The notes under the pieces were generated by a model. That model was not told the DNA's origin and searched no databases. It saw only the letters and a list, made by a program, of their open reading frames with translations. A stretch of 64,000 nt of DNA from an uncultured Bacteroidales bacterium (GTDB lineage: Bacteria; Bacteroidota; Bacteroidia; Bacteroidales; F082), in contig CAMZAM010000002.1 in the NCBI GenBank assembly GCA_947304185.1, positions 1-64,000 of the forward strand, given 5' to 3'. This document shows, one piece after another, positions 1 to 64,000 of this stretch; positions within the stretch are counted from its first letter, which is position 1; each line of letters starts with the position of its first letter. Made by a program: the position numbers and the translations under genes.

Positions 1-50
<50 letters not shown>

Positions 51-54
<4 letters not shown>

Positions 55-77
55 AATTTTTGTCCCAAAAATTGCGG
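51..77 (-). repeat. 12-bp perfect inverted repeat overlapping the tRNA-Gly 5' end
   Basis: CCGCAATTTTTG at 51-62 is the exact reverse complement of CAAAAATTGCGG at 66-77, with a 3-nt loop. The proximal arm contains the first four nucleotides of the mature tRNA (GCGG). In the precursor this hairpin would compete with the acceptor stem. It may be a processing feature or a duplicated acceptor-end fragment. Confidence 0.7.
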
Positions 78-182
78 CTTTTTGTCGCGACTCGGCAATG
101 TTCAAGCAAGCTTGGCACTGCTCTCGCTGCTCCAAAAAGTCCGCTTTGGAACATCTGCAATATCCTATTTGGAATTGCGGTG

Positions 183-190
183 CAAAGATA
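183..190 (-). promoter_or_regulatory. -7 box upstream of tRNA-Gly
   Basis: CAAAGATA on the plus strand reads TATCTTTG on the minus strand, matching the Bacteroidetes -7 consensus TAnnTTTG. It implies a precursor leader of roughly 120 nt before the tRNA. No good -33 TTTG is seen. The 60-330 stretch has no convincing protein gene. Confidence 0.5.
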
Positions 191-261
191 CGGCATTTTT
201 TTATACCGTCGACGTTTTTTTGAAAAAATTTTATCTGAAATATAAATTATTGATTATCAAC

Positions 262-333
262 TTTATAGTCGTCAATTTTAAAGGCCTTCAGCTTTCGCAG
301 AAAGGTGGCCAGCCGAAAAAATACGACTATAAA
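262..333 (+). repeat. Structured element E, copy 1
   Basis: Outer stem TTTATAGTCGT (262-272) pairs perfectly with ACGACTATAAA (323-333). The interior has a conserved core with AAGGCCTTCAGCTTT, a small hairpin CTTTC-GCA-GAAAG, then GGTGGCCAGCC and an A-run. The same core lies between different but self-complementary outer stems at 28892-28963 (opposite strand) and 38470-38540. This copy starts 2 nt past the mutS stop codon and is oriented antisense to mutS. It may be a REP-like element, a 3'-end stabiliser or a small RNA. Confidence 0.75.
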
Positions 334-334
334 A

Positions 335-2941
335 TCAATAGTTTTTCAGCATTTTTTTGATTTCGTTGAGCTTCATGAGAGCTTCAACCGGGGTCAGAGT
401 GTCGATGTTAATATTGAGAATATCGTCTTTGATTTGTAACAACAGCGGGTCGTCGAGCTGGATAAAGCTGAGTTGCATGTTATCCATCTGTTTGCTCTCC
501 TTGACAGCTTCGTCGAGGTTGTCGTGAGAATGCGATTTCTCAAGCATCGAGAGCAATGCGTCGGCTCTGTCGATGACTTTACGCGGCATTCCTGCCATGG
601 CAGCCACATGGATACCGAAACTGTGAGCACTTCCTCCTCTCTTGAGTTTTCTTAAAAACACCACCTTATTGCCGACTTCCTTCACCGATACGTGGTAGTT
701 TTTAATCCTGCTGAACGAGGCCTCCATCTCATTAAGTTCATGATAATGGGTGGCAAACATCACTTTCGCGCGCATCGTCGGGTGCTCGTGGAGGTATTCG
801 GTTATCGCCCATGCGATGCTGATGCCGTCGTAAGTGCTGGTGCCTCGACCGATCTCATCGAGTAAGATCAGACTTCTATTCGACACATTGTTCAAAATCG
901 AAGCCGTTTCATTCATCTCCACCATGAATGTTGACTCGCCAGATGAGATATTGTCGCTCGCTCCTACTCTAGTGAATATCTTATCCACAAGACCGATGCG
1001 CGCAGCCGACGCTGGCACGAAAGAGCCGATCTGCGCCATCAGAACGATGAGAGCCGTCTGACGTAGCAGTGCCGACTTACCCGACATATTCGGACCGGTA
1101 ATGATGATGATCTGTTGCTTTTCGCGATCGAGGTAGACGTCGTTGGAGATATAATCCTCACCCACCGGCATCATCTGCTCGATGACGGGATGCCTGCCTT
1201 CTTTAATATCAATGACATACGACTCGTCGACGGTCGGCATCACGTAGTTGTTGTTCAAAGCGATGTATCCGAAGTTGACCAGACAGTCGATCTTTCCGAC
1301 CAAGGCCGCATCGAGCTGGATTGGAGCCACGAACTCAGCAGTGGCGTTCACGAGCTCGGCATAGACACGCTCTTCGATGACTTGTATCTTCTCCTCAGCG
1401 CCAAGTATCTTCTGCTCATATTCCTTCAGCTCCTCCGTGATGTAACGCTCTGCATTGGCCAGCGTTTGCTTGCGAATCCATTCGGCCGGCACCTTGTCTT
1501 TGTGGGTGTTTGTCACCTCGAGATAATATCCGAAAACGTTGTTATAACCAATCTTCAGCGATGATATTCCCGTCGCCTCAGCCTCGCGTTTCTGGATATT
1601 AATTAGGTAATCTTTGCCCGAGCGCGAAAGATTGCGCAGATCATCAAGTTCCTCATTCACGCCCTCTGCTATGAAGTTGCCTTTCGAAGTCACTGCCGGC
1701 GCATCCTGACGAATCTCTTTTTTAATTCTATTTCTTATTGATTCACAAGGATTTAACTGTTCGGCAAATGTTTTCATCGAGGCATTGTCGCTATCCTTGC
1801 AAAGGTCGCGGATCACTTCAATCTGCTCTAGGGCATTCGAGACTTGAAGGAGCTCGCGAGGGTTTACCCGAGCGAGCGACACTTTGGAGATAAGTCGTTC
1901 AAGATCACCCACTTGACGGATAGCATCCTGGAATTTAGCTATGACATCTCTGTTTTTGTAAAAATAATCGACTACCTCGTATCTCGCCTGAATCTGCTCT
2001 TTGTTTTTCAACGGAAGCGAAATCCAGCGGCGCAGCAGACGCGAACCCATCGGCGAGACCGTCTTATCGATGACGTCAATCAGAGTTTTGGCATTAGGAT
2101 TCGGGGTATTGAGTAACTCAAGGTTACGAATAGTGAATTTGTCAAGCCATACAAACTGCCCCTGATCGATTCGCGAAAGCGAAGTGATATAGTCGATCTT
2201 ATCGTGCTGGGTTTCATGCAGATAATGTATCGCAGCGCCAGCAGCCACTATGCCTTTAGGAAAATCGTCGACTCCGAAACCTTTCAACGAAGTGGTATTG
2301 AAATGACGCGTCAGGATGTCATTGGCATAGTCATCGGTGAACACCCAGTCGTCGAAAACCGTTAAAAAATATTTATCGCTGAAAGTCTCAATAAATTCAC
2401 GGCGCTTGTTACGCTGGCAAAGCACCTCTGAAGGATTGAAACTCTGCAGAAGCTTATCAATGTACTCATTATTGCCTTGTGTGAGATAAAACTCGCCCGT
2501 CGAGACATCCAAAAACGCTATTCCGCTCTCATTTTTCTCGAGATGCACTGATGCCAGGAAATTGTTTTCCTTTTGAACCAAGACATTATCGTTATATGTG
2601 ATGCCTGGCGTCACCAGCTCGACCACGCCTCGTTTCACTATGCCTTTGGCCGTCTTCGGATCCTCAAGTTGTTCACACACAGCTACTTTCAGACCTGCGC
2701 GCACCAACTTCGGAAGATATGTATCGAGCGCATGATGCGGAAAGCCTGCCAACTCAACGCTCTGCGCCGTGGCACTGGAACGCTTCGTCAGAACGATACC
2801 CAAAATATCAGCCGCTTTCGCAGCGTCGTCCCCGTACGTCTCATAAAAATCGCCCACTCGGTAAAGCAGCATAGCTTCAGGGTATTTCGCCTTGAATGCA
2901 TAATACTGCCGCATTAATGGTGTATCGTTAGGATTTGCCAT
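335..2941 (-). CDS. mutS: DNA mismatch repair protein MutS
   Basis: The 868-residue product is the normal length for MutS1. It recognises mismatches and short loops and recruits MutL in an ATP-dependent way. The N-terminal mismatch-binding domain has the diagnostic Phe-x-Glu wedge (GDFYETY, F32/E34). Connector, lever and clamp regions follow, then the ABC-type ATPase with Walker A GPNMSGKS near residue 615 and the DEIGRGTST Walker B/D-loop region near 690. The C-terminus is a short helical tail. The gene is divergent from the TrmH-family gene, with a -7 box at 2986-2993. Copy 1 of element E lies immediately downstream. Confidence 0.98.
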
Positions 2942-2985
2942 GTTTTGATGAAAATAAAAACGAGATAATGATGCTTAATAATGCA

Positions 2986-3035
2986 CAAAATTACACTTTT
3001 TTCCTGAAACTGCGCCAAAAAAATTCATATTTTTG
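2986..3035. promoter_or_regulatory. Divergent promoters for mutS and the TrmH-family gene
   Basis: CAAAATTA at 2986-2993 reads TAATTTTG on the minus strand and serves mutS. TATTTTTG at 3028-3035 on the plus strand serves the methyltransferase. Both match TAnnTTTG. The plus-strand box predicts a transcript starting near 3042, only about 10 nt before the chosen start codon, consistent with a very short leader. Confidence 0.6.
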
Positions 3036-3051
3036 CAAAAATTTTTCACAT

Positions 3052-3585
3052 ATGCGCAAACTGACAATGCCGGAGTTAAATCGCTTAAATGTATCTGATT
3101 ATCATAGTGTTACGAAATTACCTGTGGTTATCGTGCTTGACAATGTGCGTTCGATGGAGAATGTGGGATCGTTTTTCAGGACTGCCGACGCTTTCCGCAT
3201 CGGAGCGATATATCTTTGCGGCATCACGGCCCGTCCGCCGCATCGCGAGATTCACAAAACGGCTCTTGGAGCTGATGAAAGTGTCGATTGGCAGTATTTC
3301 GCAACGACGGCAGAGGCCTGCGAGCACCTGAAAGAAAGCGGTTATCGTATTTTCGCGGTCGAACAGGTCGAAGGCAGTATCATGCTTGACGAGTTTGACA
3401 CTCCAGAGAAATCGGCATACATTTTCGGTAACGAAGTGGATGGTGTCGATGATGCGGTTTTAAGTTATTGCGAGCAGGCCGTTGAAATACCTCAAATGGG
3501 CACAAAACACTCGTTAAATGTGTCGGTTAGCGGAGGAATTTTGATGTATCACCTCTTCGCAAATCTGAAAAGCACATTAAAATAA
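3052..3585 (+). CDS. TrmH/SpoU-family RNA 2'-O-methyltransferase
   Basis: A 177-residue SPOUT-fold RNA ribose methyltransferase; these use SAM to methylate tRNA or rRNA. Motif 1 is VVIVLDNVRSMENVGSFFRT (N and R catalytic/binding residues), motif 2 is YIFGNEVDGV and motif 3 is IPQMGTKHSLNVSVS, the order expected for the trefoil-knot SAM site. An upstream in-frame ATG at 2935 lies before the promoter -7 box and would add an unrelated 39-residue extension; I start at MRKLTMPEL, immediately after the predicted transcription start. The exact RNA target cannot be read from the sequence. Confidence 0.88.
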   Translation: MRKLTMPELNRLNVSDYHSVTKLPVVIVLDNVRSMENVGSFFRTADAFRIGAIYLCGITARPPHREIHKTALGADESVDWQYFATTAEACEHLKESGYRIFAVEQVEGSIMLDEFDTPEKSAYIFGNEVDGVDDAVLSYCEQAVEIPQMGTKHSLNVSVSGGILMYHLFANLKSTLK

Positions 3586-3641
3586 GTCGATAACTAATTG
3601 AAAATCAGTAATTTAAATTATTTTTTATTTTTTTTAGTTTT

Positions 3642-3675
3642 TTTGAGATTTCAATCGGAAAATTTTCTAATTTTG
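3642..3675 (+). promoter_or_regulatory. Promoter of the OmpA-family gene
   Basis: TTTG at 3642-3645, a 22-nt spacer and TAATTTTG at 3668-3675 form a Bacteroidetes -33/-7 pair in a very AT-rich stretch. The leader to the ATG at 3724 is about 40 nt. Confidence 0.6.
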
Positions 3676-3723
3676 TAGCTTGAATTGAATAAGGAATACA
3701 AATAGTTCAAAAAATTAATAATT

Positions 3724-5073
3724 ATGACAAAAACTACATTCAAATCGTTGCTTTTCATCGCATTAGCAATTATCCCTATGGCCTTCTACGGTCAGGAAAA
3801 AACAGCCTCCAATAACTGGTTCGTCGGTATTGAAGGTGGTGCAACCCAGATGTTTGCTGATAACGCAGCATTCAAAATGGATCAGACCAGCTGGGATGCA
3901 GGTCTCTTCGGCGGTTACACACTTAAAAACGCTTTGTCATTCTACGTCGATCTCGGTTATGTGAACTTAAAGGGTAAGAATGGCGATTGGTTAAAAATTG
4001 ACGAATGCAACCTGTTCCAAGGAAACGTCAACGTTGGTTATAACGTTCTCCAGTTCTTCGGTTTCGATCCTGATCGCCGTTGGATTCTCATGCCACACAT
4101 TGGCTTGGGTGCTATCATGCACAGAACTAAGACCACATTTTCAAATGGTACCGTCATTCAAAACGGTTACGATAAGAAAGGTGCTATTCAGGGTCACGGT
4201 ATCGGTGGCAGAAAAGCTGTTTACACCAACAACTTCGGTCTTAAAATCGGTTACGCAATCTCACAGAAATTCGATATCGCTATTGACGTTGTCACAGTAA
4301 AGACAGATACAGAAGCTTTGGATAACTGGATACACGGTAAACATAGCGACTACTATGGCTATGCCAACCTCGCCCTTGCTTATAAGTTCGGCCGTAAGGA
4401 AGTACAACCTTGCCCAGCATGCCCAGAAGCTGAAGATTACAACTGCGACGTTTGCAAAGACGCTATCGAGCAGGCTGCAAAAGAAGCCGCAAAAGAAGCT
4501 GTTGAAGAGGCTATGAAAGACTACCAGCCAGCTCCAGCACAGGAAGCAGAAGCAGCAGCTACTCCAGCAGAAGAAGAGAACGCTGACAGCCCAGAGGCAA
4601 TGGCAAAGAACTGGGAAGAGAAAGACATTCACCTCTCATTCAAAGTTGGTAAAGCTGAAGTGAAAGACACTCAGGCCAACAAAGAGGAAGTGAAGAAAGT
4701 CAGCGAAGATATCGAAAACGGCAGAGAAGTCAGCAAGATTAAGACTGTCGGTTATGCTTCACCAGAGGGTAACGACGATGAAAACCAGAAACTCTCAGAA
4801 GATCGCGCAAAAGCAACAGCTGAATACATTGAGAAGAATCTCGGTGACCAGGCAGAAGGCATCAACTTCGAGTCAAAAGGTATGGGTTCAGACTGGGACG
4901 GTTTCTACAAAGCTCTTGCTGAGTCAGACATCAAAGCTAAAGACGAAATCGCAAAAGAAATCAAAAATTCTGAGGAGCCAACAGCAACTTTGAATCAGCT
5001 GAGAAATAAATATCCTGAGCTTGAAGAGATCCTCAACTCACTCAGAGTGACGAGAGTTTACATCAACAAGTAA
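3724..5073 (+). CDS. OmpA-family outer-membrane protein
   Basis: A 449-residue outer-membrane porin-like protein that likely tethers the outer membrane to peptidoglycan. It has a signal peptide ending MAFYGQ, then an N-terminal beta-barrel region (about 25-225) with alternating aromatic strands. A short Cys-rich linker (PCPACPEAEDYNCDVC, about 235-250) and an Ala/Glu/Pro-rich helical spacer follow. The C-terminal OmpA domain (about 300-449) contains the peptidoglycan-binding signature TVGYASPEG...LSEDRAKA. It is monocistronic, between its own promoter and a strong terminator. The choice of preferred codons suggests high expression. Confidence 0.9.
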   Translation: MTKTTFKSLLFIALAIIPMAFYGQEKTASNNWFVGIEGGATQMFADNAAFKMDQTSWDAGLFGGYTLKNALSFYVDLGYVNLKGKNGDWLKIDECNLFQGNVNVGYNVLQFFGFDPDRRWILMPHIGLGAIMHRTKTTFSNGTVIQNGYDKKGAIQGHGIGGRKAVYTNNFGLKIGYAISQKFDIAIDVVTVKTDTEALDNWIHGKHSDYYGYANLALAYKFGRKEVQPCPACPEAEDYNCDVCKDAIEQAAKEAAKEAVEEAMKDYQPAPAQEAEAAATPAEEENADSPEAMAKNWEEKDIHLSFKVGKAEVKDTQANKEEVKKVSEDIENGREVSKIKTVGYASPEGNDDENQKLSEDRAKATAEYIEKNLGDQAEGINFESKGMGSDWDGFYKALAESDIKAKDEIAKEIKNSEEPTATLNQLRNKYPELEEILNSLRVTRVYINK

Positions 5074-5091
5074 GAATTTAACTCTTAGAAA

Positions 5092-5128
5092 TAAAAAAGC
5101 CTCCGAGTTTTCGGGGGCTTTTTTATTT
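5092..5128. terminator. Intrinsic terminator after the OmpA gene
   Basis: AGCCTCCGA (5098-5106), loop GTTT, TCGGGGGCT (5111-5119) with one T-G pair, followed by a T-run. An A-run precedes the stem, so the structure also works for the convergent deoxynucleoside kinase gene on the minus strand. Confidence 0.9.
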
Positions 5129-5131
5129 TCA

Positions 5132-5770
5132 TTACAGGACCAAACGGTGGATTCCTACATCGTAAGGCTGGTTGATAGCCTCGACCACCTTATCGTAGTC
5201 TTTTCTATTCGCAACGAAATCGATGTTGTTAGTATCCAAAATCAAGATACGCATATCGTTCTGCTGCTTTATAAAATCGAAATAGCCCTGCTGCAGATGC
5301 TCGAGATACGAATCCTCAATCTTCTGCTCGTAATCGCGACCGCGCTTGCGGATGTTGTACTGCAGATGCTCGACATCAAGATACAGATACACCATCAGTT
5401 CAGGCTTGGGGATATTAGAGAAGATGATATTGAAGAATCTTGAAAATAGGTCGTATTCGTCGGGTTGCAGGTTTTCACGTGAGAAAATCAGCGATTTCGC
5501 TACATAATAGTCAGAGATGATGAAATCGTGGAAGAGGTCGAGGTTGCCGAGTTTATCCTTAAGCTGCTGGAATCGCAAGGCAAGGAAAGTCATCTCAACT
5601 TGGAAGGCATATTTGTCGGGATTCTCGTAAAACTTGGCAAGGAACGGATTTTTGTCAGGCTCAAACTCCTCAAGAATCAACTTTCCATTAAAGTCCTGGG
5701 AAATCTTCGTCGAGAGCGTCGTCTTACCGGCACCCATCGTACCTTCAATCGCCACGAAATTATATCTCAT
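5132..5770 (-). CDS. Deoxynucleoside kinase
   Basis: A 212-residue deoxyadenosine/deoxycytidine kinase-family enzyme that phosphorylates deoxynucleosides for salvage. The P-loop is IEGTMGAGKTTLS near residue 8. EEFEPDKNPF provides the substrate-site Glu region, and the DRS-like position reads FIISDYYVAKS. The lid region has RGRDYEQKI with basic residues. I use the ATG at 5770 rather than an upstream start: the shorter form begins MRYNFVAIEG as expected and leaves an 8-nt gap after folK. It lies in an operon behind folK. Exact base specificity is not determined. Confidence 0.88.
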   Translation of the reverse strand: MRYNFVAIEGTMGAGKTTLSTKISQDFNGKLILEEFEPDKNPFLAKFYENPDKYAFQVEMTFLALRFQQLKDKLGNLDLFHDFIISDYYVAKSLIFSRENLQPDEYDLFSRFFNIIFSNIPKPELMVYLYLDVEHLQYNIRKRGRDYEQKIEDSYLEHLQQGYFDFIKQQNDMRILILDTNNIDFVANRKDYDKVVEAINQPYDVGIHRLVL

Positions 5771-5778
5771 ATCACCTA

Positions 5779-6273
5779 TTAATATATATTCACTTTGCCG
5801 GCATCCTGACATTCGTCAAGAAGCTGAAGGTTGGTCTTTCTCATGACCGGATGCACGAAATCGGGAGCCACGTCACAGAGTGGCAACAACGTAAACCGGC
5901 GCTGGTGCAGACGAGGATGTGGTGCAATAACCATCTGAGTATCAATTATTTCATTGCCAAAATAAAGAATATCCAGATCCATCGGACGCGACACATAACC
6001 CTCGTGCGGCATGCTGCGGTCACGCCCCAACTCCTTCTCAATATCAAGCAACACAAGCATCAGCGCATCGGGCAACAACGACGTTTCGACCTTCACCACC
6101 TGATTCAAGAACCAATGCTCCGCCTTGAAACCCCACGGTTCCGATTCATAGAGACGCGACTTGGCGACAATCTTACCGCACCTCTCCTCAATCATCTTAC
6201 ATGCCTGATTTACAAGAAGTTCGCGGTCGCCTAGATTCGATCCCAACAAAACGAAAACCGATTCCGTAGCCAT
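5779..6273 (-). CDS. folK: 2-amino-4-hydroxy-6-hydroxymethyldihydropteridine diphosphokinase (HPPK)
   Basis: A 164-residue HPPK that pyrophosphorylates the dihydropterin in folate biosynthesis. The family features are present: FVLLGSNLGDR at the N-terminus, YESEPWGF, FLNQVVKVETSL, then the signature RDRSMPHEGYVSRPMDLDIL (about residues 84-103), whose paired acidic residues coordinate magnesium, and PHPRLHQRRFTLLPL. It is the first gene of a two-gene operon with the deoxynucleoside kinase and is divergent from sppA. Confidence 0.96.
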   Translation of the reverse strand: MATESVFVLLGSNLGDRELLVNQACKMIEERCGKIVAKSRLYESEPWGFKAEHWFLNQVVKVETSLLPDALMLVLLDIEKELGRDRSMPHEGYVSRPMDLDILYFGNEIIDTQMVIAPHPRLHQRRFTLLPLCDVAPDFVHPVMRKTNLQLLDECQDAGKVNIY

Positions 6274-6298
6274 GAAAAAAATTTTGCCTTACAAGATG

Positions 6299-6327
6299 CA
6301 AATATAATGAAAGAAATCGTATCTTTG
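6299..6327. promoter_or_regulatory. Divergent promoters for folK and sppA
   Basis: CAAATATA at 6299-6306 (minus-strand TATATTTG) faces folK. TATCTTTG at 6320-6327 faces sppA, 17 nt before its ATG. Both fit TAnnTTTG, so the two promoters are back to back within 30 bp. Confidence 0.6.
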
Positions 6328-6343
6328 AAAAAAATTTTAAACA

Positions 6344-8107
6344 ATGAAACAGTTCTTCAAATTTATGTTTGCGTCGTGCCTGGGATCGGCATTGATGCTT
6401 ATAGTTTTAATGATAGTGTTGATTTGCATGGCTGGCTCAAGTTCCAATGGCAAAGTCAGCGTAAAACCGAAATCGGTGCTGTATATGAACCTCAATTACG
6501 ATATCCCTGAGAGGACAACTGAAAGCGACTTCACCGCAGCTTTAATGGGGCTTCAAAACAGTGACGCCGACAACGCTGGCTTGAATGACATCATCGCCAA
6601 TATCGACTATGCGAAAAACGACGACAACATCGCCGGTATCTTCCTCGAACTATCAACGATGAGCACCTCTACAGCTAACCTTGAGGAGATCCGTCATCAT
6701 ATCGCAAACTTCAAAGAATCCGGTAAGTTCGTCATTACCTACGGAGAATCGATGTCGCAAAGCGCCTACTATCTTGCCACATCAGGCGATGAGATCTATC
6801 TCAACCCTGACGGCATGCTCGACATCCACGGAATGGCATCGCAGATAATGTTTTACAAACGTCTTTTAGATAAACTCGATATCGAAATTCAGATCATCCG
6901 CGGCCCTAACAACAAATTCAAGAGCGCCGTAGAGCCTTATTTCCTTGAGAAGATGAGCGACGCCAACCGCGAGCAGATGACAAAGCTGCTTAACACCATG
7001 TGGGGCAAGATTGTTGACGACATCAGTGTTTCAAGAGGCATCAGCACACAGAGAATCAATCAGTTAGCCGATGAGTTGGCATTGACATTCGACGCCAAGA
7101 TCGCTCTTGAAGAAGGCTTCGTCGACGGTCTTGCATACAGAGACGAGATTATCGCCCGTATCAAAGACCTCGCAGGCATAGAAAAAGCCAAGAAAATCAA
7201 TGTGTTAACCAACTCGCAATATGCTAGCGCAAGGCCGGAGCCGAAGGCGAAGGCCGATAAGATCGCCATCATCTACGCCAACGGACAGATCATCGATGGC
7301 GAAGGCGACGACTCGACGATAGGCTCGATCACATTGTCGAAAGCCATCCGCGAAGCACGTGAAAACAAAAAGGTAAAAGCCATCGTGATGCGTGTGAACT
7401 CACCTGGTGGCAGCGCCCTGGCATCGGAAGTCATCCGCAGAGAAGTGGAGCTCGCAAAAGCCGAGAAGCCGTTCATCATCTCAATGGGAAGCTACGCTGC
7501 ATCAGGCGGTTACTGGATCTCAACCGAGGGTGACTACATCTTCGCTGACCCAACGACATTGACAGGCTCAATAGGAGTCTTCGGCACCGTGCCAAATGCC
7601 AAGAAATTCCTCAACGAGACGGTGGGATTGACATTCGACGTGGTGAAGACCAATAAAAACGCCGACTTCGGAAGCATCGCCGAGCCTATGACTGACTATC
7701 AGAAAGCCATGATGCAGAAATATGTCGGCAACACCTACAACGACTTCACAGCCTTAGTAGCCCGCACACGCGGACTGCGCCAGAGCTATGTCGACAGCAT
7801 CGGACAAGGTAGAGTGTGGGCAGGCGCCGATGCTTTGGAGATCGGACTAGTAGATGAACTCGGCGGCCTAGACAAAGCCATCGCCTATGCAGCTGAAAAG
7901 GCAAACCTCACCGACTACTCGCTCAAAGACTATCCGAAACAGAAAGATATGATGGAGATGCTTCTTGGCGGAAGCATGCCTGAACCTTACACCAAGGCCT
8001 TATTAAAGAAGAGATTAGGTAAGAACTACACATACCTCGAGACTGTTGAGAATATGTCGAGACTCGAAGGCGTACAAGCTTTGATGCCATTCCTGATTGT
8101 GGAATAA
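6344..8107 (+). CDS. sppA: Signal peptide peptidase SppA (67K type)
   Basis: A 587-residue membrane-anchored serine protease that degrades cleaved signal peptides. A single N-terminal membrane segment (about 8-30) precedes two tandem peptidase S49 domains, the long 67K form. The general-base lysine lies in the N-terminal half in FKSAVEPYFL (about residue 193). The nucleophile serine is in the C-terminal half in AASGGYWIST (about 387), preceded by VMRVNSPGGSALASE. This split Lys/Ser arrangement is that of E. coli SppA. The ORF upstream in another frame is a shadow. The acyltransferase gene follows after 7 nt. Confidence 0.95.
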   Translation: MKQFFKFMFASCLGSALMLIVLMIVLICMAGSSSNGKVSVKPKSVLYMNLNYDIPERTTESDFTAALMGLQNSDADNAGLNDIIANIDYAKNDDNIAGIFLELSTMSTSTANLEEIRHHIANFKESGKFVITYGESMSQSAYYLATSGDEIYLNPDGMLDIHGMASQIMFYKRLLDKLDIEIQIIRGPNNKFKSAVEPYFLEKMSDANREQMTKLLNTMWGKIVDDISVSRGISTQRINQLADELALTFDAKIALEEGFVDGLAYRDEIIARIKDLAGIEKAKKINVLTNSQYASARPEPKAKADKIAIIYANGQIIDGEGDDSTIGSITLSKAIREARENKKVKAIVMRVNSPGGSALASEVIRREVELAKAEKPFIISMGSYAASGGYWISTEGDYIFADPTTLTGSIGVFGTVPNAKKFLNETVGLTFDVVKTNKNADFGSIAEPMTDYQKAMMQKYVGNTYNDFTALVARTRGLRQSYVDSIGQGRVWAGADALEIGLVDELGGLDKAIAYAAEKANLTDYSLKDYPKQKDMMEMLLGGSMPEPYTKALLKKRLGKNYTYLETVENMSRLEGVQALMPFLIVE

Positions 8108-8114
8108 CATTGCA

Positions 8115-9263
8115 ATGATACCAGAGCAGTTCGAAGACATAAGATCCTACATCGATGAAGAGATTCCAGCAGCGATGGAATACTTCATCAACGATGAGAC
8201 GTCGCTATCGTTGGCAAAATTGGTGCTTCCCAGCAAGTCGGATGACGAAGTCAAAGAGTTGCTGAGAAGCATCAAGACCACCGAGGAGTTTCAGCGTATC
8301 ATGATGACGCGTTTTGTGAAACTCATAGTCAACACCTCAATGAAAGGCGTTGACACTCAAGGATTTAATCTTCTCGACAAGAAAAAAGCATATCTTTTCA
8401 CGGGGAACCACCGCGACATAACGCTCGATGCGTTCATCCTGCAAATGTTTATGCTCGACAACGGCTTGCAGACATGTAACATCGCTTTTGGCGACAACCT
8501 CATTTTGAACAAAACCATTGACGTTTTTGGCAAGACGAATAAGATGTTCAAAGTCATCAGGTCGCAGAACGTCAGGGAGTTAGCGCAAAATTCACAACAT
8601 CTATCAGATTATATCAGATATCTCATCCATGAAAACAAATCTGTTTGGATAGCGCAGCGCAACGGAAGGACGAAAGACGGCAACGACAAGACCGATCACG
8701 GCCTTATCAGTATGTTTTCGATGTCGGGCGACAGACAAAACCTAGTGCCCAACCTGACGGAGCTGAACATCACTCCTATCGCGACATCGTACGAATACGA
8801 GCCTTGCGCCATGATGAAAGCCCGTGAGAGCTACCTCAAGGAACGCGATGGCGTGTATGTGAAGAAACCTATGGAAGATATGGACAGCATAGTTTCGGGA
8901 CTGAGAAAGAAGAAAGGGACGATGAACATAGCTATCTGTCCTACAATCACTTACGACGACCTGAAGCCGTTTGAAGGTGCCGACAAACACGAGATTGTGC
9001 CCGCCGTCGCGGATATGATCGACAAGAGGATATACGCAAACTATCGTCTTTATCCGAATAACTATATTGCAAGCGATTGGTTATCAGGTACTTCCACATT
9101 TATGAAATATTATACCCAGGAAGATAAAGACGTATTCAAGGCGTACTGCGATAAGATTTTCTCGAAGCTCTATGAAGAGCTCGGCAATGAGGCAGAGCCT
9201 AGGTTTACCGAGATTTTATTGGGGATTTACGCGATTCCGGTAGAGAACAAACTAAATCGCTAG
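8115..9263 (+). CDS. Glycerol-3-phosphate/1-acylglycerol-3-phosphate acyltransferase-like protein
   Basis: A 382-residue protein resembling the PlsC/LPLAT acyltransferase superfamily of Bacteroidetes. The motif-1 region reads FTGNHRDITLDAFIL. A later block, WIAQRNGRTKDGNDKTDHG, occupies the place of the FPEGTRS phosphate-binding motif. The spacing is H-x5-D rather than the classic H-x4-D. There is no signal peptide and no clear membrane helix. It probably acylates a lysophospholipid or related lipid at the inner membrane, but the substrate is unknown. I chose the ATG at 8115 over an upstream TTG. It overlaps the convergent ABC-F gene tail-to-tail by 12 nt and is likely co-transcribed with sppA. 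Confidence 0.7.
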   Translation: MIPEQFEDIRSYIDEEIPAAMEYFINDETSLSLAKLVLPSKSDDEVKELLRSIKTTEEFQRIMMTRFVKLIVNTSMKGVDTQGFNLLDKKKAYLFTGNHRDITLDAFILQMFMLDNGLQTCNIAFGDNLILNKTIDVFGKTNKMFKVIRSQNVRELAQNSQHLSDYIRYLIHENKSVWIAQRNGRTKDGNDKTDHGLISMFSMSGDRQNLVPNLTELNITPIATSYEYEPCAMMKARESYLKERDGVYVKKPMEDMDSIVSGLRKKKGTMNIAICPTITYDDLKPFEGADKHEIVPAVADMIDKRIYANYRLYPNNYIASDWLSGTSTFMKYYTQEDKDVFKAYCDKIFSKLYEELGNEAEPRFTEILLGIYAIPVENKLNR

Positions 9264-11168
9264 TTCTCCCCACTTGTCAATTAAATACTGCAATTCCTCT
9301 TTCTTTTTACCGTAATTCCAGTAGAAGTTGTCGTCGACTTTAATGTCGGGATGTGCTGTGGGATTAGCCATAACATCATCTAAATCAGCGAGTTCCTTTT
9401 CAAGAGCGTCGATTTGTTCTTCGAGTTTCTTGATTTCCTTTTCCAGACGGCGTTTTTCGCGTTCTTCGACTTTCTTTGCCTCGTAATCGATCTTGTTTTG
9501 CGAGACAGCTGGCTTTGCTTCCTGCTGAATCTTCTGTTTTTTATTCAAATCATCGAGTTCCTTAAGGCGTTTCTCTTCAAGGAAATCGTAGATATCGCCG
9601 ATATATTCCTTGATATGCGGCTTGCGGAACTCGTAGACTTTCGTCGTGAGGCCTTGAAGGAAGTCACGGTCGTGGGAGACCACGATAAGAGTACCGTCAA
9701 ACTGGATTAGCGCCGACTTGAGGATATCTTTCGACAGCATATCCAGATGGTTGGTCGGCTCGTCGAGGACCAGCAGATTTGTTGGGAAAAGCAGCATCTT
9801 TGCCAAAGAAAGACGTGCTTTCTCACCGCCAGAGAGCACTTTTACCTTTTTATCTATCGTCTCGCCACTGAAAAGAAACGCTCCGAGCAGAGATTTGACC
9901 TTCACGCGCATGTCGCCGGTAGCAACATCGTCGAGAGTCTCGAACACTGTCTTCTCTGGATCGAGCATATCCTGTTGATTCTGAGCGTAATAGCCAATCT
10001 TCACCTCATGACCGAGCTTCACCTCGCCGGTATGGTCGAGCACTCCGCAGATGATCTTCGCCAAAGTCGATTTTCCTTCGCCGTTACGGCCAACGAATGC
10101 TATCTTCTCGCCTCTTGGGATAAGCAGATTGATGTCGTTGAGCACGTTTTTCTCGCCGTACGATTTCGACACATGACTCAGCTCCAGCGTCACCTTACCT
10201 GAATGCGGTGCTGGCGGGAACTTGAAGTGCATCACCGACTTGTCGCGGTCATCGATCTCGACCACCTCCATCTTCTCGAGCTGTTTCACTCTCGACTGCA
10301 CCTGTTTCGCCTTGGTGGCCTTGTAACGGAAGCGCTCGATGAACGCCTCGATCTCCTTTATCTCGCGCTGCTGGTTGTCGAACGCGGCCTTTTGCATGTC
10401 GATACGCTCCTCACGACGTTCCACGAACTCGCTGTAAGCGCACTTATAATCGTAAATCTTTCCACCCGAGATCTCGATAGTCCTGATAGTGATATGATCG
10501 AGGAATGCGCGGTCGTGCGACACCATGAGGATGGCGCCGTAGTAGTTTTTGAGATATCCCTCGAGCCATTGAATAGACTCGATGTCGAGGTGGTTTGTCG
10601 GCTCGTCGAGAAGCAGCAGCTTCGGTTTTCGGAGCAATATCTTCGCCAGCTCGACGCGCATCTGCCAGCCGTTGCTGAACTCGTTCATCTCGCGCACCAT
10701 GTCTTCGTGGTCGAAGCCAAGTCCCACAAGAATCTGCTCCGCCTCGCCTTCGGCCGAATGGCCTCCGATGAGAGTCATACGCTCGTTGAGGGCACTCATG
10801 CGCTCACATAGTTTCTGATAGCTATCGCTCTCATAATCAGTGCGTTGCGACAACTCATCCTGTAGCTGTACCAGCTTTTTCTCAATCTGATGATACTCCT
10901 CGAAGGCAGTCATCGTCTCCTCAAGCACCGTTTTTGTTGAATGTATGTTCTTCTCCTGCGGCAGGTAGCCGATAGTGACGTCGTCGGACATCACCACGCC
11001 GCCGTGTGATGGCTGCTCAAGGCCTGCAATGATACGGATGAGGGTGGTCTTTCCAGCGCCGTTCTTACCCACCAGACCGATGCGGTCCTTCTCGCGGATA
11101 AGGAAATTGATGTCGGTGAAGAGGTCCTGACCGGTGAAATGTATGCTCAGATTTTGAATTGAAATCAT
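9252..11168 (-). CDS. ABC-F family ATPase
   Basis: A 638-residue cytosolic protein with two ABC ATPase domains and no membrane segments; ABC-F proteins act on ribosomes in translation quality control or rescue. Domain 1 has Walker A GLVGKNGAGKTT and Walker B LLLLDEPTNHLD. An arginine/lysine-rich helical linker (RYKATKAKQVQSRVKQ) follows. Domain 2 has Walker A FVGRNGEGKSTLAK, signature LSGGEKARLSLAK and a second DEPTNHLD. The C-terminal 90 residues form a charged coiled coil like the Uup C-terminal domain. I use the ATG at 11168 (MISIQNLSIHF). The gene follows queD by 1 nt. Confidence 0.93.
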   Translation of the reverse strand: MISIQNLSIHFTGQDLFTDINFLIREKDRIGLVGKNGAGKTTLIRIIAGLEQPSHGGVVMSDDVTIGYLPQEKNIHSTKTVLEETMTAFEEYHQIEKKLVQLQDELSQRTDYESDSYQKLCERMSALNERMTLIGGHSAEGEAEQILVGLGFDHEDMVREMNEFSNGWQMRVELAKILLRKPKLLLLDEPTNHLDIESIQWLEGYLKNYYGAILMVSHDRAFLDHITIRTIEISGGKIYDYKCAYSEFVERREERIDMQKAAFDNQQREIKEIEAFIERFRYKATKAKQVQSRVKQLEKMEVVEIDDRDKSVMHFKFPPAPHSGKVTLELSHVSKSYGEKNVLNDINLLIPRGEKIAFVGRNGEGKSTLAKIICGVLDHTGEVKLGHEVKIGYYAQNQQDMLDPEKTVFETLDDVATGDMRVKVKSLLGAFLFSGETIDKKVKVLSGGEKARLSLAKMLLFPTNLLVLDEPTNHLDMLSKDILKSALIQFDGTLIVVSHDRDFLQGLTTKVYEFRKPHIKEYIGDIYDFLEEKRLKELDDLNKKQKIQQEAKPAVSQNKIDYEAKKVEEREKRRLEKEIKKLEEQIDALEKELADLDDVMANPTAHPDIKVDDNFYWNYGKKKEELQYLIDKWGELAI

Positions 11169-11169
11169 C

Positions 11170-11604
11170 TTATTCCTCTCTCCATTCGGCGATGTTGTCG
11201 CGTGTCTCCTGAAGCGTAACGCTATATAGCTCAACGTGTTGCGGCAAGCGATGCTTAATTCTTTGAGCAAAATCAGCCAACATATTCTCGGTTGTAGGCT
11301 GGTAAGGCAGTTCGACTACCTTGTCGAAGTTCTTTTTTGTTATCTCGACAAAACCTTCAGGCATATTATTACCGATGATGAATGAATGATCGAGTTTTTC
11401 GATAACCTCTTGATTTACAATGGCTTTTAGATCATGAAAATCGATTACCATGCCGTTTTTCGGGTTACCTGGCTCGTTGAGAGGCATGCCTTTCACTGTG
11501 ACGCGCAGCTCATAAGAATGGCCATGGATGTTACGACATTTGCCATCGTAGCCTTTGAGGGCGTGTGCCGCCTCGAAATGGAATATTTTTGTAAGATAAA
11601 ACAT
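11170..11604 (-). CDS. queD: 6-carboxy-5,6,7,8-tetrahydropterin synthase QueD
   Basis: A 144-residue member of the 6-pyruvoyl-tetrahydropterin synthase family. It makes carboxytetrahydropterin from dihydroneopterin triphosphate on the path to preQ0 and queuosine. The zinc ligands lie in HFEAAH and HGHSY, with the catalytic Cys in GKCRNIHGH. ENMLADFAQRI and LQETRDNIAEW complete the active site. The start codon overlaps the upstream stop as TAATG, pointing to translational coupling with the secreted nuclease gene. Other queuosine genes are at 61364-62523. Confidence 0.93.
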   Translation of the reverse strand: MFYLTKIFHFEAAHALKGYDGKCRNIHGHSYELRVTVKGMPLNEPGNPKNGMVIDFHDLKAIVNQEVIEKLDHSFIIGNNMPEGFVEITKKNFDKVVELPYQPTTENMLADFAQRIKHRLPQHVELYSVTLQETRDNIAEWREE

Positions 11605-12659
11605 TATTGCACAACAACTTTTTTAAGTACCGAGCCGCCGTTTTGCGATATGACGTTCATAAAATAAATGCCGCTGTTGAGGCTGCTCACGTCGATTGAT
11701 GATTGTTCGTCGCCACTAACATCGAGTGTGAGAACGAGTTGACCCATGACATTATACATATACACCGCCTCGAGGTTCTCACCTGCTATGTTTACTGTGG
11801 TGGTGGCAGGGTTAGGCCACACGCTGACTGAAACGACATATTCGTTTTCGGCCACGCTCCAGTGTGGGTCCCATATTCTTGCAGCGAATTCAGGATCGTC
11901 GACGAATGGGTTGCGGTTTTGCTGAATAGCGTAAACTGCATTGTTACGATTAATCTCTTTTTCAGACACCGGGTCTTCCTCGTGCCAACGCAGCAGCATC
12001 GTCATCGCCCAATCTTTTATCACTGATTTGTTTGTCATATCTGACGTTCCCCAACTGCTATCTTCGGTATAGTAACGCACGCTGACATACATGAGTGCAC
12101 GGGCGATGTCGCCTTTATATTCGTCGATAGGCTCGAACACTGTGCCGTTATAGCCCAAAACCGTGTTATTGCCAAGTTTTCCGCCGTTTTGTGATATCCA
12201 CGAGGCGTTGTTAACCTCGCCGAAAGCGTAGTTTCCACGGCGGTTGTTGACATATCCGTCGGTAGGATAAACATGATGCAGGTCGGTTTTTTCGGTACCG
12301 TCGTTGTTGGTCCACGACTGTGCCCATAAATGTTCTCGGTTATAGCAGTCGCCTTCGTCACCGTAGCTGCCACATTGGTCGTTGCCCAAAGTGTATTGGT
12401 AAGGTGGTGTGCCACCTGGTCGATCGGAATAGATGTCCCATACGTAGTTTGTGCCGGGGCGTTTATCAGTTGTATAGTAAGCGTTCCACAGTCCTGGGGT
12501 GTAGGAAGTATGGTCATCATTCTTGATGATACTATGCAATTTTGTTTTCAGTGCGTTGCCTGTGAGACCTTCTGTGCCATTGTAATAGCCAGGAGAAGGT
12601 TGAGCATACAGGGATACCGCGACGATCACCAAAACCAGTATAAGATATAATTTCTTCAT
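11604..12659 (-). CDS. Secreted endonuclease I family nuclease with T9SS C-terminal domain
   Basis: A 351-residue exported nuclease. A signal peptide ending SLYAQ is followed by an endonuclease I (EndA/NucM) His-Me-finger domain with NREHLWAQSW and DLHHVYPTDGYVNNRRGNYAF at about 110-155. The last ~75 residues form a Por-secretion-type sorting domain (VWPNPATTTVNI...MYNVMGQLV...LNSGIYFMNV...KKVVVQ), so the protein is probably exported by the type IX system. The likely role is degradation of extracellular DNA. It is first in an operon with queD and the ABC-F gene, an odd functional mix. I start at the ATG at 12659, not an upstream TTG. Confidence 0.9.
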   Translation of the reverse strand: MKKLYLILVLVIVAVSLYAQPSPGYYNGTEGLTGNALKTKLHSIIKNDDHTSYTPGLWNAYYTTDKRPGTNYVWDIYSDRPGGTPPYQYTLGNDQCGSYGDEGDCYNREHLWAQSWTNNDGTEKTDLHHVYPTDGYVNNRRGNYAFGEVNNASWISQNGGKLGNNTVLGYNGTVFEPIDEYKGDIARALMYVSVRYYTEDSSWGTSDMTNKSVIKDWAMTMLLRWHEEDPVSEKEINRNNAVYAIQQNRNPFVDDPEFAARIWDPHWSVAENEYVVSVSVWPNPATTTVNIAGENLEAVYMYNVMGQLVLTLDVSGDEQSSIDVSSLNSGIYFMNVISQNGGSVLKKVVVQ

Positions 12660-12703
12660 TGTCAATAGTTTATCGTCTTTACCGATGATTTTGTTTCAGA
12701 TTA

Positions 12704-12711
12704 CAAAGATA
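12704..12711 (-). promoter_or_regulatory. -7 box for the nuclease-queD-ABC-F operon
   Basis: CAAAGATA reads TATCTTTG on the minus strand, about 45 nt before the nuclease ATG. The adjacent 12712-12750 is a low-complexity run of AAAAGTT/AAAAGATA repeats and carries no obvious -33 element. Confidence 0.55.
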
Positions 12712-12772
12712 TAACTTTTAGTTAAAAGATAAAAGTTAAAAGATAAAAGAAATTTGCTCGGAGATTTTTAAA

Positions 12773-12800
12773 CAAAAAAAAGGACGCATTCGATGCGTCC
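12773..12800 (-). terminator. Intrinsic terminator downstream of lipoprotein A
   Basis: GGACGCAT (12782-12789), loop TCG, ATGCGTCC (12793-12800). On the minus strand the stem is followed by a run of eight T residues. It lies about 60 nt past the stop of the last gene in the paralogous array. Confidence 0.9.
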
Positions 12801-12862
12801 CCAATATATTGAAAAACAGTTGATATGCGCCACCATTCGGTGTGTACACATCACTACAATGA

Positions 12863-14677
12863 TTAATAACACACTAGACGAACAGCGTATCCAAGGTGGC
12901 ATTCGTTGTCGCTGTTATAGGTTATATTACTATCCGTGAAGTTCAATAGCCAAGCCCAGCCATCAAGAGTCGTATACGGGGTGGAAGACCAATAGTTGCC
13001 TATTGCCGTCGCGTAGTAAGTTGTGCCATATTCACCACCACGGAAGCCTGTGATAGGCAAAAAGATAGCGCCGGCACCATTTGGGTTACACAGATATTCA
13101 ACAGCACCGTCTGCTTCGTATACATAGACTACATCAGACCTGTTATAACTTGCATCTGGTGCTTTATATTTATCTTGCCAAATTTGATCAGGATTAAAGT
13201 CATCAGGGAATAACAATATTCCGATCGCGCCATCATCAGTTTGTGTTTTGATAAAACGTCTGGCAACACCCGGTCTGTAAAACACGTATAACCACTCTTC
13301 CTTTGAAAGGGTACGCCAATTATCGGTTGTTCCGGAATATCCGGCATTGATGGTTCCGCCGAAATCGCCCGTCCAAGTATAATCGGAATTAGTGGTGGAT
13401 GTTTCTGTCGGATTTCCGCCAACACCCCAAGTACCCCAGCCAAAGAGATCAATCCAGCCATCGTAATCTGGAGCGATATTCGCATTGCCATTGCCGATGA
13501 TATCCCAAGGATGTTCAGCAAAACGCCAAGCACTGCTTGCAGGATTATATTGTAAATTTCCTTTCGAGAATGCAACAGCATTGCCATTGGCACTAACAGT
13601 AAAGCCACGGGCACCTAAATAAGTTATGGTATTTCCTGTATGATATCCATTTTCAATTATTCCGTGTGGAACTTCCCAAAAAACATATTTATAAATCGTA
13701 TTGCCCACCTTAGCTACACCTTTATACTGGGTTGTTATATCACTTTGTGGTAATAGGATGGCCCATCTCTCCCTACTTGCAGTACTTCCTGAAGGATTGT
13801 AGAGCCTTATGACATCCTTTCCGCCATTTGGTGTGATTGTATTGTTGGCGAAATCCACCGTAGCTGTATTTTGGAAACTACACAGACAGGCATCCTCAGC
13901 GGACTCATCATCCAACGTAAACTTCACCAAGGCACATTTATTGCGCAATTTGCTGGTGTATGAAGTTACACCAACTTCGTATGGATTAGTAGACACTCCG
14001 ACTGAAAGGACAGGAAGCTGCGTCCTCTGTTCGCTGATGTTCACAGTGTAGCTTTGTGTTGCAACCGACATTGCGCTCTCATCGAGAAGTCCGCTAACGA
14101 AATAGAAATACAGATACTCACCAACTTTAGGATTTGTAATAGTGCCACTAAACTGGGTGCCGTCGTGTGTCAATGTTCCGACATACACGCCATCCGATCC
14201 GACATGGACCTTGTCGCCTTCAGCATAAGTCACTACGCCTGTTGATGTATTAACACTGTGTTTTGCACCGCTTCCAAGATCCAGGGTTATAAACACCTTT
14301 TCGGCATCGCCTTGTGATATTGTTTCGACATGTTTTTTACACTGGGTCAGGCCAAGAATCATTGTGCATGCGAGAACGATAGCAACACCTTTTTTGGAGA
14401 AACGTTTGCGGCGTGCCACTGCGTAACCGGCTCCTGCCATCATCATTATTAATAATCCGCTTCCGAGAGGAGCATTGATGTTTGTTGGAGCTGCTGGTCC
14501 GAAGGTGTTATTTTCACCGAAAATCTCATTTGAGAGACCCTCATCAGCACGATTTTCATAGTCGTTCTGGTTACGGAAGAAGCCGTCGGATTGAGCGTTT
14601 GTGATTGTCGGCATAAGCATACCGAGAGCCAAAACCGCTGTAAACATCAAAGCTTTTAATGTTTTTTGTTTTTTCAT
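12863..14677 (-). CDS. Paralogous lipoprotein A with composite N-terminal membrane module
   Basis: A 604-residue surface-type protein, last of six tandem paralogs. It has an ordinary signal peptide ending TITNAQ (to about 29), then a short exported stretch (SDGFFRNQNDYENR). A PLGSGLLI...GAGYAVARRKR membrane/basic segment (about 70-92) follows, then an internal lipoprotein-type signal ending ILGLTQC (Cys about 113). The middle domain (about 120-370: GDKVHVG, NKCALVKF, WAILLPQ) resembles fimbrillin/Mfa-like modules. The C-terminal domain (about 385-604: GNLQYNPASSAWRFAEHPW, GWIDLFGWGT, NWRTLSKEEW, GNYWSS, AVRLV) looks FGE/C-type-lectin-like (FISUMP-like). Function is unknown. The start is the ATG at 14677; upstream codons translate the promoter. 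Confidence 0.8.
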   Translation of the reverse strand: MKKQKTLKALMFTAVLALGMLMPTITNAQSDGFFRNQNDYENRADEGLSNEIFGENNTFGPAAPTNINAPLGSGLLIMMMAGAGYAVARRKRFSKKGVAIVLACTMILGLTQCKKHVETISQGDAEKVFITLDLGSGAKHSVNTSTGVVTYAEGDKVHVGSDGVYVGTLTHDGTQFSGTITNPKVGEYLYFYFVSGLLDESAMSVATQSYTVNISEQRTQLPVLSVGVSTNPYEVGVTSYTSKLRNKCALVKFTLDDESAEDACLCSFQNTATVDFANNTITPNGGKDVIRLYNPSGSTASRERWAILLPQSDITTQYKGVAKVGNTIYKYVFWEVPHGIIENGYHTGNTITYLGARGFTVSANGNAVAFSKGNLQYNPASSAWRFAEHPWDIIGNGNANIAPDYDGWIDLFGWGTWGVGGNPTETSTTNSDYTWTGDFGGTINAGYSGTTDNWRTLSKEEWLYVFYRPGVARRFIKTQTDDGAIGILLFPDDFNPDQIWQDKYKAPDASYNRSDVVYVYEADGAVEYLCNPNGAGAIFLPITGFRGGEYGTTYYATAIGNYWSSTPYTTLDGWAWLLNFTDSNITYNSDNECHLGYAVRLVCY

Positions 14678-14728
14678 TTGTTTTAAGTTATTATTTATCA
14701 ATACTTTATCATATTTAAAAATCGGCTG

Positions 14729-14761
14729 CAAAATTACAAAAAATATTGATCGGTTTGACAA
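14729..14761 (-). promoter_or_regulatory. Promoter of lipoprotein A
   Basis: On the minus strand TTG (14761-14759), a 22-nt spacer and TAATTTTG (14736-14729) form a -33/-7 pair. The surrounding ~40 bp (TTTTTTGTAATTTTGCAGCC) recurs almost unchanged ahead of lipoprotein C and closely ahead of lipoprotein F. Confidence 0.65.
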
Positions 14762-14780
14762 TTATTTTTAGGGCACATAA

Positions 14781-14815
14781 AATATCAGCCCGATGCTGCG
14801 CATCGGGCTGATATT
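14781..14815 (-). terminator. Long hairpin terminator after lipoprotein B
   Basis: AATATCAGCCCGATGC (14781-14796) pairs perfectly with GCATCGGGCTGATATT (14800-14815) around a 3-nt loop. It lies 20 nt beyond the stop of gene B. On the minus strand it is followed only by TTTTATG, so the U-tract is weak. Confidence 0.75.
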
Positions 14816-14835
14816 GATATTATTGATAATTATGA

Positions 14836-16662
14836 TTATTGAACAGTGCGAACGAGGCGCACCGAGTACCCGCTGCTACGGACGCCGTTGTACGTCGGTA
14901 AGTAACTCCCAGAGTTGAATTTCACGAAGTACGCGCCGTCTGAAACGCCCAAGAAGGCAGAACTCGACCAGTATTGCCCTTGGGAACCCGCACTGGACAC
15001 CGAAGAACCAATCCGGCTGCCTGCGGCTGGCAAGAACACCGCGCCGTTCTCCTCCATCTTCTCCCACTGGGCAGTCGTGTATGAGTTGGTCCATGCACTG
15101 TTGCCAGCAGTGAAACTCAGACCTGAAGGCAAAACCCAAACGTCAGGTAATATTATCATTCCGTTCACACCATCAACAGAACCATGACCGTATTTCTGGC
15201 TTGCATCGGTTCTTGTTTTGAACACATACGACCACTCGTCTTTTGTAAGTGTGCGCCAGTCATCATGTCCGTCGAGCATTCCTTGAAAGTCTGTCCAGTT
15301 GTAGTCCCCATTATTCGTAGATGTATTGAGAGGATTTTTACCGCTACCCCATGTGCCCCAACCGAAGAGATCGACCCAATCGCTGGTGTTCCATGAGCCT
15401 ATTGCATCGTACTGATGTTGGGCAAAACGCCAGCCCGTGCCTTCCTTGTACTGCAGGTTGCCTGGTGAGAAATGAACGGTTGTCCCTTCAGCATCGACAG
15501 TAAACACATAAGTATTGTTGATTGCGACACTCTGGTACAATTGGTTGTTTGCCAGAGCTGGAATCGTAACGGCATTTGCACACATCTGACCGCCGACAGT
15601 CACATTTGTAGTGTAACTGCCTCCTGCCATAAGAATACCCCATCTGACATTGCTGGCGCTGCTGCCTGCAGGATTATAAAGAGTGATTGGGGCTTTAGTG
15701 CTATATGTGGTTGCACCGACATTGTGCTCGGTTGAATTTATATCCAACCTGCAACTACTATACACATCTGTCAGCGTGACATCTTCAGCTGTCGGCTGGC
15801 TAAGCACGAACTTAACCAAAGCGCATTTGTTATACAACATGCATGTGAGATTGTCCAAATCTCCGTCAGCCTTCAATTGACCTAGAGTCTTTGAAGTTTG
15901 TACGAACGATACCAAAAACAATTTGTTTTTCTGATTTGACATATCCCATACGAAGTAAGGCGGTGTATCCGGCATACCTTCATAGTCATACATCTCTGGA
16001 TTTTGATTGCTTGTATAACAGAAATAGAGATAATCGTCATCATCAAGAACAATCCCTCCGAAATGACTCCAAACGTTTGTGGGGTCATCGTCGATATAAC
16101 CTTCGAATGTGTCGTTGCCGACATAACTCAATTTACCGGAAACTTGGTTGTTATTTACAACCCAGAGAAAATCACCGGTTTCAAAAGTCACCTTACCCAG
16201 ATCACTTCCTGACAAGCCGACCTCGTGTTTTGAGCCGTTATCGACTGTAAGAGTGACAAAAATGGTACCTTGTCCGTGTTGATTCGGATTAGTTGTCACC
16301 GTCTCAACGTTCTTCTTGCACTGGGTCATGCCGAGAAGCATGGCTGCTGCGAGCAAGAGTGTCATGCCTTTGCGGGCGCGTTTACGGCGTGCCACTGCAT
16401 AGCCTGCGCCGGCTGCAACCATGATGAGGAGGCCGCTTCCGACTGGAACGCCAAACTGCTGGTTGGTGATACCGCCTGTTACGCCAGTACCAGGGTCCTG
16501 ACCGAATGTCTGGTTAATGATGTTACCTGTTGCAGCGTCACGGTTGATGTAATCTTCATTGTTTTTGAAAAAACCGTCGTTTTGTGCTGTCATCGGCAGA
16601 ACGAGACCGAAGGTCATAACCATTGAAAGCACGATAGTTTTAAATGTGTTACTCTTTTTCAT
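14836..16662 (-). CDS. Paralogous lipoprotein B with composite N-terminal membrane module
   Basis: A 608-residue paralog. The signal peptide ends LPMTAQ. An NDGFFKNNEDYINRD segment leads to PVGSGLLI...GAGYAVARRKR (about 73-95), then a second hydrophobic lipoprotein-type signal MTLLLAAAMLLGMTQC with Cys near 115. The fimbrillin-like middle domain (GDFLWVVNN, NKCALVKFVL) and FISUMP-like C-terminal domain (GNLQYKEGTGWRFAQHQYD, WVDLFGWGTWG, DWRTLTKDEW, GAVFLPAAGSR, GQYWSSS, SVRLVR) follow. Its first ~115 codons are nearly identical to those of gene F, while the rest is strongly diverged. It is second in the C-B unit, 51 nt behind C, and ends in a long hairpin. Confidence 0.8.
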   Translation of the reverse strand: MKKSNTFKTIVLSMVMTFGLVLPMTAQNDGFFKNNEDYINRDAATGNIINQTFGQDPGTGVTGGITNQQFGVPVGSGLLIMVAAGAGYAVARRKRARKGMTLLLAAAMLLGMTQCKKNVETVTTNPNQHGQGTIFVTLTVDNGSKHEVGLSGSDLGKVTFETGDFLWVVNNNQVSGKLSYVGNDTFEGYIDDDPTNVWSHFGGIVLDDDDYLYFCYTSNQNPEMYDYEGMPDTPPYFVWDMSNQKNKLFLVSFVQTSKTLGQLKADGDLDNLTCMLYNKCALVKFVLSQPTAEDVTLTDVYSSCRLDINSTEHNVGATTYSTKAPITLYNPAGSSASNVRWGILMAGGSYTTNVTVGGQMCANAVTIPALANNQLYQSVAINNTYVFTVDAEGTTVHFSPGNLQYKEGTGWRFAQHQYDAIGSWNTSDWVDLFGWGTWGSGKNPLNTSTNNGDYNWTDFQGMLDGHDDWRTLTKDEWSYVFKTRTDASQKYGHGSVDGVNGMIILPDVWVLPSGLSFTAGNSAWTNSYTTAQWEKMEENGAVFLPAAGSRIGSSVSSAGSQGQYWSSSAFLGVSDGAYFVKFNSGSYLPTYNGVRSSGYSVRLVRTVQ

Positions 16663-16713
16663 TGTGTGAATCAAGATAGTTTATTATTATTGTTTAATTA
16701 ATTCGAATTTAAT

Positions 16714-18327
16714 TTAGTAAACCACTTCTTTAGCGAGGCGGACTGCCACACCCGAGTAATAAAAGTAATCATTCGTTCTTAAAACTGACCAAACCGTTGT
16801 TGGAGGATTATTTCCGTCAGTTCTCAGTTCATTGGCTAAAGCAAAGGCCGAATTATCCCCCTTAATTGATTTTGACCAATAACAAGCATATATTCCTTTA
16901 TATGGTGTCTGTGTGTCAATTGTTTCATTGGCATATTCATTATACGCCCAAGAATCTTCTTTGCTTCTTACTCCACAACCTGGGAAGAACACAGCTCCAG
17001 CAGCAGACATTGCTGTCCAAGCTGCATCAGTATAAACGTTTTGGCTGCAGTCCTCCATGTGGTTGAGCTGGTCAGCAACTGTCACGAAGCTATAATCAGT
17101 CAGATCGAAGTAGTCAGGCAACATGACAAAGCCGCCGACACCGTGGACTGTGGCAGGAGCAATCTTATTAGCACGCATGGTATTACTTGTCTCATTAATG
17201 AGATAGTCGTATTCGTCGTCAGTTAATGTAAACCAACTATTACCGTCATTTATATTATTACCCCACTCATTAAATGTGCTATAATCCGCGTAATTTTTCG
17301 AAACTTTAGTTGGAGCATCGCCTGTTCCCCAGCCGAAAAGGTCAATCCAGCCAGTGTATTCTGGATCTCCGATTCTGTTGTTGGTACTTCCAGATACATT
17401 GCCCCAAGAAACATTATTAACGTCGGTTCCGCCGACGAAATCCCATTCGTGGTCCGCGAACTGCCATGTAGTAGTTGAGGCTTGATATTGTAAGTTACCT
17501 GGAGCAAAATGTACTATCCTGCCTCCACTAACACTGAAATAAGGCTTAACCGACTCCGTTGTCGCTTGTGCTAAATCGATAGTGGCATTGACCAAGCTAT
17601 TATTCGCAGTTGAAGGTATAATAACACAATTCTTATATGCTGTGTTGCGAATCAAAGCGCTGGTTGTAATCTGATTATTTTGTGGCAGAATTATAGCCCA
17701 TCTTTCGGTCGTAGGGCTAGTTGAAGGCCTATTAAGTAGTATAGAATGTGTCTCATTTAAAGGCTCAATGTCAATACCTGCAGCTGTTATTGTCATCCTG
17801 GCTTGGGTGTACATATTACCGATTCTGACAATGTCATCAGTTCCTGTAGAAAGAGTGAATTTCACAAGGGCGCATTTGTTCTCCAAAAATGCTGTATAAA
17901 CATTGCTGGCTGTAGGATAATTCTGGTCTGAAGCACCGCACGACAACACCGGAAGGTTATTGCTCTGGTCGCTAATGTCAATAGTCATGGTATGACCATC
18001 CGGCTCCACACCGCCTGTAAAACAGAACCAAAGAGGCTTTTCCTCAGCTGCTGAGTTGATTGTTCCAGAGAAGTTTTCACTACTACTGCTGTAGGTAACC
18101 ATTCCAACAAAATCGCCATCACTGAAAACATAAAGTATATCACCATTAGTCCATTCAACTTCTCCCAAACCACTGCCTGTAGTAATAACATTATGCTTTG
18201 ATTCGTTTGCGACATTCACTGTGATGAATGTGCCCTGGCTTTGTGTTAAAGTCTCGACTTTCTTTTTGCATTGTGTCATACCGAGTACCAATGCCATTGC
18301 AATAATAATTGTGCTAAGCTTTTTCAT
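16714..18327 (-). CDS. Paralogous lipoprotein C
   Basis: A 537-residue paralog without the extra membrane module. It begins directly with the lipoprotein signal MKKLSTIIIAMALVLGMTQC (Cys20) followed by KKKVE. The middle domain shows TNGDILYVFSDGDFVG, ISDQSNNLPVLSCG, NKCALVKFTL and WAIILPQN. The C-terminal domain shows HFAPGNLQYQASTTTWQFA, GWIDLFGWGTG, WFTLTDDEYDYL, GAVFFPGCGVR, YWSKS and VAVRLAKE. It probably sits on the outer membrane, possibly surface exposed. It opens a two-gene unit with B, from a promoter at 18369. The lipobox (M-T-Q-C) is atypical compared with the Escherichia consensus but is shared by all six paralogs. Confidence 0.8.
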   Translation of the reverse strand: MKKLSTIIIAMALVLGMTQCKKKVETLTQSQGTFITVNVANESKHNVITTGSGLGEVEWTNGDILYVFSDGDFVGMVTYSSSSENFSGTINSAAEEKPLWFCFTGGVEPDGHTMTIDISDQSNNLPVLSCGASDQNYPTASNVYTAFLENKCALVKFTLSTGTDDIVRIGNMYTQARMTITAAGIDIEPLNETHSILLNRPSTSPTTERWAIILPQNNQITTSALIRNTAYKNCVIIPSTANNSLVNATIDLAQATTESVKPYFSVSGGRIVHFAPGNLQYQASTTTWQFADHEWDFVGGTDVNNVSWGNVSGSTNNRIGDPEYTGWIDLFGWGTGDAPTKVSKNYADYSTFNEWGNNINDGNSWFTLTDDEYDYLINETSNTMRANKIAPATVHGVGGFVMLPDYFDLTDYSFVTVADQLNHMEDCSQNVYTDAAWTAMSAAGAVFFPGCGVRSKEDSWAYNEYANETIDTQTPYKGIYACYWSKSIKGDNSAFALANELRTDGNNPPTTVWSVLRTNDYFYYSGVAVRLAKEVVY

Positions 18328-18368
18328 TGTTTATTAATTATAAGAATGTTAATCGTTTTTTGCGGCTG

Positions 18369-18376
18369 CAAAATTA
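18369..18376 (-). promoter_or_regulatory. -7 box of the lipoprotein C-B unit
   Basis: CAAAATTA reads TAATTTTG on the minus strand, inside a ~40-bp block nearly identical to the promoter of gene A (GGCTGCAAAATTACAAAAAA). The leader to the ATG at 18327 is about 35 nt. Confidence 0.6.
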
Positions 18377-18411
18377 CAAAAAATATCGATTGGTTTGACA
18401 TTAATTTATAA

Positions 18412-18441
18412 TAAAAAAGCCCAGCGTCAAAACGCTGGGCT
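18412..18441 (-). terminator. Intrinsic terminator after lipoprotein D
   Basis: AGCCCAGCGT (18418-18427), loop CAAA, ACGCTGGGCT (18432-18441). On the minus strand it is followed by six T residues. It closes the F-E-D transcription unit just upstream of the promoter of C. Confidence 0.92.
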
Positions 18442-18465
18442 GAATCGCATATTTTTATTAGTTTT

Positions 18466-20169
18466 TTATTGAACATCTTTGACGAGGCGGACCGAGAAGT
18501 GTTCATAGCGATAGCCTTGTTCAATGCGTACATCATCATTAAAATCGAATTCACAACTATAAGCTTTAGCACTTGGACCGAATTCGTCCTTTGAGTTGCC
18601 TGATCCGTGTCCATAATGTGTTGCCGTCCAGTAGAATCCTTCTTTATTTGAACCCACACCATCTGTCAAATCATTGTAAGATCCTCCGCAAGGGAAGAAC
18701 ACAGCACCATTGGCTTCCATCAACGACCACTCATCGGTATCATACTCGTTCTCGTCATGAATGTCAGATATGAACGTAAGTCCATCAGGCACAGGGTAAC
18801 CGTCTGGCAGCAGGATGAGACCTTTAACATTGTTAACTATTCCATATCCCATGAGAGAAGATGCATTAGGGCGTTCTTCAAGCAGATACTGCATCTCTTC
18901 ATAAGTAAGAGTACGCCATGTGTCGGCGGCATCAACGCTACTCGTCGTTGGATTATAGATGGCATTATGTACGCCCCAGTCGTATTCTGTCCCATTAAGG
19001 TCGGACCCTACATCACTTCCCAGAGAAGGGCCTACACCATAGGTGTTTACGCTGTTCATACCGTTATTCGTCCCATCTCTGTGATTCCAAGGTTTAAATA
19101 AAGTACACAAATTGTCATCAAAATATTTCCAGCCGCTTGTACCCCACATGAATAAGTCTATCCAGCCTTCATAATCTGAAGCTGCATCATTATTGGAACT
19201 ACCACTAACAGTGCCATAATGAGTTGGTTCACTCCCTGATGAATTTCCGCCCACGTAATCCCACTGATGCTCAGCAAAGCGCCAAGTTTTGGTCGATGCT
19301 TGATATTGCAGGTTGCCTGGCGAGAAATGCACAGCTTCGTTAGGGCCGACAGAGAACACTGGAGTATATGGTGTTGAGGCACTTATTGTGAGATTGTCGA
19401 TCAGATCGTTGTTTTCGATAGCCGGAACATCGACTGCATCTGAGTACAGGTTATCATTGACCATAACTGTGGCGCCTTCAACTTCGTCTTGAGGGAGGAG
19501 AATAGCCCAGCCTTCGTTTTCACCTCTTTTGTTTAGGGTGATAGAGCTTCTGTCTCCTGTTGGTTCAAACACATTGTCAAGTACATCTTTAGTGAAAGTA
19601 AACACAACTACAGAACACATTCCGTACACTTTCACATCGCCTGTTGTGTTTTCAGGAAGGTTAAACTTCACCAAAGCGCATTTGTTATACAAGAAACACG
19701 AATATGTGTCGACTTCCGTATCATAGTTGCTGCTGGTGCATCCGTATGAGAAAACAGGGAGGTTGTCTGACTGGTCGCTGATTTCATAAACCTTAAATAT
19801 CATACCTTCATCATCTACTGTGACTATCGGTTCAAGACCGCCAGTATAGTAAAAATGCAGTTTGTCGGTGGTGGTCAATCCAACTTCAGCGCCAATTGTG
19901 CCAGAGAATTGTACTCCGTCGTAGATCAATGTGCCGACATATTTATCGCCGTTGCCTACCAACAGTTTATCACCGATAGTGAAATGCACCTCACCATAAT
20001 TACCGCCCTGAGTCGTGATCACATCATGTTTAGTGGCATAACTGGCATTAACGGTGATATGAACGCCGCCATTACCGGAAGTTGCGGTGACTGTCTCTAC
20101 ATGCTTTTTGCACTGGGTCATGCCAAGCACCAATGCAACTGCTATAACTATTGTGCTAAGTTTTTTCAT
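18466..20169 (-). CDS. Paralogous lipoprotein D
   Basis: A 567-residue paralog beginning with the short lipoprotein signal MKKLSTIVIAVALVLGMTQC (Cys20). The middle domain has GDKLLVGNGDKYVGTLIYDG, ISDQSDNLPVFSYG, NKCALVKFNL and WAILLPQD. The C-terminal domain has HFSPGNLQYQASTKTWRFAE, GWIDLFMWGTSG, TWRTLTYEEMQYL, GAVFFPCGGSY, FYWTAT and FSVRLVKD. The C-terminal domain carries a longer insertion (about 350-400) than its paralogs. It is the last gene of the F-E-D unit, 17 nt behind E, and precedes a strong terminator. Confidence 0.8.
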   Translation of the reverse strand: MKKLSTIVIAVALVLGMTQCKKHVETVTATSGNGGVHITVNASYATKHDVITTQGGNYGEVHFTIGDKLLVGNGDKYVGTLIYDGVQFSGTIGAEVGLTTTDKLHFYYTGGLEPIVTVDDEGMIFKVYEISDQSDNLPVFSYGCTSSNYDTEVDTYSCFLYNKCALVKFNLPENTTGDVKVYGMCSVVVFTFTKDVLDNVFEPTGDRSSITLNKRGENEGWAILLPQDEVEGATVMVNDNLYSDAVDVPAIENNDLIDNLTISASTPYTPVFSVGPNEAVHFSPGNLQYQASTKTWRFAEHQWDYVGGNSSGSEPTHYGTVSGSSNNDAASDYEGWIDLFMWGTSGWKYFDDNLCTLFKPWNHRDGTNNGMNSVNTYGVGPSLGSDVGSDLNGTEYDWGVHNAIYNPTTSSVDAADTWRTLTYEEMQYLLEERPNASSLMGYGIVNNVKGLILLPDGYPVPDGLTFISDIHDENEYDTDEWSLMEANGAVFFPCGGSYNDLTDGVGSNKEGFYWTATHYGHGSGNSKDEFGPSAKAYSCEFDFNDDVRIEQGYRYEHFSVRLVKDVQ

Positions 20170-20186
20170 TTTCTTTGTTTTAAGGA

Positions 20187-21767
20187 CTATTTAGTAGTTA
20201 CTACATTATAAACCAATCTGACCGAATAACCACAATTGCGATAGTAACTGCCAAATGGATTTACTGTCTTATACATAAATCTACAAACATCTGCCTGACC
20301 ATCTTCCGGGTCCGGCATATTTTCACATGAAGAAGCCCAATAATAGCCATCATCTTCAACATCCTCAACCTTAGTATCTTCACGAGAGCCAGCAGCTGGC
20401 ATGAAAACCGCCCCGTTAGATTCGAAGTATGCATTCCAATCATTGAGAGATATGATATTCACAACATAATCCAATTCATCGTTGTCATTAACGTGAGTTA
20501 ATGTTGAGTATGTGTTGGCATTCCAATCATCAGGGAACAGAATGACACCTGGCATATCGGCCACAACAGCTTTAACAAAACGCATACTCGATGTGGTTGT
20601 TCTTGTATTAAAAACATAATTCCACTCCGACCCGGTAAGCGTACGCCACGTCGTTATTCCACCAATTGTAACATTCTCGCCCCATTCGTTAAATGTAGTG
20701 TAATTCAGCTTATTATCATCTGTTTTTGCAGGATTATTGCCTGTACCCCAACCAAACAGTGACACTATGTTTTGTTTTTTGTAGTTTTCGCCTACATCCT
20801 GATCATTGGTTTCAATAGTGCGATATTGCGGCAGTATAAAACTCCATTTGGTGCTTCTTTTGTTATACTGTAAGTTTCCTCTGGAAAAATAAACCTTTTG
20901 GGTTGCACTGACAGAAAACTCATGATCCAAAACAGGGTTTGAAGTGTTTATTGTGACATTCGTACCAACCAAATTATTGGCTTGAATTGCCGGAACATCA
21001 ACCGCATCGACATACAAAGTATTGCCAATCATAACATTTGCGTCGTCGACCTTGGTCTGAGGAAGCAAGATGGCCCATTTTTCAGTATTTCCCGAACCTC
21101 TGGAATTGAGAATTATCGGATCTCTTTTCCCTGTTGGGACAAATACGTTGGCAATATTTTCCGGTTCGTTGAAGTTAAACTTGACTTCAGAAAGCATATC
21201 GAACACCGTCACTTGATCGCTAGTGGAGGTTCCCATATTAAACTTTACCAAAGCACAATTATTCAACAGCATGCTAGAATAACTTGTAACTCCTTCATTA
21301 TAAACAACATCTGACTTACCACACGAAAAGACCGGAAGATTGTCGGACTGGTCGCTTATATCAAATGTTAGATACGTTTCACCACCTTCTTCCAATATAT
21401 TGTCGTAATACTTGTAGCCACCTGTGTAGTAAAAATACAGGTATTCATTAGGTGTCAACTCAATAGTTTCATATGGTGGTTCATCGTCGACACCGATTTC
21501 GCCTTCGAATTGACCGTTATGGTAATATAAAGTGCCCACAAATTGGCCTCCATTACCGACATAAAGCTCGTCATTCTCGCTAAACGTGACCTTACCGTAA
21601 TCGTCACCGGCAGTTGTATTTACGCTATGTTTTGCATCGTTATCGATGCCAAGCGTTATGTGAACTCCACCATGACTGGTTGGGGCAATAGTCTCAATAT
21701 GCTTTTTGCACTGAGTAAAACCAAACACCAATGCGAGAGCCACTATTATCGCGCTTAACTTTTTCAT
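20187..21767 (-). CDS. Paralogous lipoprotein E
   Basis: A 526-residue paralog with the short lipoprotein signal MKKLSAIIVALALVFGFTQC (Cys20). The middle domain has NDELYVGNGGQFVGTLYYHN, ISDQSDNLPVFSCG, NNCALVKFNM and WAILLPQT. The C-terminal domain has YFSRGNLQYNKRSTKWSF, VSLFGWGTG, TWRTLTGSEWNYVF, GAVFMPAAGSR, YYWASS and CGYSVRLV. It is the middle gene of the F-E-D unit; gaps are 27 nt to F and 17 nt to D. It is the shortest of the six. Confidence 0.8.
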   Translation of the reverse strand: MKKLSAIIVALALVFGFTQCKKHIETIAPTSHGGVHITLGIDNDAKHSVNTTAGDDYGKVTFSENDELYVGNGGQFVGTLYYHNGQFEGEIGVDDEPPYETIELTPNEYLYFYYTGGYKYYDNILEEGGETYLTFDISDQSDNLPVFSCGKSDVVYNEGVTSYSSMLLNNCALVKFNMGTSTSDQVTVFDMLSEVKFNFNEPENIANVFVPTGKRDPIILNSRGSGNTEKWAILLPQTKVDDANVMIGNTLYVDAVDVPAIQANNLVGTNVTINTSNPVLDHEFSVSATQKVYFSRGNLQYNKRSTKWSFILPQYRTIETNDQDVGENYKKQNIVSLFGWGTGNNPAKTDDNKLNYTTFNEWGENVTIGGITTWRTLTGSEWNYVFNTRTTTSSMRFVKAVVADMPGVILFPDDWNANTYSTLTHVNDNDELDYVVNIISLNDWNAYFESNGAVFMPAAGSREDTKVEDVEDDGYYWASSCENMPDPEDGQADVCRFMYKTVNPFGSYYRNCGYSVRLVYNVVTTK

Positions 21768-21794
21768 ATTCTCGAATTGTTGATAATTGGAATA

Positions 21795-23747
21795 TTAAAA
21801 ATCAAACTCACGCATGAGACGAACAGATGCTCCTGTGTAACGCGGTCTTATTTCTGGTCCAGGATAATAATAGCCCACTGTAAATATATTGGCAGTATAT
21901 TCCTTCCAGTATGGATTATGTGCCCAGTAGGCAAACAGGCGGTTTTCAGTGTTATCGTAATACCACTCATATGAATCGTTAACCTTATCGTACCTGCGAA
22001 TACCTCCTCCTGGCAAGAATATCGCGCCATTGGCTGCCATCAAGCCCCAGTTAGTTTCATCATAAACATTAAGCGTGTAAGTATTCCAGTCGCTTTCATC
22101 ACCGTAAGTTTTAGGTTGCCATGCGGCTGCTAATGCAGCAGTAGGCCACTCAAAGTAATCCGGAATAAGCACATAACCTTTAACACCATTAACTGTGGCA
22201 GGACCGCCTTTGTTTACACGTATATCATCCTGATAACCTAAATCCACCGCATCTTCATTAGGTCTCCAGTTAATAAGGCACAGCCATTCTGCCATGTTAG
22301 GAGCATACCATGTATAACCATTATTTGTAGGATCACCACAATAATCGCCCCAATCATAGTAGGTAGCATAATCATCCTCATCGGTTGATGTCTTTGTTGG
22401 AGCATTACCTGTGCCAAAACCGAACAAATCGATCCAGCCATCGTAGGAATCAGAAATGTTCATATTGTCTGAACCTATTACATCCCATTGGTGTTCTGCA
22501 AAACGCCACCCAGCACCAGTGCCAGCAGCCTTGTATTGCAGGTTACCTGGTGAGAAGAGAGATTTTTTATTTTGTCTTACAGTGAAAAAGTCAAACTGTT
22601 CATGTGTACCGCTGCAACTAACTGCAACTTCTTTGTACTCGTTAATTGCTACTGCATCAATACTTACATTGCCGGTATATAACCAATTACGGAGAAGCAT
22701 GTTTTTGTTGCTCACTGCATTCTGAGGCAACATAACAGCCCACCTCACATTTGCATCACCTGATGATGCGTGATACAAAGCTATTTTACCTGTTGAATTC
22801 AGATCCGGAGTTACAGTTACACCATTAGAAATATCCAGTCTGGCTTGTGTAAGTACACCCGAAAGAATCACTTCATCATCAAGGGCCATTCCAACTTCTG
22901 CTGTGACACCATTGAAAGTGAATTTAACCAATGCGCACTTATTCTCCAATACGCAAGAAAAATCGGTTATACCGGCTGCTTCATAATTACCGTATAAATC
23001 AGCTGTTTGTCCGACCGACAATACAGGCAGATTTCTTTTTTGGCCGCTAATATCGGCATAAATACCTTGTTCATCCATACCAAGTACAGCGTTACCAAAG
23101 AAACCGAAATGGAGATAGTCGTCGGGATCTAAAGCTACAGGCGGGTAAGGCTCATCTTCCGTAACATCGACACCAATTATGCCGTTAAATATCTCATCAT
23201 CTGCGTCATATACCATCGCACCCACAATGTTTCCACCATTGAAAACATAAAGCATATCCTCGTCGTCAAACTCAACCTTACCTAAATCGCCAGGGAAAGG
23301 CTCGCCAGTGGTGATGACATGGTGACGTGTGCCATTTTCAACTTTAAGACTGATACGAATACCATTTTCATGAGTAGACGTAATTGTCTCGACGTTCTTT
23401 TTGCACTGGGTCATGCCGAGGAGCATAGCTGCTGCGAGCAAGAGTGTCATGCCTTTGCGAGCGCGTTTACGGCGTGCCACTGCATAGCCTGCACCTGCTG
23501 CAACCAAAATCAACAAGCCGCTTCCGACTGGAACGCCAAACTGCTGGTTGGTGATACCGCCTGTTACGCCAGTACCAGGGTCCTGACCGAATGTTTGGTT
23601 GGTGATGTTGCCTGTTGCGACATCACGGTTGATGTAATCTTCATTGTTTTTGAAAAAACCGTCGTTTTGTGCTGCCATCGGCATAACAAAGCCGATAGTC
23701 ATAATCATCGAAAGCACGAGAGCTCTCAAAGTTGTTGTTTTTTTCAT
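21795..23747 (-). CDS. Paralogous lipoprotein F with composite N-terminal membrane module
   Basis: A 650-residue paralog, the longest and the first gene of the array. The signal peptide ends VMPMAAQ. Then come NDGFFKNNEDYINRD, the PVGSGLLI...GAGYAVARRKR segment (about 73-95) and an internal lipoprotein-type signal MTLLLAAAMLLGMTQC (Cys about 115). The middle domain (DEDMLYVFNGGNIVGAMVYD, NKCALVKFTF, WAVMLPQN) and C-terminal domain (LFSPGNLQYKAAGTGAGWRF, GWIDLFGFGTG, GAIFLPGGGIRR, SVRLMREF) are as in the paralogs. It shares a near-identical N-terminal module with gene B. It leads the F-E-D unit. Confidence 0.8.
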   Translation of the reverse strand: MKKTTTLRALVLSMIMTIGFVMPMAAQNDGFFKNNEDYINRDVATGNITNQTFGQDPGTGVTGGITNQQFGVPVGSGLLILVAAGAGYAVARRKRARKGMTLLLAAAMLLGMTQCKKNVETITSTHENGIRISLKVENGTRHHVITTGEPFPGDLGKVEFDDEDMLYVFNGGNIVGAMVYDADDEIFNGIIGVDVTEDEPYPPVALDPDDYLHFGFFGNAVLGMDEQGIYADISGQKRNLPVLSVGQTADLYGNYEAAGITDFSCVLENKCALVKFTFNGVTAEVGMALDDEVILSGVLTQARLDISNGVTVTPDLNSTGKIALYHASSGDANVRWAVMLPQNAVSNKNMLLRNWLYTGNVSIDAVAINEYKEVAVSCSGTHEQFDFFTVRQNKKSLFSPGNLQYKAAGTGAGWRFAEHQWDVIGSDNMNISDSYDGWIDLFGFGTGNAPTKTSTDEDDYATYYDWGDYCGDPTNNGYTWYAPNMAEWLCLINWRPNEDAVDLGYQDDIRVNKGGPATVNGVKGYVLIPDYFEWPTAALAAAWQPKTYGDESDWNTYTLNVYDETNWGLMAANGAIFLPGGGIRRYDKVNDSYEWYYDNTENRLFAYWAHNPYWKEYTANIFTVGYYYPGPEIRPRYTGASVRLMREFDF

Positions 23748-23794
23748 TGTGTGATTTAATTAGTTTATGAGTTTATTTATTGAATTTTAATATT

Positions 23795-23829
23795 CAAAGT
23801 TAATCGTTATTTTTGCGGCTGCAAAATTA
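23795..23829 (-). promoter_or_regulatory. Promoter region of the F-E-D unit
   Basis: Two minus-strand -7 boxes are visible: TAATTTTG at 23829-23822, inside the conserved GGCTGCAAAATTAC block shared with genes A and C, and TAACTTTG at 23802-23795 nearer the start codon. The distal one gives a leader of about 70 nt. Confidence 0.55.
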
Positions 23830-23868
23830 CAAAGAAAATCAATACGATAGACATTTTTTTTGCAAAAA

Positions 23869-23936
23869 TGTCAGTTTAGAGTTTAGAGTGTAAAGTTTAA
23901 AGTAGTTTTATAGTTGAAAGTAGTAAGTTTTAAAGG
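23869..23936. repeat. Low-complexity AGTTTAAAGT-type repeat tract
   Basis: Degenerate head-to-tail copies of (A)GTTTAGAGT/AGTTTAAAGT fill the gap between gene F's promoter and the MntP-like gene. A similar tract occurs at 62590-62628 and a related one at 12712-12750. No gene is seen here. Confidence 0.5.
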
Positions 23937-23939
23937 GGA

Positions 23940-24479
23940 TTACAGCAATGCAACTATGCCTGTGGCAAGAATTGTCAAGGCCGCAACAATGTTCAAAAGA
24001 CTGTTTACAAGCAGCTTGGTTTGCGTAAATTTGGTTCCAATTCCGATCAATCCCCAGATGAGGGAGATGCCTATAATATATAAAGGTGTGATTTTGCCAA
24101 ACAACGGCAAAAACGCTTCACTGGCTATCATCCCAGCTATTAAAGCATTGATACCCAATGCGATAGATAAAAATATCAGTTGTTTTGGCTTGTCGATAAG
24201 AAAAAGGTTCTTTCCGCTTTTGATTTTCAGAGTGTCAATTATCATCCTGAAAGCTATCATGAAACAGAATATCAGGACGATGACCTTGGCGAATCCAGCG
24301 AATTTGTACATAAAGGTGCCGCCAAGCAGCGCTCCGAGCCAATACATCAGCCCCTGCCCTGCCGCCAACGCACACATAAACAGCATGTTACGCCACCAAC
24401 CGTTCTTTTTCTCGACGTTGAAGACGGTGGAGGCGACGCAGACGCAGAAGGTTAATGATATAACAAATGTGATACTCAC
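23940..24479 (-). CDS. MntP/DUF204-like integral membrane protein
   Basis: A ~179-residue protein with about six hydrophobic segments in two repeats of three, resembling MntP-type manganese efflux pumps (FVISLTFCVCVAST, LMYWLGALLGG, VIVLIFCFMIAFRMI, FLSIALGINALIAGMIAS, IIGISLIWGLIGIG, NIVAALTILATGIVAL). The two Asp residues typical of MntP helices 1 and 4 are not seen: the equivalent helix-4 motif reads GINALIAG. The in-frame ORF extends 35 codons upstream, but that part translates a hairpin array; I choose the GTG at 24479, which starts with the first hydrophobic segment. The gene lies 133 nt downstream of tnaA. Substrate is uncertain. Confidence 0.55.
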   Translation of the reverse strand: MSITFVISLTFCVCVASTVFNVEKKNGWWRNMLFMCALAAGQGLMYWLGALLGGTFMYKFAGFAKVIVLIFCFMIAFRMIIDTLKIKSGKNLFLIDKPKQLIFLSIALGINALIAGMIASEAFLPLFGKITPLYIIGISLIWGLIGIGTKFTQTKLLVNSLLNIVAALTILATGIVALL

Positions 24480-24491
24480 TTCGTTCGTTAA

Positions 24492-24611
24492 TGTGTGCTC
24501 CCTACGGTCGCAATGTGCCGCTTCGCGGAATGTGTGGGCTTCGCCCATTGCGCGAAGCGCACACATTCGCCGCAAGGCGCACATTTTAACAAATTCGCCG
24601 TTAGGCGCAAA
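24492..24611. repeat. Array of short hairpins between tnaA and the MntP-like gene
   Basis: Four short stem-loops in a row: CCGC-TTC-GCGG (24518-24528), GCTTCGC-n7-GCGAAGC (24538-24558), CGCC-GCAA-GGCG (24568-24579, a GNRA loop) and CGCC-GTTA-GGCG (24596-24607). They are separated by related linkers AATGTG / CACATT / AAATT. The array starts at the tnaA stop codon and ends near the next gene's start. It is probably a REP-like cluster acting as a 3' processing or attenuation site. Confidence 0.65.
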
Positions 24612-25988
24612 TTATTTCAATCTCTTGAACTGGCAGGTGAAGTGACGCATCAATTCAGCTTCCCAGGTGATTTCCAAACCACGTTTGATGGTGCCGCGGC
24701 GGTCGTAAACGTTCTTCAGAGCGGCTGCGATGACGTCCATGTGGTTGTTAGTGTAAACACGGCGTGGGATGCAGAGACGCACGAAGTCGTTGCCACCGAA
24801 ACGGTTCTCGCGTGTGACAGGGTCACGGTCGGCAAGGACGTAACCGATTTCGCAAGCGCGGATACCTGCCTCGAGGTATAGTTCGCATGTCAGTGTCTGT
24901 GCAGGGAATTCTTCCTTAGGGATGTTGGTCAAAACCTTGTCGGCATCGACGAAGATGGCGTGACCACCGGCAGGACGCTGGTAAGGGATGCCGTATTCAT
25001 CGAGTTTTGAAGCGAGGTAATGGACCTGTTTGATACGTGTCTCGACCATGTCGAATTCGATGTTTTCCTTCAAACCGACGGCGAGGGCGTCCATATCACG
25101 GCCGTTCATACCACCGTATGTTAGGAAACCTTCGAATGGGATGCAGAACAACTTGGTGCCTTCGTACCATTCTGTCTTATTCGTTGCGATGAAACCGCCC
25201 ATGTTGACGAGAGCGTCTTTCTTTGCTGACATTGTCATTGCATCGGCGTATGAGTACATCTCCTTTGCGATCTCGCGGAGAGTCTTGTTCTCATAACCTT
25301 TCTCACGTGTCTTGATGAAATAGCAGTTCTCGATGAAACGAGCGCTATCGACGACGACCGGCACACCGTATTTATGGCAGAGCTCGCATGTCTCGCGGAC
25401 GTTCTGCATCGAAACCGGCTGACCGCCGACGGTGTTGTTAGTCACTGTGAGGACCATAAACGGCACGTTGCCTTTGTTCTCTTTCAACACTTTCTCGAGT
25501 TTCTCAAGGCTGACGTTGCCTTTGAAAGGCACTTCAAGCTGTGTGTCATAGGCCTCAGGCACTGTGACGTCGACAGCGAATGCCTTACGGCTCTCGATAT
25601 GACCTTTTGTGGTGTCGAAGTGAGCGTTGCCCGGGATGACCTGACCTGGCTTCACGAGGTATGAGAACAGCACGTTCTCAGCGGCGCGGCCTTGGTGGGT
25701 TGGGATGACATATTCAAAACCGGTGAGCTCAGTGATAGTGTCTTTCATGTGATAGAATGAACGAGCGCCGCCGTAGCTCTCGTCGCCCATCATCATCGCG
25801 CTCCACTGACGGTCGCTCATGGCGCCTGTGCCAGAGTCGGTCAGCAAGTCGATATACACATAGTCTGACTTCAGCATGAAGATGTTGTTGTGAGCTTCTT
25901 CGAGCCATTTCTCACGTTGTTCACGAGTGGATTTCTTAATGGGTTCGACCATCTTGATTTTCCACGCTTCTGCAAATGGTAATTCCAT
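24612..25988 (-). CDS. tnaA: Tryptophanase
   Basis: A 458-residue PLP-dependent beta-eliminating lyase that converts tryptophan to indole, pyruvate and ammonia. The family landmarks are IDLLTDSGTGAMSDRQW, IPTHQGRAAENVL, HFDTTKGHIESR, VVVDSARF and the PLP lysine in MTMSAKKDALVNMGG. Against the close relative tyrosine phenol-lyase, it has the tryptophanase-type residues ACEIGYVLADRDP and a His in the C-terminal MRHFTCQF, where tyrosine phenol-lyase has Phe. Its length is typical. It has its own promoter (26079) and a leader holding a palindromic element. No tnaC-like leader peptide was recognised. Confidence 0.93.
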   Translation of the reverse strand: MELPFAEAWKIKMVEPIKKSTREQREKWLEEAHNNIFMLKSDYVYIDLLTDSGTGAMSDRQWSAMMMGDESYGGARSFYHMKDTITELTGFEYVIPTHQGRAAENVLFSYLVKPGQVIPGNAHFDTTKGHIESRKAFAVDVTVPEAYDTQLEVPFKGNVSLEKLEKVLKENKGNVPFMVLTVTNNTVGGQPVSMQNVRETCELCHKYGVPVVVDSARFIENCYFIKTREKGYENKTLREIAKEMYSYADAMTMSAKKDALVNMGGFIATNKTEWYEGTKLFCIPFEGFLTYGGMNGRDMDALAVGLKENIEFDMVETRIKQVHYLASKLDEYGIPYQRPAGGHAIFVDADKVLTNIPKEEFPAQTLTCELYLEAGIRACEIGYVLADRDPVTRENRFGGNDFVRLCIPRRVYTNNHMDVIAAALKNVYDRRGTIKRGLEITWEAELMRHFTCQFKRLK

Positions 25989-26024
25989 AGTTTATCTGAT
26001 TTAAAATTAAAACTCTTAATTGCC

Positions 26025-26070
26025 GGAGATTTCTCCATTCCATTTCATTTCAGTCGAAATGACGAAACTA
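26025..26070. repeat. REP-like palindromic element in the tnaA leader
   Basis: On the minus strand it reads as a GTCATTTCGACTGAAATG stem (26046-26061: CATTTC, loop, GAAATG) followed by GGAGAAATCTCC (26025-26036, itself a palindrome). The combination TCATTTCGA...GGAGAAATCTCC recalls dispersed extragenic palindromes I know from other Bacteroidetes genomes. Only one copy is in this window. Confidence 0.5.
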
Positions 26071-26078
26071 GCAAGGTG

Positions 26079-26086
26079 CAAAATTA
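26079..26086 (-). promoter_or_regulatory. -7 box of tnaA
   Basis: CAAAATTA reads TAATTTTG on the minus strand, about 90 nt upstream of the tnaA ATG. The REP-like element lies within the predicted leader. Confidence 0.55.
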
Positions 26087-26165
26087 CGACTATTTTTTGG
26101 ATTAATGATATCCTTAAATATAATTTTTCCGTTTTAGAACCTTTTTTTGTCGTTTCAAAAAAAAA

Positions 26166-26198
26166 TTGCAAATGTTTTCTAAAAATAAATTACTTTTG
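26166..26198 (+). promoter_or_regulatory. Promoter of the TonB-receptor-like gene
   Basis: TTG at 26166-26168, a 22-nt spacer and TACTTTTG at 26191-26198. This spacing equals that seen ahead of the OmpA gene and lipoprotein A. The ATG at 26223 follows about 25 nt later. Confidence 0.6.
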
Positions 26199-26222
26199 CA
26201 TCTGTTAAAAAAGATTGAAACA

Positions 26223-28877
26223 ATGAAACGGGCAGTTATTTTCAGGTTTTTGTTTTTGATGACCATAATTTTGTCGTCGATGGCGGCCATGGCGCAGTTT
26301 CCTCCTGGCGGAGGCGGCGGTTTTCCCGGTGGCAGACCTCCTGGAGGCAGACCTCCCGGACAACGCCCAGGTGGCGACCGACAGTGGAACCAACAGAACA
26401 TGCAGACACCTCAGGTGAAGCAGAAAAAGAAAGTTCGTGAAGGCGACACCTTCACTGTGGTGGGTATGCTGCTCGACGTGAAGAACAACGAACCTATCCC
26501 GTTTGTCAACCTTACTGTACTAGACTCAGTCGACAGCACCTTCGTGAAGGGCGGAGTCACCAACTACGAGGGTGTGTTTGAACTCGCCGGTATCCCGCAA
26601 GGCTCGTTTTTATTGCGCGTCACAGCGATAGGCTATGAAACTTATTGGCACCCGTTCACAGTGGAGAACAACACTGACCTTGGCATTTTAAAACTTCACG
26701 AAGGCGCCTTAACCCTTGACGCTGTGGTGGTTACAGCCGAGAAGCCTCTTTTCGCTATGGATGGTGAGAAGCTCATCTACAACGTTAGTGAGGATCCGTC
26801 GATACAGACTGGTACCACGGAGGATGCCCTTCAGAACGCTCCAGGCGTGGAGGTCGACGTGGAAGGCAATATCACGCTTCGAGGCGTGTCGAGTGTAGAG
26901 ATCTGGGTCAACGACAAGCCTTCAAAGCTTACCGACGAAAACCTCAAGACATACCTGCAGACGTTACCAGCCAACGCCATCGAGCGCATCGAGACGATAA
27001 CCAACCCATCGGCGAAATATGCCACCGACGCTGAGGCCGTCATCAACATCGTGACCTCTGCTCATGTCAAGAGTAACCAGTTTGTGAGTTTCGGCGTGAA
27101 CGGCTCGACACAGCCTTTCGTGTCGCCATGGGTGAGCTATATGTGGAAACGCGACCGTCTGAGCATCAATGTGTTTGCTTCTGGCCGTTTCAGCGACCGC
27201 GACAACACCAGCAACGGATGGGAACAGAAACGCCGTTATAACGACAGTCTTGATATGTATGAAGTCACATGGTCCGACACTACATATCAGAAAGACCAGA
27301 ACCGCAGCGTGAGTGCCAACATCTTCTTGGGTGTCGACTATGAAATCGACACGTCGAGCACCATCTCATTTGATGCTGGAGGTTTCTATAACTTCAACGG
27401 TAACAAGATGTTACGTTCGCAAGACCAGCGTTATTATTACTTCAACAATATGCCTTGCGACTCACTTCTTATCGACACTACCGACAGCAAGACCGATGCA
27501 AGCAACATCTTCGGGCATTTCGGCGCCGATTACACCAAGAAATTCGACAATTTCGGTCATAACTTACGTCTCAGTTTCAATTCGAGGATAATGCATAACT
27601 CGAATGAGCAGTGGTATAACAGGCTTTACGAGACATATAACTTCCTCAACGAGCACCGTTACATGCTTACTGACCAAAACATGCAGGGGGCTAGCCTCGA
27701 CGCACGTTACAACAGACCTTACAACCAGAATGGCGAGATGAGCTACGGCTTGCGTGTCGACTATAGTAACAACAACAACACCTACGACCGTTACAACGAC
27801 TCGCTTGGCGAGGTCATCGACGAGTTGCGCGCGTATAAGTTCAAAGGCACTTCCACCAACATCAGCGCCGACGTCAACTGGACACACCGTTGGGGCGGCT
27901 TCACCTTGAGCACAGGCCTCGGTGCCGGTCCAGAGATATCGACATACGACTACACCAGCGCCATGCCTTTTGCCGACAGCGGCACCTTGAATTACTGGGT
28001 ATTCCGTCCGTCGATACACCTCACCTATCGCACGCAGAGCATGCATAACCTCAAACTCAACTATTCGTTGAGGATGTCGAATCCTGATGAAGAGGATATC
28101 AGCAAGTTCCGCAGATATGGTGAAAACAACTATTCGACAGGTAATCCGGATGGTTTGAAGAGCTCATACACCCATAACATGGAGATGGGATGGCAGAAGT
28201 TCTTCGAGCGTTTTGGCAATATCGGATGGGAAGCTTACGGACGTTTGAGTTCCAACGAAATCAGCTCGCTCACCGACTCAGAGTACGACCAGTATCTCGA
28301 CCGCATCGTGAGCTATTCTATGCCATATAACATGGGAAGTTCATGGCGTTACGGTACTTCGGTCAACATGACATACCGTCCGACCGGATTCTTCAACGTG
28401 AGGATGTATGCCAACCTCTACAACTACGGCTATCACATGGAATACGACCGCACCGATGAGTTCGGAAACGTGAGACACACTGTCAACGAAAACGACAAAT
28501 GGTCGTGGAGCGTGCGTGTCAACGCATGGACTAAGATCTTCAATCAATATCAGCTAACGATGGCTGTGGGTTACACCTCACCTACCATCAGCTTGGCCGC
28601 CGAACGCAAGGCACGTTACTGGCTCAACATCGGAGCTCGTAGCGACTTCTTCAACCGTAAGATGTCGGTGTTTGTCAACGTGCAGGACCTCTTCAACTGG
28701 GGAGCGACAATCGGATCCGGCTCGAAGAACACCAACCCGTATTATCTCACCGACAACACCAACAAGATGGTCAACAGCCGTTACATCTCTGTCGGCGTGA
28801 CGTTCCGTTTTGGTAAGATGGAGCTTGAGCAGAGGGCTAAAGAGGGAGACGGAGAAAGCGGAGATAGTCTGGAATAG
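26223..28877 (+). CDS. TonB-dependent receptor-like outer-membrane beta-barrel protein
   Basis: An 884-residue outer-membrane protein of the OMP_b-brl_3 / TonB-receptor-like type. The signal peptide ends MAAMAQ. An unusual Pro/Gly-rich stretch follows (FPPGGGGGFPGG, about 22-50). A carboxypeptidase-regulatory-like beta-sandwich comes next (about 70-160: VGMLLDVKNNEPIPFVNL...GVTNYEGVFEL), then a plug domain (about 180-280: TTEDALQNAPGVEVD, LRGVSSVEIWVNDKP, IERIETITNPSAKY). The rest is barrel strands ending near VGVTFRFGKMELEQRA. No SusD-like partner is adjacent, so the ligand is unknown. The upstream in-frame ATG at 26172 lies before the promoter; I start at 26223. Confidence 0.9.
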   Translation: MKRAVIFRFLFLMTIILSSMAAMAQFPPGGGGGFPGGRPPGGRPPGQRPGGDRQWNQQNMQTPQVKQKKKVREGDTFTVVGMLLDVKNNEPIPFVNLTVLDSVDSTFVKGGVTNYEGVFELAGIPQGSFLLRVTAIGYETYWHPFTVENNTDLGILKLHEGALTLDAVVVTAEKPLFAMDGEKLIYNVSEDPSIQTGTTEDALQNAPGVEVDVEGNITLRGVSSVEIWVNDKPSKLTDENLKTYLQTLPANAIERIETITNPSAKYATDAEAVINIVTSAHVKSNQFVSFGVNGSTQPFVSPWVSYMWKRDRLSINVFASGRFSDRDNTSNGWEQKRRYNDSLDMYEVTWSDTTYQKDQNRSVSANIFLGVDYEIDTSSTISFDAGGFYNFNGNKMLRSQDQRYYYFNNMPCDSLLIDTTDSKTDASNIFGHFGADYTKKFDNFGHNLRLSFNSRIMHNSNEQWYNRLYETYNFLNEHRYMLTDQNMQGASLDARYNRPYNQNGEMSYGLRVDYSNNNNTYDRYNDSLGEVIDELRAYKFKGTSTNISADVNWTHRWGGFTLSTGLGAGPEISTYDYTSAMPFADSGTLNYWVFRPSIHLTYRTQSMHNLKLNYSLRMSNPDEEDISKFRRYGENNYSTGNPDGLKSSYTHNMEMGWQKFFERFGNIGWEAYGRLSSNEISSLTDSEYDQYLDRIVSYSMPYNMGSSWRYGTSVNMTYRPTGFFNVRMYANLYNYGYHMEYDRTDEFGNVRHTVNENDKWSWSVRVNAWTKIFNQYQLTMAVGYTSPTISLAAERKARYWLNIGARSDFFNRKMSVFVNVQDLFNWGATIGSGSKNTNPYYLTDNTNKMVNSRYISVGVTFRFGKMELEQRAKEGDGESGDSLE

Positions 28878-28891
28878 TATAATAACTAGAG

Positions 28892-28963
28892 TTTTCAGTC
28901 GTCATTTTTTGGCTGGTCACCTTTCTTCGAAAGCTGAAGTCCTTTAAAAATGACGACTGAAAA
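28892..28963 (-). repeat. Structured element E, copy 2
   Basis: Outer stem TTTTCAGTCGTCA (28892-28904) pairs with TGACGACTGAAAA (28951-28963), extended by a T5/A5 pair. On the minus strand the core reads AAAGGACTTCAGCTTT, hairpin CTTTC-GAA-GAAAG, GGTGACCAGCC and an A-run, matching copies 1 and 3. It fills the gap between two convergent genes, 4 nt past the Na/Pi gene stop, and could also terminate transcription from either side. Confidence 0.75.
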
Positions 28964-28967
28964 TTTT

Positions 28968-30629
28968 TTATTTTCCGAATCGTGCTTCGACGACGTTGAT
29001 GACGTAGTCGCCGAGTTTCTCGCAGTCGGTGATGAGGTCGGAGAACATAGTGCCGACAGCGTAGTCGTATTTCTGTTCGTTGATGTTACGGATATTTTCG
29101 TTTTTCAGCATCTGACGCATGGCGTCGATCTCGTTTTCGATGCGGAACGACTCGTTGATGTCGTGTTCGGCGCGACGTCCTGTCATGATGGCGTTCATCT
29201 GTGTAAGGGCGTCATCGCAGAGTTTCATCATCTCATGCAGGCTCTTGTTTTGCCAAGCGATGAATTTCTTTCCCGATTCTATCTTACGTTGCAGGGTGCG
29301 TGCGATGTTATAGCATGCGTCGCCGACGCTCTCCAGTTCGCTGATCTCTCGCAGCATCTGACGAATCTTGATCTTCGTCTCATCGCTGAGATGGTCGTAG
29401 CTCACCTGTTCGATATATTTTGCTATCTCTATCTCGATCTGGTCAGAGACCTGTTCCTTATTCTCGATAATGGCAAACAACTCTGCGAATTTGGTCTCGT
29501 TTTTCTCATCTAAGAGCTGGCGTGACTTGGCGAACATCTCCTGCACGAAGACGCCGAACGAAGCCGTCTCTTTCTCGGCCTGGAGCACAGCGATTTCAGG
29601 CGTTTGCACGAGACCGTTGCCGATATACTGCAGACGGGCGACTTCTTTCTCCATCTCTTTCTTGTCTTTGATGGCCCAGCACACTATCTTCTCGATCTGT
29701 GGCACGAATCCGATGAGGATAGCGGTGTTTGTGATATTGAAACACGTATGGAACATCGCGAGCACGACGCTCAGCTTCGTCGGGTCGGACACTCCTTGTT
29801 CGTAGTCGACGAAGGAGCATACCATGTCGATGAATGGATGCAGCACGAAGAGCATCCATAGCACTCCGAAGACGTTGAAGAACATGTGAGCGAAGGCGGC
29901 GCGCCTGGCTTGTGTTGAGGCTGTCAGGGCCGCGAGGTTCGACGTCACTGTCGTGCCGATGTTCTCACCCATCACCAGTGCGATACCTTGATAGATGGGG
30001 AGCGCGCCGCTTGAGCACAGTATCATGGTGATAGCCATCACTGCAGCCGACGACTGCACGCACATCGTGAGGACACTGCCTATCAGCAGGAACAACAGCG
30101 TAGTCCAGATACTGTCGGGGTCGAACGATGCGAAGAATCCCAGCACTGCCTCGTTCTCACCGAGGTTCATCTGCACGCCGGTGGCACGCAGGGTACCGAG
30201 GCCGAGGAACATAAAAGCGAGGCCGAAGAGGAACTCTCCGAATGTGGCGCGACGTTTCTTGTAGATGAGTATCATCGCGATGATGAAGACGGGCCACACC
30301 AGGTCGGTGACGTTGAATGAGAAGCCTGCCGACATGATCCAAGCGGTGAGCGTAGTGCCGATGTTAGCACCCATGATCACCGAGATAGCCTGTCCGAGCG
30401 TGAGCAGCGTGGCGTTGACAAACGACACTGTCATCACCGTAGTGGCGGTGGAACTCTGCACAGCCGCCGTGACGAGGACGCCGGTGAGCATGCCAGTGAA
30501 GCGGTTGGTCGTCATCTTACCCAAGACATGACGCAACTGCGGTCCTGCAAGCTTCTGCAGCGACTCACTCATCATCTTCATACCGAAGACGAGAAGTCCT
30601 AACGAACCTAATATCTTAAAAGCAAGCAT
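28968..30629 (-). CDS. Na+/phosphate cotransporter family protein with PhoU-like C-terminal domain
   Basis: A 553-residue inner-membrane protein of the NptA/YjbB type. Two inverted transport repeats carry the diagnostic QSS motifs (TAAVQSSTATT and MCVQSSAAVM), with GANIGTT and GENIGTT loops. About eight membrane segments occupy residues 1-330. A cytosolic PhoU-like helical domain (about 345-553) follows. The probable role is sodium-coupled phosphate uptake or efflux. It is convergent with the TonB-receptor-like gene, with element E copy 2 between them, and follows the M16 peptidase gene after 60 nt containing a perfect palindrome. Confidence 0.9.
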   Translation of the reverse strand: MLAFKILGSLGLLVFGMKMMSESLQKLAGPQLRHVLGKMTTNRFTGMLTGVLVTAAVQSSTATTVMTVSFVNATLLTLGQAISVIMGANIGTTLTAWIMSAGFSFNVTDLVWPVFIIAMILIYKKRRATFGEFLFGLAFMFLGLGTLRATGVQMNLGENEAVLGFFASFDPDSIWTTLLFLLIGSVLTMCVQSSAAVMAITMILCSSGALPIYQGIALVMGENIGTTVTSNLAALTASTQARRAAFAHMFFNVFGVLWMLFVLHPFIDMVCSFVDYEQGVSDPTKLSVVLAMFHTCFNITNTAILIGFVPQIEKIVCWAIKDKKEMEKEVARLQYIGNGLVQTPEIAVLQAEKETASFGVFVQEMFAKSRQLLDEKNETKFAELFAIIENKEQVSDQIEIEIAKYIEQVSYDHLSDETKIKIRQMLREISELESVGDACYNIARTLQRKIESGKKFIAWQNKSLHEMMKLCDDALTQMNAIMTGRRAEHDINESFRIENEIDAMRQMLKNENIRNINEQKYDYAVGTMFSDLITDCEKLGDYVINVVEARFGK

Positions 30630-30650
30630 ATAATTATATAATGTGTAAAC

Positions 30651-30682
30651 GATGGTTTAGTCATCGTGATGACTAAACCATC
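30651..30682. terminator. Perfect 15-bp palindrome between the M16 and Na/Pi genes
   Basis: GATGGTTTAGTCATC (30651-30665), loop GT, GATGACTAAACCATC (30668-30682). It lies 8 nt after the M16 stop. The U-tract on the minus strand is poor (GTTTAC), so it may be a 3'-end stabiliser or protein site rather than a full terminator. Confidence 0.55.
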
Positions 30683-30689
30683 TACTATT

Positions 30690-33611
30690 TTAATATCCGA
30701 AAATCTCTTCGGTGGTCAAGCGTTTGATAGTACCCATCTTGCCAATGGCTTCCATGTCGAGTTCGTTCTCGTCGCCGAGGATGACATAGCGATATGGCTT
30801 GTTGGCGATGTTCTCCTTCTCAAACTTCACGATATCCTGCAGAGTGAGATCCTGAGCTTTCTCGTAAATCTTCTCGTTGATGTCGTAGTCGATGCCTTTG
30901 TACTGTGCGGTCAGCCATGCGTTGATGAGACTGAATTTAGTCGTGCGTTGGCTGGCGAGACGCTTGATAAGGGCTTCCTTGGCGATAGCGAAGGCCTGTT
31001 CGCTTTCAGGCATCTCATCCAAAATCTCGTTGAAATGGTTGACAGCGTCCATCATCTTATCATTTTGGGTGATGATGTGAGTGAAGAAATACTCAGGCTG
31101 GTCAGCGTAGCCAGGCTCGATATATGCCGCATAGGCGTTGTAAGCCAGACCGCGGGCCTCGCGCATCTCCTGGAAGACGATAGTGTTCATGCCACCGCCG
31201 TAGTACTCGTTGAACAATGCAACGACTGCTGACTCGTCAGGGTTCCAAGCGCGATCCTCGTTGTGAATCATACGCATGTAGATGTTCTTGGCATTGTAAG
31301 GAGCAATGAGAACCTCGTTCTCTGGTGTAGGCTGCATCTCATAGTGTCTGCCTTCCGGAGCATCAAGTAACTCTTTGTTAGTCACATGGTTAACTGTGAC
31401 AGCCTCTGCCATCTCCTTCTCGCTCATCGGACCATAGTAAAGGACTGTGTGCTTGTAGTTCTTCAGATTCTTAAGCAAATCGAGCAGTTCTTGCGGATTC
31501 TGAGCCATCAAATCCTTGGTTGGGATGATGTTACGAGATTGGTTATATTCGCCGTAAACGCCATATTGCACAAGCATATTGAAGTTCTGACGCTGGTTGA
31601 GTTTTCCGTCAAGGCGTGATTTTTCGAGCAGCTGCAGATACATCATCCAAGCATCTTCGTCAACCTGGGCGTTCTGCATCACGTCTTCGAGAAGTGCCAT
31701 GGCTTCAGGCATATTTTCGCTTAAACCGCTGAGTGTCACAGTTATATTGCGGCTTCCAACATTGACACGATAGCTGCATGCGAGTTTGTAGAACTGCTGG
31801 TTTATCTCCTCGTTGGTCATCTTGTCGGTGCCGAGATATTCGATATAATTAGCCGGGTAAGAATATCTGTTGTCTGATTCATCGCCGAAATCATAGCGGA
31901 ATGCGAGTATGAATCGTCCGTTTTCCTTGTTGTTGACATAGATATATGGCAGTCCGGCTTCGGTCTCACCGTATTTCAGGTCTTTCTGGAAGTCGACGAA
32001 GCGTGGCTCGATTGGTGGCACCTCGCTGTTTTGTATCTCGTTGACGAAATCGCTGACATAGTCGCGGTTTGCCGGGATTGGAGTAATCTGTGGCTTGTCG
32101 ATTTTCTTGAGGTTCTCGTCGATACCCTGACGTTTGTAGACTACGATGTAGTTGTCTTGGAAGTGCTTGTTGGCGAACTCCACGATCTGTTCCTTTGTGA
32201 TGTTGGAGATGCGGTCGATGTAGCCAACTTGCTGCTCCCATGGTTTCTCGGTGATGAATGCTTCGACAAACTGGTTAGCGCGGGCTGCGTTGTACTCCAT
32301 TCTGGTGTAATATCTCAACTTATAGTTGTTGATGATTGAAGGGATAAGGTCGTCGGAGAAGTCGCCGCTCTTGAGTTTCTCGATCTCTGCGAGGAGGAGG
32401 TCTTTAGCCTCTTCGAGGGTCTGGCCTTCTTTCGGGGAGCCACCCATGTAGAAGCTTGAGTAGTCGTACAGTGACTCGTTGCCGGCCCATGCGCCCAACA
32501 TCTTCATTTGGTTGTTGATGTCGAGGTCGATGAGACCTGCTGTACCGTTGCTGAGGATCTCGCTGACGATGTCGAGGGTATCAACCTGGAGCGAGTTGGC
32601 TCTTTCGAAGCGCCATCCCAGCCATACCATCTCTGCTTCGAGACCGTAGACGGTGGTGTCGCGAGGTGCGGCGATAGGCTTAAGTGGTTCAAACACAGGC
32701 TGTTTAACGTCGTCGCCTGGCTGCCATGAGCCGAAATATTTATCGATGATGGCGATGGTCTTGTCAGGATCGAAGTCACCTGCCATACAGATGGCTACGT
32801 TGTTTGGACGATACCATTTGTTAAAGTAGTTCTTGATATTGGTGATGCTAGGATTCTGCAGGTGCTGCTGTGTTCCGATGGTGGTCTGAGTGCCGTAAGG
32901 ATGTTCTGGATAGAGCATTGCTGCCAAAGCCGCCCAAACCTTACGCTGATCCTGAGCGATGCCGATGTTATATTCCTCATAGACAGCCTCGAGTTCTGTG
33001 TGGAAGCCACGGATGACCATGTGCTGGAAGCGGTCGGACTGGATCTTAGCCCAGTTCTCGATCTCGTTTGAAGGGATGTTCTCAACGTAACATGTCACGT
33101 CGTCGCTGGTATAGGCGTTGGTGCCTTCGGCTCCGATTGTCGACATGAGTTTGTCGTATTCGTTAGGGATGAAATACTGTGCTGCGAGTTGGCTCACTGA
33201 GTCAATGCCGTGGTAAGCTGCGCGGCGCTCCTCAGGGTCTGTGAGGGTGCGGTAGTTCTCGTAACGTGCCTCGATGTCGTCGAGATACACCTTCTCAGCC
33301 TCGTAGTCGGTGGTTCCGAAGTGCTCGGTGCCTTTGAACATGATATGCTCGAGGTAGTGAGCAAGACCGGTGGTCTCAGCCGGGTCGTTCTTCGAGCCCG
33401 TGCGTACCGCGATGTAAGTCTGGATACGTGGCTCATCTTGGTTGACGCTCATATACACCGTCAAGCCGTTGTCGAGGGTGTAGATGCGGGTCTCCATCGG
33501 GTCGCCCTTCACCGTTTCGTATTTATACTTGCTGCCACAGGCAGTGAAAAGCATTGTGAAAGCAGCGCAAATCATCAGCGCTGACATTCCTTTAAGAAGT
33601 AATTTTTTCAT
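30690..33611 (-). CDS. M16 family zinc metallopeptidase (pitrilysin-like), lipoprotein
   Basis: A 973-residue lipoprotein peptidase. The signal ends LFTAC (Cys about 25). The inverted zinc motif HxxEH is present (GLAHYLEHIMF, near residue 87), with the distal Glu in ELEAVYEEYNI. Four M16 modules are arranged as two active/inactive halves, the usual size for single-chain M16 enzymes; the C-terminal half has no HxxEH. It probably degrades peptides in the periplasm or at the outer membrane. It follows the sialidase gene by 27 nt and is probably co-transcribed. Confidence 0.92.
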   Translation of the reverse strand: MKKLLLKGMSALMICAAFTMLFTACGSKYKYETVKGDPMETRIYTLDNGLTVYMSVNQDEPRIQTYIAVRTGSKNDPAETTGLAHYLEHIMFKGTEHFGTTDYEAEKVYLDDIEARYENYRTLTDPEERRAAYHGIDSVSQLAAQYFIPNEYDKLMSTIGAEGTNAYTSDDVTCYVENIPSNEIENWAKIQSDRFQHMVIRGFHTELEAVYEEYNIGIAQDQRKVWAALAAMLYPEHPYGTQTTIGTQQHLQNPSITNIKNYFNKWYRPNNVAICMAGDFDPDKTIAIIDKYFGSWQPGDDVKQPVFEPLKPIAAPRDTTVYGLEAEMVWLGWRFERANSLQVDTLDIVSEILSNGTAGLIDLDINNQMKMLGAWAGNESLYDYSSFYMGGSPKEGQTLEEAKDLLLAEIEKLKSGDFSDDLIPSIINNYKLRYYTRMEYNAARANQFVEAFITEKPWEQQVGYIDRISNITKEQIVEFANKHFQDNYIVVYKRQGIDENLKKIDKPQITPIPANRDYVSDFVNEIQNSEVPPIEPRFVDFQKDLKYGETEAGLPYIYVNNKENGRFILAFRYDFGDESDNRYSYPANYIEYLGTDKMTNEEINQQFYKLACSYRVNVGSRNITVTLSGLSENMPEAMALLEDVMQNAQVDEDAWMMYLQLLEKSRLDGKLNQRQNFNMLVQYGVYGEYNQSRNIIPTKDLMAQNPQELLDLLKNLKNYKHTVLYYGPMSEKEMAEAVTVNHVTNKELLDAPEGRHYEMQPTPENEVLIAPYNAKNIYMRMIHNEDRAWNPDESAVVALFNEYYGGGMNTIVFQEMREARGLAYNAYAAYIEPGYADQPEYFFTHIITQNDKMMDAVNHFNEILDEMPESEQAFAIAKEALIKRLASQRTTKFSLINAWLTAQYKGIDYDINEKIYEKAQDLTLQDIVKFEKENIANKPYRYVILGDENELDMEAIGKMGTIKRLTTEEIFGY

Positions 33612-33638
33612 TTTGTTATAATTTTGAATTATTTATCG

Positions 33639-35042
33639 TTATTTTACGAATCTTCCTTGTTTTTTATTACCCTTAACATCTTTAGCCTCAACAAGATACG
33701 TGCCTGACGGCAGGTCGCAGACATCAATCTTCACCTTCGATGATGCTGTGACCGTCATCTTCTTAACGAGATGGCCTTGATTGTCATAAATCTTTATTTT
33801 TCTGATGTTTTCGGCTTCTATCATGATGAATGATGAGGCTGGAACGGGATAAATCTTCAATGTGTTTTCGGCATTATTATCCGAGATAGCTTGGTATCCG
33901 TAGGTATCGTTGCCATCAGTGAGCCATTCGATGCTAAAGTTGTAGAATGCGGTGGAATAGTTTCCCATCTCGCCGCTAGGATTCTCCTCGACGTAGAGGC
34001 CAATGGTGCCGTCAGGGAGGACGCAGAGCGATGAATATGCCGAGCTATATGGCACGATGGTCTTGCTCACCGGCCATGTCTCGCCTTCGTCGTAGCTGAC
34101 ATACACTGTAACGTCGGTACGTTGGGTACCTTTAGGCACAGAATGCAGCAGACGGTTTTTGTTATGTCCTTGATTTACAGATGTATAGCGTATCAAGTCG
34201 CCATTGCATGCCGGTGCAGTGATGTCGTTCCACGACGATGTGCTTGGCCGCCATGTCTCACCGCCGTTTGTGGAGATATTATACCAGCGTTTGCCATTAT
34301 GGCGGATGCTCATGAGGATACGGCCGTCGACGAGCTCAGTGACCTTTGCCTCGTCGCCGCCTGTTGAGGCGCGCCCTGACACCTGCCAGGTGAGGCCGTT
34401 GTCGTCGGAATACACAGCATGGTTGCTCAACGACTGTGCCGATCCTTCGCGTATAGCGGCTACGAACATGATACGTCCTGTCGAGGTGAGCAGTCCATTG
34501 CCTGACCCGAAGAATGAGGCGCGCCATGTTTGATGCTCAGGGATGATACAGTCGTCGCCAAAGATGAAACGTGTAATATCTTCAGGCTCCGTCCATGTCT
34601 GGCCGTTGTCGTAACTATATGATTTATATGATCTTATCGGTTCACTGGGGGTTGAGTTCCAGAGACCTGGTCCGCCTACGAAGACTGCGATGAGTCCGTT
34701 GTCGTCGTTGCTCCATGCCAGTGCGCAGTCGCCGAAGCCGTGGTTGACACCGGTGCCTTGTGCTATAGTGTAGGGTTCGCTCCAGGTGAGGCCGCCGTCG
34801 GTGCTTCGGTTGCAAACGATATCGATATCTTGTGGAAGGTCTCCTTCGTTGTATTTACGTTTGTCGGTGACCGCCACTATGCTTCCGTCTTTAGCGGTGA
34901 TGACAGCTGGGATGCGGTAGTTTGTCGAGCCGTAGTCGCCTGGATGGTATAGCTCGGTTCTAGTGAAGATAGTGTCGTTTTGTGCGTTAGCAAAAAACGC
35001 CGAAACTGTAACGATCACAAGAAGAACGACTTTCTTCATCAT
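33639..35042 (-). CDS. Exo-alpha-sialidase (GH33) with T9SS C-terminal domain
   Basis: A 467-residue secreted sialidase that releases terminal sialic acids from glycoconjugates such as mucin. The signal peptide ends FFANAQ. The FRIP-type motif YRIPAV lies near residue 43. Five Asp-box repeats are visible (STDGGLTW, SYDNGQTW, SDDNGLTW, STNGGETW, SYDEGETW), giving the six-bladed propeller. The last ~75 residues form a T9SS sorting domain (IYPVPASSFIMIEAENIRKI...LPSGTYLVEAK...GRFVK). It leads a two-gene unit with the M16 peptidase. No sialic-acid catabolic genes are in the window. Confidence 0.93.
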   Translation of the reverse strand: MMKKVVLLVIVTVSAFFANAQNDTIFTRTELYHPGDYGSTNYRIPAVITAKDGSIVAVTDKRKYNEGDLPQDIDIVCNRSTDGGLTWSEPYTIAQGTGVNHGFGDCALAWSNDDNGLIAVFVGGPGLWNSTPSEPIRSYKSYSYDNGQTWTEPEDITRFIFGDDCIIPEHQTWRASFFGSGNGLLTSTGRIMFVAAIREGSAQSLSNHAVYSDDNGLTWQVSGRASTGGDEAKVTELVDGRILMSIRHNGKRWYNISTNGGETWRPSTSSWNDITAPACNGDLIRYTSVNQGHNKNRLLHSVPKGTQRTDVTVYVSYDEGETWPVSKTIVPYSSAYSSLCVLPDGTIGLYVEENPSGEMGNYSTAFYNFSIEWLTDGNDTYGYQAISDNNAENTLKIYPVPASSFIMIEAENIRKIKIYDNQGHLVKKMTVTASSKVKIDVCDLPSGTYLVEAKDVKGNKKQGRFVK

Positions 35043-35064
35043 AGAATATTATATTTTCAAGGTG

Positions 35065-35072
35065 CAAAGTTA
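35065..35072 (-). promoter_or_regulatory. -7 box of the sialidase-M16 unit
   Basis: CAAAGTTA reads TAACTTTG on the minus strand, about 23 nt before the sialidase start codon. Confidence 0.55.
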
Positions 35073-35162
35073 TAAATTTTTCTTAAAACTTGCAATTCTA
35101 AAAAACTTTTTATAATTTTACTATGATTTAACAAAAAACAACACTCATAAAAGTTAAATATC

Positions 35163-35395
35163 ATGAAAACGTGTAACAAGTTTTTTGCCGAATTGTTCGG
35201 CACATTCGTTTTGGTTTTCGGAGGTTGCGGTACAGCACTCTTCGGACATGTTGGTTTTCTCGGAGTAGCTATCGCTTTCGGCTTGACAGTGGTAGCAATG
35301 GCTTATGGCATCGGGCACATCTCGTCGGTGCTTGTCTCGCCGGACTGGTCTACAAATGCATCACAGGATGCTGCTGCAAAAAGTGCGAGAAATAA
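35163..35395 (+). pseudogene. aqpZ: Aquaporin Z remnant with internal deletion and frameshift
   Basis: The first ~50 codons encode a clear AqpZ N-terminus ([40 protein letters not shown]). Right after the GHIS that should continue GGHFNPAV, the frame is lost. In another frame the next ~22 codons read [15 protein letters not shown]...KKCEK and stop at 35395, which looks like an aquaporin C-terminus. Both NPA motifs and most of the six-helix channel are missing, roughly 150 codons. The in-frame 85-residue ORF to 35420 is therefore not a functional channel. Confidence 0.85.
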
Positions 35396-35475
35396 GACAA
35401 GATTAACTGGATTGATTTAAGACAGGATCAACAAGATTAACTGGATTAACTTAATACAGGATTAACTGGATAAGA
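35396..35475. repeat. Degenerate tandem repeat with GATTAACTGGAT units
   Basis: Three copies of GATTAACTGGAT occur (35401, 35436, 35460), interleaved with ACAGGATCAACAA / ACAGGATTAA. The related phrase ACAGGATTAACAAGATTA occurs once more at 38453, next to element E copy 3. It may be a mobile-repeat remnant linked to the aquaporin deletion. Confidence 0.5.
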
Positions 35476-35486
35476 AGAGTTAATCG

Positions 35487-35522
35487 TGTGGGGGCGAATG
35501 ATTATTCGCCCCCACATTTTTA
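35487..35522. terminator. 13-bp GC-rich hairpin beside the EEP gene
   Basis: TGTGGGGGCGAAT (35487-35499), loop GATT, ATTCGCCCCCACA (35504-35516), followed on the plus strand by TTTTT. For the minus-strand EEP gene it lies directly after the stop codon but has no following U-tract. A GGGGCGAATnATTATTCGCCCC palindrome of this kind is familiar as a dispersed extragenic repeat. Confidence 0.6.
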
Positions 35523-36443
35523 CATTTTTATCTTTACAAAAACAGGATAGTGGTCGGAAGGATTGCGTCGCGTTGTGTTGCTAAACCAGATTTCCTGAGG
35601 AGCGTCAGAGGCTTTTTCAGAGGCGGCTGACGTCTCGTTTTCAGTCCAGTAGCTGTTGGTGAGAACGCCGTAAGCCTCAACTGCGATTGCCGGCGACACG
35701 AAGACGTGGTCGATGCGGCTGGTGGTAAAATATTCCGTCTTAAACGCGTTGAAGGTACCGTTTTCAGCGAACCGGATGCGGGCAGCGTCGTAGGAATCCT
35801 CCAGCAACCCTGAATTTATGAAAATGGTATATATTTCGTTGGTTTGGTCGACGTTAAAGTCGCCGGTGAGGATTACCGAAGCGTCTTTAGCTATCTCTTG
35901 GATGCGAGCCACCACCAGTTTCGCTGCCTCACGACGAGCCACGATGCCTACGTGGTCCATGTGAAGGTTAAAGAAATAGAACGTGGTGCGGTCTTTTTTC
36001 TTCTTGGCGTTGACTTGGAACTTGCCCCAGGTGCAGATTCGGATGCAGGCAGCGTCCCAGCCGAGACCAGGTTTTTCAGGCGTCTCGCTGAGCCAGAAAT
36101 TGCCACTGTCGAGGAGTGTGAGCTGGTCTTTTTTATAAAAGATAGCTTCGTGTTCTCCTCCCCTTTCGCCGTCGTCGCGACCTATGCCGATGTAGTCGTA
36201 GCCGTCGAGGCCTCTCTTCAAATCCTGAAGCTGACCATAAAGCACTTCCTGCGTGCCGAAAATCAACGGATTCATGAAGTTGACCTGGTCGCAGATCACC
36301 TGACAGCGCTTTGTCCAGACGTTACCGTTGAGGCTGTCGTTACGATTCTTATAACGGATATTATATGAGCCGACAAGCATCTCCTGAGCGCTAATTCCAA
36401 GCGCCAAAACGCTGAAGATGGCAATAAATAAAAGCTTTTTCAT
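35520..36443 (-). CDS. Exported endonuclease/exonuclease/phosphatase (EEP) family protein
   Basis: A 307-residue exported hydrolase. The signal peptide ends ALGISAQ. The EEP fold is shown by GSYNIRYKN (Asn), FGTQEVLYGQL (metal-binding Glu), NLHMDHVGIVARREAA, LTGDFNVDQTNE (Asp/Asn) and a C-terminal SDHYPVFVKI (catalytic Asp-His). Substrates in this superfamily range from DNA to phospholipids and sugar phosphates, so only the phosphodiesterase/phosphatase chemistry can be stated. It follows the peroxiredoxin gene by 2 nt, implying one transcript. Confidence 0.88.
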   Translation of the reverse strand: MKKLLFIAIFSVLALGISAQEMLVGSYNIRYKNRNDSLNGNVWTKRCQVICDQVNFMNPLIFGTQEVLYGQLQDLKRGLDGYDYIGIGRDDGERGGEHEAIFYKKDQLTLLDSGNFWLSETPEKPGLGWDAACIRICTWGKFQVNAKKKKDRTTFYFFNLHMDHVGIVARREAAKLVVARIQEIAKDASVILTGDFNVDQTNEIYTIFINSGLLEDSYDAARIRFAENGTFNAFKTEYFTTSRIDHVFVSPAIAVEAYGVLTNSYWTENETSAASEKASDAPQEIWFSNTTRRNPSDHYPVFVKIKM

Positions 36444-36445
36444 GA

Positions 36446-36889
36446 TTACAAAATCTGTGAGCTATGATTTTTAGTGTCGACTTTGCCGATGGCATCAATG
36501 ATGACACCTTTTTCATCTATGACGTAAGTTGTTCTAAGGGTTCCTTCGGTCACTTTACCATACATTTTCTTCTCGCCCCAAGCCTCGTAGGCTTTGAGTA
36601 TGGTGAGGTCGGTGTCGGCAATAAGATGGAACGGCAGATCATATTTTGCGATGAACTTCTGGTGTGAGGCGGCGCTGTCGCGGCTCACTCCTAACACATT
36701 GTAACCCAATGCAATGAAGCGGTTATAATTGTCGCGGAGGTCGCAGGCTTCTGCGGTGCAACCCGGGGTGCTATCCTTTGGATAGAAATACAAAACAAGC
36801 TTCTTTCCAGCGAAATCGCTCAGCTTCACGACGTTTCCGTTTTCATCGATGCCCTCAAAATAAGGGGCTTTTTGACCTGGTTGTAACAT
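36446..36889 (-). CDS. bcp: Thioredoxin-dependent thiol peroxidase (BCP/PrxQ peroxiredoxin)
   Basis: A 147-residue peroxiredoxin that reduces hydroperoxides. The catalytic motif is YPKDSTPGCTAEACDLRD, with the peroxidatic Cys at PGCT and the resolving Cys five residues later, the atypical 2-Cys PrxQ arrangement. GVSRDSAASHQKF, GTLRTTYVIDEKG and the C-terminal sequence are also typical. I use the ATG at 36889 (MLQPGQKAP); the longer form begins at a TTG. It is first of a two-gene unit with the EEP gene. Confidence 0.94.
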   Translation of the reverse strand: MLQPGQKAPYFEGIDENGNVVKLSDFAGKKLVLYFYPKDSTPGCTAEACDLRDNYNRFIALGYNVLGVSRDSAASHQKFIAKYDLPFHLIADTDLTILKAYEAWGEKKMYGKVTEGTLRTTYVIDEKGVIIDAIGKVDTKNHSSQIL

Positions 36890-36928
36890 ATCTGACAATT
36901 TTTATTATTTGCAAAAATACATATTAAT

Positions 36929-37537
36929 TTAAAATCTTTCAAAAATCTCTTTTATTTCAGTTTCATTATCAATCATTTGGCGCAATTTCTCCAATCTAGC
37001 GGCATTTGGTGATTCCGGGAACCAAAGCTTCAAGTATCCGTTGCGGCCGTATTTCCCATGAAGGTGCTGCATCATGCGGTCGTATTGCTGTTCTTTTGAG
37101 AGCTCAGGATAGTGATCGAGGCCATATTGAATAGTACGCTTTACTATGGTCTCGGAGTCGATGAAGCGGTCGGCTTCAGCAACGATGCGGCCGTAGATGG
37201 TGCGAGGCTCGTGTTTCGCTGAGGCGCGATGGTCTTCAGCGGCATTGGCCATGGTCTGAATCTGCTCCTCTGTGAACCACTTCCGAAGGTTCTCATCGGC
37301 TTTTATAATCTGCGCCGACACCTCATGATGCCGTTCCCTGCCCTCGCAAAGACCTGTATCGTGATATGCTGCGATGACATAAACCATATCAGGATTAACG
37401 TCGAGATGCTCTGCAATCTCCAGGCTTTGCTTGATAACCATATTGACATGGTCACGCTGATGTGCCGCGTCGAAGTTGTCGTAACGAGGAATGACTTCCT
37501 TTTCAATATACGATACTATGTCAGGATTAATTTTCAT
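36929..37537 (-). CDS. HD-domain hydrolase
   Basis: A 202-residue protein with an HD-superfamily metal-dependent phosphohydrolase domain: DAAHQRDHVNMVIKQ (first His), VIAAYHDTGL (HD dyad) and ERHHEVSAQII, with a distal acidic residue in AEADRFID. There is no signal peptide or membrane segment. The natural substrate, probably a nucleotide or small phosphate ester, is unknown. I use the ATG about 50 nt inside the annotated frame, because the upstream start is a TTG lying in the divergent promoter region. It is divergent from the SDR gene. Confidence 0.8.
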   Translation of the reverse strand: MKINPDIVSYIEKEVIPRYDNFDAAHQRDHVNMVIKQSLEIAEHLDVNPDMVYVIAAYHDTGLCEGRERHHEVSAQIIKADENLRKWFTEEQIQTMANAAEDHRASAKHEPRTIYGRIVAEADRFIDSETIVKRTIQYGLDHYPELSKEQQYDRMMQHLHGKYGRNGYLKLWFPESPNAARLEKLRQMIDNETEIKEIFERF

Positions 37538-37541
37538 ATGA

Positions 37542-37598
37542 CAAAAGTACAAAAAATCACAAATTAAAAGTTCATTTTTCAAAAAATCCGTATTTTTG
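37542..37598. promoter_or_regulatory. Divergent promoters for the HD and SDR genes
   Basis: CAAAAGTA (minus-strand TACTTTTG, about 37542-37549) faces the HD gene and TATTTTTG at 37591-37598 faces the SDR gene. Both leave extremely short leaders (about 5 and 8 nt between box and ATG), so one or both transcripts may be nearly leaderless. Confidence 0.5.
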
Positions 37599-37605
37599 TA
37601 CCATT

Positions 37606-38442
37606 ATGAAAAACATCAAAAAAGTAATCCTCATCACTGGAGGAAGTTCGGGAATCGGGTACGACTCGGCGATAGCGCTGGCGAAGCAAGGTCATAAGGT
37701 TTATGCTGCGGCGAGACGTGTTGAAATGATGGAGCCGCTCAAGGAATACGGCATTGTGCCGCTCAGCCTCGACGTGACTGACGACAACTCTATGCAAGGA
37801 TGCGTAAAATCAGTACTCGACGCTGAAGGCAGGATCGACGTGCTTGTTAACAACGCCGGCTACGGCTACTTCGGCGCCATCGAAAACGTGACGATGAAAG
37901 AAGCCCGTAAACAGTTGGAAGTCAACGTGTTTGGAATGGCAAGAATGTGCCAATTAGTACTCCCAACGATGCGCGAACAGCATTCTGGACGAATCATCAA
38001 CATAGCATCAATAGCGGGAAGAGCCACAGTGTATTTCGGAGGCTGGTACAACGTCTCAAAATACGCTGTCGAGACCTTCAGCGATGCACTTCGCATGGAG
38101 ACGAAGCCATTCGGCATTCAAGTCGTGCTGATCGAGCCGAGTGCCATCAAGACAAACTGGGGCATCATAGCCGCCGACAACCTCGAGGCATCGTCACGCG
38201 GCACGGTTTACGAAGAACGAGCCATCAACGAGGCAAACAACATGCACAAGGCATATCGCTCAAACCTCTTCTCTAAGCCGGCAGTGGTGACACGCGCCAT
38301 CTGCAAAGCAGTGAATTGCCGCCGTCCTCGCACACGATATTGCATCGGAAGAGGCGGAAAGATGATAGTATTCTTGCATAGCATCCTTCCGACAAGATGG
38401 TGGGACAGAATTAACAGGATAATGACAAAAAAAGTTCTTTAA
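37606..38442 (+). CDS. Short-chain dehydrogenase/reductase
   Basis: A 278-residue classical SDR. Features are the Rossmann glycine motif TGGSSGIG near residue 12, cofactor-selecting AAARRVE, NNAGYG and the catalytic Ser-Tyr-Lys set IASIAG...WYNVSKYA. The Arg after the second strand suggests NADP(H). The C-terminal extension is basic and hydrophobic (MIVFLHSILPTRWW). The substrate is unknown. It is a single gene followed by the repeat phrase ACAGGATTAACAAG and element E copy 3. Confidence 0.9.
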   Translation: MKNIKKVILITGGSSGIGYDSAIALAKQGHKVYAAARRVEMMEPLKEYGIVPLSLDVTDDNSMQGCVKSVLDAEGRIDVLVNNAGYGYFGAIENVTMKEARKQLEVNVFGMARMCQLVLPTMREQHSGRIINIASIAGRATVYFGGWYNVSKYAVETFSDALRMETKPFGIQVVLIEPSAIKTNWGIIAADNLEASSRGTVYEERAINEANNMHKAYRSNLFSKPAVVTRAICKAVNCRRPRTRYCIGRGGKMIVFLHSILPTRWWDRINRIMTKKVL

Positions 38443-38469
38443 ATCTATACAGGATTAACAAGATTACAC

Positions 38470-38540
38470 TCTTTAATCATCGATTTTGAAGGCCTTCAGC
38501 TTTTGTATAAAGGTGGCAACCGAAAAATGATGATTAAAGA
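38470..38540 (+). repeat. Structured element E, copy 3
   Basis: Outer stem TCTTTAATCATC (38470-38481) pairs with GATGATTAAAGA (38529-38540). The core has GAAGGCCTTCAGCTTT, hairpin CTTT..AAAG, GGTGGCAACCG and an A-run, matching copies 1 and 2. Relative to copies 1 and 2 the outer stem has AATCAT for AGTCGT, with matching changes on the other arm, so pairing rather than sequence is conserved. It lies between the SDR and M13 genes. Confidence 0.75.
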
Positions 38541-38561
38541 CAAACATATTTTTAATTTTTG

Positions 38562-38569
38562 TAATTTTG
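38562..38569 (+). promoter_or_regulatory. -7 box of the M13 peptidase gene
   Basis: TAATTTTG in the context TTTTTGTAATTTTGCACCGC, the same arrangement as the promoters at 14729, 18369 and 57124. The ATG follows about 39 nt later. Confidence 0.6.
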
Positions 38570-38607
38570 CACCGCGAAAAGAAATAATTAAATAATAACA
38601 TTTTCAA

Positions 38608-40665
38608 ATGAAAAAATTCCTTTTAACTATTGCGACTATGGCTATTATCGCTACTGGATGTCAGCATCAGGACGCTAAGACATCAGGCATCGACACCAAC
38701 AACTTCGACACCACTGCACGTCTGCAGGACGATTTCTATCAGTATGCATGCGGCGGCTGGATGAAAAACAACCCACTTGACGCTGAACACTCACGTTACG
38801 GCGCTTTCGACGCTCTCGGCGAGAAGGCTCAGAAGAACCTACGCGACATCATCGACAACGTCAGTCAGGGCGAGAATCCTGAGGGTTCGATAGCTGAGAA
38901 GATAGCCATGTTTTACAACATCGGCATGGACAGCATCCGCCTGCAGGAACAGGGCGCAGCACCTATCATGCCTTATCTCGAGAAAATCAACAGCATGCAA
39001 ACCAAAGCCGACGTGTGGACAGCCTTGCTTGAGATGCATCGTCGCGGCGGATTCGCTCTCTTCGCCACATTCGGCGAGGCTGACACTGAAGACGCCAACA
39101 TGTGCATCGCTTGGACCTACCAGAGCGGACTCGGTCTTGGCGACCGCGACTACTACCTCACCGATGAAGGTAACAACGTCAACATCCGTAAGGGATATGT
39201 CGATTACATGACCAAATGTTTCGGCATGACAGGCTTCGACAGAATGACAGGCATCAAACCTGACGAGCTCGCCAAGATGGTGATGAGCTTCGAGACACGT
39301 CTCGCCAAGGCACAGAACACTCGTCTTGAAAACCGCGACCCACAGGCCACTTTCAACCGCTTCACCGTGGAAGAGGCATCGGAAATGACACCAAACATCG
39401 ACTGGGAAGGCTATTTCGCAGCAATGGGCATCTTAGATGGCATGAAGAGCTTCAACATCGCTCAGCCTAAATATATCAAAGAGGTGAACGCTGTGCTCGG
39501 TGACACTGACGTCAACACCTTCAAGGCTTATTTTGCATGGAACACCATCAACGGAGCCACCAGCTACCTCAGCGATGACTACGTGGAGGCCAGCTTCGAC
39601 TTCTACGGCAGGCTCCTCAGCGGCCGCGAAGAGAACCGTCCACGCTGGAAACGCGTCACATCTACCGTCGACGGCGCCATGGGCGAGGCTCTCGGGCAGC
39701 TCTACGTTGAGAAATACTTCCCAGCAGAGGCTAAGGCTCGTATGGAGACACTGGTGCAGAACCTCATCACAGCTCTCGGACAGCGTATCGACATGGCTGA
39801 ATGGATGACAGAAGCCACCAAAGCCAACGCACACGAGAAGCTCGCAACAATATTAGTGAAGATCGGCTATCCTGACAAATGGCGCGACTACAGCGGTCTG
39901 GAAATAAAATACGACAGCTACTTCGCCAACGTGATGCGCAGCAACAAGTTCGACATGGATTATATGTTCAGCAAGATCAACAAGCCTGTCGACCGCGACG
40001 AATGGGGCATGACACCTCAGACCGTTAATGCATATTACAACCCGACCACCAACGAGATCTGCTTCCCGGCAGCTATCCTCCAGCCTCCGTTCTTCAACAT
40101 GGAAGCCGACGAGGCAGCTAACTACGGCGCTATCGGTGTGGTGATCGGCCACGAGCTGACGCACGGCTACGACGACCAGGGCCGTCAGTACGACAAAGAC
40201 GGTAACCTCAACGACTGGTGGACTGAAGAAGACGCCACCAACTTCGACAACAACAAACGGGTTCTCATCGAGGCGTTCAACAATTGCATCGCTGTCGACG
40301 ATCCTGAGTTGGGTCTCATCCACGGCAACGGTGAGCTTACATTAGGTGAGAACATCGCTGACAACGGCGGCTTGCACGTGAGTTACCTCGCAATGCACAA
40401 CGCCATGGCTAAGGGTCAGGTCAACAAGGCGATGATGGATGGATTCACTCCTGAGCAGCGTTTCTTCCTCGCCTATGCAGCTGTTTGGGCAAGTAACATC
40501 CGCCCGAAAGCAGCTTTGCAGCTTACTCAGATGGACGTGCACTCACTCGGACGCAACCGCGTGAACGTGGCACTGCCACAGGTGACAGAGTTCATCGAAG
40601 CCTTCGACATCCAAGAAGGTGACGGAATGTGGCTGGAGCCTGAAAAGAGAGTGGTTTTGTGGTAA
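38608..40665 (+). CDS. M13 family metallopeptidase (neprilysin/PepO-like), lipoprotein
   Basis: A 685-residue zinc endopeptidase. The lipoprotein signal ends IIATGC (Cys about 18). The N-terminal M13 domain starts DDFYQYACGGWMKNN. The catalytic domain has the zinc motif VIGHELTHGYDDQGRQYD and the third ligand Glu in GENIADNGGL. The C-terminal part includes RVNVALPQVTEFIEAFD and ends EPEKRVVLW in place of the usual CRVW. Probably periplasmic or surface peptide degradation. It is monocistronic, with its own promoter and a strong terminator. Confidence 0.94.
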   Translation: MKKFLLTIATMAIIATGCQHQDAKTSGIDTNNFDTTARLQDDFYQYACGGWMKNNPLDAEHSRYGAFDALGEKAQKNLRDIIDNVSQGENPEGSIAEKIAMFYNIGMDSIRLQEQGAAPIMPYLEKINSMQTKADVWTALLEMHRRGGFALFATFGEADTEDANMCIAWTYQSGLGLGDRDYYLTDEGNNVNIRKGYVDYMTKCFGMTGFDRMTGIKPDELAKMVMSFETRLAKAQNTRLENRDPQATFNRFTVEEASEMTPNIDWEGYFAAMGILDGMKSFNIAQPKYIKEVNAVLGDTDVNTFKAYFAWNTINGATSYLSDDYVEASFDFYGRLLSGREENRPRWKRVTSTVDGAMGEALGQLYVEKYFPAEAKARMETLVQNLITALGQRIDMAEWMTEATKANAHEKLATILVKIGYPDKWRDYSGLEIKYDSYFANVMRSNKFDMDYMFSKINKPVDRDEWGMTPQTVNAYYNPTTNEICFPAAILQPPFFNMEADEAANYGAIGVVIGHELTHGYDDQGRQYDKDGNLNDWWTEEDATNFDNNKRVLIEAFNNCIAVDDPELGLIHGNGELTLGENIADNGGLHVSYLAMHNAMAKGQVNKAMMDGFTPEQRFFLAYAAVWASNIRPKAALQLTQMDVHSLGRNRVNVALPQVTEFIEAFDIQEGDGMWLEPEKRVVLW

Positions 40666-40674
40666 GTGATTAAA

Positions 40675-40712
40675 TAAAAAAGTCCCGAACGGTGTTCGGG
40701 ACTTTTTTTTAT
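40675..40712. terminator. Bidirectional intrinsic terminator
   Basis: AGTCCCGAAC (40681-40690), loop GGT, GTTCGGGACT (40694-40703), with an A-run before and a T8 run after. It serves both the M13 gene and the convergent DUF1846 gene. Confidence 0.93.
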
Positions 40713-42169
40713 TTTTTCACCGGGTCGCTGGTTAATCCGATTCCCAGTTTCTTGAAGATTTTTCTATCGACTTCGCTGAGCATCACCGTGGAGTGCACTT
40801 GACAGCCGTTGAGTTTTGGAAGCATGTCGAGTGACTTACGGCAGTTTTCGTCCCACAGCGAGAGCATCGAAAGGGCTACAAGGACCTCGTCGGTATGCAG
40901 ACGCGGGTTGTTGCCTTTGAGGATGTCGACTTTCGTCTTCTGGATAGGTTCGATCATAGCCTGTGGGATGAGTTTCACCTCATGTCCGATGCCAGCGAGA
41001 TGCTTGGTGGCGTTGAGGATGAGAGCGGCGCTGGAGCCAAGCAGCGAGCTGGCATGTGCCGTGATGATGGTGCCGTCTTCAAGCTCGATGGCGGCTGAAT
41101 GTTCATTCTCCTGCTCCTTGCGTTCCTTAGCGGCGATGGTGGTCTTACGGTCAGCCGTGGTGATCTTAGCCTGCTTCATAAGAAGGGCTATCTTATTGAC
41201 CTCACTCTCGCTTCCTTTGCCGGCTGCGAGCTCGCAAAGCGCTGTGTAATAACGTCTTATGATCTCATCTTTCGATGCCTTACAGCAAATCTCATCATCA
41301 CTCAAGCAGTATCCTGCCATGTTGACGCCCATGTCGGTAGGCGACTTATATGGATTTTCGCCGTAAATCGATTCAAAGATAGCGTTGAGCACCGGGAATA
41401 TCTCGATGTCGCGGTTATAGTTGACAGCCGTCTCGCCATAAGCCTCGAGATGGAACGGGTCGATCATGTTCACGTCGTTGAGGTCGGCAGTGGCTGCCTC
41501 GTATGCGATATTTACGGGGTGTTTCAGCGGCAGGTTCCAGATCGGGAACGTCTCGTATTTAGCATATCCAGCTTTGATGCCGCGTTTATTTTCATGATAC
41601 AGTTGGCTGAGGCACACTGCCATCTTGCCGCTGCCAGGTCCCGGGGCGGTGATGACGACGAGCGGACGCACAGTCTCAACGTAATCGTTACGTCCGAAGC
41701 CCTGATCTGAGTCGATGAGTGCCACGTTGTTCGGATAGCCTTCGATGGTATGATGATAATACACCTTGACACCCAGTCGTTCCAGACGACGACGGTAGGC
41801 GTCGGCGCTAGCCTGACCGTTGTAGTGGGTGATGACGACGGAATTCACCATGAAGCCGCGGCCGATGAACTCGTCGCGCAGACGCAACACGTCGACATCA
41901 TAGGTGATGCCAAGGTCGCCACGTACCTTGTTCTTCTCGATATCCACCGCACTGATGACGATGACGATCTCCGCCACGTCGGCGAGCTGCATGAGCATCT
42001 TCAGCTTGATGTCAGGCTGAAAACCTGGCAAAACACGACTTGCATGGAAGTCGTCGAACAGCTTCCCGCCAAATTCCAAATAAAGTTTATCACCGAATTT
42101 TGCGATACGGTCTTTGATGTGTTCCGACTGTATCTTAAGGTATTTTTCGCTATCGAACCCGTATTTCAT
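40709..42169 (-). CDS. DUF1846 domain-containing protein
   Basis: A 486-residue protein matching the DUF1846 family, whose members are about 500 residues and cytosolic. Characteristic segments are MKYGFDSEKYLKIQSEHIK, LYLEFGGKLFDDFHASRVLP, VIVISAVDIEKNKVRGDLGI, ITAPGPGSGKMAVCLSQLYH (a P-loop-like glycine stretch) and KHPVNIAYEAATADL. The C-terminal half has IITAHASSLLGSSAALILNA. The biochemical function is not established as far as I know; the GPGSGK loop suggests phosphate or nucleotide binding. Confidence 0.88.
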   Translation of the reverse strand: MKYGFDSEKYLKIQSEHIKDRIAKFGDKLYLEFGGKLFDDFHASRVLPGFQPDIKLKMLMQLADVAEIVIVISAVDIEKNKVRGDLGITYDVDVLRLRDEFIGRGFMVNSVVITHYNGQASADAYRRRLERLGVKVYYHHTIEGYPNNVALIDSDQGFGRNDYVETVRPLVVITAPGPGSGKMAVCLSQLYHENKRGIKAGYAKYETFPIWNLPLKHPVNIAYEAATADLNDVNMIDPFHLEAYGETAVNYNRDIEIFPVLNAIFESIYGENPYKSPTDMGVNMAGYCLSDDEICCKASKDEIIRRYYTALCELAAGKGSESEVNKIALLMKQAKITTADRKTTIAAKERKEQENEHSAAIELEDGTIITAHASSLLGSSAALILNATKHLAGIGHEVKLIPQAMIEPIQKTKVDILKGNNPRLHTDEVLVALSMLSLWDENCRKSLDMLPKLNGCQVHSTVMLSEVDRKIFKKLGIGLTSDPVKK

Positions 42170-42244
42170 GTGGCTAATTTGTTTTCAATACGGGATGCAA
42201 AGATAGGAAAATTTTTCGAATCGCCAAAGGATTTTTGAAAAATT

Positions 42245-43825
42245 TTACCACCTTCCGCTGTAGCCTCCGCCACCGCTGCGACCGCCGCCAAATGAGCCTC
42301 CCGATGAGTGTGATGAGCCGCCGTAAGAATGCGACGAGCCGCCGGAATAGCCGCCGGTGCTCGACGGACGTTCACGTTTCGGGGTCTTGACCTGTTTCTT
42401 GAACTCGTTGCCGCAGAACTGACATACGTATGTCTTTTCATCGAGACCTGTCTTGTCGTAAGTAGCCTTTTCGATGACTTTAGTGTCGGTGAGCTTCACA
42501 GTGTGAGCGCCACATTTCTCGCAATCGGAGTATTTACTGAAGTTCTTGCCTTTATTGGCAATCACGAAGACATGACCGTTGGGGCAACGTGCCGAAACGT
42601 AGTTACGCACCTCGAGATTCTCCTCGCAAGCCATCATCTCGGTGGGCTGCATCTCCTCGTCGCGTTCCATGTCGCTGCCGCATTCCGGACAACGCATCTC
42701 AGGACACTTGGCGATGATTTCGTTAAATTTTTTCTTATAAAAATAACCAAGCCAAGGTGCCAGGAAGTTGAAAAACTTTGTCCTGCGGTAGTTTTTAGCT
42801 TTCTCGTAAATCTTTTTCGGGAAAAGTGAATTCTTCGCCACCACGTCGGCCGTCTTCATAACCTCACGGTTCTGCTTGAAGCACACGTACGACAGATAGC
42901 AGAATATGGTAATCACACCGATGTAGTTTCTTACCACGATGTCCTCCTCGCCTTCCATAAGAGCGAAAAGCACCACATACACCACAAAATACCATACAAG
43001 AGCCGATAATCCGAAGACGGCCGCGCGGGCACATCCTCTTCCGACCCATGCCGAGCCGCTCCAGGTGTTCGACGGGTCGTAGATAAAACTCAAGCCATCT
43101 TTTTCTACACGGGTGTATTGGTCTTCAATTTTACCCTCACCTCTCTTCTGACGTTTTTTTTCATCGTTAGACCTGGTGATGAAATAAAAGAACGAAATCA
43201 TCGGAATCAGGAAGAAAAGCAGCATAAACCAGAAGTAGAAGTCGCTTATCACCTCTTTGTCGCGCTCTTCAAGAGCCGTCTTGTAGACCTCCTCATCGGG
43301 CAATACGGTGACAATCTCGCCAGGTACGGTACCACCGAAAACTTCAACAATATCAAGCACTCCGGCATACATCCCGCCTTCGTAGTCGCCATTTTTGAAA
43401 TAAGGCTTTATGGTATGTTGGAAAATATCGAAGCATTTCACGTCGGTGAGCACCGGCTCTATGCCGTAGCCTGTCTCAAACTCAAAGGCATGCTGGTCTT
43501 CGACGAAAAGTAGCATCAACCCATTGTCCTTGCCTTTCTCACCAACGCCCCATTTATTAAGCAAACGGCTGGCAAAATCTTTCGGTTCATCATAGCCGAT
43601 GCTGTTGAGGCAAACCAGAAACACATCGACGGTGTCGCGAATTGCACACAGAGCCGTGTTTATCTTCATCTCGGCCTCATCTGAGAGATATCCGTCAGGG
43701 TCGCTAACATGGATGTAGTTGCTCTGTAAACGGGTGTTCGGCACCTGCTCCAAAGTCCAGGAATTCTGGGCATTCAGCGAGAAAAATGCAATAGATAATA
43801 ATAAGGTGATGATAAATCTTTTCAT
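42245..43825 (-). CDS. TPM-domain membrane protein with zinc ribbons
   Basis: A 526-residue exported protein. The signal peptide ends FFSLNAQ. A TPM (YgcG-like) domain spans about 35-170 (VSDPDGYLSDEAEMKIN, KWGVGEKGKDNGLMLLF, FETGYGIEPVLTD). Three hydrophobic segments lie at about 205-225, 275-295 and 305-320. Zinc-ribbon-like Cys pairs follow (CPEMRCPECGSDM, CEKCGAH, CQFCGNEF). The last ~40 residues are Gly/Ser-rich (GGYSGGSSHSYGG...GGGGYSGRW), a usual TPM-family tail. The role is unknown; relatives are implicated in membrane protein turnover. It precedes EFR1 head-to-tail (11 nt), so both may share a transcript. Confidence 0.83.
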   Translation of the reverse strand: MKRFIITLLLSIAFFSLNAQNSWTLEQVPNTRLQSNYIHVSDPDGYLSDEAEMKINTALCAIRDTVDVFLVCLNSIGYDEPKDFASRLLNKWGVGEKGKDNGLMLLFVEDQHAFEFETGYGIEPVLTDVKCFDIFQHTIKPYFKNGDYEGGMYAGVLDIVEVFGGTVPGEIVTVLPDEEVYKTALEERDKEVISDFYFWFMLLFFLIPMISFFYFITRSNDEKKRQKRGEGKIEDQYTRVEKDGLSFIYDPSNTWSGSAWVGRGCARAAVFGLSALVWYFVVYVVLFALMEGEEDIVVRNYIGVITIFCYLSYVCFKQNREVMKTADVVAKNSLFPKKIYEKAKNYRRTKFFNFLAPWLGYFYKKKFNEIIAKCPEMRCPECGSDMERDEEMQPTEMMACEENLEVRNYVSARCPNGHVFVIANKGKNFSKYSDCEKCGAHTVKLTDTKVIEKATYDKTGLDEKTYVCQFCGNEFKKQVKTPKRERPSSTGGYSGGSSHSYGGSSHSSGGSFGGGRSGGGGYSGRW

Positions 43826-43836
43826 ATCTTTAAACT

Positions 43837-44592
43837 TTATCCTTTGAAGAAATACTGTCCCTTCCCTTTGGTCTTATTTCCATATTGGATGGCGTGCTTC
43901 GGGCAGTGATGATAGCACGCGTCGCAGGTGTTGCAGTTGCCGTGCCATTTCGGACGGCCGTCTTCGAGTGTGATGTTCTGCAATGGACACACTATCGCGC
44001 ACATCCCGCATGAGATGCAGTCGTCGGTGCTGAAGAACGGCTCGTCTGACGCCCATTTCCAGAAGTTCTTGCCGATAACGTTGCTCTTGAAACGAGGCAA
44101 AGCACCTTTAATCATATCTGAATACTCAGCATGGTTTTTTATGAGATCAATCACCTTCGGTAACTTTTCCTGTGATTTCGCTATCTTTTCATCGGCTATT
44201 TCCGGCTTATCTACGCTCATCCCCATCATATTAACATAGGTGTTAGGCATCTTAAAACAATAAGATCCTTTTAACTCTAATCCTTTGGTTTCCAGCGCTT
44301 TACGGAAGATTTTTTCAGTCTCACCAACGTTATCGCCGCATGTCACCGCCGTCCATACATACGATGGTTTACCATTGATAATCAATCGGTTAACAAACTC
44401 ATCGACTAGATGTGGCGGTCGCCACGAATAAATTGGATACACGAAGCCCAACATTTCGTTTTCGGCAAGGGTATACTCAAATTTACCTTCACGCTGGGCT
44501 TCTGGGATGAAAACCAACGTCTCATCAAGCTCCTCAGCAATGCTTTTCGCGATAAACTTGCTGTTTCCGCAACCGGAATAGTAGAAAATCAT
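43837..44592 (-). CDS. EFR1 family ferredoxin-flavodoxin protein
   Basis: A 251-residue fusion of a flavodoxin-like N-terminal domain (MIFYYSGCGNSKFIAKSI FMN-loop, YPIYSWRPPHLVDEF) with a C-terminal 2[4Fe-4S] ferredoxin domain. The two clusters are CISCGMCAIVCP and CNTCDACYHHCP (about 195-240). It probably shuttles electrons in the cytosol; its partner is unknown. The start is the ATG at 44592, since upstream in-frame codons begin with TTG and run into the promoter. It is divergent from the CapA-like gene. Confidence 0.92.
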   Translation of the reverse strand: MIFYYSGCGNSKFIAKSIAEELDETLVFIPEAQREGKFEYTLAENEMLGFVYPIYSWRPPHLVDEFVNRLIINGKPSYVWTAVTCGDNVGETEKIFRKALETKGLELKGSYCFKMPNTYVNMMGMSVDKPEIADEKIAKSQEKLPKVIDLIKNHAEYSDMIKGALPRFKSNVIGKNFWKWASDEPFFSTDDCISCGMCAIVCPLQNITLEDGRPKWHGNCNTCDACYHHCPKHAIQYGNKTKGKGQYFFKG

Positions 44593-44610
44593 AGTCGAAA
44601 TATCTTTTTG

Positions 44611-44638
44611 CAAAGATAGTAAATAATTTGTATCTTTG
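44611..44638. promoter_or_regulatory. Divergent promoters for EFR1 and the CapA-like gene
   Basis: CAAAGATA at 44611-44618 (minus-strand TATCTTTG) and TATCTTTG at 44631-44638 on the plus strand form a symmetrical pair of identical -7 boxes only 12 bp apart. The two polymerases cannot bind at once. Confidence 0.65.
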
Positions 44639-44655
44639 CAGAAATAAATTTTAAC

Positions 44656-45774
44656 ATGAAAAAACTAATACAACTAATAATTTTTGCCGTTTTCCCTTTG
44701 TTTTCCTTCTGTCATAACGACAGCGACACCACCTCGTTGAAGATCATCTTCTGTGGTGACTTGATGGGGCACGGAGGACAGATAAAAGCGGCACAGACAG
44801 CCGACGGATACGACTATTCGCCGTGTTTTCAGTTTGTCGAGGGATACCTCAAGAGTGCCGACCTCGCCGTCGCTAACTTCGAGCTCACGCTGGCAGGTCC
44901 ACCCTACAGCGGCTACCCACAGTTCTCATCACCTGATCAGGTACTTGTCGACGCCAGCAGCGCCGGCTTCGGGCTGTTCACCACCGTCAACAACCACTGC
45001 ATGGACAGTGGAAAAGAAGGCTTCCTGCGTACTTTAAACGTCTTCGACTCGCTCGGCGTAGCCCATCTCGGCACCTACCGTGACACCCTCGAACGACAGG
45101 CCAACCACCCACTGATGATGGACATCAAGGGCTTCCGCCTCGCTTTTCTAACCTACACCTACGGCACCAACGAGATCCCAGTGCCTCATCCGCTGGTGGC
45201 CAACATGATCGACACCACCGTCATGGCCGACGACCTCGCCGAGGCGATGCGGATGGGCGCCGAATACGTCATCACCATGATACACTGGGGAATAGAATAC
45301 GACACTGTGGCTAACAAACAGCAACGCGAACTGGCAAAGTTCCTGCTCAGCCACGGCTCCGACATCGTCATCGGCGGACATCCTCATGTGGTACAGGATG
45401 CCACCATGGACGCACTTCCCGACAATGATAAAACTCCTGAGATAGTAGTATATTCGATGGGAAACCTCATCTCGAACCAACGCTTCCGTAACACCGACGG
45501 CGGCATCATGGTCGAGCTTGAGCTTCGTCGTGACGGCGACAAGATACTCCAAGACTGCGGCTACATGCCTTATTGGGTTTACCGCGGCGTGTACAACGGT
45601 CTATACCAATATTATATCCTGCCGACGCGTGCCGCGCGGCAGGATCCTAAAAAATTCCAGCTTTCGAAAGAAGATATCGACGCCCTGATATTGTTCGACG
45701 ACAACACCCGCGAACGGCTTAAAGGTCTGCTAAACGAGAGTACTTATCGCTTCTTTGATGAAACTCATGAATAG
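44656..45774 (+). CDS. CapA family (poly-gamma-glutamate capsule-like) metallophosphoesterase
   Basis: A 372-residue exported protein of the PGA_cap/CapA family with a calcineurin-like fold. The signal peptide or lipoprotein signal ends FPLFSFC. Metal-binding motifs are FCGDLMGHGGQ, VANFELTLAG, TTVNNHCMDSG (Asn-His), ITMIHWGIEYD (His) and IGGHPHVVQ (His-x-His). The other polyglutamate genes (capB/capC) are absent, so a polyglutamate role cannot be assumed; the family also includes general phosphoesterases. The last 45 nt overlap the end of pyrG on the other strand. Confidence 0.88.
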   Translation: MKKLIQLIIFAVFPLFSFCHNDSDTTSLKIIFCGDLMGHGGQIKAAQTADGYDYSPCFQFVEGYLKSADLAVANFELTLAGPPYSGYPQFSSPDQVLVDASSAGFGLFTTVNNHCMDSGKEGFLRTLNVFDSLGVAHLGTYRDTLERQANHPLMMDIKGFRLAFLTYTYGTNEIPVPHPLVANMIDTTVMADDLAEAMRMGAEYVITMIHWGIEYDTVANKQQRELAKFLLSHGSDIVIGGHPHVVQDATMDALPDNDKTPEIVVYSMGNLISNQRFRNTDGGIMVELELRRDGDKILQDCGYMPYWVYRGVYNGLYQYYILPTRAARQDPKKFQLSKEDIDALILFDDNTRERLKGLLNESTYRFFDETHE

Positions 45775-47337
45775 CGGATGCGGGTGCAGCACCGTCGACG
45801 AATATTCGGGATGGAACTGCGTGCCGATATACCAGCGCAACTCAGGAATTTCGACAATCTCGACGAGTCCCGACTCAGGGTTGACACCCACGCAATGCAT
45901 GCCGTTTTTCTCATATTCGTCGCGATACTTGTCGTTGAACTCATAACGATGACGATGTCTTTCTCGCACAAGGTCTTTCTCGCCGTAGGCCTTCCAGGTA
46001 TGACTTCCTTTGACCAGCTCGCAGTCGTAGGCGCCGAGACGCATGGTGCCGCCCATCTGGGTGATGTTTTTCTGTTCCTCCATCATATCGATGACGTTGT
46101 TTGGAGTCACAGGGTCCATCTCACTGCTGTTGGCGTCGGCATAACCGAGCACGTTTCTTGCAAACTCGACGACCATCATCTGCATGCCCAGACAGATGCC
46201 AAAGGTAGGAATATCGTGCTTTCGCGTGTATTCGGCAGCGATAATCTTACCTTCGATGCCCCGCTGACCGAAGCCCGGACAGATCACTATTCCCGCCATG
46301 CCGTCGAGCATCTCGGCGACGTTGTCTTTTGTGATATGTTCGCTGTTGACGAAATGAATCTTTACCTTGTAATTGTTATATGTTCCGGCGTGCGCTAAGC
46401 TCTCGCGGATGCTCTTGTAGGCGTCCTGAAGGTCGTATTTCCCGACCAAGGCGATGTCGACGGTCTTGGTGGCGTTGTTACGATGTTCGAGGAACTTCAT
46501 CCATGAGCCGAGTTCCAACGGCGGGAGGTCGTCGATGCCCATTTTTCTTAAGATTATGGCATCCAGGCCTTGGCGCTCCATGTTGACCGGCACCTCGTAG
46601 ATGCTTGGCAGGTCCTGACTCTGGATGACGGCTTCCACGTCGACGTTACAGAAATGCGCCACCTTCTCGCGCAGCTCACGGCTGAGCTCGTGTTCGGTTC
46701 TCAGGACCAGCACCTCGGGCTGGATACCCAGTCCCTGCAGCTGTTTCACGCTGGTCTGCGTCGGTTTTGTCTTCAACTCACCCGCCGCGGCGAGATACGG
46801 AACATAGGTCAGATGTACGTTTAGTGCACGCTGAGGTCCGAGTTGCCAACGGAGCTGACGAATAGCTTCGAGGAACGGTTGTCCCTCGATGTCGCCGATG
46901 GTGCCGCCGATCTCAGTGATGACGAAGTCGAAGTGTTCCTTGGTGGCGTTGAGCAGGATACGGCGTTTGATCTCGTCGGTGATGTGCGGCACGACTTGGA
47001 TAGTCTTCCCGAGATAATCGCCGCGGCGTTCACGTTCTATCACGCTGAGGTATATTCTACCTGTAGTGACGCTGTTGTCGCGCGTGGTCTCGATGCCCGT
47101 GAAGCGTTCGTAGTGACCGAGGTCGAGGTCGGTCTCGAAGCCATCGGCAGTAACATAGCATTCGCCGTGCTCGTAAGGATTCAACGTGCCAGGGTCAACG
47201 TTGATGTAAGGGTCAAATTTCTGGATTGTTATCTTGTAACCGCGGGATTGAAGGAGTTTGCCCAGCGAGGCGGAGATGATGCCCTTCCCTAACGAAGACG
47301 CCACACCTCCTGTGATGAAAATGTATCTTGTTTCCAT
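45730..47337 (-). CDS. pyrG: CTP synthase
   Basis: A 535-residue CTP synthetase that aminates UTP to CTP using glutamine. The N-terminal amidoligase domain starts ITGGVASSLGKGI (P-loop), with YINVDPGTLNPYEHGE and EIGGTIGDIEGQPFLEA. The C-terminal class I glutamine amidotransferase has ICPGFGQRGIEGK, the nucleophile Cys in FGICLGMQMM and the His-Glu pair in FHPEYSS. I use the ATG at 47337 (METRYIFITGG). Its tail overlaps the convergent CapA-like gene by 45 nt. Confidence 0.98.
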   Translation of the reverse strand: METRYIFITGGVASSLGKGIISASLGKLLQSRGYKITIQKFDPYINVDPGTLNPYEHGECYVTADGFETDLDLGHYERFTGIETTRDNSVTTGRIYLSVIERERRGDYLGKTIQVVPHITDEIKRRILLNATKEHFDFVITEIGGTIGDIEGQPFLEAIRQLRWQLGPQRALNVHLTYVPYLAAAGELKTKPTQTSVKQLQGLGIQPEVLVLRTEHELSRELREKVAHFCNVDVEAVIQSQDLPSIYEVPVNMERQGLDAIILRKMGIDDLPPLELGSWMKFLEHRNNATKTVDIALVGKYDLQDAYKSIRESLAHAGTYNNYKVKIHFVNSEHITKDNVAEMLDGMAGIVICPGFGQRGIEGKIIAAEYTRKHDIPTFGICLGMQMMVVEFARNVLGYADANSSEMDPVTPNNVIDMMEEQKNITQMGGTMRLGAYDCELVKGSHTWKAYGEKDLVRERHRHRYEFNDKYRDEYEKNGMHCVGVNPESGLVEIVEIPELRWYIGTQFHPEYSSTVLHPHPLFMSFIKEAISTLV

Positions 47338-47352
47338 ACCATTTTGAAAAAG

Positions 47353-47411
47353 CAAAAATAGGATTTTTTCAAAAATGACAATATATTTTTTAAGATTTTT
47401 TCATAATTTTG
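47353..47411. promoter_or_regulatory. Divergent promoters for pyrG and the NUDIX gene
   Basis: CAAAAATA at 47353-47360 (minus-strand TATTTTTG) faces pyrG and TAATTTTG at 47404-47411 faces the NUDIX gene. Both leaders are short (about 15 nt). Confidence 0.6.
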
Positions 47412-47424
47412 CAATTGATAAAAA

Positions 47425-47856
47425 ATGTCATCAATGTCATACACTTACGAATATCCCCGTCCTGCTGTCACTGCCGATTGCGTGGTGATCGCGAAGGAAA
47501 ATGAGCCGAAGGTGCTGCTCATTCAGCGCGGAAATGAGCCGTTTAAAGGTCAATGGGCGTTCCCGGGCGGTTTCATGAACATGGACGAGACCACCGAGCA
47601 ATGTGCGGTGCGGGAACTCGAAGAAGAGACAGGGTTGAAAGTCAATGAGATCAAGCAGATTGGTGCATATTCGAAGGTCGACCGCGATCCTCGGGGGAGG
47701 ACTGTAACTGTGGCATATTTGGCAATAATCGACAAACCCGAAGCCGTCAAAGGCCTTGACGATGCAGCCAAAGCACAGTGGTTCCCGCTTTCGGCATTGC
47801 CAAAATTAGCTTTCGATCACGAAGAGATTATTAAAGACGCGAAGAGACTGATATGA
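47425..47856 (+). CDS. NUDIX hydrolase
   Basis: A 143-residue NUDIX pyrophosphatase. The Nudix box GGFMNMDETTEQCAVRELEEETGL (about 52-75) matches Gx5Ex7REUxEExGU. The N-terminus TADCVVIAKENEPKVLLIQR and C-terminal WFPLSALPKLAFDHEEII resemble the ADP-ribose / nucleoside diphosphate-X group found next to nrtR in other bacteria, but specificity cannot be read. MSSMSY has two candidate ATGs. It is convergent with the accessory operon ending at 47863, with a gap of 6 nt. Confidence 0.93.
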   Translation: MSSMSYTYEYPRPAVTADCVVIAKENEPKVLLIQRGNEPFKGQWAFPGGFMNMDETTEQCAVRELEEETGLKVNEIKQIGAYSKVDRDPRGRTVTVAYLAIIDKPEAVKGLDDAAKAQWFPLSALPKLAFDHEEIIKDAKRLI

Positions 47857-47862
47857 TCAAGT

Positions 47863-48138
47863 CTATTTTTTCCAGCGCTTCAGCATCGGGAAATACTGCC
47901 GCATCATGTCCTTGTACTCATCTTTAGTCATCGGCTTCGGCATGTTTTTGTTGACCTCATCAACAAACTGCGCACAGAATTCAATCATCTCGTCCATGGT
48001 GCAGTCATTGGTAAACTTGCCGTTCTGATAGCAGTACATGCAGTAATCTTCATTTTTGCTTCCATCGGCGTTAGTGCCGCGATTCTCATCATTCAGAGGC
48101 ATTCCGCAGCTCTGACAAAATTTCATTTCCTGTTCCAT
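47863..48138 (-). CDS. Putative zinc-ribbon protein
   Basis: A 91-residue protein with an N-terminal zinc ribbon: FCQSCGMPL and EDYCMYCYQNGKF provide four cysteines. An acidic helical C-terminus follows (MDEMIEFCAQFVDEVNK...MMRQYFPMLKRW). It matches a common family of small zinc-ribbon proteins in Firmicutes and Bacteroidetes with no assigned function. It is the last gene of a seven-gene accessory operon. Confidence 0.8.
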   Translation of the reverse strand: MEQEMKFCQSCGMPLNDENRGTNADGSKNEDYCMYCYQNGKFTNDCTMDEMIEFCAQFVDEVNKNMPKPMTKDEYKDMMRQYFPMLKRWKK

Positions 48139-48142
48139 AATA

Positions 48143-48475
48143 TTATCGTTTCAAATTTCTCTTCGCCTCCGCATTATTCGCATGAACCATGGCGATTTTT
48201 GAGCAATGCTCCATTTCCGAGCAGTCGCCGCAGGTATCAACACCTTTTTGCATCGCACACTGGCGAATTGGACAAAGCTTGTCACAGAAGACGGTCTTTC
48301 TGCCATTGGCACGACAACCGTCACAATTGATTTGCTCCGGCAAAATTTGCACATTATTCAACTCAGACCACAGTTTCGCCGTTTTTTCACGCAAAGTATC
48401 GTCATTGTTTTGGGTAGCGATATAAGCGTCGCATTTGGCACAGTTCAATCCACAATATGCAATCAAATCATTCAT
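48143..48475 (-). CDS. DUF3795 domain-containing protein
   Basis: A 110-residue cysteine-rich protein of the DUF3795 family: IAYCGLNCAKCDAYIATQ, INCDGCRANG, CDKLCPIRQCAMQKG and TCGDCSEMEHC supply about ten cysteines, probably binding zinc or an Fe-S cluster. It is cytosolic and of unknown function, within the accessory operon. The ORF in the other frame is a shadow. Confidence 0.85.
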   Translation of the reverse strand: MNDLIAYCGLNCAKCDAYIATQNNDDTLREKTAKLWSELNNVQILPEQINCDGCRANGRKTVFCDKLCPIRQCAMQKGVDTCGDCSEMEHCSKIAMVHANNAEAKRNLKR

Positions 48476-48481
48476 TTCTCT

Positions 48482-49642
48482 TTATTTTTCTAATTTCATC
48501 ACTTTTACTGGTCTGTCTGCACCGACAACGAGATTTGGACAAACGGTTTCAATGCCTGTATCTTTAAATCCGCATTTCTCCATTACCTTGCCGGAGGCAG
48601 GATTTCCCGGAAAATAATCACCCCAAAGTGTATTGAAATTTTTCACATTAAAGCAATAATCAATTACCAGCTGCAATGCTTCAGTGCAGATACCTTTCCC
48701 CCAGTAGGGCTTGGCCATCCAATAACCGACTTCGGCTTGATCTTCCTCGATTTTCAGATTTGATGCTGATGCTGGAAGATATCCAACACATCCGATAGGC
48801 TCGCCGGTCTCCTTCCACTCTACAGCCCACATACCTTCACCGCTAAAAACTGTGCGGATAATTTTCAAGCTCTCTTCCACGCTTTTATGCGGCGGCCATC
48901 CTGCTCGCGGTCCCACATCAGGATCGGAAGCATATTTGAAAAGCGTCTCAGCATCACTATCAAGCCAAGGACGGAGTGTCAGTCTTGCGGTCTGCATTAT
49001 AAGCTTTGTCTTTGCAGCAAATGGTGGCAACTGACCTTCGTTGTACGACATGGCTTTCTTTGGAAAAGTCTTTTCATATTCATCGAAAGCTTCAGGATTT
49101 TCATCCGCGACAAAATAACCTTTCGGCGGACAATAAGTGCCTTCGCGGTTGCCCCAATAGCCCGGAATCAGTTCCTGAGCAAGGAAGAACGGCACCTCGT
49201 CGTCCTTCGGCATCTCGTGGTAATGAATGCGGAGTTTACTGGCAAGGTCGAAGCCCGCATGGCGATAGAAGTCGATGTTGCCCTCCATCTGGAACAATCC
49301 TACGCCCATCGCCTTGGCCTTTTCAAGTGCGTAGTTCAAGAGTTTCAAGCCATATCCTTTCCTCTTATAATCAGGATGGATGCTGATTGGGCCGAAAGTC
49401 CATGACGGGAAATATGATCCATCATCAAGTATTATATCCGCTTTCGAAAACATCACATGACCGATGATTTTGCCGTCTTCTTCCATCACGAAATCGAGTT
49501 CTGGAATAAAAGCCGGATTGTTCCTATATTGGTTAAGCACATAATGCTCTGTGCAACCCGGACGATAGACGTTCCAGAAAGCATCGCGAGTGAGGTTCTC
49601 TACTTCGCGGTAATCATTGGGTTGTTCGAGTCTAATAGTCAT
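48482..49642 (-). CDS. Tandem GNAT acetyltransferase fusion
   Basis: A 386-residue fusion of two GNAT N-acetyltransferases. Domain 1 (about 1-165) resembles the YhbS type, with acetyl-CoA motif ISIHPDYKRKGYGLKLL. A linker of about 45 residues follows. Domain 2 (about 215-386) resembles RimJ/RimL: MQTARLTLRPWLDSDAETLF, VGYWMAKPYWGKGICTEAL and PASGKVMEKCGF. Each half is a complete domain with its own cofactor loop, so it is a true fusion and not a frameshift. Substrates are unknown. It overlaps the upstream methyltransferase-like gene by 4 nt. Confidence 0.85.
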   Translation of the reverse strand: MTIRLEQPNDYREVENLTRDAFWNVYRPGCTEHYVLNQYRNNPAFIPELDFVMEEDGKIIGHVMFSKADIILDDGSYFPSWTFGPISIHPDYKRKGYGLKLLNYALEKAKAMGVGLFQMEGNIDFYRHAGFDLASKLRIHYHEMPKDDEVPFFLAQELIPGYWGNREGTYCPPKGYFVADENPEAFDEYEKTFPKKAMSYNEGQLPPFAAKTKLIMQTARLTLRPWLDSDAETLFKYASDPDVGPRAGWPPHKSVEESLKIIRTVFSGEGMWAVEWKETGEPIGCVGYLPASASNLKIEEDQAEVGYWMAKPYWGKGICTEALQLVIDYCFNVKNFNTLWGDYFPGNPASGKVMEKCGFKDTGIETVCPNLVVGADRPVKVMKLEK

Positions 49643-50136
49643 AAATATCTTCCAACTTTCTTTTTATAATCTTCGTATTCCTGGCCAAAGTCACGGAGCA
49701 GGCGTTTTTCTTCACTGATAACCTGGATTGACATGATAGCAACGAAAGCAACGAAAACAGCAACCGATTGCCACGTCCACAACCAAATACAGATGCCAAT
49801 TAAATAGATGAATATACCTGTCAGCATTGGATTTCTGTTGATTTTATAAGGTCCGTTTGTCATCAGGTGCTTGGTTCGTGGTGCTATTTCGTGGTTAAAG
49901 GCATCCATCGGGTTTCCATCTCCTTTGTGCCGCATGTAAATAATAGTCCACACACTTAGCGTCAAACCAAGGATGATGAATACCGATGCAATGATGATTT
50001 GGGCTATCGATACAGGCCATAGTGCTGGTTTCAATGACGCCAACCACATAAGGAAAGGCAGCAATCCAACAAATAGAACGCCGCCGAGAGTGTAACCGAA
50101 TATTTCTCTAAGTGTTTTCATAATTGTCCAGTTCAT
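49639..50136 (-). CDS. Isoprenylcysteine carboxyl methyltransferase-like membrane protein
   Basis: A 165-residue membrane protein with four hydrophobic segments and the ICMT/PEMT-type C-terminal signature: LMTNGPYKINRNPMLTG, then EEKRLLRDFGQEYEDYKKKVGRYL with the paired Glu and Arg that bind SAM in this superfamily. It probably methylates a small membrane-associated substrate; the identity is unknown. Its ATG overlaps the upstream stop (TAATG), and its end overlaps the GNAT gene by 4 nt. Confidence 0.82.
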   Translation of the reverse strand: MNWTIMKTLREIFGYTLGGVLFVGLLPFLMWLASLKPALWPVSIAQIIIASVFIILGLTLSVWTIIYMRHKGDGNPMDAFNHEIAPRTKHLMTNGPYKINRNPMLTGIFIYLIGICIWLWTWQSVAVFVAFVAIMSIQVISEEKRLLRDFGQEYEDYKKKVGRYL

Positions 50137-50480
50137 TATCTTTTCCTTGTGTATTTTGCTTTAACTATTTCGTATGAATTTTTTGTCAGATCTGTCAGCA
50201 AGTCGTCTGGAGCGGTATAGGGATTTATTCCTATCCAATATTTTGAATTGAAGTGGTTGTCGGGAGGACATATTCCATTGGTTTCCATCAGCTCAGGGAT
50301 ACGCTCAGTTTGGCATTTGACTATAACGGAACGGAAGCCGTCGATATCGCAATAGCAAAATGTGTGACCATTGACATAGAAGGCCAACACGGAGTCGCCT
50401 CCGGGCATCTTTGCGAATGGCAATTTTTCCTCAACATCGCCTAATGAAAGGCAGTATTCACGAAAGTCCTCTATGTTCAT
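50136..50480 (-). CDS. MmcQ/YjbR family protein
   Basis: A 114-residue MmcQ/YjbR-like protein: MNIEDFREYCLSLGDVEEKLPF, FYVNGHTFCYCDID and the C-terminal HFNSKYWIGINPY...LLTDLTKNSYEIVKAKYTRK. The family has a double-wing DNA-binding-like fold, but its cellular role is not established. It is inside the accessory operon with 2-nt or overlapping junctions. Confidence 0.9.
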   Translation of the reverse strand: MNIEDFREYCLSLGDVEEKLPFAKMPGGDSVLAFYVNGHTFCYCDIDGFRSVIVKCQTERIPELMETNGICPPDNHFNSKYWIGINPYTAPDDLLTDLTKNSYEIVKAKYTRKR

Positions 50481-50482
50481 AA

Positions 50483-50938
50483 TTATTCTTTTGTTAACCT
50501 CTCAATCAGTTCTTTGTGCTGCGGATAAAGCTGAAGGAGATTTGATTTCTTTGCCAATTCAAAGTTTTCAAAGCTGAAAGCGGGTCCGACAGCACAACCG
50601 ACCAAACAAAATCCCTGCTTCGATGGAATTTCTGCAGCAAACCATTGTTCAGGCATGATGACAACTTGCATTTCATAATCTGTTGAAAGCTTATGTATGC
50701 TGAGTTTGCCATCTTGATCAATCACATAAATATTAAGTGGCTCGCCGTCATGATAATACCAGATTTCAACCACGCCATGAAGTCTGTGGAATGCTGAGAT
50801 ATCGTTGGCGGTAAGCATATAATAAATGGTTGATATATCCTTCTTACCTGTTGTATCATTACCGTAAAGCTGACGATAATAACCACCTTCGGGATGAGGA
50901 AGAAGCCCGAGTTTTTCGATATAGTTGTTTACTGTCAT
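50483..50938 (-). CDS. Cupin-domain protein (DUF985)
   Basis: A 151-residue single-domain cupin of the DUF985 family. HPEGGYYRQLY, TIYYMLTANDISAFHRLHGVVEIWYYHDG (metal-binding His and Glu), VIMPEQWFAAEI and CAVGPAFSFENFELA match the conserved blocks. The metal and reaction are unknown. It overlaps the HEAT-like gene by 4 nt (ATGA). Confidence 0.9.
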   Translation of the reverse strand: MTVNNYIEKLGLLPHPEGGYYRQLYGNDTTGKKDISTIYYMLTANDISAFHRLHGVVEIWYYHDGEPLNIYVIDQDGKLSIHKLSTDYEMQVVIMPEQWFAAEIPSKQGFCLVGCAVGPAFSFENFELAKKSNLLQLYPQHKELIERLTKE

Positions 50939-51462
50939 TTGTATTGATATTTCCCGCTGAGGATTTTTGCTCTTAATCCTTCCACGGCCGGTTTATAATA
51001 AGAGATTTCCATTGCTTCGAGAATCCTTTTAAACTCTTCCTTCAGCTCGGGATAGAAGTTGCACATGCGGTATGCGAGTTTCATGCTGAGAGTTTGACTG
51101 CCGGGCAACTCATCACCAGCAACCATGTGATCCAAGCAAAAGTCAAGAAAGTCTGTCCGCAGGTTATCTTCAGTCAACTCCAAGCGCTCGATTATGTTCA
51201 AAGTCAACCGCCGTACAGATGAATCCTCGGTATGCATGGCTTGGTTTATCAGTTCATCGAGCAAAATCTGAAGCTGGGACAGTTCTATATCAGTAGCCTT
51301 GGTCAATCCCCACATAGCACTTCTGGCTACACGGTAATCTGAATCGAAGGCATATTGTTTAGCAAAGCCAAGGAAATCGCCGCCGGATTTAATCTCATGG
51401 TAAATCTCCTGTGCACCGCCTTCGCTGAACGTTTGTCTCAGTCTATCGCTCGTTATCGCCAT
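50935..51462 (-). CDS. HEAT-repeat-like alpha-helical protein
   Basis: A 175-residue all-helical soluble protein. Pairs of amphipathic helices (DYRVARSAMWGLTKATDIEL, SVRRLTLNIIERLELTED, LSMKLAYRMCNFYPELKEEF) resemble HEAT-like repeats. I do not recognise a named family; similar hypothetical proteins occur in Bacteroides. It is the first gene of the seven-gene accessory operon and follows a promoter at 51480. Confidence 0.7.
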   Translation of the reverse strand: MAITSDRLRQTFSEGGAQEIYHEIKSGGDFLGFAKQYAFDSDYRVARSAMWGLTKATDIELSQLQILLDELINQAMHTEDSSVRRLTLNIIERLELTEDNLRTDFLDFCLDHMVAGDELPGSQTLSMKLAYRMCNFYPELKEEFKRILEAMEISYYKPAVEGLRAKILSGKYQYK

Positions 51463-51479
51463 AGTCAGATTATTTCCTG

Positions 51480-51487
51480 CAAAGATA
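51480..51487 (-). promoter_or_regulatory. -7 box of the seven-gene accessory operon
   Basis: CAAAGATA reads TATCTTTG on the minus strand, 18 nt before the HEAT-like gene ATG. All seven genes down to 47863 are joined by gaps of 6 nt or less, so this is probably their only promoter. Confidence 0.6.
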
Positions 51488-51551
51488 ATGATTTTTTCTA
51501 ATACGTTTTACAAATCCACATTTCAAAAAATCTGTCAGATACACGAAAATT

Positions 51552-51582
51552 TTTGTTTTTTGCCAAAAAAATATTATCTTTG
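51552..51582 (+). promoter_or_regulatory. Promoter of the restriction-modification leader
   Basis: TTTG (51552-51555), a 19-nt spacer and TATCTTTG (51575-51582) give the best match to the Bacteroidetes consensus in the window. The predicted transcription start is near 51589, about 270 nt before the methyltransferase ATG. Confidence 0.75.
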
Positions 51583-51588
51583 CATCGT

Positions 51589-51808
51589 AAATAAACACGT
51601 AAACGAAGAAACAGAGAAAAACAATTAACATAATGTAAATCATAGCGTTTGCTATTTGTCTATTCGCAGTGAAACGTAGGAAATTTCAAGAATATGCAAA
51701 TAAAGAAAGAAGCAAAAGCAAGCACCCGTTATGCGGGCATCTTGTCTTTCTTTTGGCATATCCTACGGCCACACTGCGAGCAAGTTTGCCCGCAGTTATT
51801 TTTTTATT
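51589..51808 (+). ncRNA. Structured leader RNA with overlapping terminator upstream of the methyltransferase
   Basis: There is no ORF. A small hairpin ATAGC/GCTAT (51642-51655) is followed by a long imperfect hairpin: CGCAGTG (51665-51671) with CACTGCG (51772-51778), CGTAGGA (51675-51681) with TCCTACG (51761-51767), TATGC (51693-51697) with GCATA (51756-51760), AAAGAAAG (51702-51709) with CTTTCTTT (51746-51753), and CAAG...CCCG with CGGG...CTTG at the tip. ACTGCG (51773-51778) can instead pair with CGCAGT (51791-51796), giving a hairpin followed by TTATTTTTTTATT, an intrinsic terminator. The two pairings exclude each other. It could be an attenuator for the RM operon or an independent small RNA. 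Confidence 0.7.
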
Positions 51809-51833
51809 GACCGTAGATAATGAATAGGAAAGA

Positions 51834-51865
51834 TGGCATAACGCACAAATAGCAAGCTTATGCCA
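51834..51865 (+). promoter_or_regulatory. Hairpin enclosing the methyltransferase start codon
   Basis: TGGCATAA (51834-51841) pairs perfectly with TTATGCCA (51858-51865) across a 16-nt loop; the second arm contains the ATG at 51860. If it forms in the mRNA it would hide the start site and limit translation. Confidence 0.5.
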
Positions 51866-52945
51866 AAAGAGATTCAAAAAGACATTATTCTTAAAGGCGA
51901 TTGCCTTGAAATTCTAAAATCGTTTCCAGATAATTCTGTAGATTTAGTTTTTGCCGATCCACCTTACAATATGCAAACAGAAGGTGAGCTGCTAAGAACT
52001 GATGGGTCGTCATTTAATGGTGTTACAGATAAATGGGACAAATTCGAAGATCTGCACGATTACGATGAGTTTTCAAAAAAATGGCTCCAGGAATGTAAAA
52101 GAGTTTTAAAAAAGGACGGTGCAATATGGGTGATTGGTTCTTTCCAGAATATATTCCGTTTAGGATACATCATGCAAGATTTGGGGTTTTGGATACTTAA
52201 CGATGTTATTTGGTCAAAGCCCAATGCAGTACCTAATTTTGGCGGGACTCGTTTTCAAAACTCGCACGAAACATTGATATGGTGCTCAAAAAGCAAAAAT
52301 GCGAAGTATCATTTCAACTACAAAACGATGAAACATATCAATGGTGACAAGCAGATGAAGAGCGTATGGGATATTGGGATTTGCATCGGAAATGAAAGAT
52401 TAAAAGACTCTGATGGAAAGAAGATACATTCTACGCAAAAACCGGAGCAATTGTTGTATAATGTGATATTATCTTCTACCGAAAAAGGAGATTTGGTTTT
52501 GGATCCATTTTTTGGAACTGGGACAACAGGTGTTTTAGCCAAACGTCTTGGTCGCCAATATATCGGAATCGAAAGAGAGGATGCATACATTGAAGCAGCA
52601 ACAAAGAGGCTTAATGGTGTTCAGCTGGATTTAGATACAGATTTGATAAATAATACATATGAAGCCAAACCACCACGTTACTCCATTAAAAAACTTATTG
52701 ATTTGGGTTTCTTGGCCGTTGGTCAATTGTTATATAGCAAAGACAAAAAGTATTCGGCCGAAATCTGTCAAAATGGAAATGTAAAAGTTGGAGATTTTGA
52801 GGCCTCAATACATAAGGCTTCAGCAAAGTTTCTTAATAGAAGCAATAACAATGGTTGGGATTATTTCTGGTGTGAATATAATGGCAATTTTGTTGACATA
52901 AACTCACTTCGCTATTTGGCAGATAAGAAAGGAGGTCTAAAATGA
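51860..52945 (+). CDS. CcrM/HinfI-type DNA adenine methyltransferase (probably GANTC)
   Basis: A 361-residue beta-class N6-adenine methyltransferase. Motif IV comes first (LVFADPPYNMQTEGELLRTD), then VLKKDGAIWVIGSFQNIFR, DLGFWILNDVIWSKPNAVPN, GTRFQNSHETLIWCSKS and HSTQKPEQLLYNVI. The SAM motif I is late (LDPFFGTGTTGVLAKRLGR). A C-terminal RAMA-like domain (about 270-361) completes the CcrM/M.HinfI layout and length. Extended similarity to CcrM makes GANTC the likely site, modified at adenine. Base composition is clearly more AT-rich than neighbours, suggesting acquisition. It overlaps the endonuclease gene by 4 nt (ATGA). Confidence 0.93.
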   Translation: MPKEIQKDIILKGDCLEILKSFPDNSVDLVFADPPYNMQTEGELLRTDGSSFNGVTDKWDKFEDLHDYDEFSKKWLQECKRVLKKDGAIWVIGSFQNIFRLGYIMQDLGFWILNDVIWSKPNAVPNFGGTRFQNSHETLIWCSKSKNAKYHFNYKTMKHINGDKQMKSVWDIGICIGNERLKDSDGKKIHSTQKPEQLLYNVILSSTEKGDLVLDPFFGTGTTGVLAKRLGRQYIGIEREDAYIEAATKRLNGVQLDLDTDLINNTYEAKPPRYSIKKLIDLGFLAVGQLLYSKDKKYSAEICQNGNVKVGDFEASIHKASAKFLNRSNNNGWDYFWCEYNGNFVDINSLRYLADKKGGLK

Positions 52946-53814
52946 TTTTAGATTATGATTATTTTAAAAAGACCTTGAATGAAAAGTTGTTTGAGGATAG
53001 CTATAGCGATTTAATCAAAAAAATAGCAGAATATCCAGAAAGATATATAGGTTTGTTCCGGCCAACAAAACCCAAAACAAAGCTAATTCAAAATATTACT
53101 CAATCTCATGAAATCCGTTTTGGAGACGCTTTGGAATTCATATTTGAAAGGTATTTTGAAGCTTCCGGATTTAAATTACACGACAAACGTTTCTATTCTT
53201 ATGACAATAAAGATTTGAGTATTGACCAACTTTTTAGCAAAGGTGATACGCTTTATATGATAGAACAAAAGGTACGTGATGATCATGATAGTACTAAAAA
53301 GGCGGGACAATTTGATAATTTTGAAAGCAAATATTACGCTTTAACCAGGCGCTATAGTGGAGTTGACATTATTCCGATAATGTGGTTTATAGACGATTCA
53401 CTCACCAAAAACAAGCGATATTATATTAGTAGGATGGATAGTATGGCGTCGGATTACGGTTGCTCGCCAAAACTATATTACGGTGAATCAATGTTTAATA
53501 GATATGGCGGAATTAGTGATTTTGACAGTGATATATGGGATGAAACCATAGAGTATTTGGAGAAATGGAAACAAACTTTGCCAGATATGCCTGAAATAAA
53601 TTTCGATAGTAATGCTGAAACTGTATTTGAAGAAATAAAAGATTTGTCTCCAGTAATCTATCGTAAATTGTTGCAGAATGAAGACGTTATACAACAAATA
53701 TTCCCTATAATCTTTCCGGACAATAAAGTGTTAAACATGCTTTGTGACTATTTTATGTCAAAACGAGAGCATGTTTATCATTCATTAGCAAGATATGTAA
53801 CTATGTGTGTGTAA
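52942..53814 (+). CDS. Type II restriction endonuclease, HinfI-like
   Basis: A 290-residue restriction enzyme partner of the CcrM-type methylase; the pair would cut and protect GANTC. IGLFRPTKPKTKLIQNITQS and HEIRFGDALEFIFERYFEA are typical of the HinfI group. A PD-(D/E)xK-like core is seen in LFSKGDTLYMIEQKVRDDHD (acidic residue, then E-x-K), followed by TKKAGQFDNFESKY. The start overlaps the methylase stop, so expression is coupled. The gene is AT-rich like its partner. Specificity is inferred mainly from the methylase. Confidence 0.82.
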   Translation: MILDYDYFKKTLNEKLFEDSYSDLIKKIAEYPERYIGLFRPTKPKTKLIQNITQSHEIRFGDALEFIFERYFEASGFKLHDKRFYSYDNKDLSIDQLFSKGDTLYMIEQKVRDDHDSTKKAGQFDNFESKYYALTRRYSGVDIIPIMWFIDDSLTKNKRYYISRMDSMASDYGCSPKLYYGESMFNRYGGISDFDSDIWDETIEYLEKWKQTLPDMPEINFDSNAETVFEEIKDLSPVIYRKLLQNEDVIQQIFPIIFPDNKVLNMLCDYFMSKREHVYHSLARYVTMCV

Positions 53815-53818
53815 TTCT

Positions 53819-54003
53819 GGGCTTTGCCCCCACGTCGCTATACGGCGCGTTGGGAAGGGCCCGAATCGCGGGGCAGCGGTGGCCCAAGAGACGGACTAAG
53901 GCGTTGATACTCAAGGATGGTCGATTTCGAAGAAATCTCTACACACAGCCATGAGAATCACCGCCTTAGGACGGCTGCAGCGGGGGTCCGATAATTTCGG
54001 GCC
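53819..54003. other. GC-rich, highly structured noncoding block after the restriction gene
   Basis: In contrast to the AT-rich RM genes this block is GC-rich and full of nested pairings. They are: GGGC-TTT-GCCC (53819-53829); CGTCG/CGGCG (53832-53846); outer stem GGCCCGAA (53858-53865) with TTCGGGCC (53996-54003); GCAGC (53873-53877) with GCTGC (53974-53978); CTAAGGCG (53896-53903) with CGCCTTAG (53962-53969), continued by TGAT/ATCA and CTCA/TGAG; and a tip hairpin GATTTC-GAA-GAAATC (53923-53937). No convincing ORF spans it. It may be a structured RNA or the end of a mobile module. Confidence 0.65.
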
Positions 54004-54005
54004 TT

Positions 54006-54053
54006 GACTTTTTGGATACTTTTTTGTCAAGAAAAAAGTATCAAGAAAAAGTC
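54006..54053. terminator. Nested AT-rich inverted repeat
   Basis: GATACTTTTTT (54015-54025) pairs with AAAAAAGTATC (54032-54042) around GTCAAG, and the flanking GACTTTTT (54006-54013) pairs with AAAAAGTC (54046-54053). It lies 12 nt past the stop of the convergent acyltransferase gene and could terminate transcription in both directions. Confidence 0.6.
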
Positions 54054-54064
54054 CAACTTACCCC

Positions 54065-55162
54065 CTACTTATTTTTCTTCTCTCCAAAAACACACCATCT
54101 CACAAATGGAATTCTGCGTAAAACCTCATAAATCAATGGCGAAAGCGTGAAGACGGCGACAGCCAGAATCAGATACATCGCAAACGGAGGCAGCGAGGTG
54201 TGACGATACATCATGTAACCTACGCTTGCAACCACCAGATAATGAACGATATAGAGGCCAAAGCTGCTCTTCGTCATATAACATGCAAACTTTCCAGTGC
54301 AGTCGAACTTAGCCTTAAACCATCCCATCATTGCGAGGCATGCCAGCCAACCATAGAGGCATGTAAGCCAGTTGCCAAGATATTGTGGGGTGGTGTTGTC
54401 TTGTCCAAAAGTGGTGATAATCAATGCAATACCTGAAATAATAGCGGCTATCATCAGCGGAATCCAGTATTTTGTGACCTTTTCCTGGACCTCGTCGTGC
54501 GAGAACACGAAATATCCCATAAGGAACGGGAAGATGTAGAACAACGGCTTGTACAAATTATATAATCCGTCGGCCGACTCAGCACGCGGCTCCATGATGA
54601 GAGTCTGCTCTCCAACCCAAAATAACACTCCTAACAGCATGATTATCACGATATTAGACTTCCCACACAGGTTGTAAAACTTATCTTTGCTGTCAATAGC
54701 ACGCAAAATCAGTAAAACAATGCCTAAGACCCACAAAAGCTGGATAAACCACAACGGTCCAATGCCACTGATAGCACACATGATATATTTTGCAGGGCCT
54801 GGCGCATTGGTGAGAACTTCGCCTCTGCCGGCCACCAAAGTGTTGAAATAGCCGACCATCCATTGGAAAACAAACAATCCGATGGTACTCGGAACCAGAA
54901 GTTTCCTTGTCCTCGACTTAAACCATTGTCCTGCCGAGACTTTCTCCAACGAATATCTCGAGCCGATTCCTGCCAGCAAGAAAAGCAGCGGCATGAACCA
55001 CGGATAGAGGATATACATCAGCACATCCTGGTATTGCGGGCCATCGCCGAAGCCGCCCACGCCGCCGAAAACGCCTTTGTTGTTATAAAAATAAACCACG
55101 TGGTAAAGCAGCACCAGAAGCACCGTCACCCAACGTAAGTTATCAATCCAATGTCTTCTCAT
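54065..55162 (-). CDS. Acyltransferase 3 family membrane protein
   Basis: A 365-residue integral membrane O-acyltransferase of the acyltransferase-3 (OafA-like) family, with about ten membrane segments. The first helix has the typical RRHWIDNLRWVTVLLVLLYH with the conserved His, followed by PWFMPLLFLLAGIGSRYSL and a basic RTRKLLVPSTIG loop. The C-terminal part has SFGLYIVHYLVVASVG. These enzymes O-acylate glycans or other surface molecules; the target is unknown. It follows the M28 peptidase gene by 9 nt on the same transcript. Confidence 0.9.
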   Translation of the reverse strand: MRRHWIDNLRWVTVLLVLLYHVVYFYNNKGVFGGVGGFGDGPQYQDVLMYILYPWFMPLLFLLAGIGSRYSLEKVSAGQWFKSRTRKLLVPSTIGLFVFQWMVGYFNTLVAGRGEVLTNAPGPAKYIMCAISGIGPLWFIQLLWVLGIVLLILRAIDSKDKFYNLCGKSNIVIIMLLGVLFWVGEQTLIMEPRAESADGLYNLYKPLFYIFPFLMGYFVFSHDEVQEKVTKYWIPLMIAAIISGIALIITTFGQDNTTPQYLGNWLTCLYGWLACLAMMGWFKAKFDCTGKFACYMTKSSFGLYIVHYLVVASVGYMMYRHTSLPPFAMYLILAVAVFTLSPLIYEVLRRIPFVRWCVFGEKKNK

Positions 55163-55171
55163 TTTTAAAAA

Positions 55172-56437
55172 TTAATATTTCTCAACAAAATCAGTGATAA
55201 TCTTGAAAATAGGCTCGTATGTCACGAAAATACCATTCTCGTATGTGTCGTAAATGGTGTGATAATACTGGAAAGCGTCACCGTTCTCGTTCTCGAACAG
55301 GATGCACGGCACATGATGCTCGGCAAACGGGTAATGGTCGCTGTTGGCGGCCAACTCACCTCGATTCAAAGCCTCAAAATAATGATTTTCGCCGTTGATT
55401 TTCTCCAGCAAAGCATATCCTCTGTTGCCCTCGTCGCTGACCTCACAGTACTGCACCGGGTTGTTGTCGCCAATCATATCAATGTTAAACAGATACCTTA
55501 TCTCAGCGAGCGGCACCGTAGGGTTGTCGACATAGAACATCGAGCCGTTCAAGCCCGAGTCTTCGCCCGAAAATGCTATGAAATACATATCATATTGAGG
55601 CTTGTTCTTCGCATAATATTCAGCCAAGGTAACGATGGTAGCCGTACCCGAAGCGTTGTCATTGGCACCCGCATAATACACCTTCTTGCCTAAGTTGCCG
55701 AGGTGGTCGTAGTGAGCCGTAAACACGAAACAGCTGTCGTGCCGCTCACCTTCGACCTTGGCGATGACGTTGAAAAGCTCGTAATCCTGCAACCATTCGT
55801 TGTCGACGTCGAGCTTCACGTTTTTCACGCCCTCGATGGCCTCTGGAGTCACCCAAACGATAGGTTTTCCCATCACCTTGCTGCCGTAAGCTTTGTAAAA
55901 TTTTATCGGCGACGTCCACGTCTGGATGAAACCGCCAACCGATGAGTCTTTTTTATGCAACGGCTTGAATTCCTTATGTTTATACATAAACCAGAAGTCG
56001 CACACCACCATGCAGTTTTCGTATTCGGGCTTCGCCAGGTCGGCATACATCTTCTCGGCATTGAAATTCAGCGTGTCGACATGATAAACTGGGAACTCGC
56101 CATGCACGCCAGGCGAATATTCACGCATCGAGAAGTCGACACCCGGCGTGAGTTTCTTACCATCAGCCCACATGTCCATCTTTCCACAGAAAGTGTTGAT
56201 GTCGATTTTAAACGGCTGGCACGTCACCTCGTCGACGCCTGCCTTCTCGAACTCCTTCACGAGATATTTCCCCGCCTTGTTGGCGCCGTCTTTGGCATAG
56301 CCACGACCTTGATATTTCTTAGAACTCAGTTCCTTCACAATCTTTTTGTAATGCTGCAAATCTTGAGCGTTCAGTGACGTTTCCGTCAACATGTTAATGG
56401 CAAAAACCGCCATCAATAGGATTAAAAGTCTTTTCAT
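55172..56437 (-). CDS. M28 family zinc aminopeptidase
   Basis: A 421-residue exported peptidase. The signal peptide ends SLNAQ. A protease-associated-like insert occupies about 110-215. The M28 catalytic motifs are TAHYDHLG (His ligand), AGANDNASGTA (bridging Asp), FSGEDSGLNGS, FNIDMIGDN (Asp) and a late His in SDHYPFAEHHVP. The usual GEE pair reads GED, so the zinc-ligand Glu is replaced by Asp. It is likely periplasmic and broad in specificity. It is first in a two-gene unit with the acyltransferase. Confidence 0.9.
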   Translation of the reverse strand: MKRLLILLMAVFAINMLTETSLNAQDLQHYKKIVKELSSKKYQGRGYAKDGANKAGKYLVKEFEKAGVDEVTCQPFKIDINTFCGKMDMWADGKKLTPGVDFSMREYSPGVHGEFPVYHVDTLNFNAEKMYADLAKPEYENCMVVCDFWFMYKHKEFKPLHKKDSSVGGFIQTWTSPIKFYKAYGSKVMGKPIVWVTPEAIEGVKNVKLDVDNEWLQDYELFNVIAKVEGERHDSCFVFTAHYDHLGNLGKKVYYAGANDNASGTATIVTLAEYYAKNKPQYDMYFIAFSGEDSGLNGSMFYVDNPTVPLAEIRYLFNIDMIGDNNPVQYCEVSDEGNRGYALLEKINGENHYFEALNRGELAANSDHYPFAEHHVPCILFENENGDAFQYYHTIYDTYENGIFVTYEPIFKIITDFVEKY

Positions 56438-56465
56438 TTTTTAAATATGCTAATTTTCAATTCTG

Positions 56466-56492
56466 CAAAGATACAAAAAATTATTACCTTTG
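56466..56492. promoter_or_regulatory. Divergent promoters for M28 and the small lipoprotein
   Basis: CAAAGATA at 56466-56473 (minus-strand TATCTTTG) faces the M28 gene and TACCTTTG at 56485-56492 faces the lipoprotein gene. The boxes are 11 bp apart. Confidence 0.6.
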
Positions 56493-56509
56493 CGAAAATA
56501 ATTGTCCAC

Positions 56510-57088
56510 ATGAAAAAACTATTTTTCAACCTGATATTATGCATTTTTGCAATGATGCTATTCTCTTGTGAAAACCAGGAAAACAAGGCCATCCGCACGA
56601 TGTGCCAAGACATCCATAATCGATATCCATTGGCCACTTTGCAGGATATCTACAAAACCTGTTACCAGGATTTCTTCGGTGCCGAGCATCTGATGAACGA
56701 CACCGCTGCAGCACGACAATACATACATTACGAGCTTGAGCAATGCCGCGATACCGACCTGAGTCTGATGCCTGATTACGAGCCTACAGGCTTCCGTCAT
56801 CGTTTTGTGAGAGTCAACTTTTCCAACCTTGTTGAGGGTCAACTCACTGAGGAACAACTGGTTATGATGTTCATCGACGCGGCGGCCCACGACAATGCAT
56901 TTGGTAGCGACTGGCTATCAGAGTGGCGTCTCATCGAGCAGATAGCTCTCGGGGTGAACCCAGAGTGGGCCGCCGCGTCGTTACAGGCCGAGCTGACGGA
57001 AGCTGCCGAGAATAACTACGCCGTACGCCACAGCGAGGCCTTCCGTAACGCCTACAACCCACATTATCGCATAGTGCGAAACAAATAA
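56510..57088 (+). CDS. Conserved lipoprotein of unknown function
   Basis: A 192-residue lipoprotein with signal MKKLFFNLILCIFAMMLFSC (Cys20). The mature part is mainly helical with conserved-looking blocks: LQDIYKTCYQDFFGAEHLM, GFRHRFVRVNFSNL, GSDWLSEWRLIEQIA and AVRHSEAFRNAYNPHYRIVRN. I do not recognise a named domain, though the final motif looks familiar from other Bacteroidetes hypothetical proteins. The ATG at 56510 is chosen because the longer frame starts before the promoter. It is a single gene with its own promoter. Confidence 0.75.
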   Translation: MKKLFFNLILCIFAMMLFSCENQENKAIRTMCQDIHNRYPLATLQDIYKTCYQDFFGAEHLMNDTAAARQYIHYELEQCRDTDLSLMPDYEPTGFRHRFVRVNFSNLVEGQLTEEQLVMMFIDAAAHDNAFGSDWLSEWRLIEQIALGVNPEWAAASLQAELTEAAENNYAVRHSEAFRNAYNPHYRIVRNK

Positions 57089-57123
57089 TCACCAATTTTT
57101 AGCATCATCATCTCAAAATTTTG

Positions 57124-57131
57124 TAATTTTG
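57124..57131 (+). promoter_or_regulatory. -7 box of the DUF4421 gene
   Basis: TAATTTTG in the context TTTTGTAATTTTGCAGCG, the same sequence context as the lipoprotein-array promoters. The ATG at 57148 follows after 16 nt. Confidence 0.6.
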
Positions 57132-57147
57132 CAGCGAATTTTTTAAG

Positions 57148-58152
57148 ATGAAAAAAGTTGTCGTCATACTGTTATTAGTTTTCAGTAGTATCACTGCATC
57201 CGCCCAGCTTCTCTACACTATCGACGAGTTCCTGAGTGCAAGATACTATAAAGCGAGCTACGACACTGCATATATCGGAAGGCCGCAGAACTCCAAGTGG
57301 ACAATGGCATTTCGGTCATATTTCAACTGGACGGCATACAAAATCTCCGGTACTGCTGAAGATATCCCGGTCGATTTTCGTCTTAGGTCGGAGCTTAACC
57401 CTAAACTCAGTATCTACGCAGGTTATCTCGGCTTCGGAGCGAGTTTGTCACGAAGTTTTAAAAAACTTGCGGGCAAGCAGGAGGCCGACTGGAACTTCAA
57501 GTTCTCCACCTACGGCAACCGCTTCGGCTTGGCTTTCTCGATGAGCGGAATCAACAGTATGAAAGGCACCTTCTCTTTCCGCGCCGACCCGTATTATTTC
57601 ACTATGGACCTTGAGCCAGAAGACACCATCAGGCAGATTTCGATGTACGGCAACTTCTATTATGCTGTCAACAATAAGAAGTTTTCATATCCCGCAGCGT
57701 TCTCATATTCGTATATACAGAAACACAGCGCAGGCAGCATCCTTATCGGAGGCGCTCTTAATATCAACATCACGACGGTCAGTTTAGCACTGGTTGACGA
57801 CAGCGTTCCGAGCACAGAGCTGGTCCACGTCACCAATGCCATTATTGGTGCCGGCGTGGGATATGGCTATAACTTAGTGCTGAAAAACAACTGGATGATA
57901 CACGGATCCGTACTGCCTTACCTCGTCGTCCTCGGTGGCACACAATACCAACTCGTCGACGGAGAAGAGAAATCGTCGGCGTCGGAATTTCCCGAATCAT
58001 TCATTGTAAGCCGCGCCGCCGTCATCCACACCATGGGACGATGGTTTGCAGGTGCGTCAGGACAACTGAACTTTTATAACATTAGATGCGACAACCTCAA
58101 GGCAAGTTGTCGGGAATGGGAGATCATAGCTTTTGTTGGAGTAAGGCTGTGA
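57148..58152 (+). CDS. DUF4421 outer-membrane beta-barrel protein
   Basis: A 334-residue outer-membrane protein. The signal peptide ends ITASAQ, followed by the DUF4421 N-terminal segment with DTAYIGRPQNSKWTMAFRSY and then alternating-hydrophobicity strands (LSIYAGYLGFGASLS, YSYIQKHSAGSILIGG, AGVGYGYNLVLKNNW) to a terminal WEIIAFVGVRL. The function is unknown; it is common in Bacteroidales. The last 29 nt overlap the thioesterase gene on the opposite strand. Confidence 0.85.
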   Translation: MKKVVVILLLVFSSITASAQLLYTIDEFLSARYYKASYDTAYIGRPQNSKWTMAFRSYFNWTAYKISGTAEDIPVDFRLRSELNPKLSIYAGYLGFGASLSRSFKKLAGKQEADWNFKFSTYGNRFGLAFSMSGINSMKGTFSFRADPYYFTMDLEPEDTIRQISMYGNFYYAVNNKKFSYPAAFSYSYIQKHSAGSILIGGALNINITTVSLALVDDSVPSTELVHVTNAIIGAGVGYGYNLVLKNNWMIHGSVLPYLVVLGGTQYQLVDGEEKSSASEFPESFIVSRAAVIHTMGRWFAGASGQLNFYNIRCDNLKASCREWEIIAFVGVRL

Positions 58153-58522
58153 GTTCAGGCAGCCTCTTAGCAATCACCACCGGACGTCCGTTCTCAGTGA
58201 AACAGTGTACACTGTGACCCTCAGCAACGAGTTTCCCGTCTTTTTTCATGACATATTTGAACTCAAACTTCAGGTCGCTCATATTACAGAGCGTAACCTC
58301 CACCTCTACTATGTCTTTAAACGTGGTAGGACTCTTGTATTTACATTCGACTGATACCACAGGCGACACCACACCTTCAGCTTCTATCCTGTCGAAGCCA
58401 TAACCGATCTTATCAAGAAAGTCGATACGCGCTTCCTCCATGATTCTCACATAGTTAGAATGATGGGTGATACCCATGCGGTCACATTCGTAATATCTTA
58501 TTTCGTGTCTGTAGATATGCAT
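58124..58522 (-). CDS. Acyl-CoA thioesterase (4HBT/YbgC-like hotdog)
   Basis: A 132-residue single-hotdog thioesterase. IRYYECDRMGITHHSNYVR contains the catalytic Asp of the YbgC/4-hydroxybenzoyl-CoA type (D-x-M-G-I-x-H-H), and the region GFDRIEAEGVVSPVVSVECKY is also characteristic. It hydrolyses acyl-CoA or acyl-ACP; chain preference is unknown. It lies 9 nt after the MORN gene and is probably co-transcribed with it. Confidence 0.9.
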   Translation of the reverse strand: MHIYRHEIRYYECDRMGITHHSNYVRIMEEARIDFLDKIGYGFDRIEAEGVVSPVVSVECKYKSPTTFKDIVEVEVTLCNMSDLKFEFKYVMKKDGKLVAEGHSVHCFTENGRPVVIAKRLPELTALLQQKL

Positions 58523-58531
58523 CTTTAAAAC

Positions 58532-59566
58532 TTATTTGCAACTTATAATTAATTGGCTGCCAGAGGTATACTCAAAGTCTTCGTCATACATCCTGCCAGT
58601 GTGTGTAATTTCGTCTTCGTATTTCTTTGTCTCACCGCTTTTGATGGTTTCGGTGATGGGTCCTCCGCTATGCAGGAAAGTAGATTTCACCACATACGTC
58701 ACGCTGTCGTCGGTCATATCAGTAACCTCTATAAAGGCATCTTCAGCGTTGATATGGTAATCGCCGTTGTATAAAATCACTCCCTCGTTGTAGCGCAGCT
58801 TGCCTTTTTTAGCAATGAAAAGACATCTTATCGCCTCTGAATATCCGAATCCTTGATGTCCCTCACCCACCATCAGAAACAGCGCCTTCTTACCACCCTC
58901 AAGCTCTATGGTATCGAAGTCGAGATTCCCTTTTTGCCATAAAGCAGTGAACTTCACGCCATTAGCGAATGTATAGTTGCCAATGCCGTTGAGGTATCCC
59001 TCGGGAAACTCACAGACGTCGCCGTTGACCATCTTATGGACGCAAGGACCTACCAGTCGGCCTCCCTCAAACTCGCCCTCGAAATACTCCTTGCCCTTGG
59101 AGATGTTGCCGTCGTAGCCGTCTTTTGTGATCTTTCCGTGTCCATGGCGTTTGCCTTCCTTGAAGCCGCCTTCGTATATCTCACGGATATTGCTCAGATG
59201 CAGTCCGCGCTCATCGTCATTGATCGACACACCTTGTCCGTGCTCCTTGTCGTCGAGCCATTCGCCTTCGTATTGATAGCCGTGTCTGGCGCCACCACCC
59301 ATGGTGTAATAATTGTATTTGCCCTTGCCACAACGTTTGTCATCCTTCCACTCACCTTCATATTCGGCATTAGCGCCGTTGAGCTCATAGCTCATATAGC
59401 CGAAGCCGTCTTTCTTGCCGTTTTTGAACTCGCCTTCATAACGGTCACGACGTCCAGAGCCGGTGCTGCTCGGTGAATTGAGATAACCCTTGCCGTGCGG
59501 CTGTCCCTGCGCGTTGACCTCACCCTCGTACTGAGAGCCGTCCTTAAATTTGATAGTTTGTCTCAT
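58532..59566 (-). CDS. MORN-repeat protein
   Basis: A 344-residue cytosolic protein built from MORN repeats in its first ~225 residues: GSQYEGEVNAQGQPHGKGYL, DRYEGEFKNGKKDGFGYM, AEYEGEWKDDKRCGKGKY, YQYEGEWLDDKEHGQGV, IYEGGFKEGKRHGHGKI and EYFEGEFEGGRLVGPCV. The C-terminal ~120 residues form a separate beta-rich region (ALFLMVGEGHQGFGYSEAI) I cannot name. There is no signal peptide. MORN arrays bind lipids or proteins; a specific role is not evident. It sits between the cytidylate-kinase-like gene and the thioesterase with gaps of 1 and 9 nt. Confidence 0.88.
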   Translation of the reverse strand: MRQTIKFKDGSQYEGEVNAQGQPHGKGYLNSPSSTGSGRRDRYEGEFKNGKKDGFGYMSYELNGANAEYEGEWKDDKRCGKGKYNYYTMGGGARHGYQYEGEWLDDKEHGQGVSINDDERGLHLSNIREIYEGGFKEGKRHGHGKITKDGYDGNISKGKEYFEGEFEGGRLVGPCVHKMVNGDVCEFPEGYLNGIGNYTFANGVKFTALWQKGNLDFDTIELEGGKKALFLMVGEGHQGFGYSEAIRCLFIAKKGKLRYNEGVILYNGDYHINAEDAFIEVTDMTDDSVTYVVKSTFLHSGGPITETIKSGETKKYEDEITHTGRMYDEDFEYTSGSQLIISCK

Positions 59567-59567
59567 G

Positions 59568-60092
59568 TTAAACTTTCTTTTGGGACTTCCATCTCACATT
59601 CTGAGCGAGAAATACCGCCACATGATATGCCGGAATGTCGGTCACATTGATGACAAAATCGTAGTTATGAGCGTCGTAACGCGACACATTGGTATATTTT
59701 TTCGTGAATCTTTCACGTCTTTCATCAATATCCTTAACCATCTTACGGGCTTCCGCTTCGCTGAGATCGAGCTTCTCGCAAAGATGTTTCACCCTCGCAT
59801 CGAAATCAGCGATGAGAAATATCTTCACAGCATTAGGGTAATCTTTGAATATGTGGAATCCGGCACGACCCACGATGATACACGACTCTTTCTCGGCTAA
59901 TTCCTTTAACTTCTTTTCTTCAGCCTGATACATCTTCTTGGAAGTTACGTTCTGATCAAAGCCCATGTCGGCATCAAGGATGTTCTTGTCATACACCTTA
60001 ACGCCAAGAATATTACCGAGTTTATGAGCTATTTCCCTACCACCCGTACCGAACTCGCGGTTGATGGTTATGATGATATTGTTGCTTCCCAT
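59568..60092 (-). CDS. Cytidylate kinase-like protein, short paralog
   Basis: A 174-residue cytidylate-kinase-like P-loop protein. The N-terminus IIITINREFGTGGREIAHKLG carries the glycine-rich loop of this family (GxGG instead of GxGK), then VYDKNIL, SCIIVGRAGFHIF, VKIFLIADFDARVKHL and RYDAHNYDFVINV. Compared with the 214-residue paralog at 62672-63316 it lacks about 35-40 residues after YDKNIL, the part that includes the substrate-side helices. It may have a different acceptor or be regulatory. It is first in a unit with the MORN and thioesterase genes. Confidence 0.85.
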   Translation of the reverse strand: MGSNNIIITINREFGTGGREIAHKLGNILGVKVYDKNILDADMGFDQNVTSKKMYQAEEKKLKELAEKESCIIVGRAGFHIFKDYPNAVKIFLIADFDARVKHLCEKLDLSEAEARKMVKDIDERRERFTKKYTNVSRYDAHNYDFVINVTDIPAYHVAVFLAQNVRWKSQKKV

Positions 60093-60186
60093 ACTTTTAA
60101 TTTTAAGTTAAAAACAGTATTTCAAGCAGCAAAGTTAAAACTTTTTGATATAAAAACAAAAAAAATGTGGATTTGTTTCTTTGTTA

Positions 60187-61071
60187 TCATTCAAATGGCT
60201 CGACGTGGACTCCGACATGAGTCTCTTTTCCATATTTGCTTCTAAGCAGATTTTCTATCTCCGTCGCCTTGTCATGCGCCTCTCTTAGAGTGATGTCGCC
60301 GTTCATCTTGATATGCAGCTCTATGGCGTAATGGTTACCCACACGGCGCGTCTTGAGGTTATGCGGGTTGTTGACATCTTCGACCTCCGACACCATCTTC
60401 AATATCTCCTGTTCCACGCTCTCGGGTAATGCCTTGTCGGTGAGGTCACCGACGCCGTTTTTCAAGAGGTCGAACGCCACCTTGCCGATGAAAATGCCAA
60501 CAACAACCGAGGCTATCGGGTCGAGGATGACCCATCGCTGGCCGAGAAATATAGCGCCGCCGATACCTACCAAGGTGCCTATCGACGACAGCGCGTCGCT
60601 ACGATGATGCCAGGCGTTGGCTTCGAGTGCCTGCGAGTCTAATTTTCTGGCTTTTATTATCGAATAACGGTAAACCGCTTCCTTGAGCACTATCGAGGCC
60701 ACGGCAGCCCAAAGAGCAAGCATGCCCGGCGCCTCCAACGGCTTGCCTTCAAAGAAATCGTCTATCTTCAGTACACCCTCGCAGATGATGCCGAGAGCCA
60801 CCACCACAAGCACCAAGCCGATGACTGTCAACGCCAACGTCTCAAACTTGCCGTGGCCGTATTCATGCGACTTATCCTTCGGCTTGCCGCTGATCTTCAC
60901 GAAAATCAAAACTACGATATCCGTCAAGAAATCCGACAACGAATGTATGGCGTCGGCGACCATGGCGGAGCTGTGTCCCAACACGCCGGCAATGAACTTC
61001 AACACCAGCAGCAGCACGTTGACAGCGCTGCCGATGATCGTGACCTTGAATATTTCTTTCGTTCGATTCAT
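60187..61071 (-). CDS. Cation diffusion facilitator family transporter
   Basis: A 294-residue CDF metal/proton antiporter with six membrane segments. Metal-site residues are in ADAIHSLSDFLTD (helix 2) and AWHHRSDALSS (helix 5). The loop HEYGHGKFETL is typical, and the C-terminal cytosolic ferredoxin-like domain has LKTRRVGNHYAIELHIKM and HVGVHVEP. It exports a divalent cation (zinc, iron or manganese), not determinable here. The ATG at 61071 overlaps the TIGR04076 stop (TGATG). It is the last gene of the queuosine operon. Confidence 0.92.
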   Translation of the reverse strand: MNRTKEIFKVTIIGSAVNVLLLVLKFIAGVLGHSSAMVADAIHSLSDFLTDIVVLIFVKISGKPKDKSHEYGHGKFETLALTVIGLVLVVVALGIICEGVLKIDDFFEGKPLEAPGMLALWAAVASIVLKEAVYRYSIIKARKLDSQALEANAWHHRSDALSSIGTLVGIGGAIFLGQRWVILDPIASVVVGIFIGKVAFDLLKNGVGDLTDKALPESVEQEILKMVSEVEDVNNPHNLKTRRVGNHYAIELHIKMNGDITLREAHDKATEIENLLRSKYGKETHVGVHVEPFE

Positions 61072-61367
61072 CAAATCAATTCAATATAAAATGAAACCGG
61101 GCGGAATCCGTCGTTACAGCTGATCATAGCAGAATTAGGATTCTTCATCCATCCGTCGTAAAAGTTACCGCGACCGGCAGCCAGTTCCTGCACAAACCAT
61201 CGCATCGACTCCCAGGCACTGTCACACATACCATCGGGCTTTGCGCCGTCGACCGAGATCCACGACTGTCCTTCACGCACATCGCAGGTGTGTTCGATAG
61301 GATTCTCGAATTTCGCCTGCAAATCCTGATAATCAGCCTTCCTTATCGCAGTGATTTTGACGTTCAT
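61071..61367 (-). CDS. TIGR04076 family protein
   Basis: A 98-residue protein matching the small TIGR04076 family: [14 protein letters not shown] near the N-terminus, [32 protein letters not shown] and [16 protein letters not shown], with three conserved cysteines. The function is unknown. It overlaps queF by 4 nt (ATGA) and the CDF gene by 1 nt, so it is translated in series with queuosine and metal-transport genes. Confidence 0.82.
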
Positions 61368-61825
61368 CTGATCTGATAATTTTTCATCCTCTCCTCAGCC
61401 ATCGCCTCGAATTTCGTTCCAGGCTTGCCGTAATTGGCATACGGATATATGCTGATGCCGCCTCGTGGCAAAAACAATCCTAAAACCTCGATATAACGTG
61501 GATCCATAAGCTTCACCAAATCGTTGAGAATGATGTTGATGACGTCCTCATGGAAGTCGCCATGGTTTCTGAATGAGAACATATAAAGCTTCAGACTCTT
61601 GCTCTCGACCATCTTCTTATCGGGGATGTACATTATCTTAATCTCAGCAAAATCAGGCTGTCCCGTGATAGGACATAGTGCCGTGAACTCAGGGCAGTTA
61701 AACTGAACCCAGTAATCGCGTTCAGGATGCTGATTTTCAAAGGCCTCAAGAACCTCCGGTGCATATGTCTCCGGAATCTTCGAATAGCGGCCTAACGACT
61801 GCAAATGATCTTTTTTTCTATCCAT
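61364..61825 (-). CDS. queF: NADPH-dependent 7-cyano-7-deazaguanine reductase QueF
   Basis: A 153-residue unimodular QueF that reduces preQ0 to preQ1 in queuosine synthesis. The catalytic Cys and Asp are in [17 protein letters not shown]. The QueF signature [20 protein letters not shown] (about 75-94) carries the NADPH- and substrate-binding residues. The length is that of the short tunnelling-fold form. It is second in the operon behind the transporter and probably shares control by the preQ1 riboswitch. Confidence 0.97.
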
Positions 61826-61836
61826 TTTATGAAAGG

Positions 61837-62523
61837 TTATTTAAAAATGTTATACGATATGTTGTTGTCGTAAACATCAATATTTTCTGAGTTTTTCACC
61901 CATCTAACCACTCTTATCGTCACCGGAAGAATGATGATTTCGTATGCTGTCTTGAGTGCGACCTGCCAAAGCACGAAACTTGGCATCTGATCAATCGGGA
62001 CAATGCCTATCAATGCCACCGGGAAGAAGATTACCGAATCGCAGAACTCACCGAGCAGCGTGCTCAAAACGGCACGAACGGTGAAACGTTTTCCGTTGTC
62101 GCGCACCTTCATTTTACTCATCACGAAGGCGTTGAGGAACGAGCCGACCAAGAAGGCTAAAAATGATGCTAAGACGATTCTCGGAGCTATGCCGAAGATA
62201 GCGTGGAAGCCTGTGCCTGCTGGCGTTTCCTGCCACCATGCCACTCCCGGGATGAGGTCGATGAGCCATCCGAGGATGACGAAGAAGAAATTCAACGCGA
62301 AGGCCATCCAGATGAGGGTCTTAGCCCTACGGAATCCCCACACCTCGCTCACCACGTCGTTGACGATGTAGCTGATAGGGAACACGAATATCGCTCCGGT
62401 GAAGTTGGCCGGACCAAATGAGATTTGTTTTGTGGCGAAGAGGTTCGCCATCATTAAACTTGCGGTAAACAGCGTTGCCAAAATCAAAAACAGCACGCTG
62501 ACTTGATGATTTTTTTGTGTCAT
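61837..62523 (-). CDS. Queuosine precursor transporter (YhhQ/QPTR)
   Basis: A 228-residue membrane protein of the YhhQ/VUT-1 family with about six to seven helices: [40 protein letters not shown] (family signature), [38 protein letters not shown] and [16 protein letters not shown]. It imports preQ0/preQ1 or queuine. A preQ1-I riboswitch lies directly upstream of its ATG, and queF follows after 11 nt, which confirms the pathway. Confidence 0.94.
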
Positions 62524-62526
62524 TTT

Positions 62527-62561
62527 CTTGTTTTGTTAAAGGGGGTTTAGCAAGTACCCCT
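62527..62561 (-). promoter_or_regulatory. preQ1-I riboswitch
   Basis: On the minus strand a 35-nt H-type pseudoknot: AGGGG (62561-62557), loop TACTTGCTAAA, CCCCC (62545-62541), an A-rich linker and CAAG (62530-62527). The loop aligns with the preQ1-I consensus UUCUAGCUACA as TACTTGCTAAA, keeping the ligand-pairing C, and the P2 strand change TTG is compensated by CAA in the tail. The tail ends 3 nt before the ATG of the queuosine-precursor transporter, so ligand binding should block ribosome access. Confidence 0.85.
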
Positions 62562-62578
62562 AGTTAATAAATCGGCTG

Positions 62579-62586
62579 CAAAGATA
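62579..62586 (-). promoter_or_regulatory. -7 box of the queuosine operon
   Basis: CAAAGATA reads TATCTTTG on the minus strand, giving a start near 62571. The whole leader is about 48 nt and is almost entirely the preQ1 riboswitch. Confidence 0.65.
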
Positions 62587-62589
62587 CAA

Positions 62590-62671
62590 CTTTTAGTTTA
62601 AAGTTTACCGTTTACAGTTTAAAGTTTTTTAGCCATTGGAATCCGACATCCAAAATCCTAACGGCTAATGG
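62590..62671. repeat. Low-complexity tract and inverted repeat
   Basis: AGTTTAAAGT-type repeats (62595-62628) like those at 23869 are followed by TTAGCCATT (62629-62637), which is inverted as AATGGCTAA at 62667-62675, ending inside the stop region of the next gene. No further gene is seen. Confidence 0.45.
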
Positions 62672-63316
62672 CTAAGCATGCGGATATTTCTTTCTGATAT
62701 TCTCTGCAAGGAATTTCGCCACGTCGTCGGTTGTGAGGTGCGACACGTTGATGACGAAGTCGTAGTTACGTGCGTCGTAGCGCGACACTCCTGCGAAGGT
62801 CTTGGTGTAGTTTTCGCGGGCTTTGTCGACCATTTCGATGCGTTTGCGTGCGGCATCTTCATCGAGGGCAAACTGGTTCATGATGTGGCGCACACGTGTG
62901 TTGAGGTCGGCGATGAAAAAAATCTTCAATGCCGACGGGTTGTCTTTAAACACATGGAAACCCGAGCGTCCGATAATCACGCATGACTCTTTCTCGGCGA
63001 GGCCGCGGAGTATCTGAGCTTCGGCGTAATAAATCTGTTTCGAGGTGACTTCACGGTCTTCTGTGACGGTATTGCACATCTCGCGGCTCAGGCTGAACTG
63101 CTTGTAATACTGGCAGAAATCGCCCCACCAGTCGGTCTTCTTAGCTCTGATGCGCTCGATCTCCTCAACGGAAAGATTAAACTGTTTCGTCAGTCTGTCG
63201 AGGATATCCTTGTCATACACGTTGATGCCGAGCAGATTGCCCAATTTGCAAGCTATCTCTCTACCGCCCGATCCGAACTCGCGGTTGATTGCGATCACAA
63301 AATTACGTTTTTCCAT
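62672..63316 (-). CDS. Cytidylate kinase-like protein, full-length paralog
   Basis: A 214-residue cytidylate-kinase-like family protein: VIAINREFGSGGREIACKLG (glycine-rich loop), VYDKDILDRLTKQFNLS, a middle segment KKTDWWGDFCQYYKQFSL, SCVIIGRSGFHVF, LKIFFIADLNTRVRHIM and RYDARNYDFVINVSHL. The loop lacks the standard Walker lysine of true CMP kinases, as is usual for this branch, so the substrate is uncertain. It is a paralog of 59568-60092. It stands alone between the XRE gene and the queuosine operon. Confidence 0.88.
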   Translation of the reverse strand: MEKRNFVIAINREFGSGGREIACKLGNLLGINVYDKDILDRLTKQFNLSVEEIERIRAKKTDWWGDFCQYYKQFSLSREMCNTVTEDREVTSKQIYYAEAQILRGLAEKESCVIIGRSGFHVFKDNPSALKIFFIADLNTRVRHIMNQFALDEDAARKRIEMVDKARENYTKTFAGVSRYDARNYDFVINVSHLTTDDVAKFLAENIRKKYPHA

Positions 63317-63406
63317 GATGTTTGAATAATTAAATAGTTTTTACGGAGCAAAGATATAACTTTTTATTGAAAGATGGAAGAGAATGGGGAAAAGAATTTA
63401 CAAAAA

Positions 63407-63456
63407 TGCACTCAAATTGAAAACATTATTGGACTTATCTTTGCACTCATATTGAG
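63407..63456 (+). promoter_or_regulatory. Direct-repeat operator around the XRE promoter
   Basis: TGCACTCAAATTGA (63407-63420) and TGCACTCATATTGA (63443-63456) match at 13 of 14 positions and lie 36 bp apart. The -7 box TATCTTTG (63437-63444) runs into the second copy. This layout suggests autoregulation by the XRE protein. Confidence 0.65.
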
Positions 63457-63473
63457 AATAAGAAAAAATAATA

Positions 63474-63767
63474 ATGGAAATCAGCAATTATCAGGATCAG
63501 ATTATCATTGAGATAAAAAAGCTTCGCGAGAAGGAAGGTCTCAGTCAGGCGAAGCTCAGCGAGATATTAGGCATATCGCGTGGTCAGATGAGCAACATCG
63601 AGAATCCGAATTACACGCATAAATACACATTGAAACAGATTAATGCCATCTGTGAGCATTTGAATTATCCGATTGAGAAAGTTTTTCTTCCAAACACAAG
63701 GATTAATGTCGAATGTTCGAAGGCAATTAAAGTGCTGGTGGATAGTATTATTAAGTATGAGGAATAA
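63474..63767 (+). CDS. XRE-family helix-turn-helix regulator
   Basis: A 97-residue DNA-binding protein. An HTH of the lambda repressor/Cro type spans about 12-68: IKKLREKEGLSQAKLSEILGISRGQMSNIENPN, then LKQINAICEHLNYPIEKVF. A short tail with VECSKAIKVLVDSIIKYEE could dimerise or bind a partner. The gene is AT-rich, preceded by a direct-repeat operator and followed after 21 nt by a second gene, the arrangement of antitoxin or RM-controller pairs. Confidence 0.9.
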   Translation: MEISNYQDQIIIEIKKLREKEGLSQAKLSEILGISRGQMSNIENPNYTHKYTLKQINAICEHLNYPIEKVFLPNTRINVECSKAIKVLVDSIIKYEE

Positions 63768-63788
63768 TTACAGAATTAAGAACTATTT

Positions 63789-64000
63789 ATGAAAAACTTA
63801 ACTGGATTTAAAATAGGATTAAATGACGAGTCTGCAATAGTCACACATTATTTGCAAAATAAGGGAACGATATTCGAAAAGCCTTTCAAGAAAGATGCTT
63901 TAAGGATATTGGGATGTGAAGATTTGGATAAAGAAGAAGGCTTTTGTTATGATGTACAAGAACCGCAAGCCGAGTATAGTTTATTTCCAGAACTTGATGA
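63789..64000 (+). CDS. Unknown protein, 3' end beyond the window
   Basis: An open frame of 70 codons runs from the ATG to the window end without a stop, too short for a complete call. It begins MKNLTGFKIGLNDESAIVTH and continues with charged segments such as KPFKKDALRILGCEDL and DVQEPQAEYSLFPELD. I do not recognise a family from this part. It is AT-rich like the XRE gene 21 nt upstream and is probably its operon partner. Confidence 0.6.
   Translation, partial: MKNLTGFKIGLNDESAIVTHYLQNKGTIFEKPFKKDALRILGCEDLDKEEGFCYDVQEPQAEYSLFPELD

What the first reader, a model, noticed from the sequence alone, without database searches (positions are those of the whole stretch)
262..38540. A three-copy structured element with covarying outer stem (262-333, 28892-28963, 38470-38540)
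Three intergenic ~70-nt elements share the core AAGGnCTTCAGCTTT - small hairpin - AAAGGTGnC..CC - A-run, but their 11-13 bp outer stems differ (AGTCGT versus AATCAT) with matching changes on the opposite arm. Conserved core plus compensatory stem changes means structure is selected. Two copies abut stop codons (mutS in antisense orientation, Na/Pi gene in sense) and one follows the SDR gene. It could be a REP-like element with a RAYT-type mobiliser elsewhere, a 3'-end module or a small RNA. I do not know a named family with this core.
Basis: seen in the sequence. Interest (0 to 1): 0.8.

Follow-up and report, generated by a model that had tools for sequence, protein, structure and literature searches.

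The report
Scattered hairpin repeat of unknown mobiliser
The three elements belong to a family of short DNA pieces that can fold into a long hairpin, scattered between the genes of one small group of Bacteroidales, often right after a gene's end; their shape is largely kept while their letters change, and what spreads them is not known.

Summary
The three copies are real and fold far better than shuffles; one more full copy lies elsewhere in the genome (4 in 2.08 Mb). A covariance model finds the element in 20 of 99 genomes of the genus, in 1 of 16 genera of the family, and in 3 of 393 genomes sampled from the order (all the same genus), with 1 to about 30 matches per carrier. On 93 distinct copies 96.5% of pairs are standard (shuffled 84.0%) and 22 of 27 pairs show changes on both sides, while certain unpaired letters are nearly invariant. 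Of 98 copies, 56 have a stop codon within 25 nt (19% of control positions). Copies occur in both orientations, in arrays, and are present or absent at orthologous sites. This is a dispersed, REP/BIME-like hairpin. It lacks GTAG and CGTC end tags, attC ends and target duplications above control. RAYT genes do not track it: Y1_Tnp is in 9 of 20 carriers against 61 of 79 non-carriers, and in none of the three richest. I infer a non-autonomous element recognised as a folded strand by an unidentified enzyme, then tolerated as a 3'-end hairpin. Mobiliser and RNA function are not shown. Template switching could explain part of the covariation.

The parts
260..334 (+). element copy 1: outer stem TTTATAGTCGT/ACGACTATAAA, core, CGCAG loop; directly after the mutS stop codon, antisense to mutS
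   Evidence: element also after mutS in 8 more of 30 loci read, empty site in G055
28891..28965 (-). element copy 2: between two convergent genes (TonB-plug/OMP gene stop at 28877, Na/Pi cotransporter stop at 28968), sense to the Na/Pi gene; no bulged A in this copy
   Evidence: orthologous junction lacks the element in G138, G049, G094, G106, G122, G055 (five of them)
38468..38541 (+). element copy 3: between the short-chain dehydrogenase stop (38442) and an M13 peptidase gene (starts 38608)
   Evidence: the same gap holds none in G138, two elements in G122 and G049, three in G141
335..2941 (-). mutS, neighbour of copy 1
   Evidence: Pfam MutS domains I-V
28968..30629 (-). Na/Pi cotransporter, neighbour of copy 2
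   Evidence: PF02690 E 6e-56
38608..40665 (+). M13 peptidase gene, downstream of copy 3 (called pepO here, a name of mine)
   Evidence: PF05649 and PF01431

Best explanation
The three elements are copies of a clade-restricted, non-autonomous, REP/BIME-like dispersed DNA hairpin of about 74 nt. One strand folds into a nearly continuous hairpin: an outer stem (P1); usually a bulged A and 3 more pairs; a junction that is most often a tandem GA/GA or fully paired; a middle stem (P2); a CTT-against-CA internal loop; and an inner stem (P3) closed by a GNA triloop. Stems drift while pairing is kept; certain unpaired letters do not. Shown: family, structure, covariation, stop-proximal location, presence/absence at orthologous sites, arrays, lack of RAYT linkage. 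Inferred: an enzyme recognises the folded single strand by its irregularities and copies it into gaps between genes, where insertions just after stop codons are tolerated and can then act as 3'-end hairpins of the transcripts on either side.
For: Covariation on 93 distinct copies: 96.5% of cells paired against 84.0% shuffled; 352 cells with changes on both sides against 90.8 (sd 17.7) shuffled and 18-36 when slid. Some unpaired positions are nearly invariant (A17 .99, C28 1.0, T29 .99, T30 1.0, C53 .97, A54 1.0) while paired columns average .826. GNA triloop in 85 of 93 with the middle letter free, 78 of them closed by C-G; tandem GA/GA in 61 of 93 against 25% with shuffled partners. 1 to 30 matches per genome in 20 of 99 genus genomes. 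Empty orthologous sites. Stop codon within 25 nt: 56 of 98 against 1955 of 10327 control positions; convergent gaps 41% against 25%. Tandem arrays with spacing of about 80-91 nt.
Against: No mobilising enzyme or autonomous parent was found: of 59 matches to the 5' arm in 6 genomes, 11 had no model hit by my reading of the lists, and the 7 of these that I read show, by eye, no matching 3' arm. Flanking direct repeats do not exceed control. Only 4 copies in the own genome. No replication-strand preference, as IS200/IS605-type mobilisation might give: neighbouring copies 12 same, 19 opposite in a hand-picked subset. At 66 orthologous pairs the element is more conserved than its flanks in only 37, and several sites carry swapped variants. 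Window copies 1 and 2 depart from the bulge of the consensus, and other unpaired columns (21-24, 33, 40, 48, 51, 60-62) vary.
Confidence: 0.6

Rival explanations
1. An RNA 3'-end module: the hairpin is kept because, at the end of messages, it blocks exonucleases or helps termination for one or both convergent genes; dispersal is incidental.
For: 56 of 98 copies within 25 nt of a stop, convergent gaps enriched. After pepO, of 16 loci read, six have the element (G049, G070, G083, G120, G136, G141) and six have an ordinary hairpin with T-run at about that place (G000, G074, G111, G122, G125, G138) (by eye; four of the latter aligned). At some sites the element is 98.6-100% identical while flanks are 77-89% (L059/L074/L075, L072/L114, L128/L130/L131).
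Against: In G070, G083 and G120 a further hairpin with T-run follows the element after pepO (by eye). No U-tract: TTTT within 10 nt in 5 of 37 copies; no orientation preference, 20 sense and 17 antisense. About 20% of copies lie in divergent gaps. 79 of 99 genomes of the genus had no match.
Confidence: 0.22
2. The paired changes are made by replication template switching in quasipalindromes, not by selection; the element is a self-correcting hairpin relic.
For: The mechanism is described (PMC8794818, abstract). G-U pairs are scarce (54 of 2490 cells) beside double changes. Some sites switch whole variants. Window copy 2 pairs straight through the bulge, as correction would produce.
Against: Correction should erase the bulge and the internal loop, yet A17 is kept in 92 of 93 and C28, T30 and A54 in all that have a letter there. 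No inverted (TNC) loop among the 93. At orthologous pairs uncorrected single changes are common: 91 broken and 60 G-U against 166 compensated.
Confidence: 0.1
3. A classical REP mobilised by a RAYT (Y1 HUH transposase).
For: Imperfect palindrome with irregularities, arrays, extragenic location, as in E. coli REPs, whose bulge TnpA-REP needs (PMC8266576, passages); the own genome has two Y1_Tnp genes.
Against: GTAG within 8 nt in 1 of 97 copies on the 5' side, CTAC in 1 of 97 on the 3' side; no CGTC tag. Y1_Tnp is rarer among carriers and absent from the three richest genomes, some of which are incomplete. No element in 9 of the 11 Y1_Tnp loci of carriers; the other two were not read.
Confidence: 0.04
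4. A small RNA gene, riboswitch or ribozyme.
For: Strongly structured, with constant unpaired letters.
Against: No Rfam match of the element at gathering score in the window; around copy 1 only hits far below gathering at relaxed threshold. Copies sit beside different genes, mostly near stop codons, in both orientations and in arrays.
Confidence: 0.03

Closest known systems
REP / BIME elements with RAYT (TnpA-REP), GTAG type
   Same: extragenic imperfect palindromes with an internal irregularity, dispersed and arrayed
   Different: 74 nt rather than 20-40 (size from the abstract of PMC3733652); three stems with two internal irregularities; no GTAG foot; no RAYT linkage; 1-30 matches per genome
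CGTC-tagged REPs (PMC3733652, passages seen)
   Same: palindromic repeats without a dedicated transposase, reported also in Bacteroidetes
   Different: those have 8-9 bp stems, 4-5 nt loops and a CGTC tag; here the hairpin is far longer and CGTC occurs inside the outer stem of some copies, not as an end tag
Integron attC sites
   Same: long imperfect hairpin in which stems vary and extrahelical bases are constant (recalled)
   Different: no RYYYAAC/GTTRRRY ends in 97 copies (motif recalled)
MITEs
   Same: short, palindromic, polymorphic insertions with no gene of their own
   Different: no target duplication above control; no parent transposon seen; both arms change together
Extraordinarily stable DNA GNA mini-hairpins
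   Same: GNA loop with free N, mostly closed by C-G (PMC4686876, passage)
   Different: known as a physical motif, not as a repeat family; RNA can also form such loops (recalled)
Palindromic candidate structured RNAs of human microbiomes (PMC8040213, passages)
   Same: 250 of 3161 candidates are palindromic, some mostly in Bacteroidetes
   Different: cannot tell: the candidate list is in supplements that were not available here

Membership tests
REP (GTAG type) | GTAG tetranucleotide at the foot of the hairpin | tested here: not met
   GTAG within 8 nt on the 5' side in 1 of 97 copies, CTAC on the 3' side in 1 of 97
REP (GTAG type) | associated RAYT gene | tested here: not met
   Y1_Tnp in 9 of 20 element-bearing and 61 of 79 other genomes; none in G070, G141, G136; no element in 9 of 11 such loci of carriers
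REP (GTAG type) | dispersed extragenic palindromes, often arrayed | tested here: met
CGTC REP | CGTC tag at one end, 8-9 bp stem | tested here: not met
   CGTC within 8 nt on the 5' side in 2 of 97, GACG on the 3' side in 0 of 97; stems longer
MITE | target-site duplication | tested here: not met
   direct repeats at the ends of 97 copies about equal control; one site shows a 3-bp TCA
MITE | parent transposon with the same ends | tested here: inconclusive
   none among 7 of 11 unmatched arm places in six genomes
Integron attC | RYYYAAC...GTTRRRY ends | tested here: not met
   0 of 97
Integron attC | integron integrase in the genome | not tested
   no search spent on it
Intrinsic terminator | hairpin followed by a U-tract | tested here: not met
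   TTTT in 5 of 37 tails, T fraction 0.33
Structured RNA family of Rfam 15 | match above gathering score | tested here: not met
   only a tRNA in the window; relaxed hits around copy 1 are far below gathering
Structure-conserved element in general | covariation beyond shuffled and slid controls | tested here: met
   the alignment was fitted to the structure and rows are related, both of which favour it

The most novel reading that the evidence does not exclude
A family of mobile hairpins that spreads as folded single-stranded DNA using an enzyme unlike RAYT. It is recognised through its bulge, a CTT/CA internal loop, tandem GA pairs and a GNA mini-hairpin loop, and is repeatedly taken up in this clade as the 3'-end hairpin of genes, in places instead of an ordinary terminator.
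Probability: 0.17. Interest if true: 0.75.

Novelty: new variant of a known kind. Interest (0 to 1): 0.45.

Why it matters
REP elements of the GTAG type are usually explained by RAYTs. Here is a well-defined, clade-restricted family with strong structural constraint and no RAYT link, whose presence and copy number vary between related species. That makes two questions directly testable on natural copies: what else can mobilise palindromic repeats, and whether compensatory changes in DNA hairpins come from selection or from template switching. It also warns against reading covariation alone as proof of an RNA.

Tried and rejected
RAYT linkage was tested and not supported. Rfam families: none. 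Spread on viruses or plasmids: two exact patterns in viral contigs gave 0, and blastn of one copy against phages and plasmids gave no match; these reach near-consensus copies only. An autonomous parent with the same ends was sought by a 12-letter arm pattern in six genomes: 59 matches, 11 without a model hit by my reading of the lists, 7 of the 11 read by eye, none with a matching 3' arm. attC ends, GTAG/CGTC tags and target duplications were tested and not met. A replication-strand preference was not seen (hand-picked subset of the places). Matches in Vibrio albus (L040) and an Erysipelotrichales MAG (L042) were set aside as chance: by eye their flanks form no outer stem. A strand signal in G-U versus A-C cells (54 against 30) is too weak to decide RNA or DNA. 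Literature on this repeat: searches (18 of 18 listed; 15 of 87 listed; 10 of 11; 10 of 4,681; core strings; 10 of 23 listed) showed no description of it in the listings; only the open-licence PMC library was searched, and supplements could not be read. Searches were for template switching and GNA loops.

On re-checking, the odds of the 3'-end rival and of the novel case were lowered slightly, because three of the six genomes with the element after pepO also have a hairpin with T-run behind it.
Full report
Observation. The three elements are present as described. Each folds far better than its shuffles, as RNA and as DNA. The exact core pattern occurs three times in the 2.08-Mb genome, all in this window. 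A covariance model (R1, 12 seed copies, these three among them) adds one more full copy at C4:26807-26881; the four weaker rows of that search are the same places read on the other strand, as expected for a palindrome.

Distribution. With R1, 20 of 99 genomes of the genus match at E <= 1e-3. With R2, built from 107 aligned matches, the counts at E <= 1e-6 in those 20 genomes run from 1 to 30 (G070 30, G141 22, G136 15, own 4; a few opposite-strand duplicates are inside). In the family, 20 of 173 genomes match, all in one of 16 genera. In a sample of the order, 3 of 393 match, all in the same genus. The large scans scored only 12-49 candidates per genome, so weak copies may be missed. The carriers are mostly the genomes closest to ours by MutS: 18 of the 19 best MutS matches carry it (not G078), plus G138 (partial MutS) and G072 (82% MutS identity, one copy, one flank 98% identical to G141 over 118 nt). 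Of 10 exact core matches in named genomes, 8 are in MAGs labelled Bacteroidales, including goat omasum and water buffalo abomasum samples; the two others I set aside as chance.

Anatomy. From 93 distinct rows of A3: P1 modelled as 14 pairs; an A after it (92 of 93), bulged in the model; three further pairs; a junction; P2 (GGC/GCC, AGC/GCT, AAT/ATT and others); CTT facing CA (C28, T30 and A54 constant wherever a letter is present); P3; and a loop. The junction is a tandem GA/GA in 61 of 93 copies (25% with shuffled partners), fully paired in 18 and other in 14. The loop is a GNA triloop in 85 of 93, closed by C-G in 78, the middle letter being A, C, T or G. Other unpaired columns vary. In the window itself copy 3 has a one-nt bulge, copy 1 a two-nt one, and copy 2 pairs straight through. 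GNA loops are known from extraordinarily stable DNA mini-hairpins (PMC4686876, passage), which suggests, but does not prove, that the folded DNA strand matters.

Covariation. Given the structure, 96.5% of 2490 cells are standard pairs (shuffled mean 84.0%), 22 of 27 pairs have changes on both sides, and there are 352 such cells (shuffled 90.8, slid versions 18-36). The alignment was fitted to the structure and the rows are related, so the numbers lean that way; the gap to the slid controls is nevertheless very large. G-U cells number 54 and A-C cells 30.

Is it selection? At 17 orthologous sites (66 pairs of copies) the element is more conserved than its flanks in 37 pairs. Some sites are striking: 100% against 77.5% (L059/L074), 100% against 85.5% (L072/L114). 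Others carry a different variant at the same place (63-79% while flanks are 73-89%). Across the 66 pairs I count 166 compensated, 60 G-U, 91 broken single and 15 broken double changes; pairs share history and are not independent. Template switching in replication can create compensatory changes (PMC8794818, abstract). Against it as the whole story, the A at the bulge and the internal loop, which it would erase, are among the most constant letters, and no inverted loop occurs in the 93. Copy 2 of the window, without a bulge, is what it would make.

Location. In 98 copies with both neighbouring ORFs in hand (the window's own three left out, ORFs called mechanically), 56 have a stop codon within 25 nt against 1955 of 10327 control positions in the same loci. 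41% lie in convergent gaps (control 25%) and 20% in divergent gaps (control 35%). Orientation to the nearest stop is even (20 sense, 17 antisense), and 5 of 37 tails hold TTTT. Control positions overlap one another and are not independent.

Presence and absence. After mutS the element stands at or within about 30 nt of the stop in 9 of 30 loci read; G122, G094, G106, G111 and G049 have another palindrome there and G055 has neither. Of eight other genomes with a close Na/Pi homologue, six lack window copy 2 at the same junction (G138, G049, G094, G106, G122, G055) and two have a different neighbour (G083, G078). The gap holding copy 3 has none in G138, two in G122 and G049, three in G141. After pepO, of 16 loci, six have the element; six have an ordinary hairpin with T-run (G000, G074, G111, G122, G125, G138); the other four have neither or a hairpin without T-run. 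In G070, G083 and G120 a hairpin with T-run also follows the element; in G049, G136 and G141 I see none (by eye). A 3-bp repeat (TCA) borders copy 1 against the empty G055 site, but across 97 copies flanking repeats about equal control.

Mobiliser. Y1_Tnp is found in 70 of 99 genus genomes: 9 of 20 with the element, 61 of 79 without, and none of the three richest; many are incomplete MAGs. Nine of the eleven Y1_Tnp loci in element-bearing genomes were scanned with R2: no element. No GTAG or CGTC foot and no attC ends beyond stray cases. No parent transposon was seen among the arm matches read. No match in viral contigs, phages or plasmids at the sensitivity used.

Reading. It works like a REP/BIME: a dispersed folded palindrome, tolerated after stop codons, sometimes arrayed, perhaps standing in for a terminator. 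It is not a member of the GTAG or CGTC REP families by the features tested. How it moves is unknown; recognition of a folded single strand is inferred from the constant irregularities, by analogy with TnpA-REP, which needs the bulge of E. coli REPs (PMC8266576, passages). I rate it a new variant of a known kind.

Noticed in passing
window 26028-26065; L153, L154, L156, L159, L162 directly after mutS: Another extragenic palindrome (GTCATTTCGA...TCGAAATGAC type) occupies the same post-mutS place in five related genomes; a short piece like it lies in the window upstream of the TonB-plug/OMP gene.
   Followed up: partly
L160, L161, L158, L167 after mutS; L034 beside a copy: Degenerate heptamer-like tandem repeats (such as GTTTAGA or AGTCTTT units) fill gaps in these genomes; the element's outer stem itself reads as two such heptads (AGTCNTT AGTCRTC).
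   Followed up: no
L145 (four copies), L076 and L140 (three each), L036: Tandem arrays of different element subtypes with a spacing of about 80-91 nt.
   Followed up: partly
L064 (G072:C36:762-834): A more distant genome of the genus holds one copy, one of whose flanks is 98% identical to G141 over 118 nt: horizontal transfer or contamination.
   Followed up: no
L124, L131, L134, L136 (3230-3302), L066, L137: The neighbouring ORF's stop codon lies 9 nt inside the element, on the TAG of the outer stem, so the element seems to supply the stop.
   Followed up: no

Follow-up and report, generated by a model that had tools for sequence, protein, structure and literature searches.

Transcription attenuators such as trp-type leaders, T-boxes and riboswitch platforms combine a promoter, a long leader, mutually exclusive stems and a U-run with a coding region. 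For restriction-modification (R-M) operons, two reviews describe control by antisense RNA (EcoRI, Eco29kI), by the methylase, by C-proteins and occasionally by start-site hairpins (PMC3874152, PMC12707154). How R-M systems spare a new host is an open question, the controls treated in these reviews are mostly proteins or antisense RNAs, and a term search of both finds no shared structured leader. Here we describe an R-M locus with such a leader in the window, which means the whole 64,000-nt stretch of DNA that was analysed. A comparison with the attenuators shows the same parts, but no leader peptide is noticed by reading of the alignments, there is no known ligand domain, and the genes involved are unrelated R-M, defence and surface genes without a metabolic theme. 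With the EcoRI and Eco29kI antisense RNAs and the start-site hairpins it would share restraint of R-M expression at the RNA level and occlusion of the start site. In contrast to them, it is a sense-strand structured 5' leader common to many unrelated R-M operons.

Other structured elements resemble the leader in shape or origin. 6S RNA (RF00013) and 6S-Flavo (RF01685) are also about 200 nt long with a long imperfect hairpin, but the leader is multi-copy, tied to a downstream ORF and matched by no such model here. The motifs Bacteroidales-1, Flavo-1 and Bacteroid-trp (PMC2864571) are structured RNAs of the same phylum; however, Rfam 15 includes them, and a scan of the window and 58 loci with members finds no above-threshold model over the leader. 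Integron attC sites are imperfect hairpins of variable sequence adjoining exchangeable genes, but attC is folded DNA behind each cassette gene, whereas the leader precedes its ORF and carries a promoter motif, a U-run and RNA-type wobble. The main texts of three structured-RNA surveys (PMC2864571, PMC8040213, PMC11109978) name no restriction or methylase genes, and structured 5' regions that match nothing in Rfam are reported in a transcriptome study of Flavobacterium (PMC9723704). As judged from sequence comparison, the window leader is apparently one copy of a large, uncatalogued family of structured RNA leaders in Bacteroidota, a phylum dominating gut and rumen. This novelty is relative to Rfam 15 and to the main texts of the searched papers, and supplements may hold an earlier, unnamed listing.

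The leader of the methylase/endonuclease operon is about 270 nt long (about 51589-51859) and is preceded by a Bacteroidota-type promoter on the + strand (51552-51582), recognised by sequence reading as TTTG (51552-51555)-N19-TATCTTTG (51575-51582). Transcription would start near 51588. A sigma-70 scan with the E. coli consensus does not detect this promoter, which is of the Bacteroidota form. The first gene encodes an N6/N4 DNA methyltransferase of 361 aa (51860-52945, + strand; PF01555, E 8e-67) and overlaps by 4 bases with the second, encoding a Type II restriction endonuclease of 290 aa (52942-53814, + strand), which is identified by PADLOC (REase_II, E 4.5e-77) and has no match in Pfam. 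A 20-nt inverted repeat (90%; 51478-51497/51565-51584) corresponds to two diverging promoter motifs, one for a minus-strand gene (50935-51462) and the other for the leader.

The initial annotation had proposed that this RNA forms either a long hairpin or a terminator, and all the strings it named are in place. CGCAGTG (51665-51671) and CACTGCG (51772-51778) close a 114-nt hairpin through the pairing P1, and CGCAGT (51791-51796) together with a T-run (51799-51805) completes the terminator. The two stems are mutually exclusive, as claimed, because ACTGCG (51773-51778) serves both, and the forced folds of the leader are nearly isoenergetic (-52.8 kcal/mol with P1 and -49.7 kcal/mol with the terminator, a gap of about 3 kcal/mol). 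The 220-nt stretch 51589-51808 folds with -53.4 kcal/mol, compared with -39.8 +/- 4.0 kcal/mol for dinucleotide shuffles (z -3.4; equalled by 0 of 200). The terminator-like hairpin by itself (51773-51805) has a local energy of -12.4 kcal/mol and is followed by TTTTTTT before the coding region, as an intrinsic terminator would be.

Three pairings, all on the + strand, go beyond those annotated initially. P2 joins CGTAGGA (51675-51681), located inside the loop of a small hairpin H1 (TGAAA..TTTCA, 51670-51688), with TCCTACG (51761-51767). The strand H3 (TGCGGGC, 51732-51738) is a perfect 7-mer complement of T3 (51788-51794). It belongs to the hairpin H2 (51693-51761), which is found by folding and by covariation and is formed by AAAGAAAGA/TCTTTCTTT (51702-51710/51745-51753) and an apex CCCG/CGGG (51725-51728/51734-51737). 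The third pairing connects the 5' end with the start-codon region. The 5' element (51642-51660) consists of a small hairpin, ATAGC-GTTT-GCTAT, followed by TTGTC, and its part 51649-51659 is complementary to ACAAATAGCAA (51845-51855), the loop of a start-codon hairpin GGCATAA/TTATGCC (51835-51864) that includes the ATG at 51860. In addition, the strand Y (CCGTAG, 51811-51816, + strand) is complementary to 51763-51768, a pairing that is weak in the window and longer in relatives.

P1/P2 is preserved through compensatory change, tested over 61 and then 97 relatives. For P1/P2/H2, a plain MAFFT alignment contains 296 double-changed cells versus 79 shuffled; the wider alignment, which had been fitted to the covariance model, is 96.4% paired with 633 double-changed cells, against 152 after shuffling and no more than 119 in the slid controls. 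The strong covariation within H2 concerns its apical part. The energy of the X:M pairing (P1/P2) is -21.8 with a leader's own partner and -11.5 with the partners of others, the own partner being better in 82 of 85 sequences, and the internal loop between P1 and P2 is conserved as AAA opposite RCCN. H3 forms the 3' side of the apex in H2 and has a second conserved partner in T3, the strand immediately before the U-run: H3:T3 is 92.5% paired with 83 double changes versus 18 shuffled, and 95.6% paired in the wider set. The small hairpin of the 5' element differs in sequence among subfamilies and retains its pairing. The variable base of this element (ATTTRTTC) covaries with GAAYAA in H2 (A-T in 24/24, G-C in 25/37), which could also be a mere split of two clades. 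H1 is conserved and nearly invariant, and thus gives little covariation for or against it. Individual positions of P2 have as many as four kinds of Watson-Crick pair across the family, but none of 673 cells is G-U; the neighbouring helices differ in this. The lack of G-U has no explanation under a plain RNA stem; such strict pairing may be demanded by a protein, a ligand or a third strand.

Of the 52 members of the alignment with a local hairpin at the U-run, 36 use the 3' strand of P1 in it. P1, which covaries, is thus a conserved alternative stem excluding the terminator. The terminator pairing T5:T3 is present in most R-M leaders but not in every wider-family member, T3 pairing with H3 instead. 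As a universal feature T5:T3 was rejected for the wider family; L195, for example, keeps H3:T3 without it. Some R-M leaders (L016, L017, L148) have no clear U-run. A pairing of the middle strand M with the strand past the U-run (M:Y) occurs in a subset (e.g. L044, L050, L054 and L129) and was rejected as a universal switch, being clear in 19 of 85.

Over 71 leaders, pairing of the 5' element (18 nt) with a segment no more than about 50 nt from the start codon reaches -13.4 kcal/mol, compared with -7.9 kcal/mol when shuffled. With gene classes assigned by simple sequence motifs and related loci that are not independent, this arm is found at p<=0.05 in 25/31 methylase leaders versus 3/28 leaders of signal-peptide-like genes (Fisher p 5.7e-8). 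In the leaders of PLD-helicase genes both strands are changed, GCGTTTTTGCTTTTC pairing with GAAAGGCGAAGCGC; compensation between subfamilies thus preserves the arm. In a subset that includes the window, the start-codon region can also fold into a hairpin that takes in the start codon itself; this hairpin was rejected as a universal feature, since it is significant in 18/71. The 5' element ACATATTATAAATCATAGCGTTTGCT is also observed by itself, without the remainder of the leader (L040:860-2745; L020 and L082, both minus strand), where it immediately precedes the start codons of YhcG/DUF1016 nuclease genes and of a RhuM-like neighbour. Three consecutive genes in L040 have a 5' element each.

We have little doubt that the RNA acts in cis as a leader in general. 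With moderate confidence we interpret it as a two-state expression gate, in which attenuation would be combined with start-site control of the methylase/endonuclease mRNA. By comparison of relatives we show, at the level of predicted structure, a long hairpin of P1 and P2 whose internal loop is conserved and whose strands have competing partners, together with a U-run, a promoter motif and a fixed position relative to an ORF start, and in R-M leaders also the arm between the 5' end and the start-codon region. These competing folds should throttle transcription as well as translation. During transcription, the 5' strand would capture the middle strand M to form P1/P2, which would block the terminator stem and permit polymerase read-through. 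Without a stable P1, polymerase would be stopped near 51800 by the ACTGCG/CGCAGT hairpin and the U-run. Transcripts that pass this point would be subject to competition between the 5' element and the start-codon hairpin just ahead of the ATG, a second, translational gate. The leader would keep a risky operon low and conditional. The assignment of the ON fold is a model, for which a ligand, a protein, polymerase speed or another cell state are candidate triggers. The attenuator-like logic put forward in the initial annotation is thus favoured by the cis position on one strand, the promoter motif, the U-run and the conserved competing pairings, but T5:T3 is not family-wide, and the riboswitch and the part in R-M timing that it also raised are putative. 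Likewise, its expectation that homologous leaders would have both pairings holds for P1, which is kept, but not for T5:T3, which is absent in some wider-family members.

A stand-alone small RNA, ending at the U-run near 51805 and acting elsewhere with the gene as a mere neighbour, would also have its own promoter motif, a U-run and a stable fold. The position of the element relative to the gene argues for a leader instead. Among 57 members picked without using the 5' element, an ORF starts 170-270 nt after the element start in 40/57 versus 4/57 in the mirror control, on one strand only (median 207; about 200-225 nt downstream in the family). TAnnTTTG is found at most 140 nt upstream in 49/57 and 60/102 relatives, compared with 6/57 and 13/102 mirror controls, and a U-run in 55/57 and 85/102 relatives, but a promoter motif lies between U-run and ATG in only 1/45. 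An ORF at a fixed distance and the rarity of this motif thus indicate a leader and not a free-standing RNA, and the 5' end pairs with the start-codon region. The 6S-like version of the small RNA, offered as an alternative by the initial annotation, was rejected: the leader is gene-linked and multi-copy, RF00013 and RF01685 have no match at the locus, RF00013 none in this genome, and RF01685 only a sub-threshold match on another contig of it. We therefore consider a free-standing RNA improbable. A static leader with one pseudoknotted fold, which would do no more than stabilise the mRNA or hold translation at a constant low rate, with neither switch nor signal, deserves more weight. Conserved mutually exclusive helices are no proof of switching, as some may be folding intermediates; with such intermediates every helix can be read as part of one complex fold, the start-codon arm by itself could fix a low rate, and T5:T3 is not universal. 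However, no single fold can accommodate both the nucleotides used jointly by P1, H1 and the U-run hairpin and the two conserved partners of H3, and the U-run of 55/57 members would be unnecessary. A static fold appears rather unlikely to us.

The leader is modular. Out of 218 leader pairs with at least 78% identity over at least 120 nt, 147 precede non-homologous first ORFs, and L027, L030 and L103 share, at roughly 97-99%, about 190 nt that run from TAACATA to the U-run; their upstream flanks are unrelated and their genes differ. With near-identical copies before unrelated genes, the leader is moved or recombined separately from the gene behind it. An attC-type mobile DNA or recombination element, whose hairpins act as DNA and behind which genes are swapped, would account for these copies and for the strictly Watson-Crick pairs of P2. 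Recombination between shared leaders or transfer of operon and leader together would also explain the modularity, however, and on the coding strand G-U far exceeds A-C both in H5:H3 (127:9) and in H3:T3 (99:9), which points to RNA. The promoter motif, the U-run and the fixed orientation to the ORF are also at odds with a DNA element, and inspection short of a systematic search reveals no linked integrase; we judge it very improbable. Short complementary stretches are common in A+T-rich leaders, but chance hairpins around an ordinary terminator are already refuted by the compensatory change across the phylum and retain a negligible probability.

Among the 102 first-ORF proteins downstream of the window subclass, a set which is only partly dereplicated and in which families can overlap in one protein, R-M enzymes dominate: N6_N4_Mtase 16, MethyltransfD12 12, N6_Mtase 11, Eco57I 7, HSDR_N_2 5, C5 methylase 4 and ResIII 4. 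The PADLOC methylase models concur, and the second genes include DpnII, HaeIII and ICEA-type endonucleases and specificity subunits. The upstream genes have no R-M dominance except for ten DUF1016/YhcG nucleases. These PDDEXK nuclease genes recur directly upstream of the leader in 10 loci (alignment A2), which suggests clustered defence cassettes. The wider family is also found before PLD-helicases, small HTH proteins, lipoproteins and secreted proteins, and with many members before non-defence genes a defence signal is not implied. With a single recognisable, multi-copy leader in front of dozens of R-M and defence operons that are unrelated, the question of how R-M systems spare a new host becomes open to testing by compensatory mutations and natural replicates, and the presence of the leader could flag candidate defence genes. 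Tentatively, we suggest a Bacteroidota RNA sensor class that may have been captured by unrelated R-M and defence operons as an interchangeable two-layer gate, with the start-codon arm added where mis-expression is dangerous. If this is true, many gut and rumen defence systems would answer one shared RNA-sensed signal.

A covariance model (R1), built from 61 sequences, matches in 73/100 relatives, with up to 20 copies per genome, and sparsely in 15/247 genomes sampled across the phylum; its false-positive rate rests on the 27/100 relatives and 232/247 phylum genomes without a match. A DNA search of the 100 relatives finds partial copies in 28. The 5'-element pattern followed by TGAAA occurs in at least 119 stretches of genome records, nearly all from Bacteroidales; two of these stretches (L047, L065) are false positives from coding sequence, and in two others (L040, L082) the 5' element stands without the remainder. 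A copy is also present in a named isolate, Heminiphilus faecis AM35 (locus L107). No copies of the window subclass are found in IMG/VR with the exact 5' pattern or in phage and plasmid records with blastn. Besides the copy in the window, this genome has two more, which precede a second DNA methylase (G000:C1:200767) and a 122-aa protein (G000:C26:9481). The third copy (L160, G000:C26:9481-9622) is diverged and lies between a protein-kinase-like gene and the 122-aa protein. This protein is of unknown family, an OmpA-like gene comes after it, and L102 has a similar small protein behind its leader. A single methylase gene is preceded by a tandem of leaders (L129:5110-5271 and L129:5558-5731, minus strand) that are about 290 nt apart. 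In a genome of the same order, an rteR sRNA (RF04181, 79.6 bits; L252:535-617) is found near a family member, and thus that copy may sit on a conjugative-transposon-like element.
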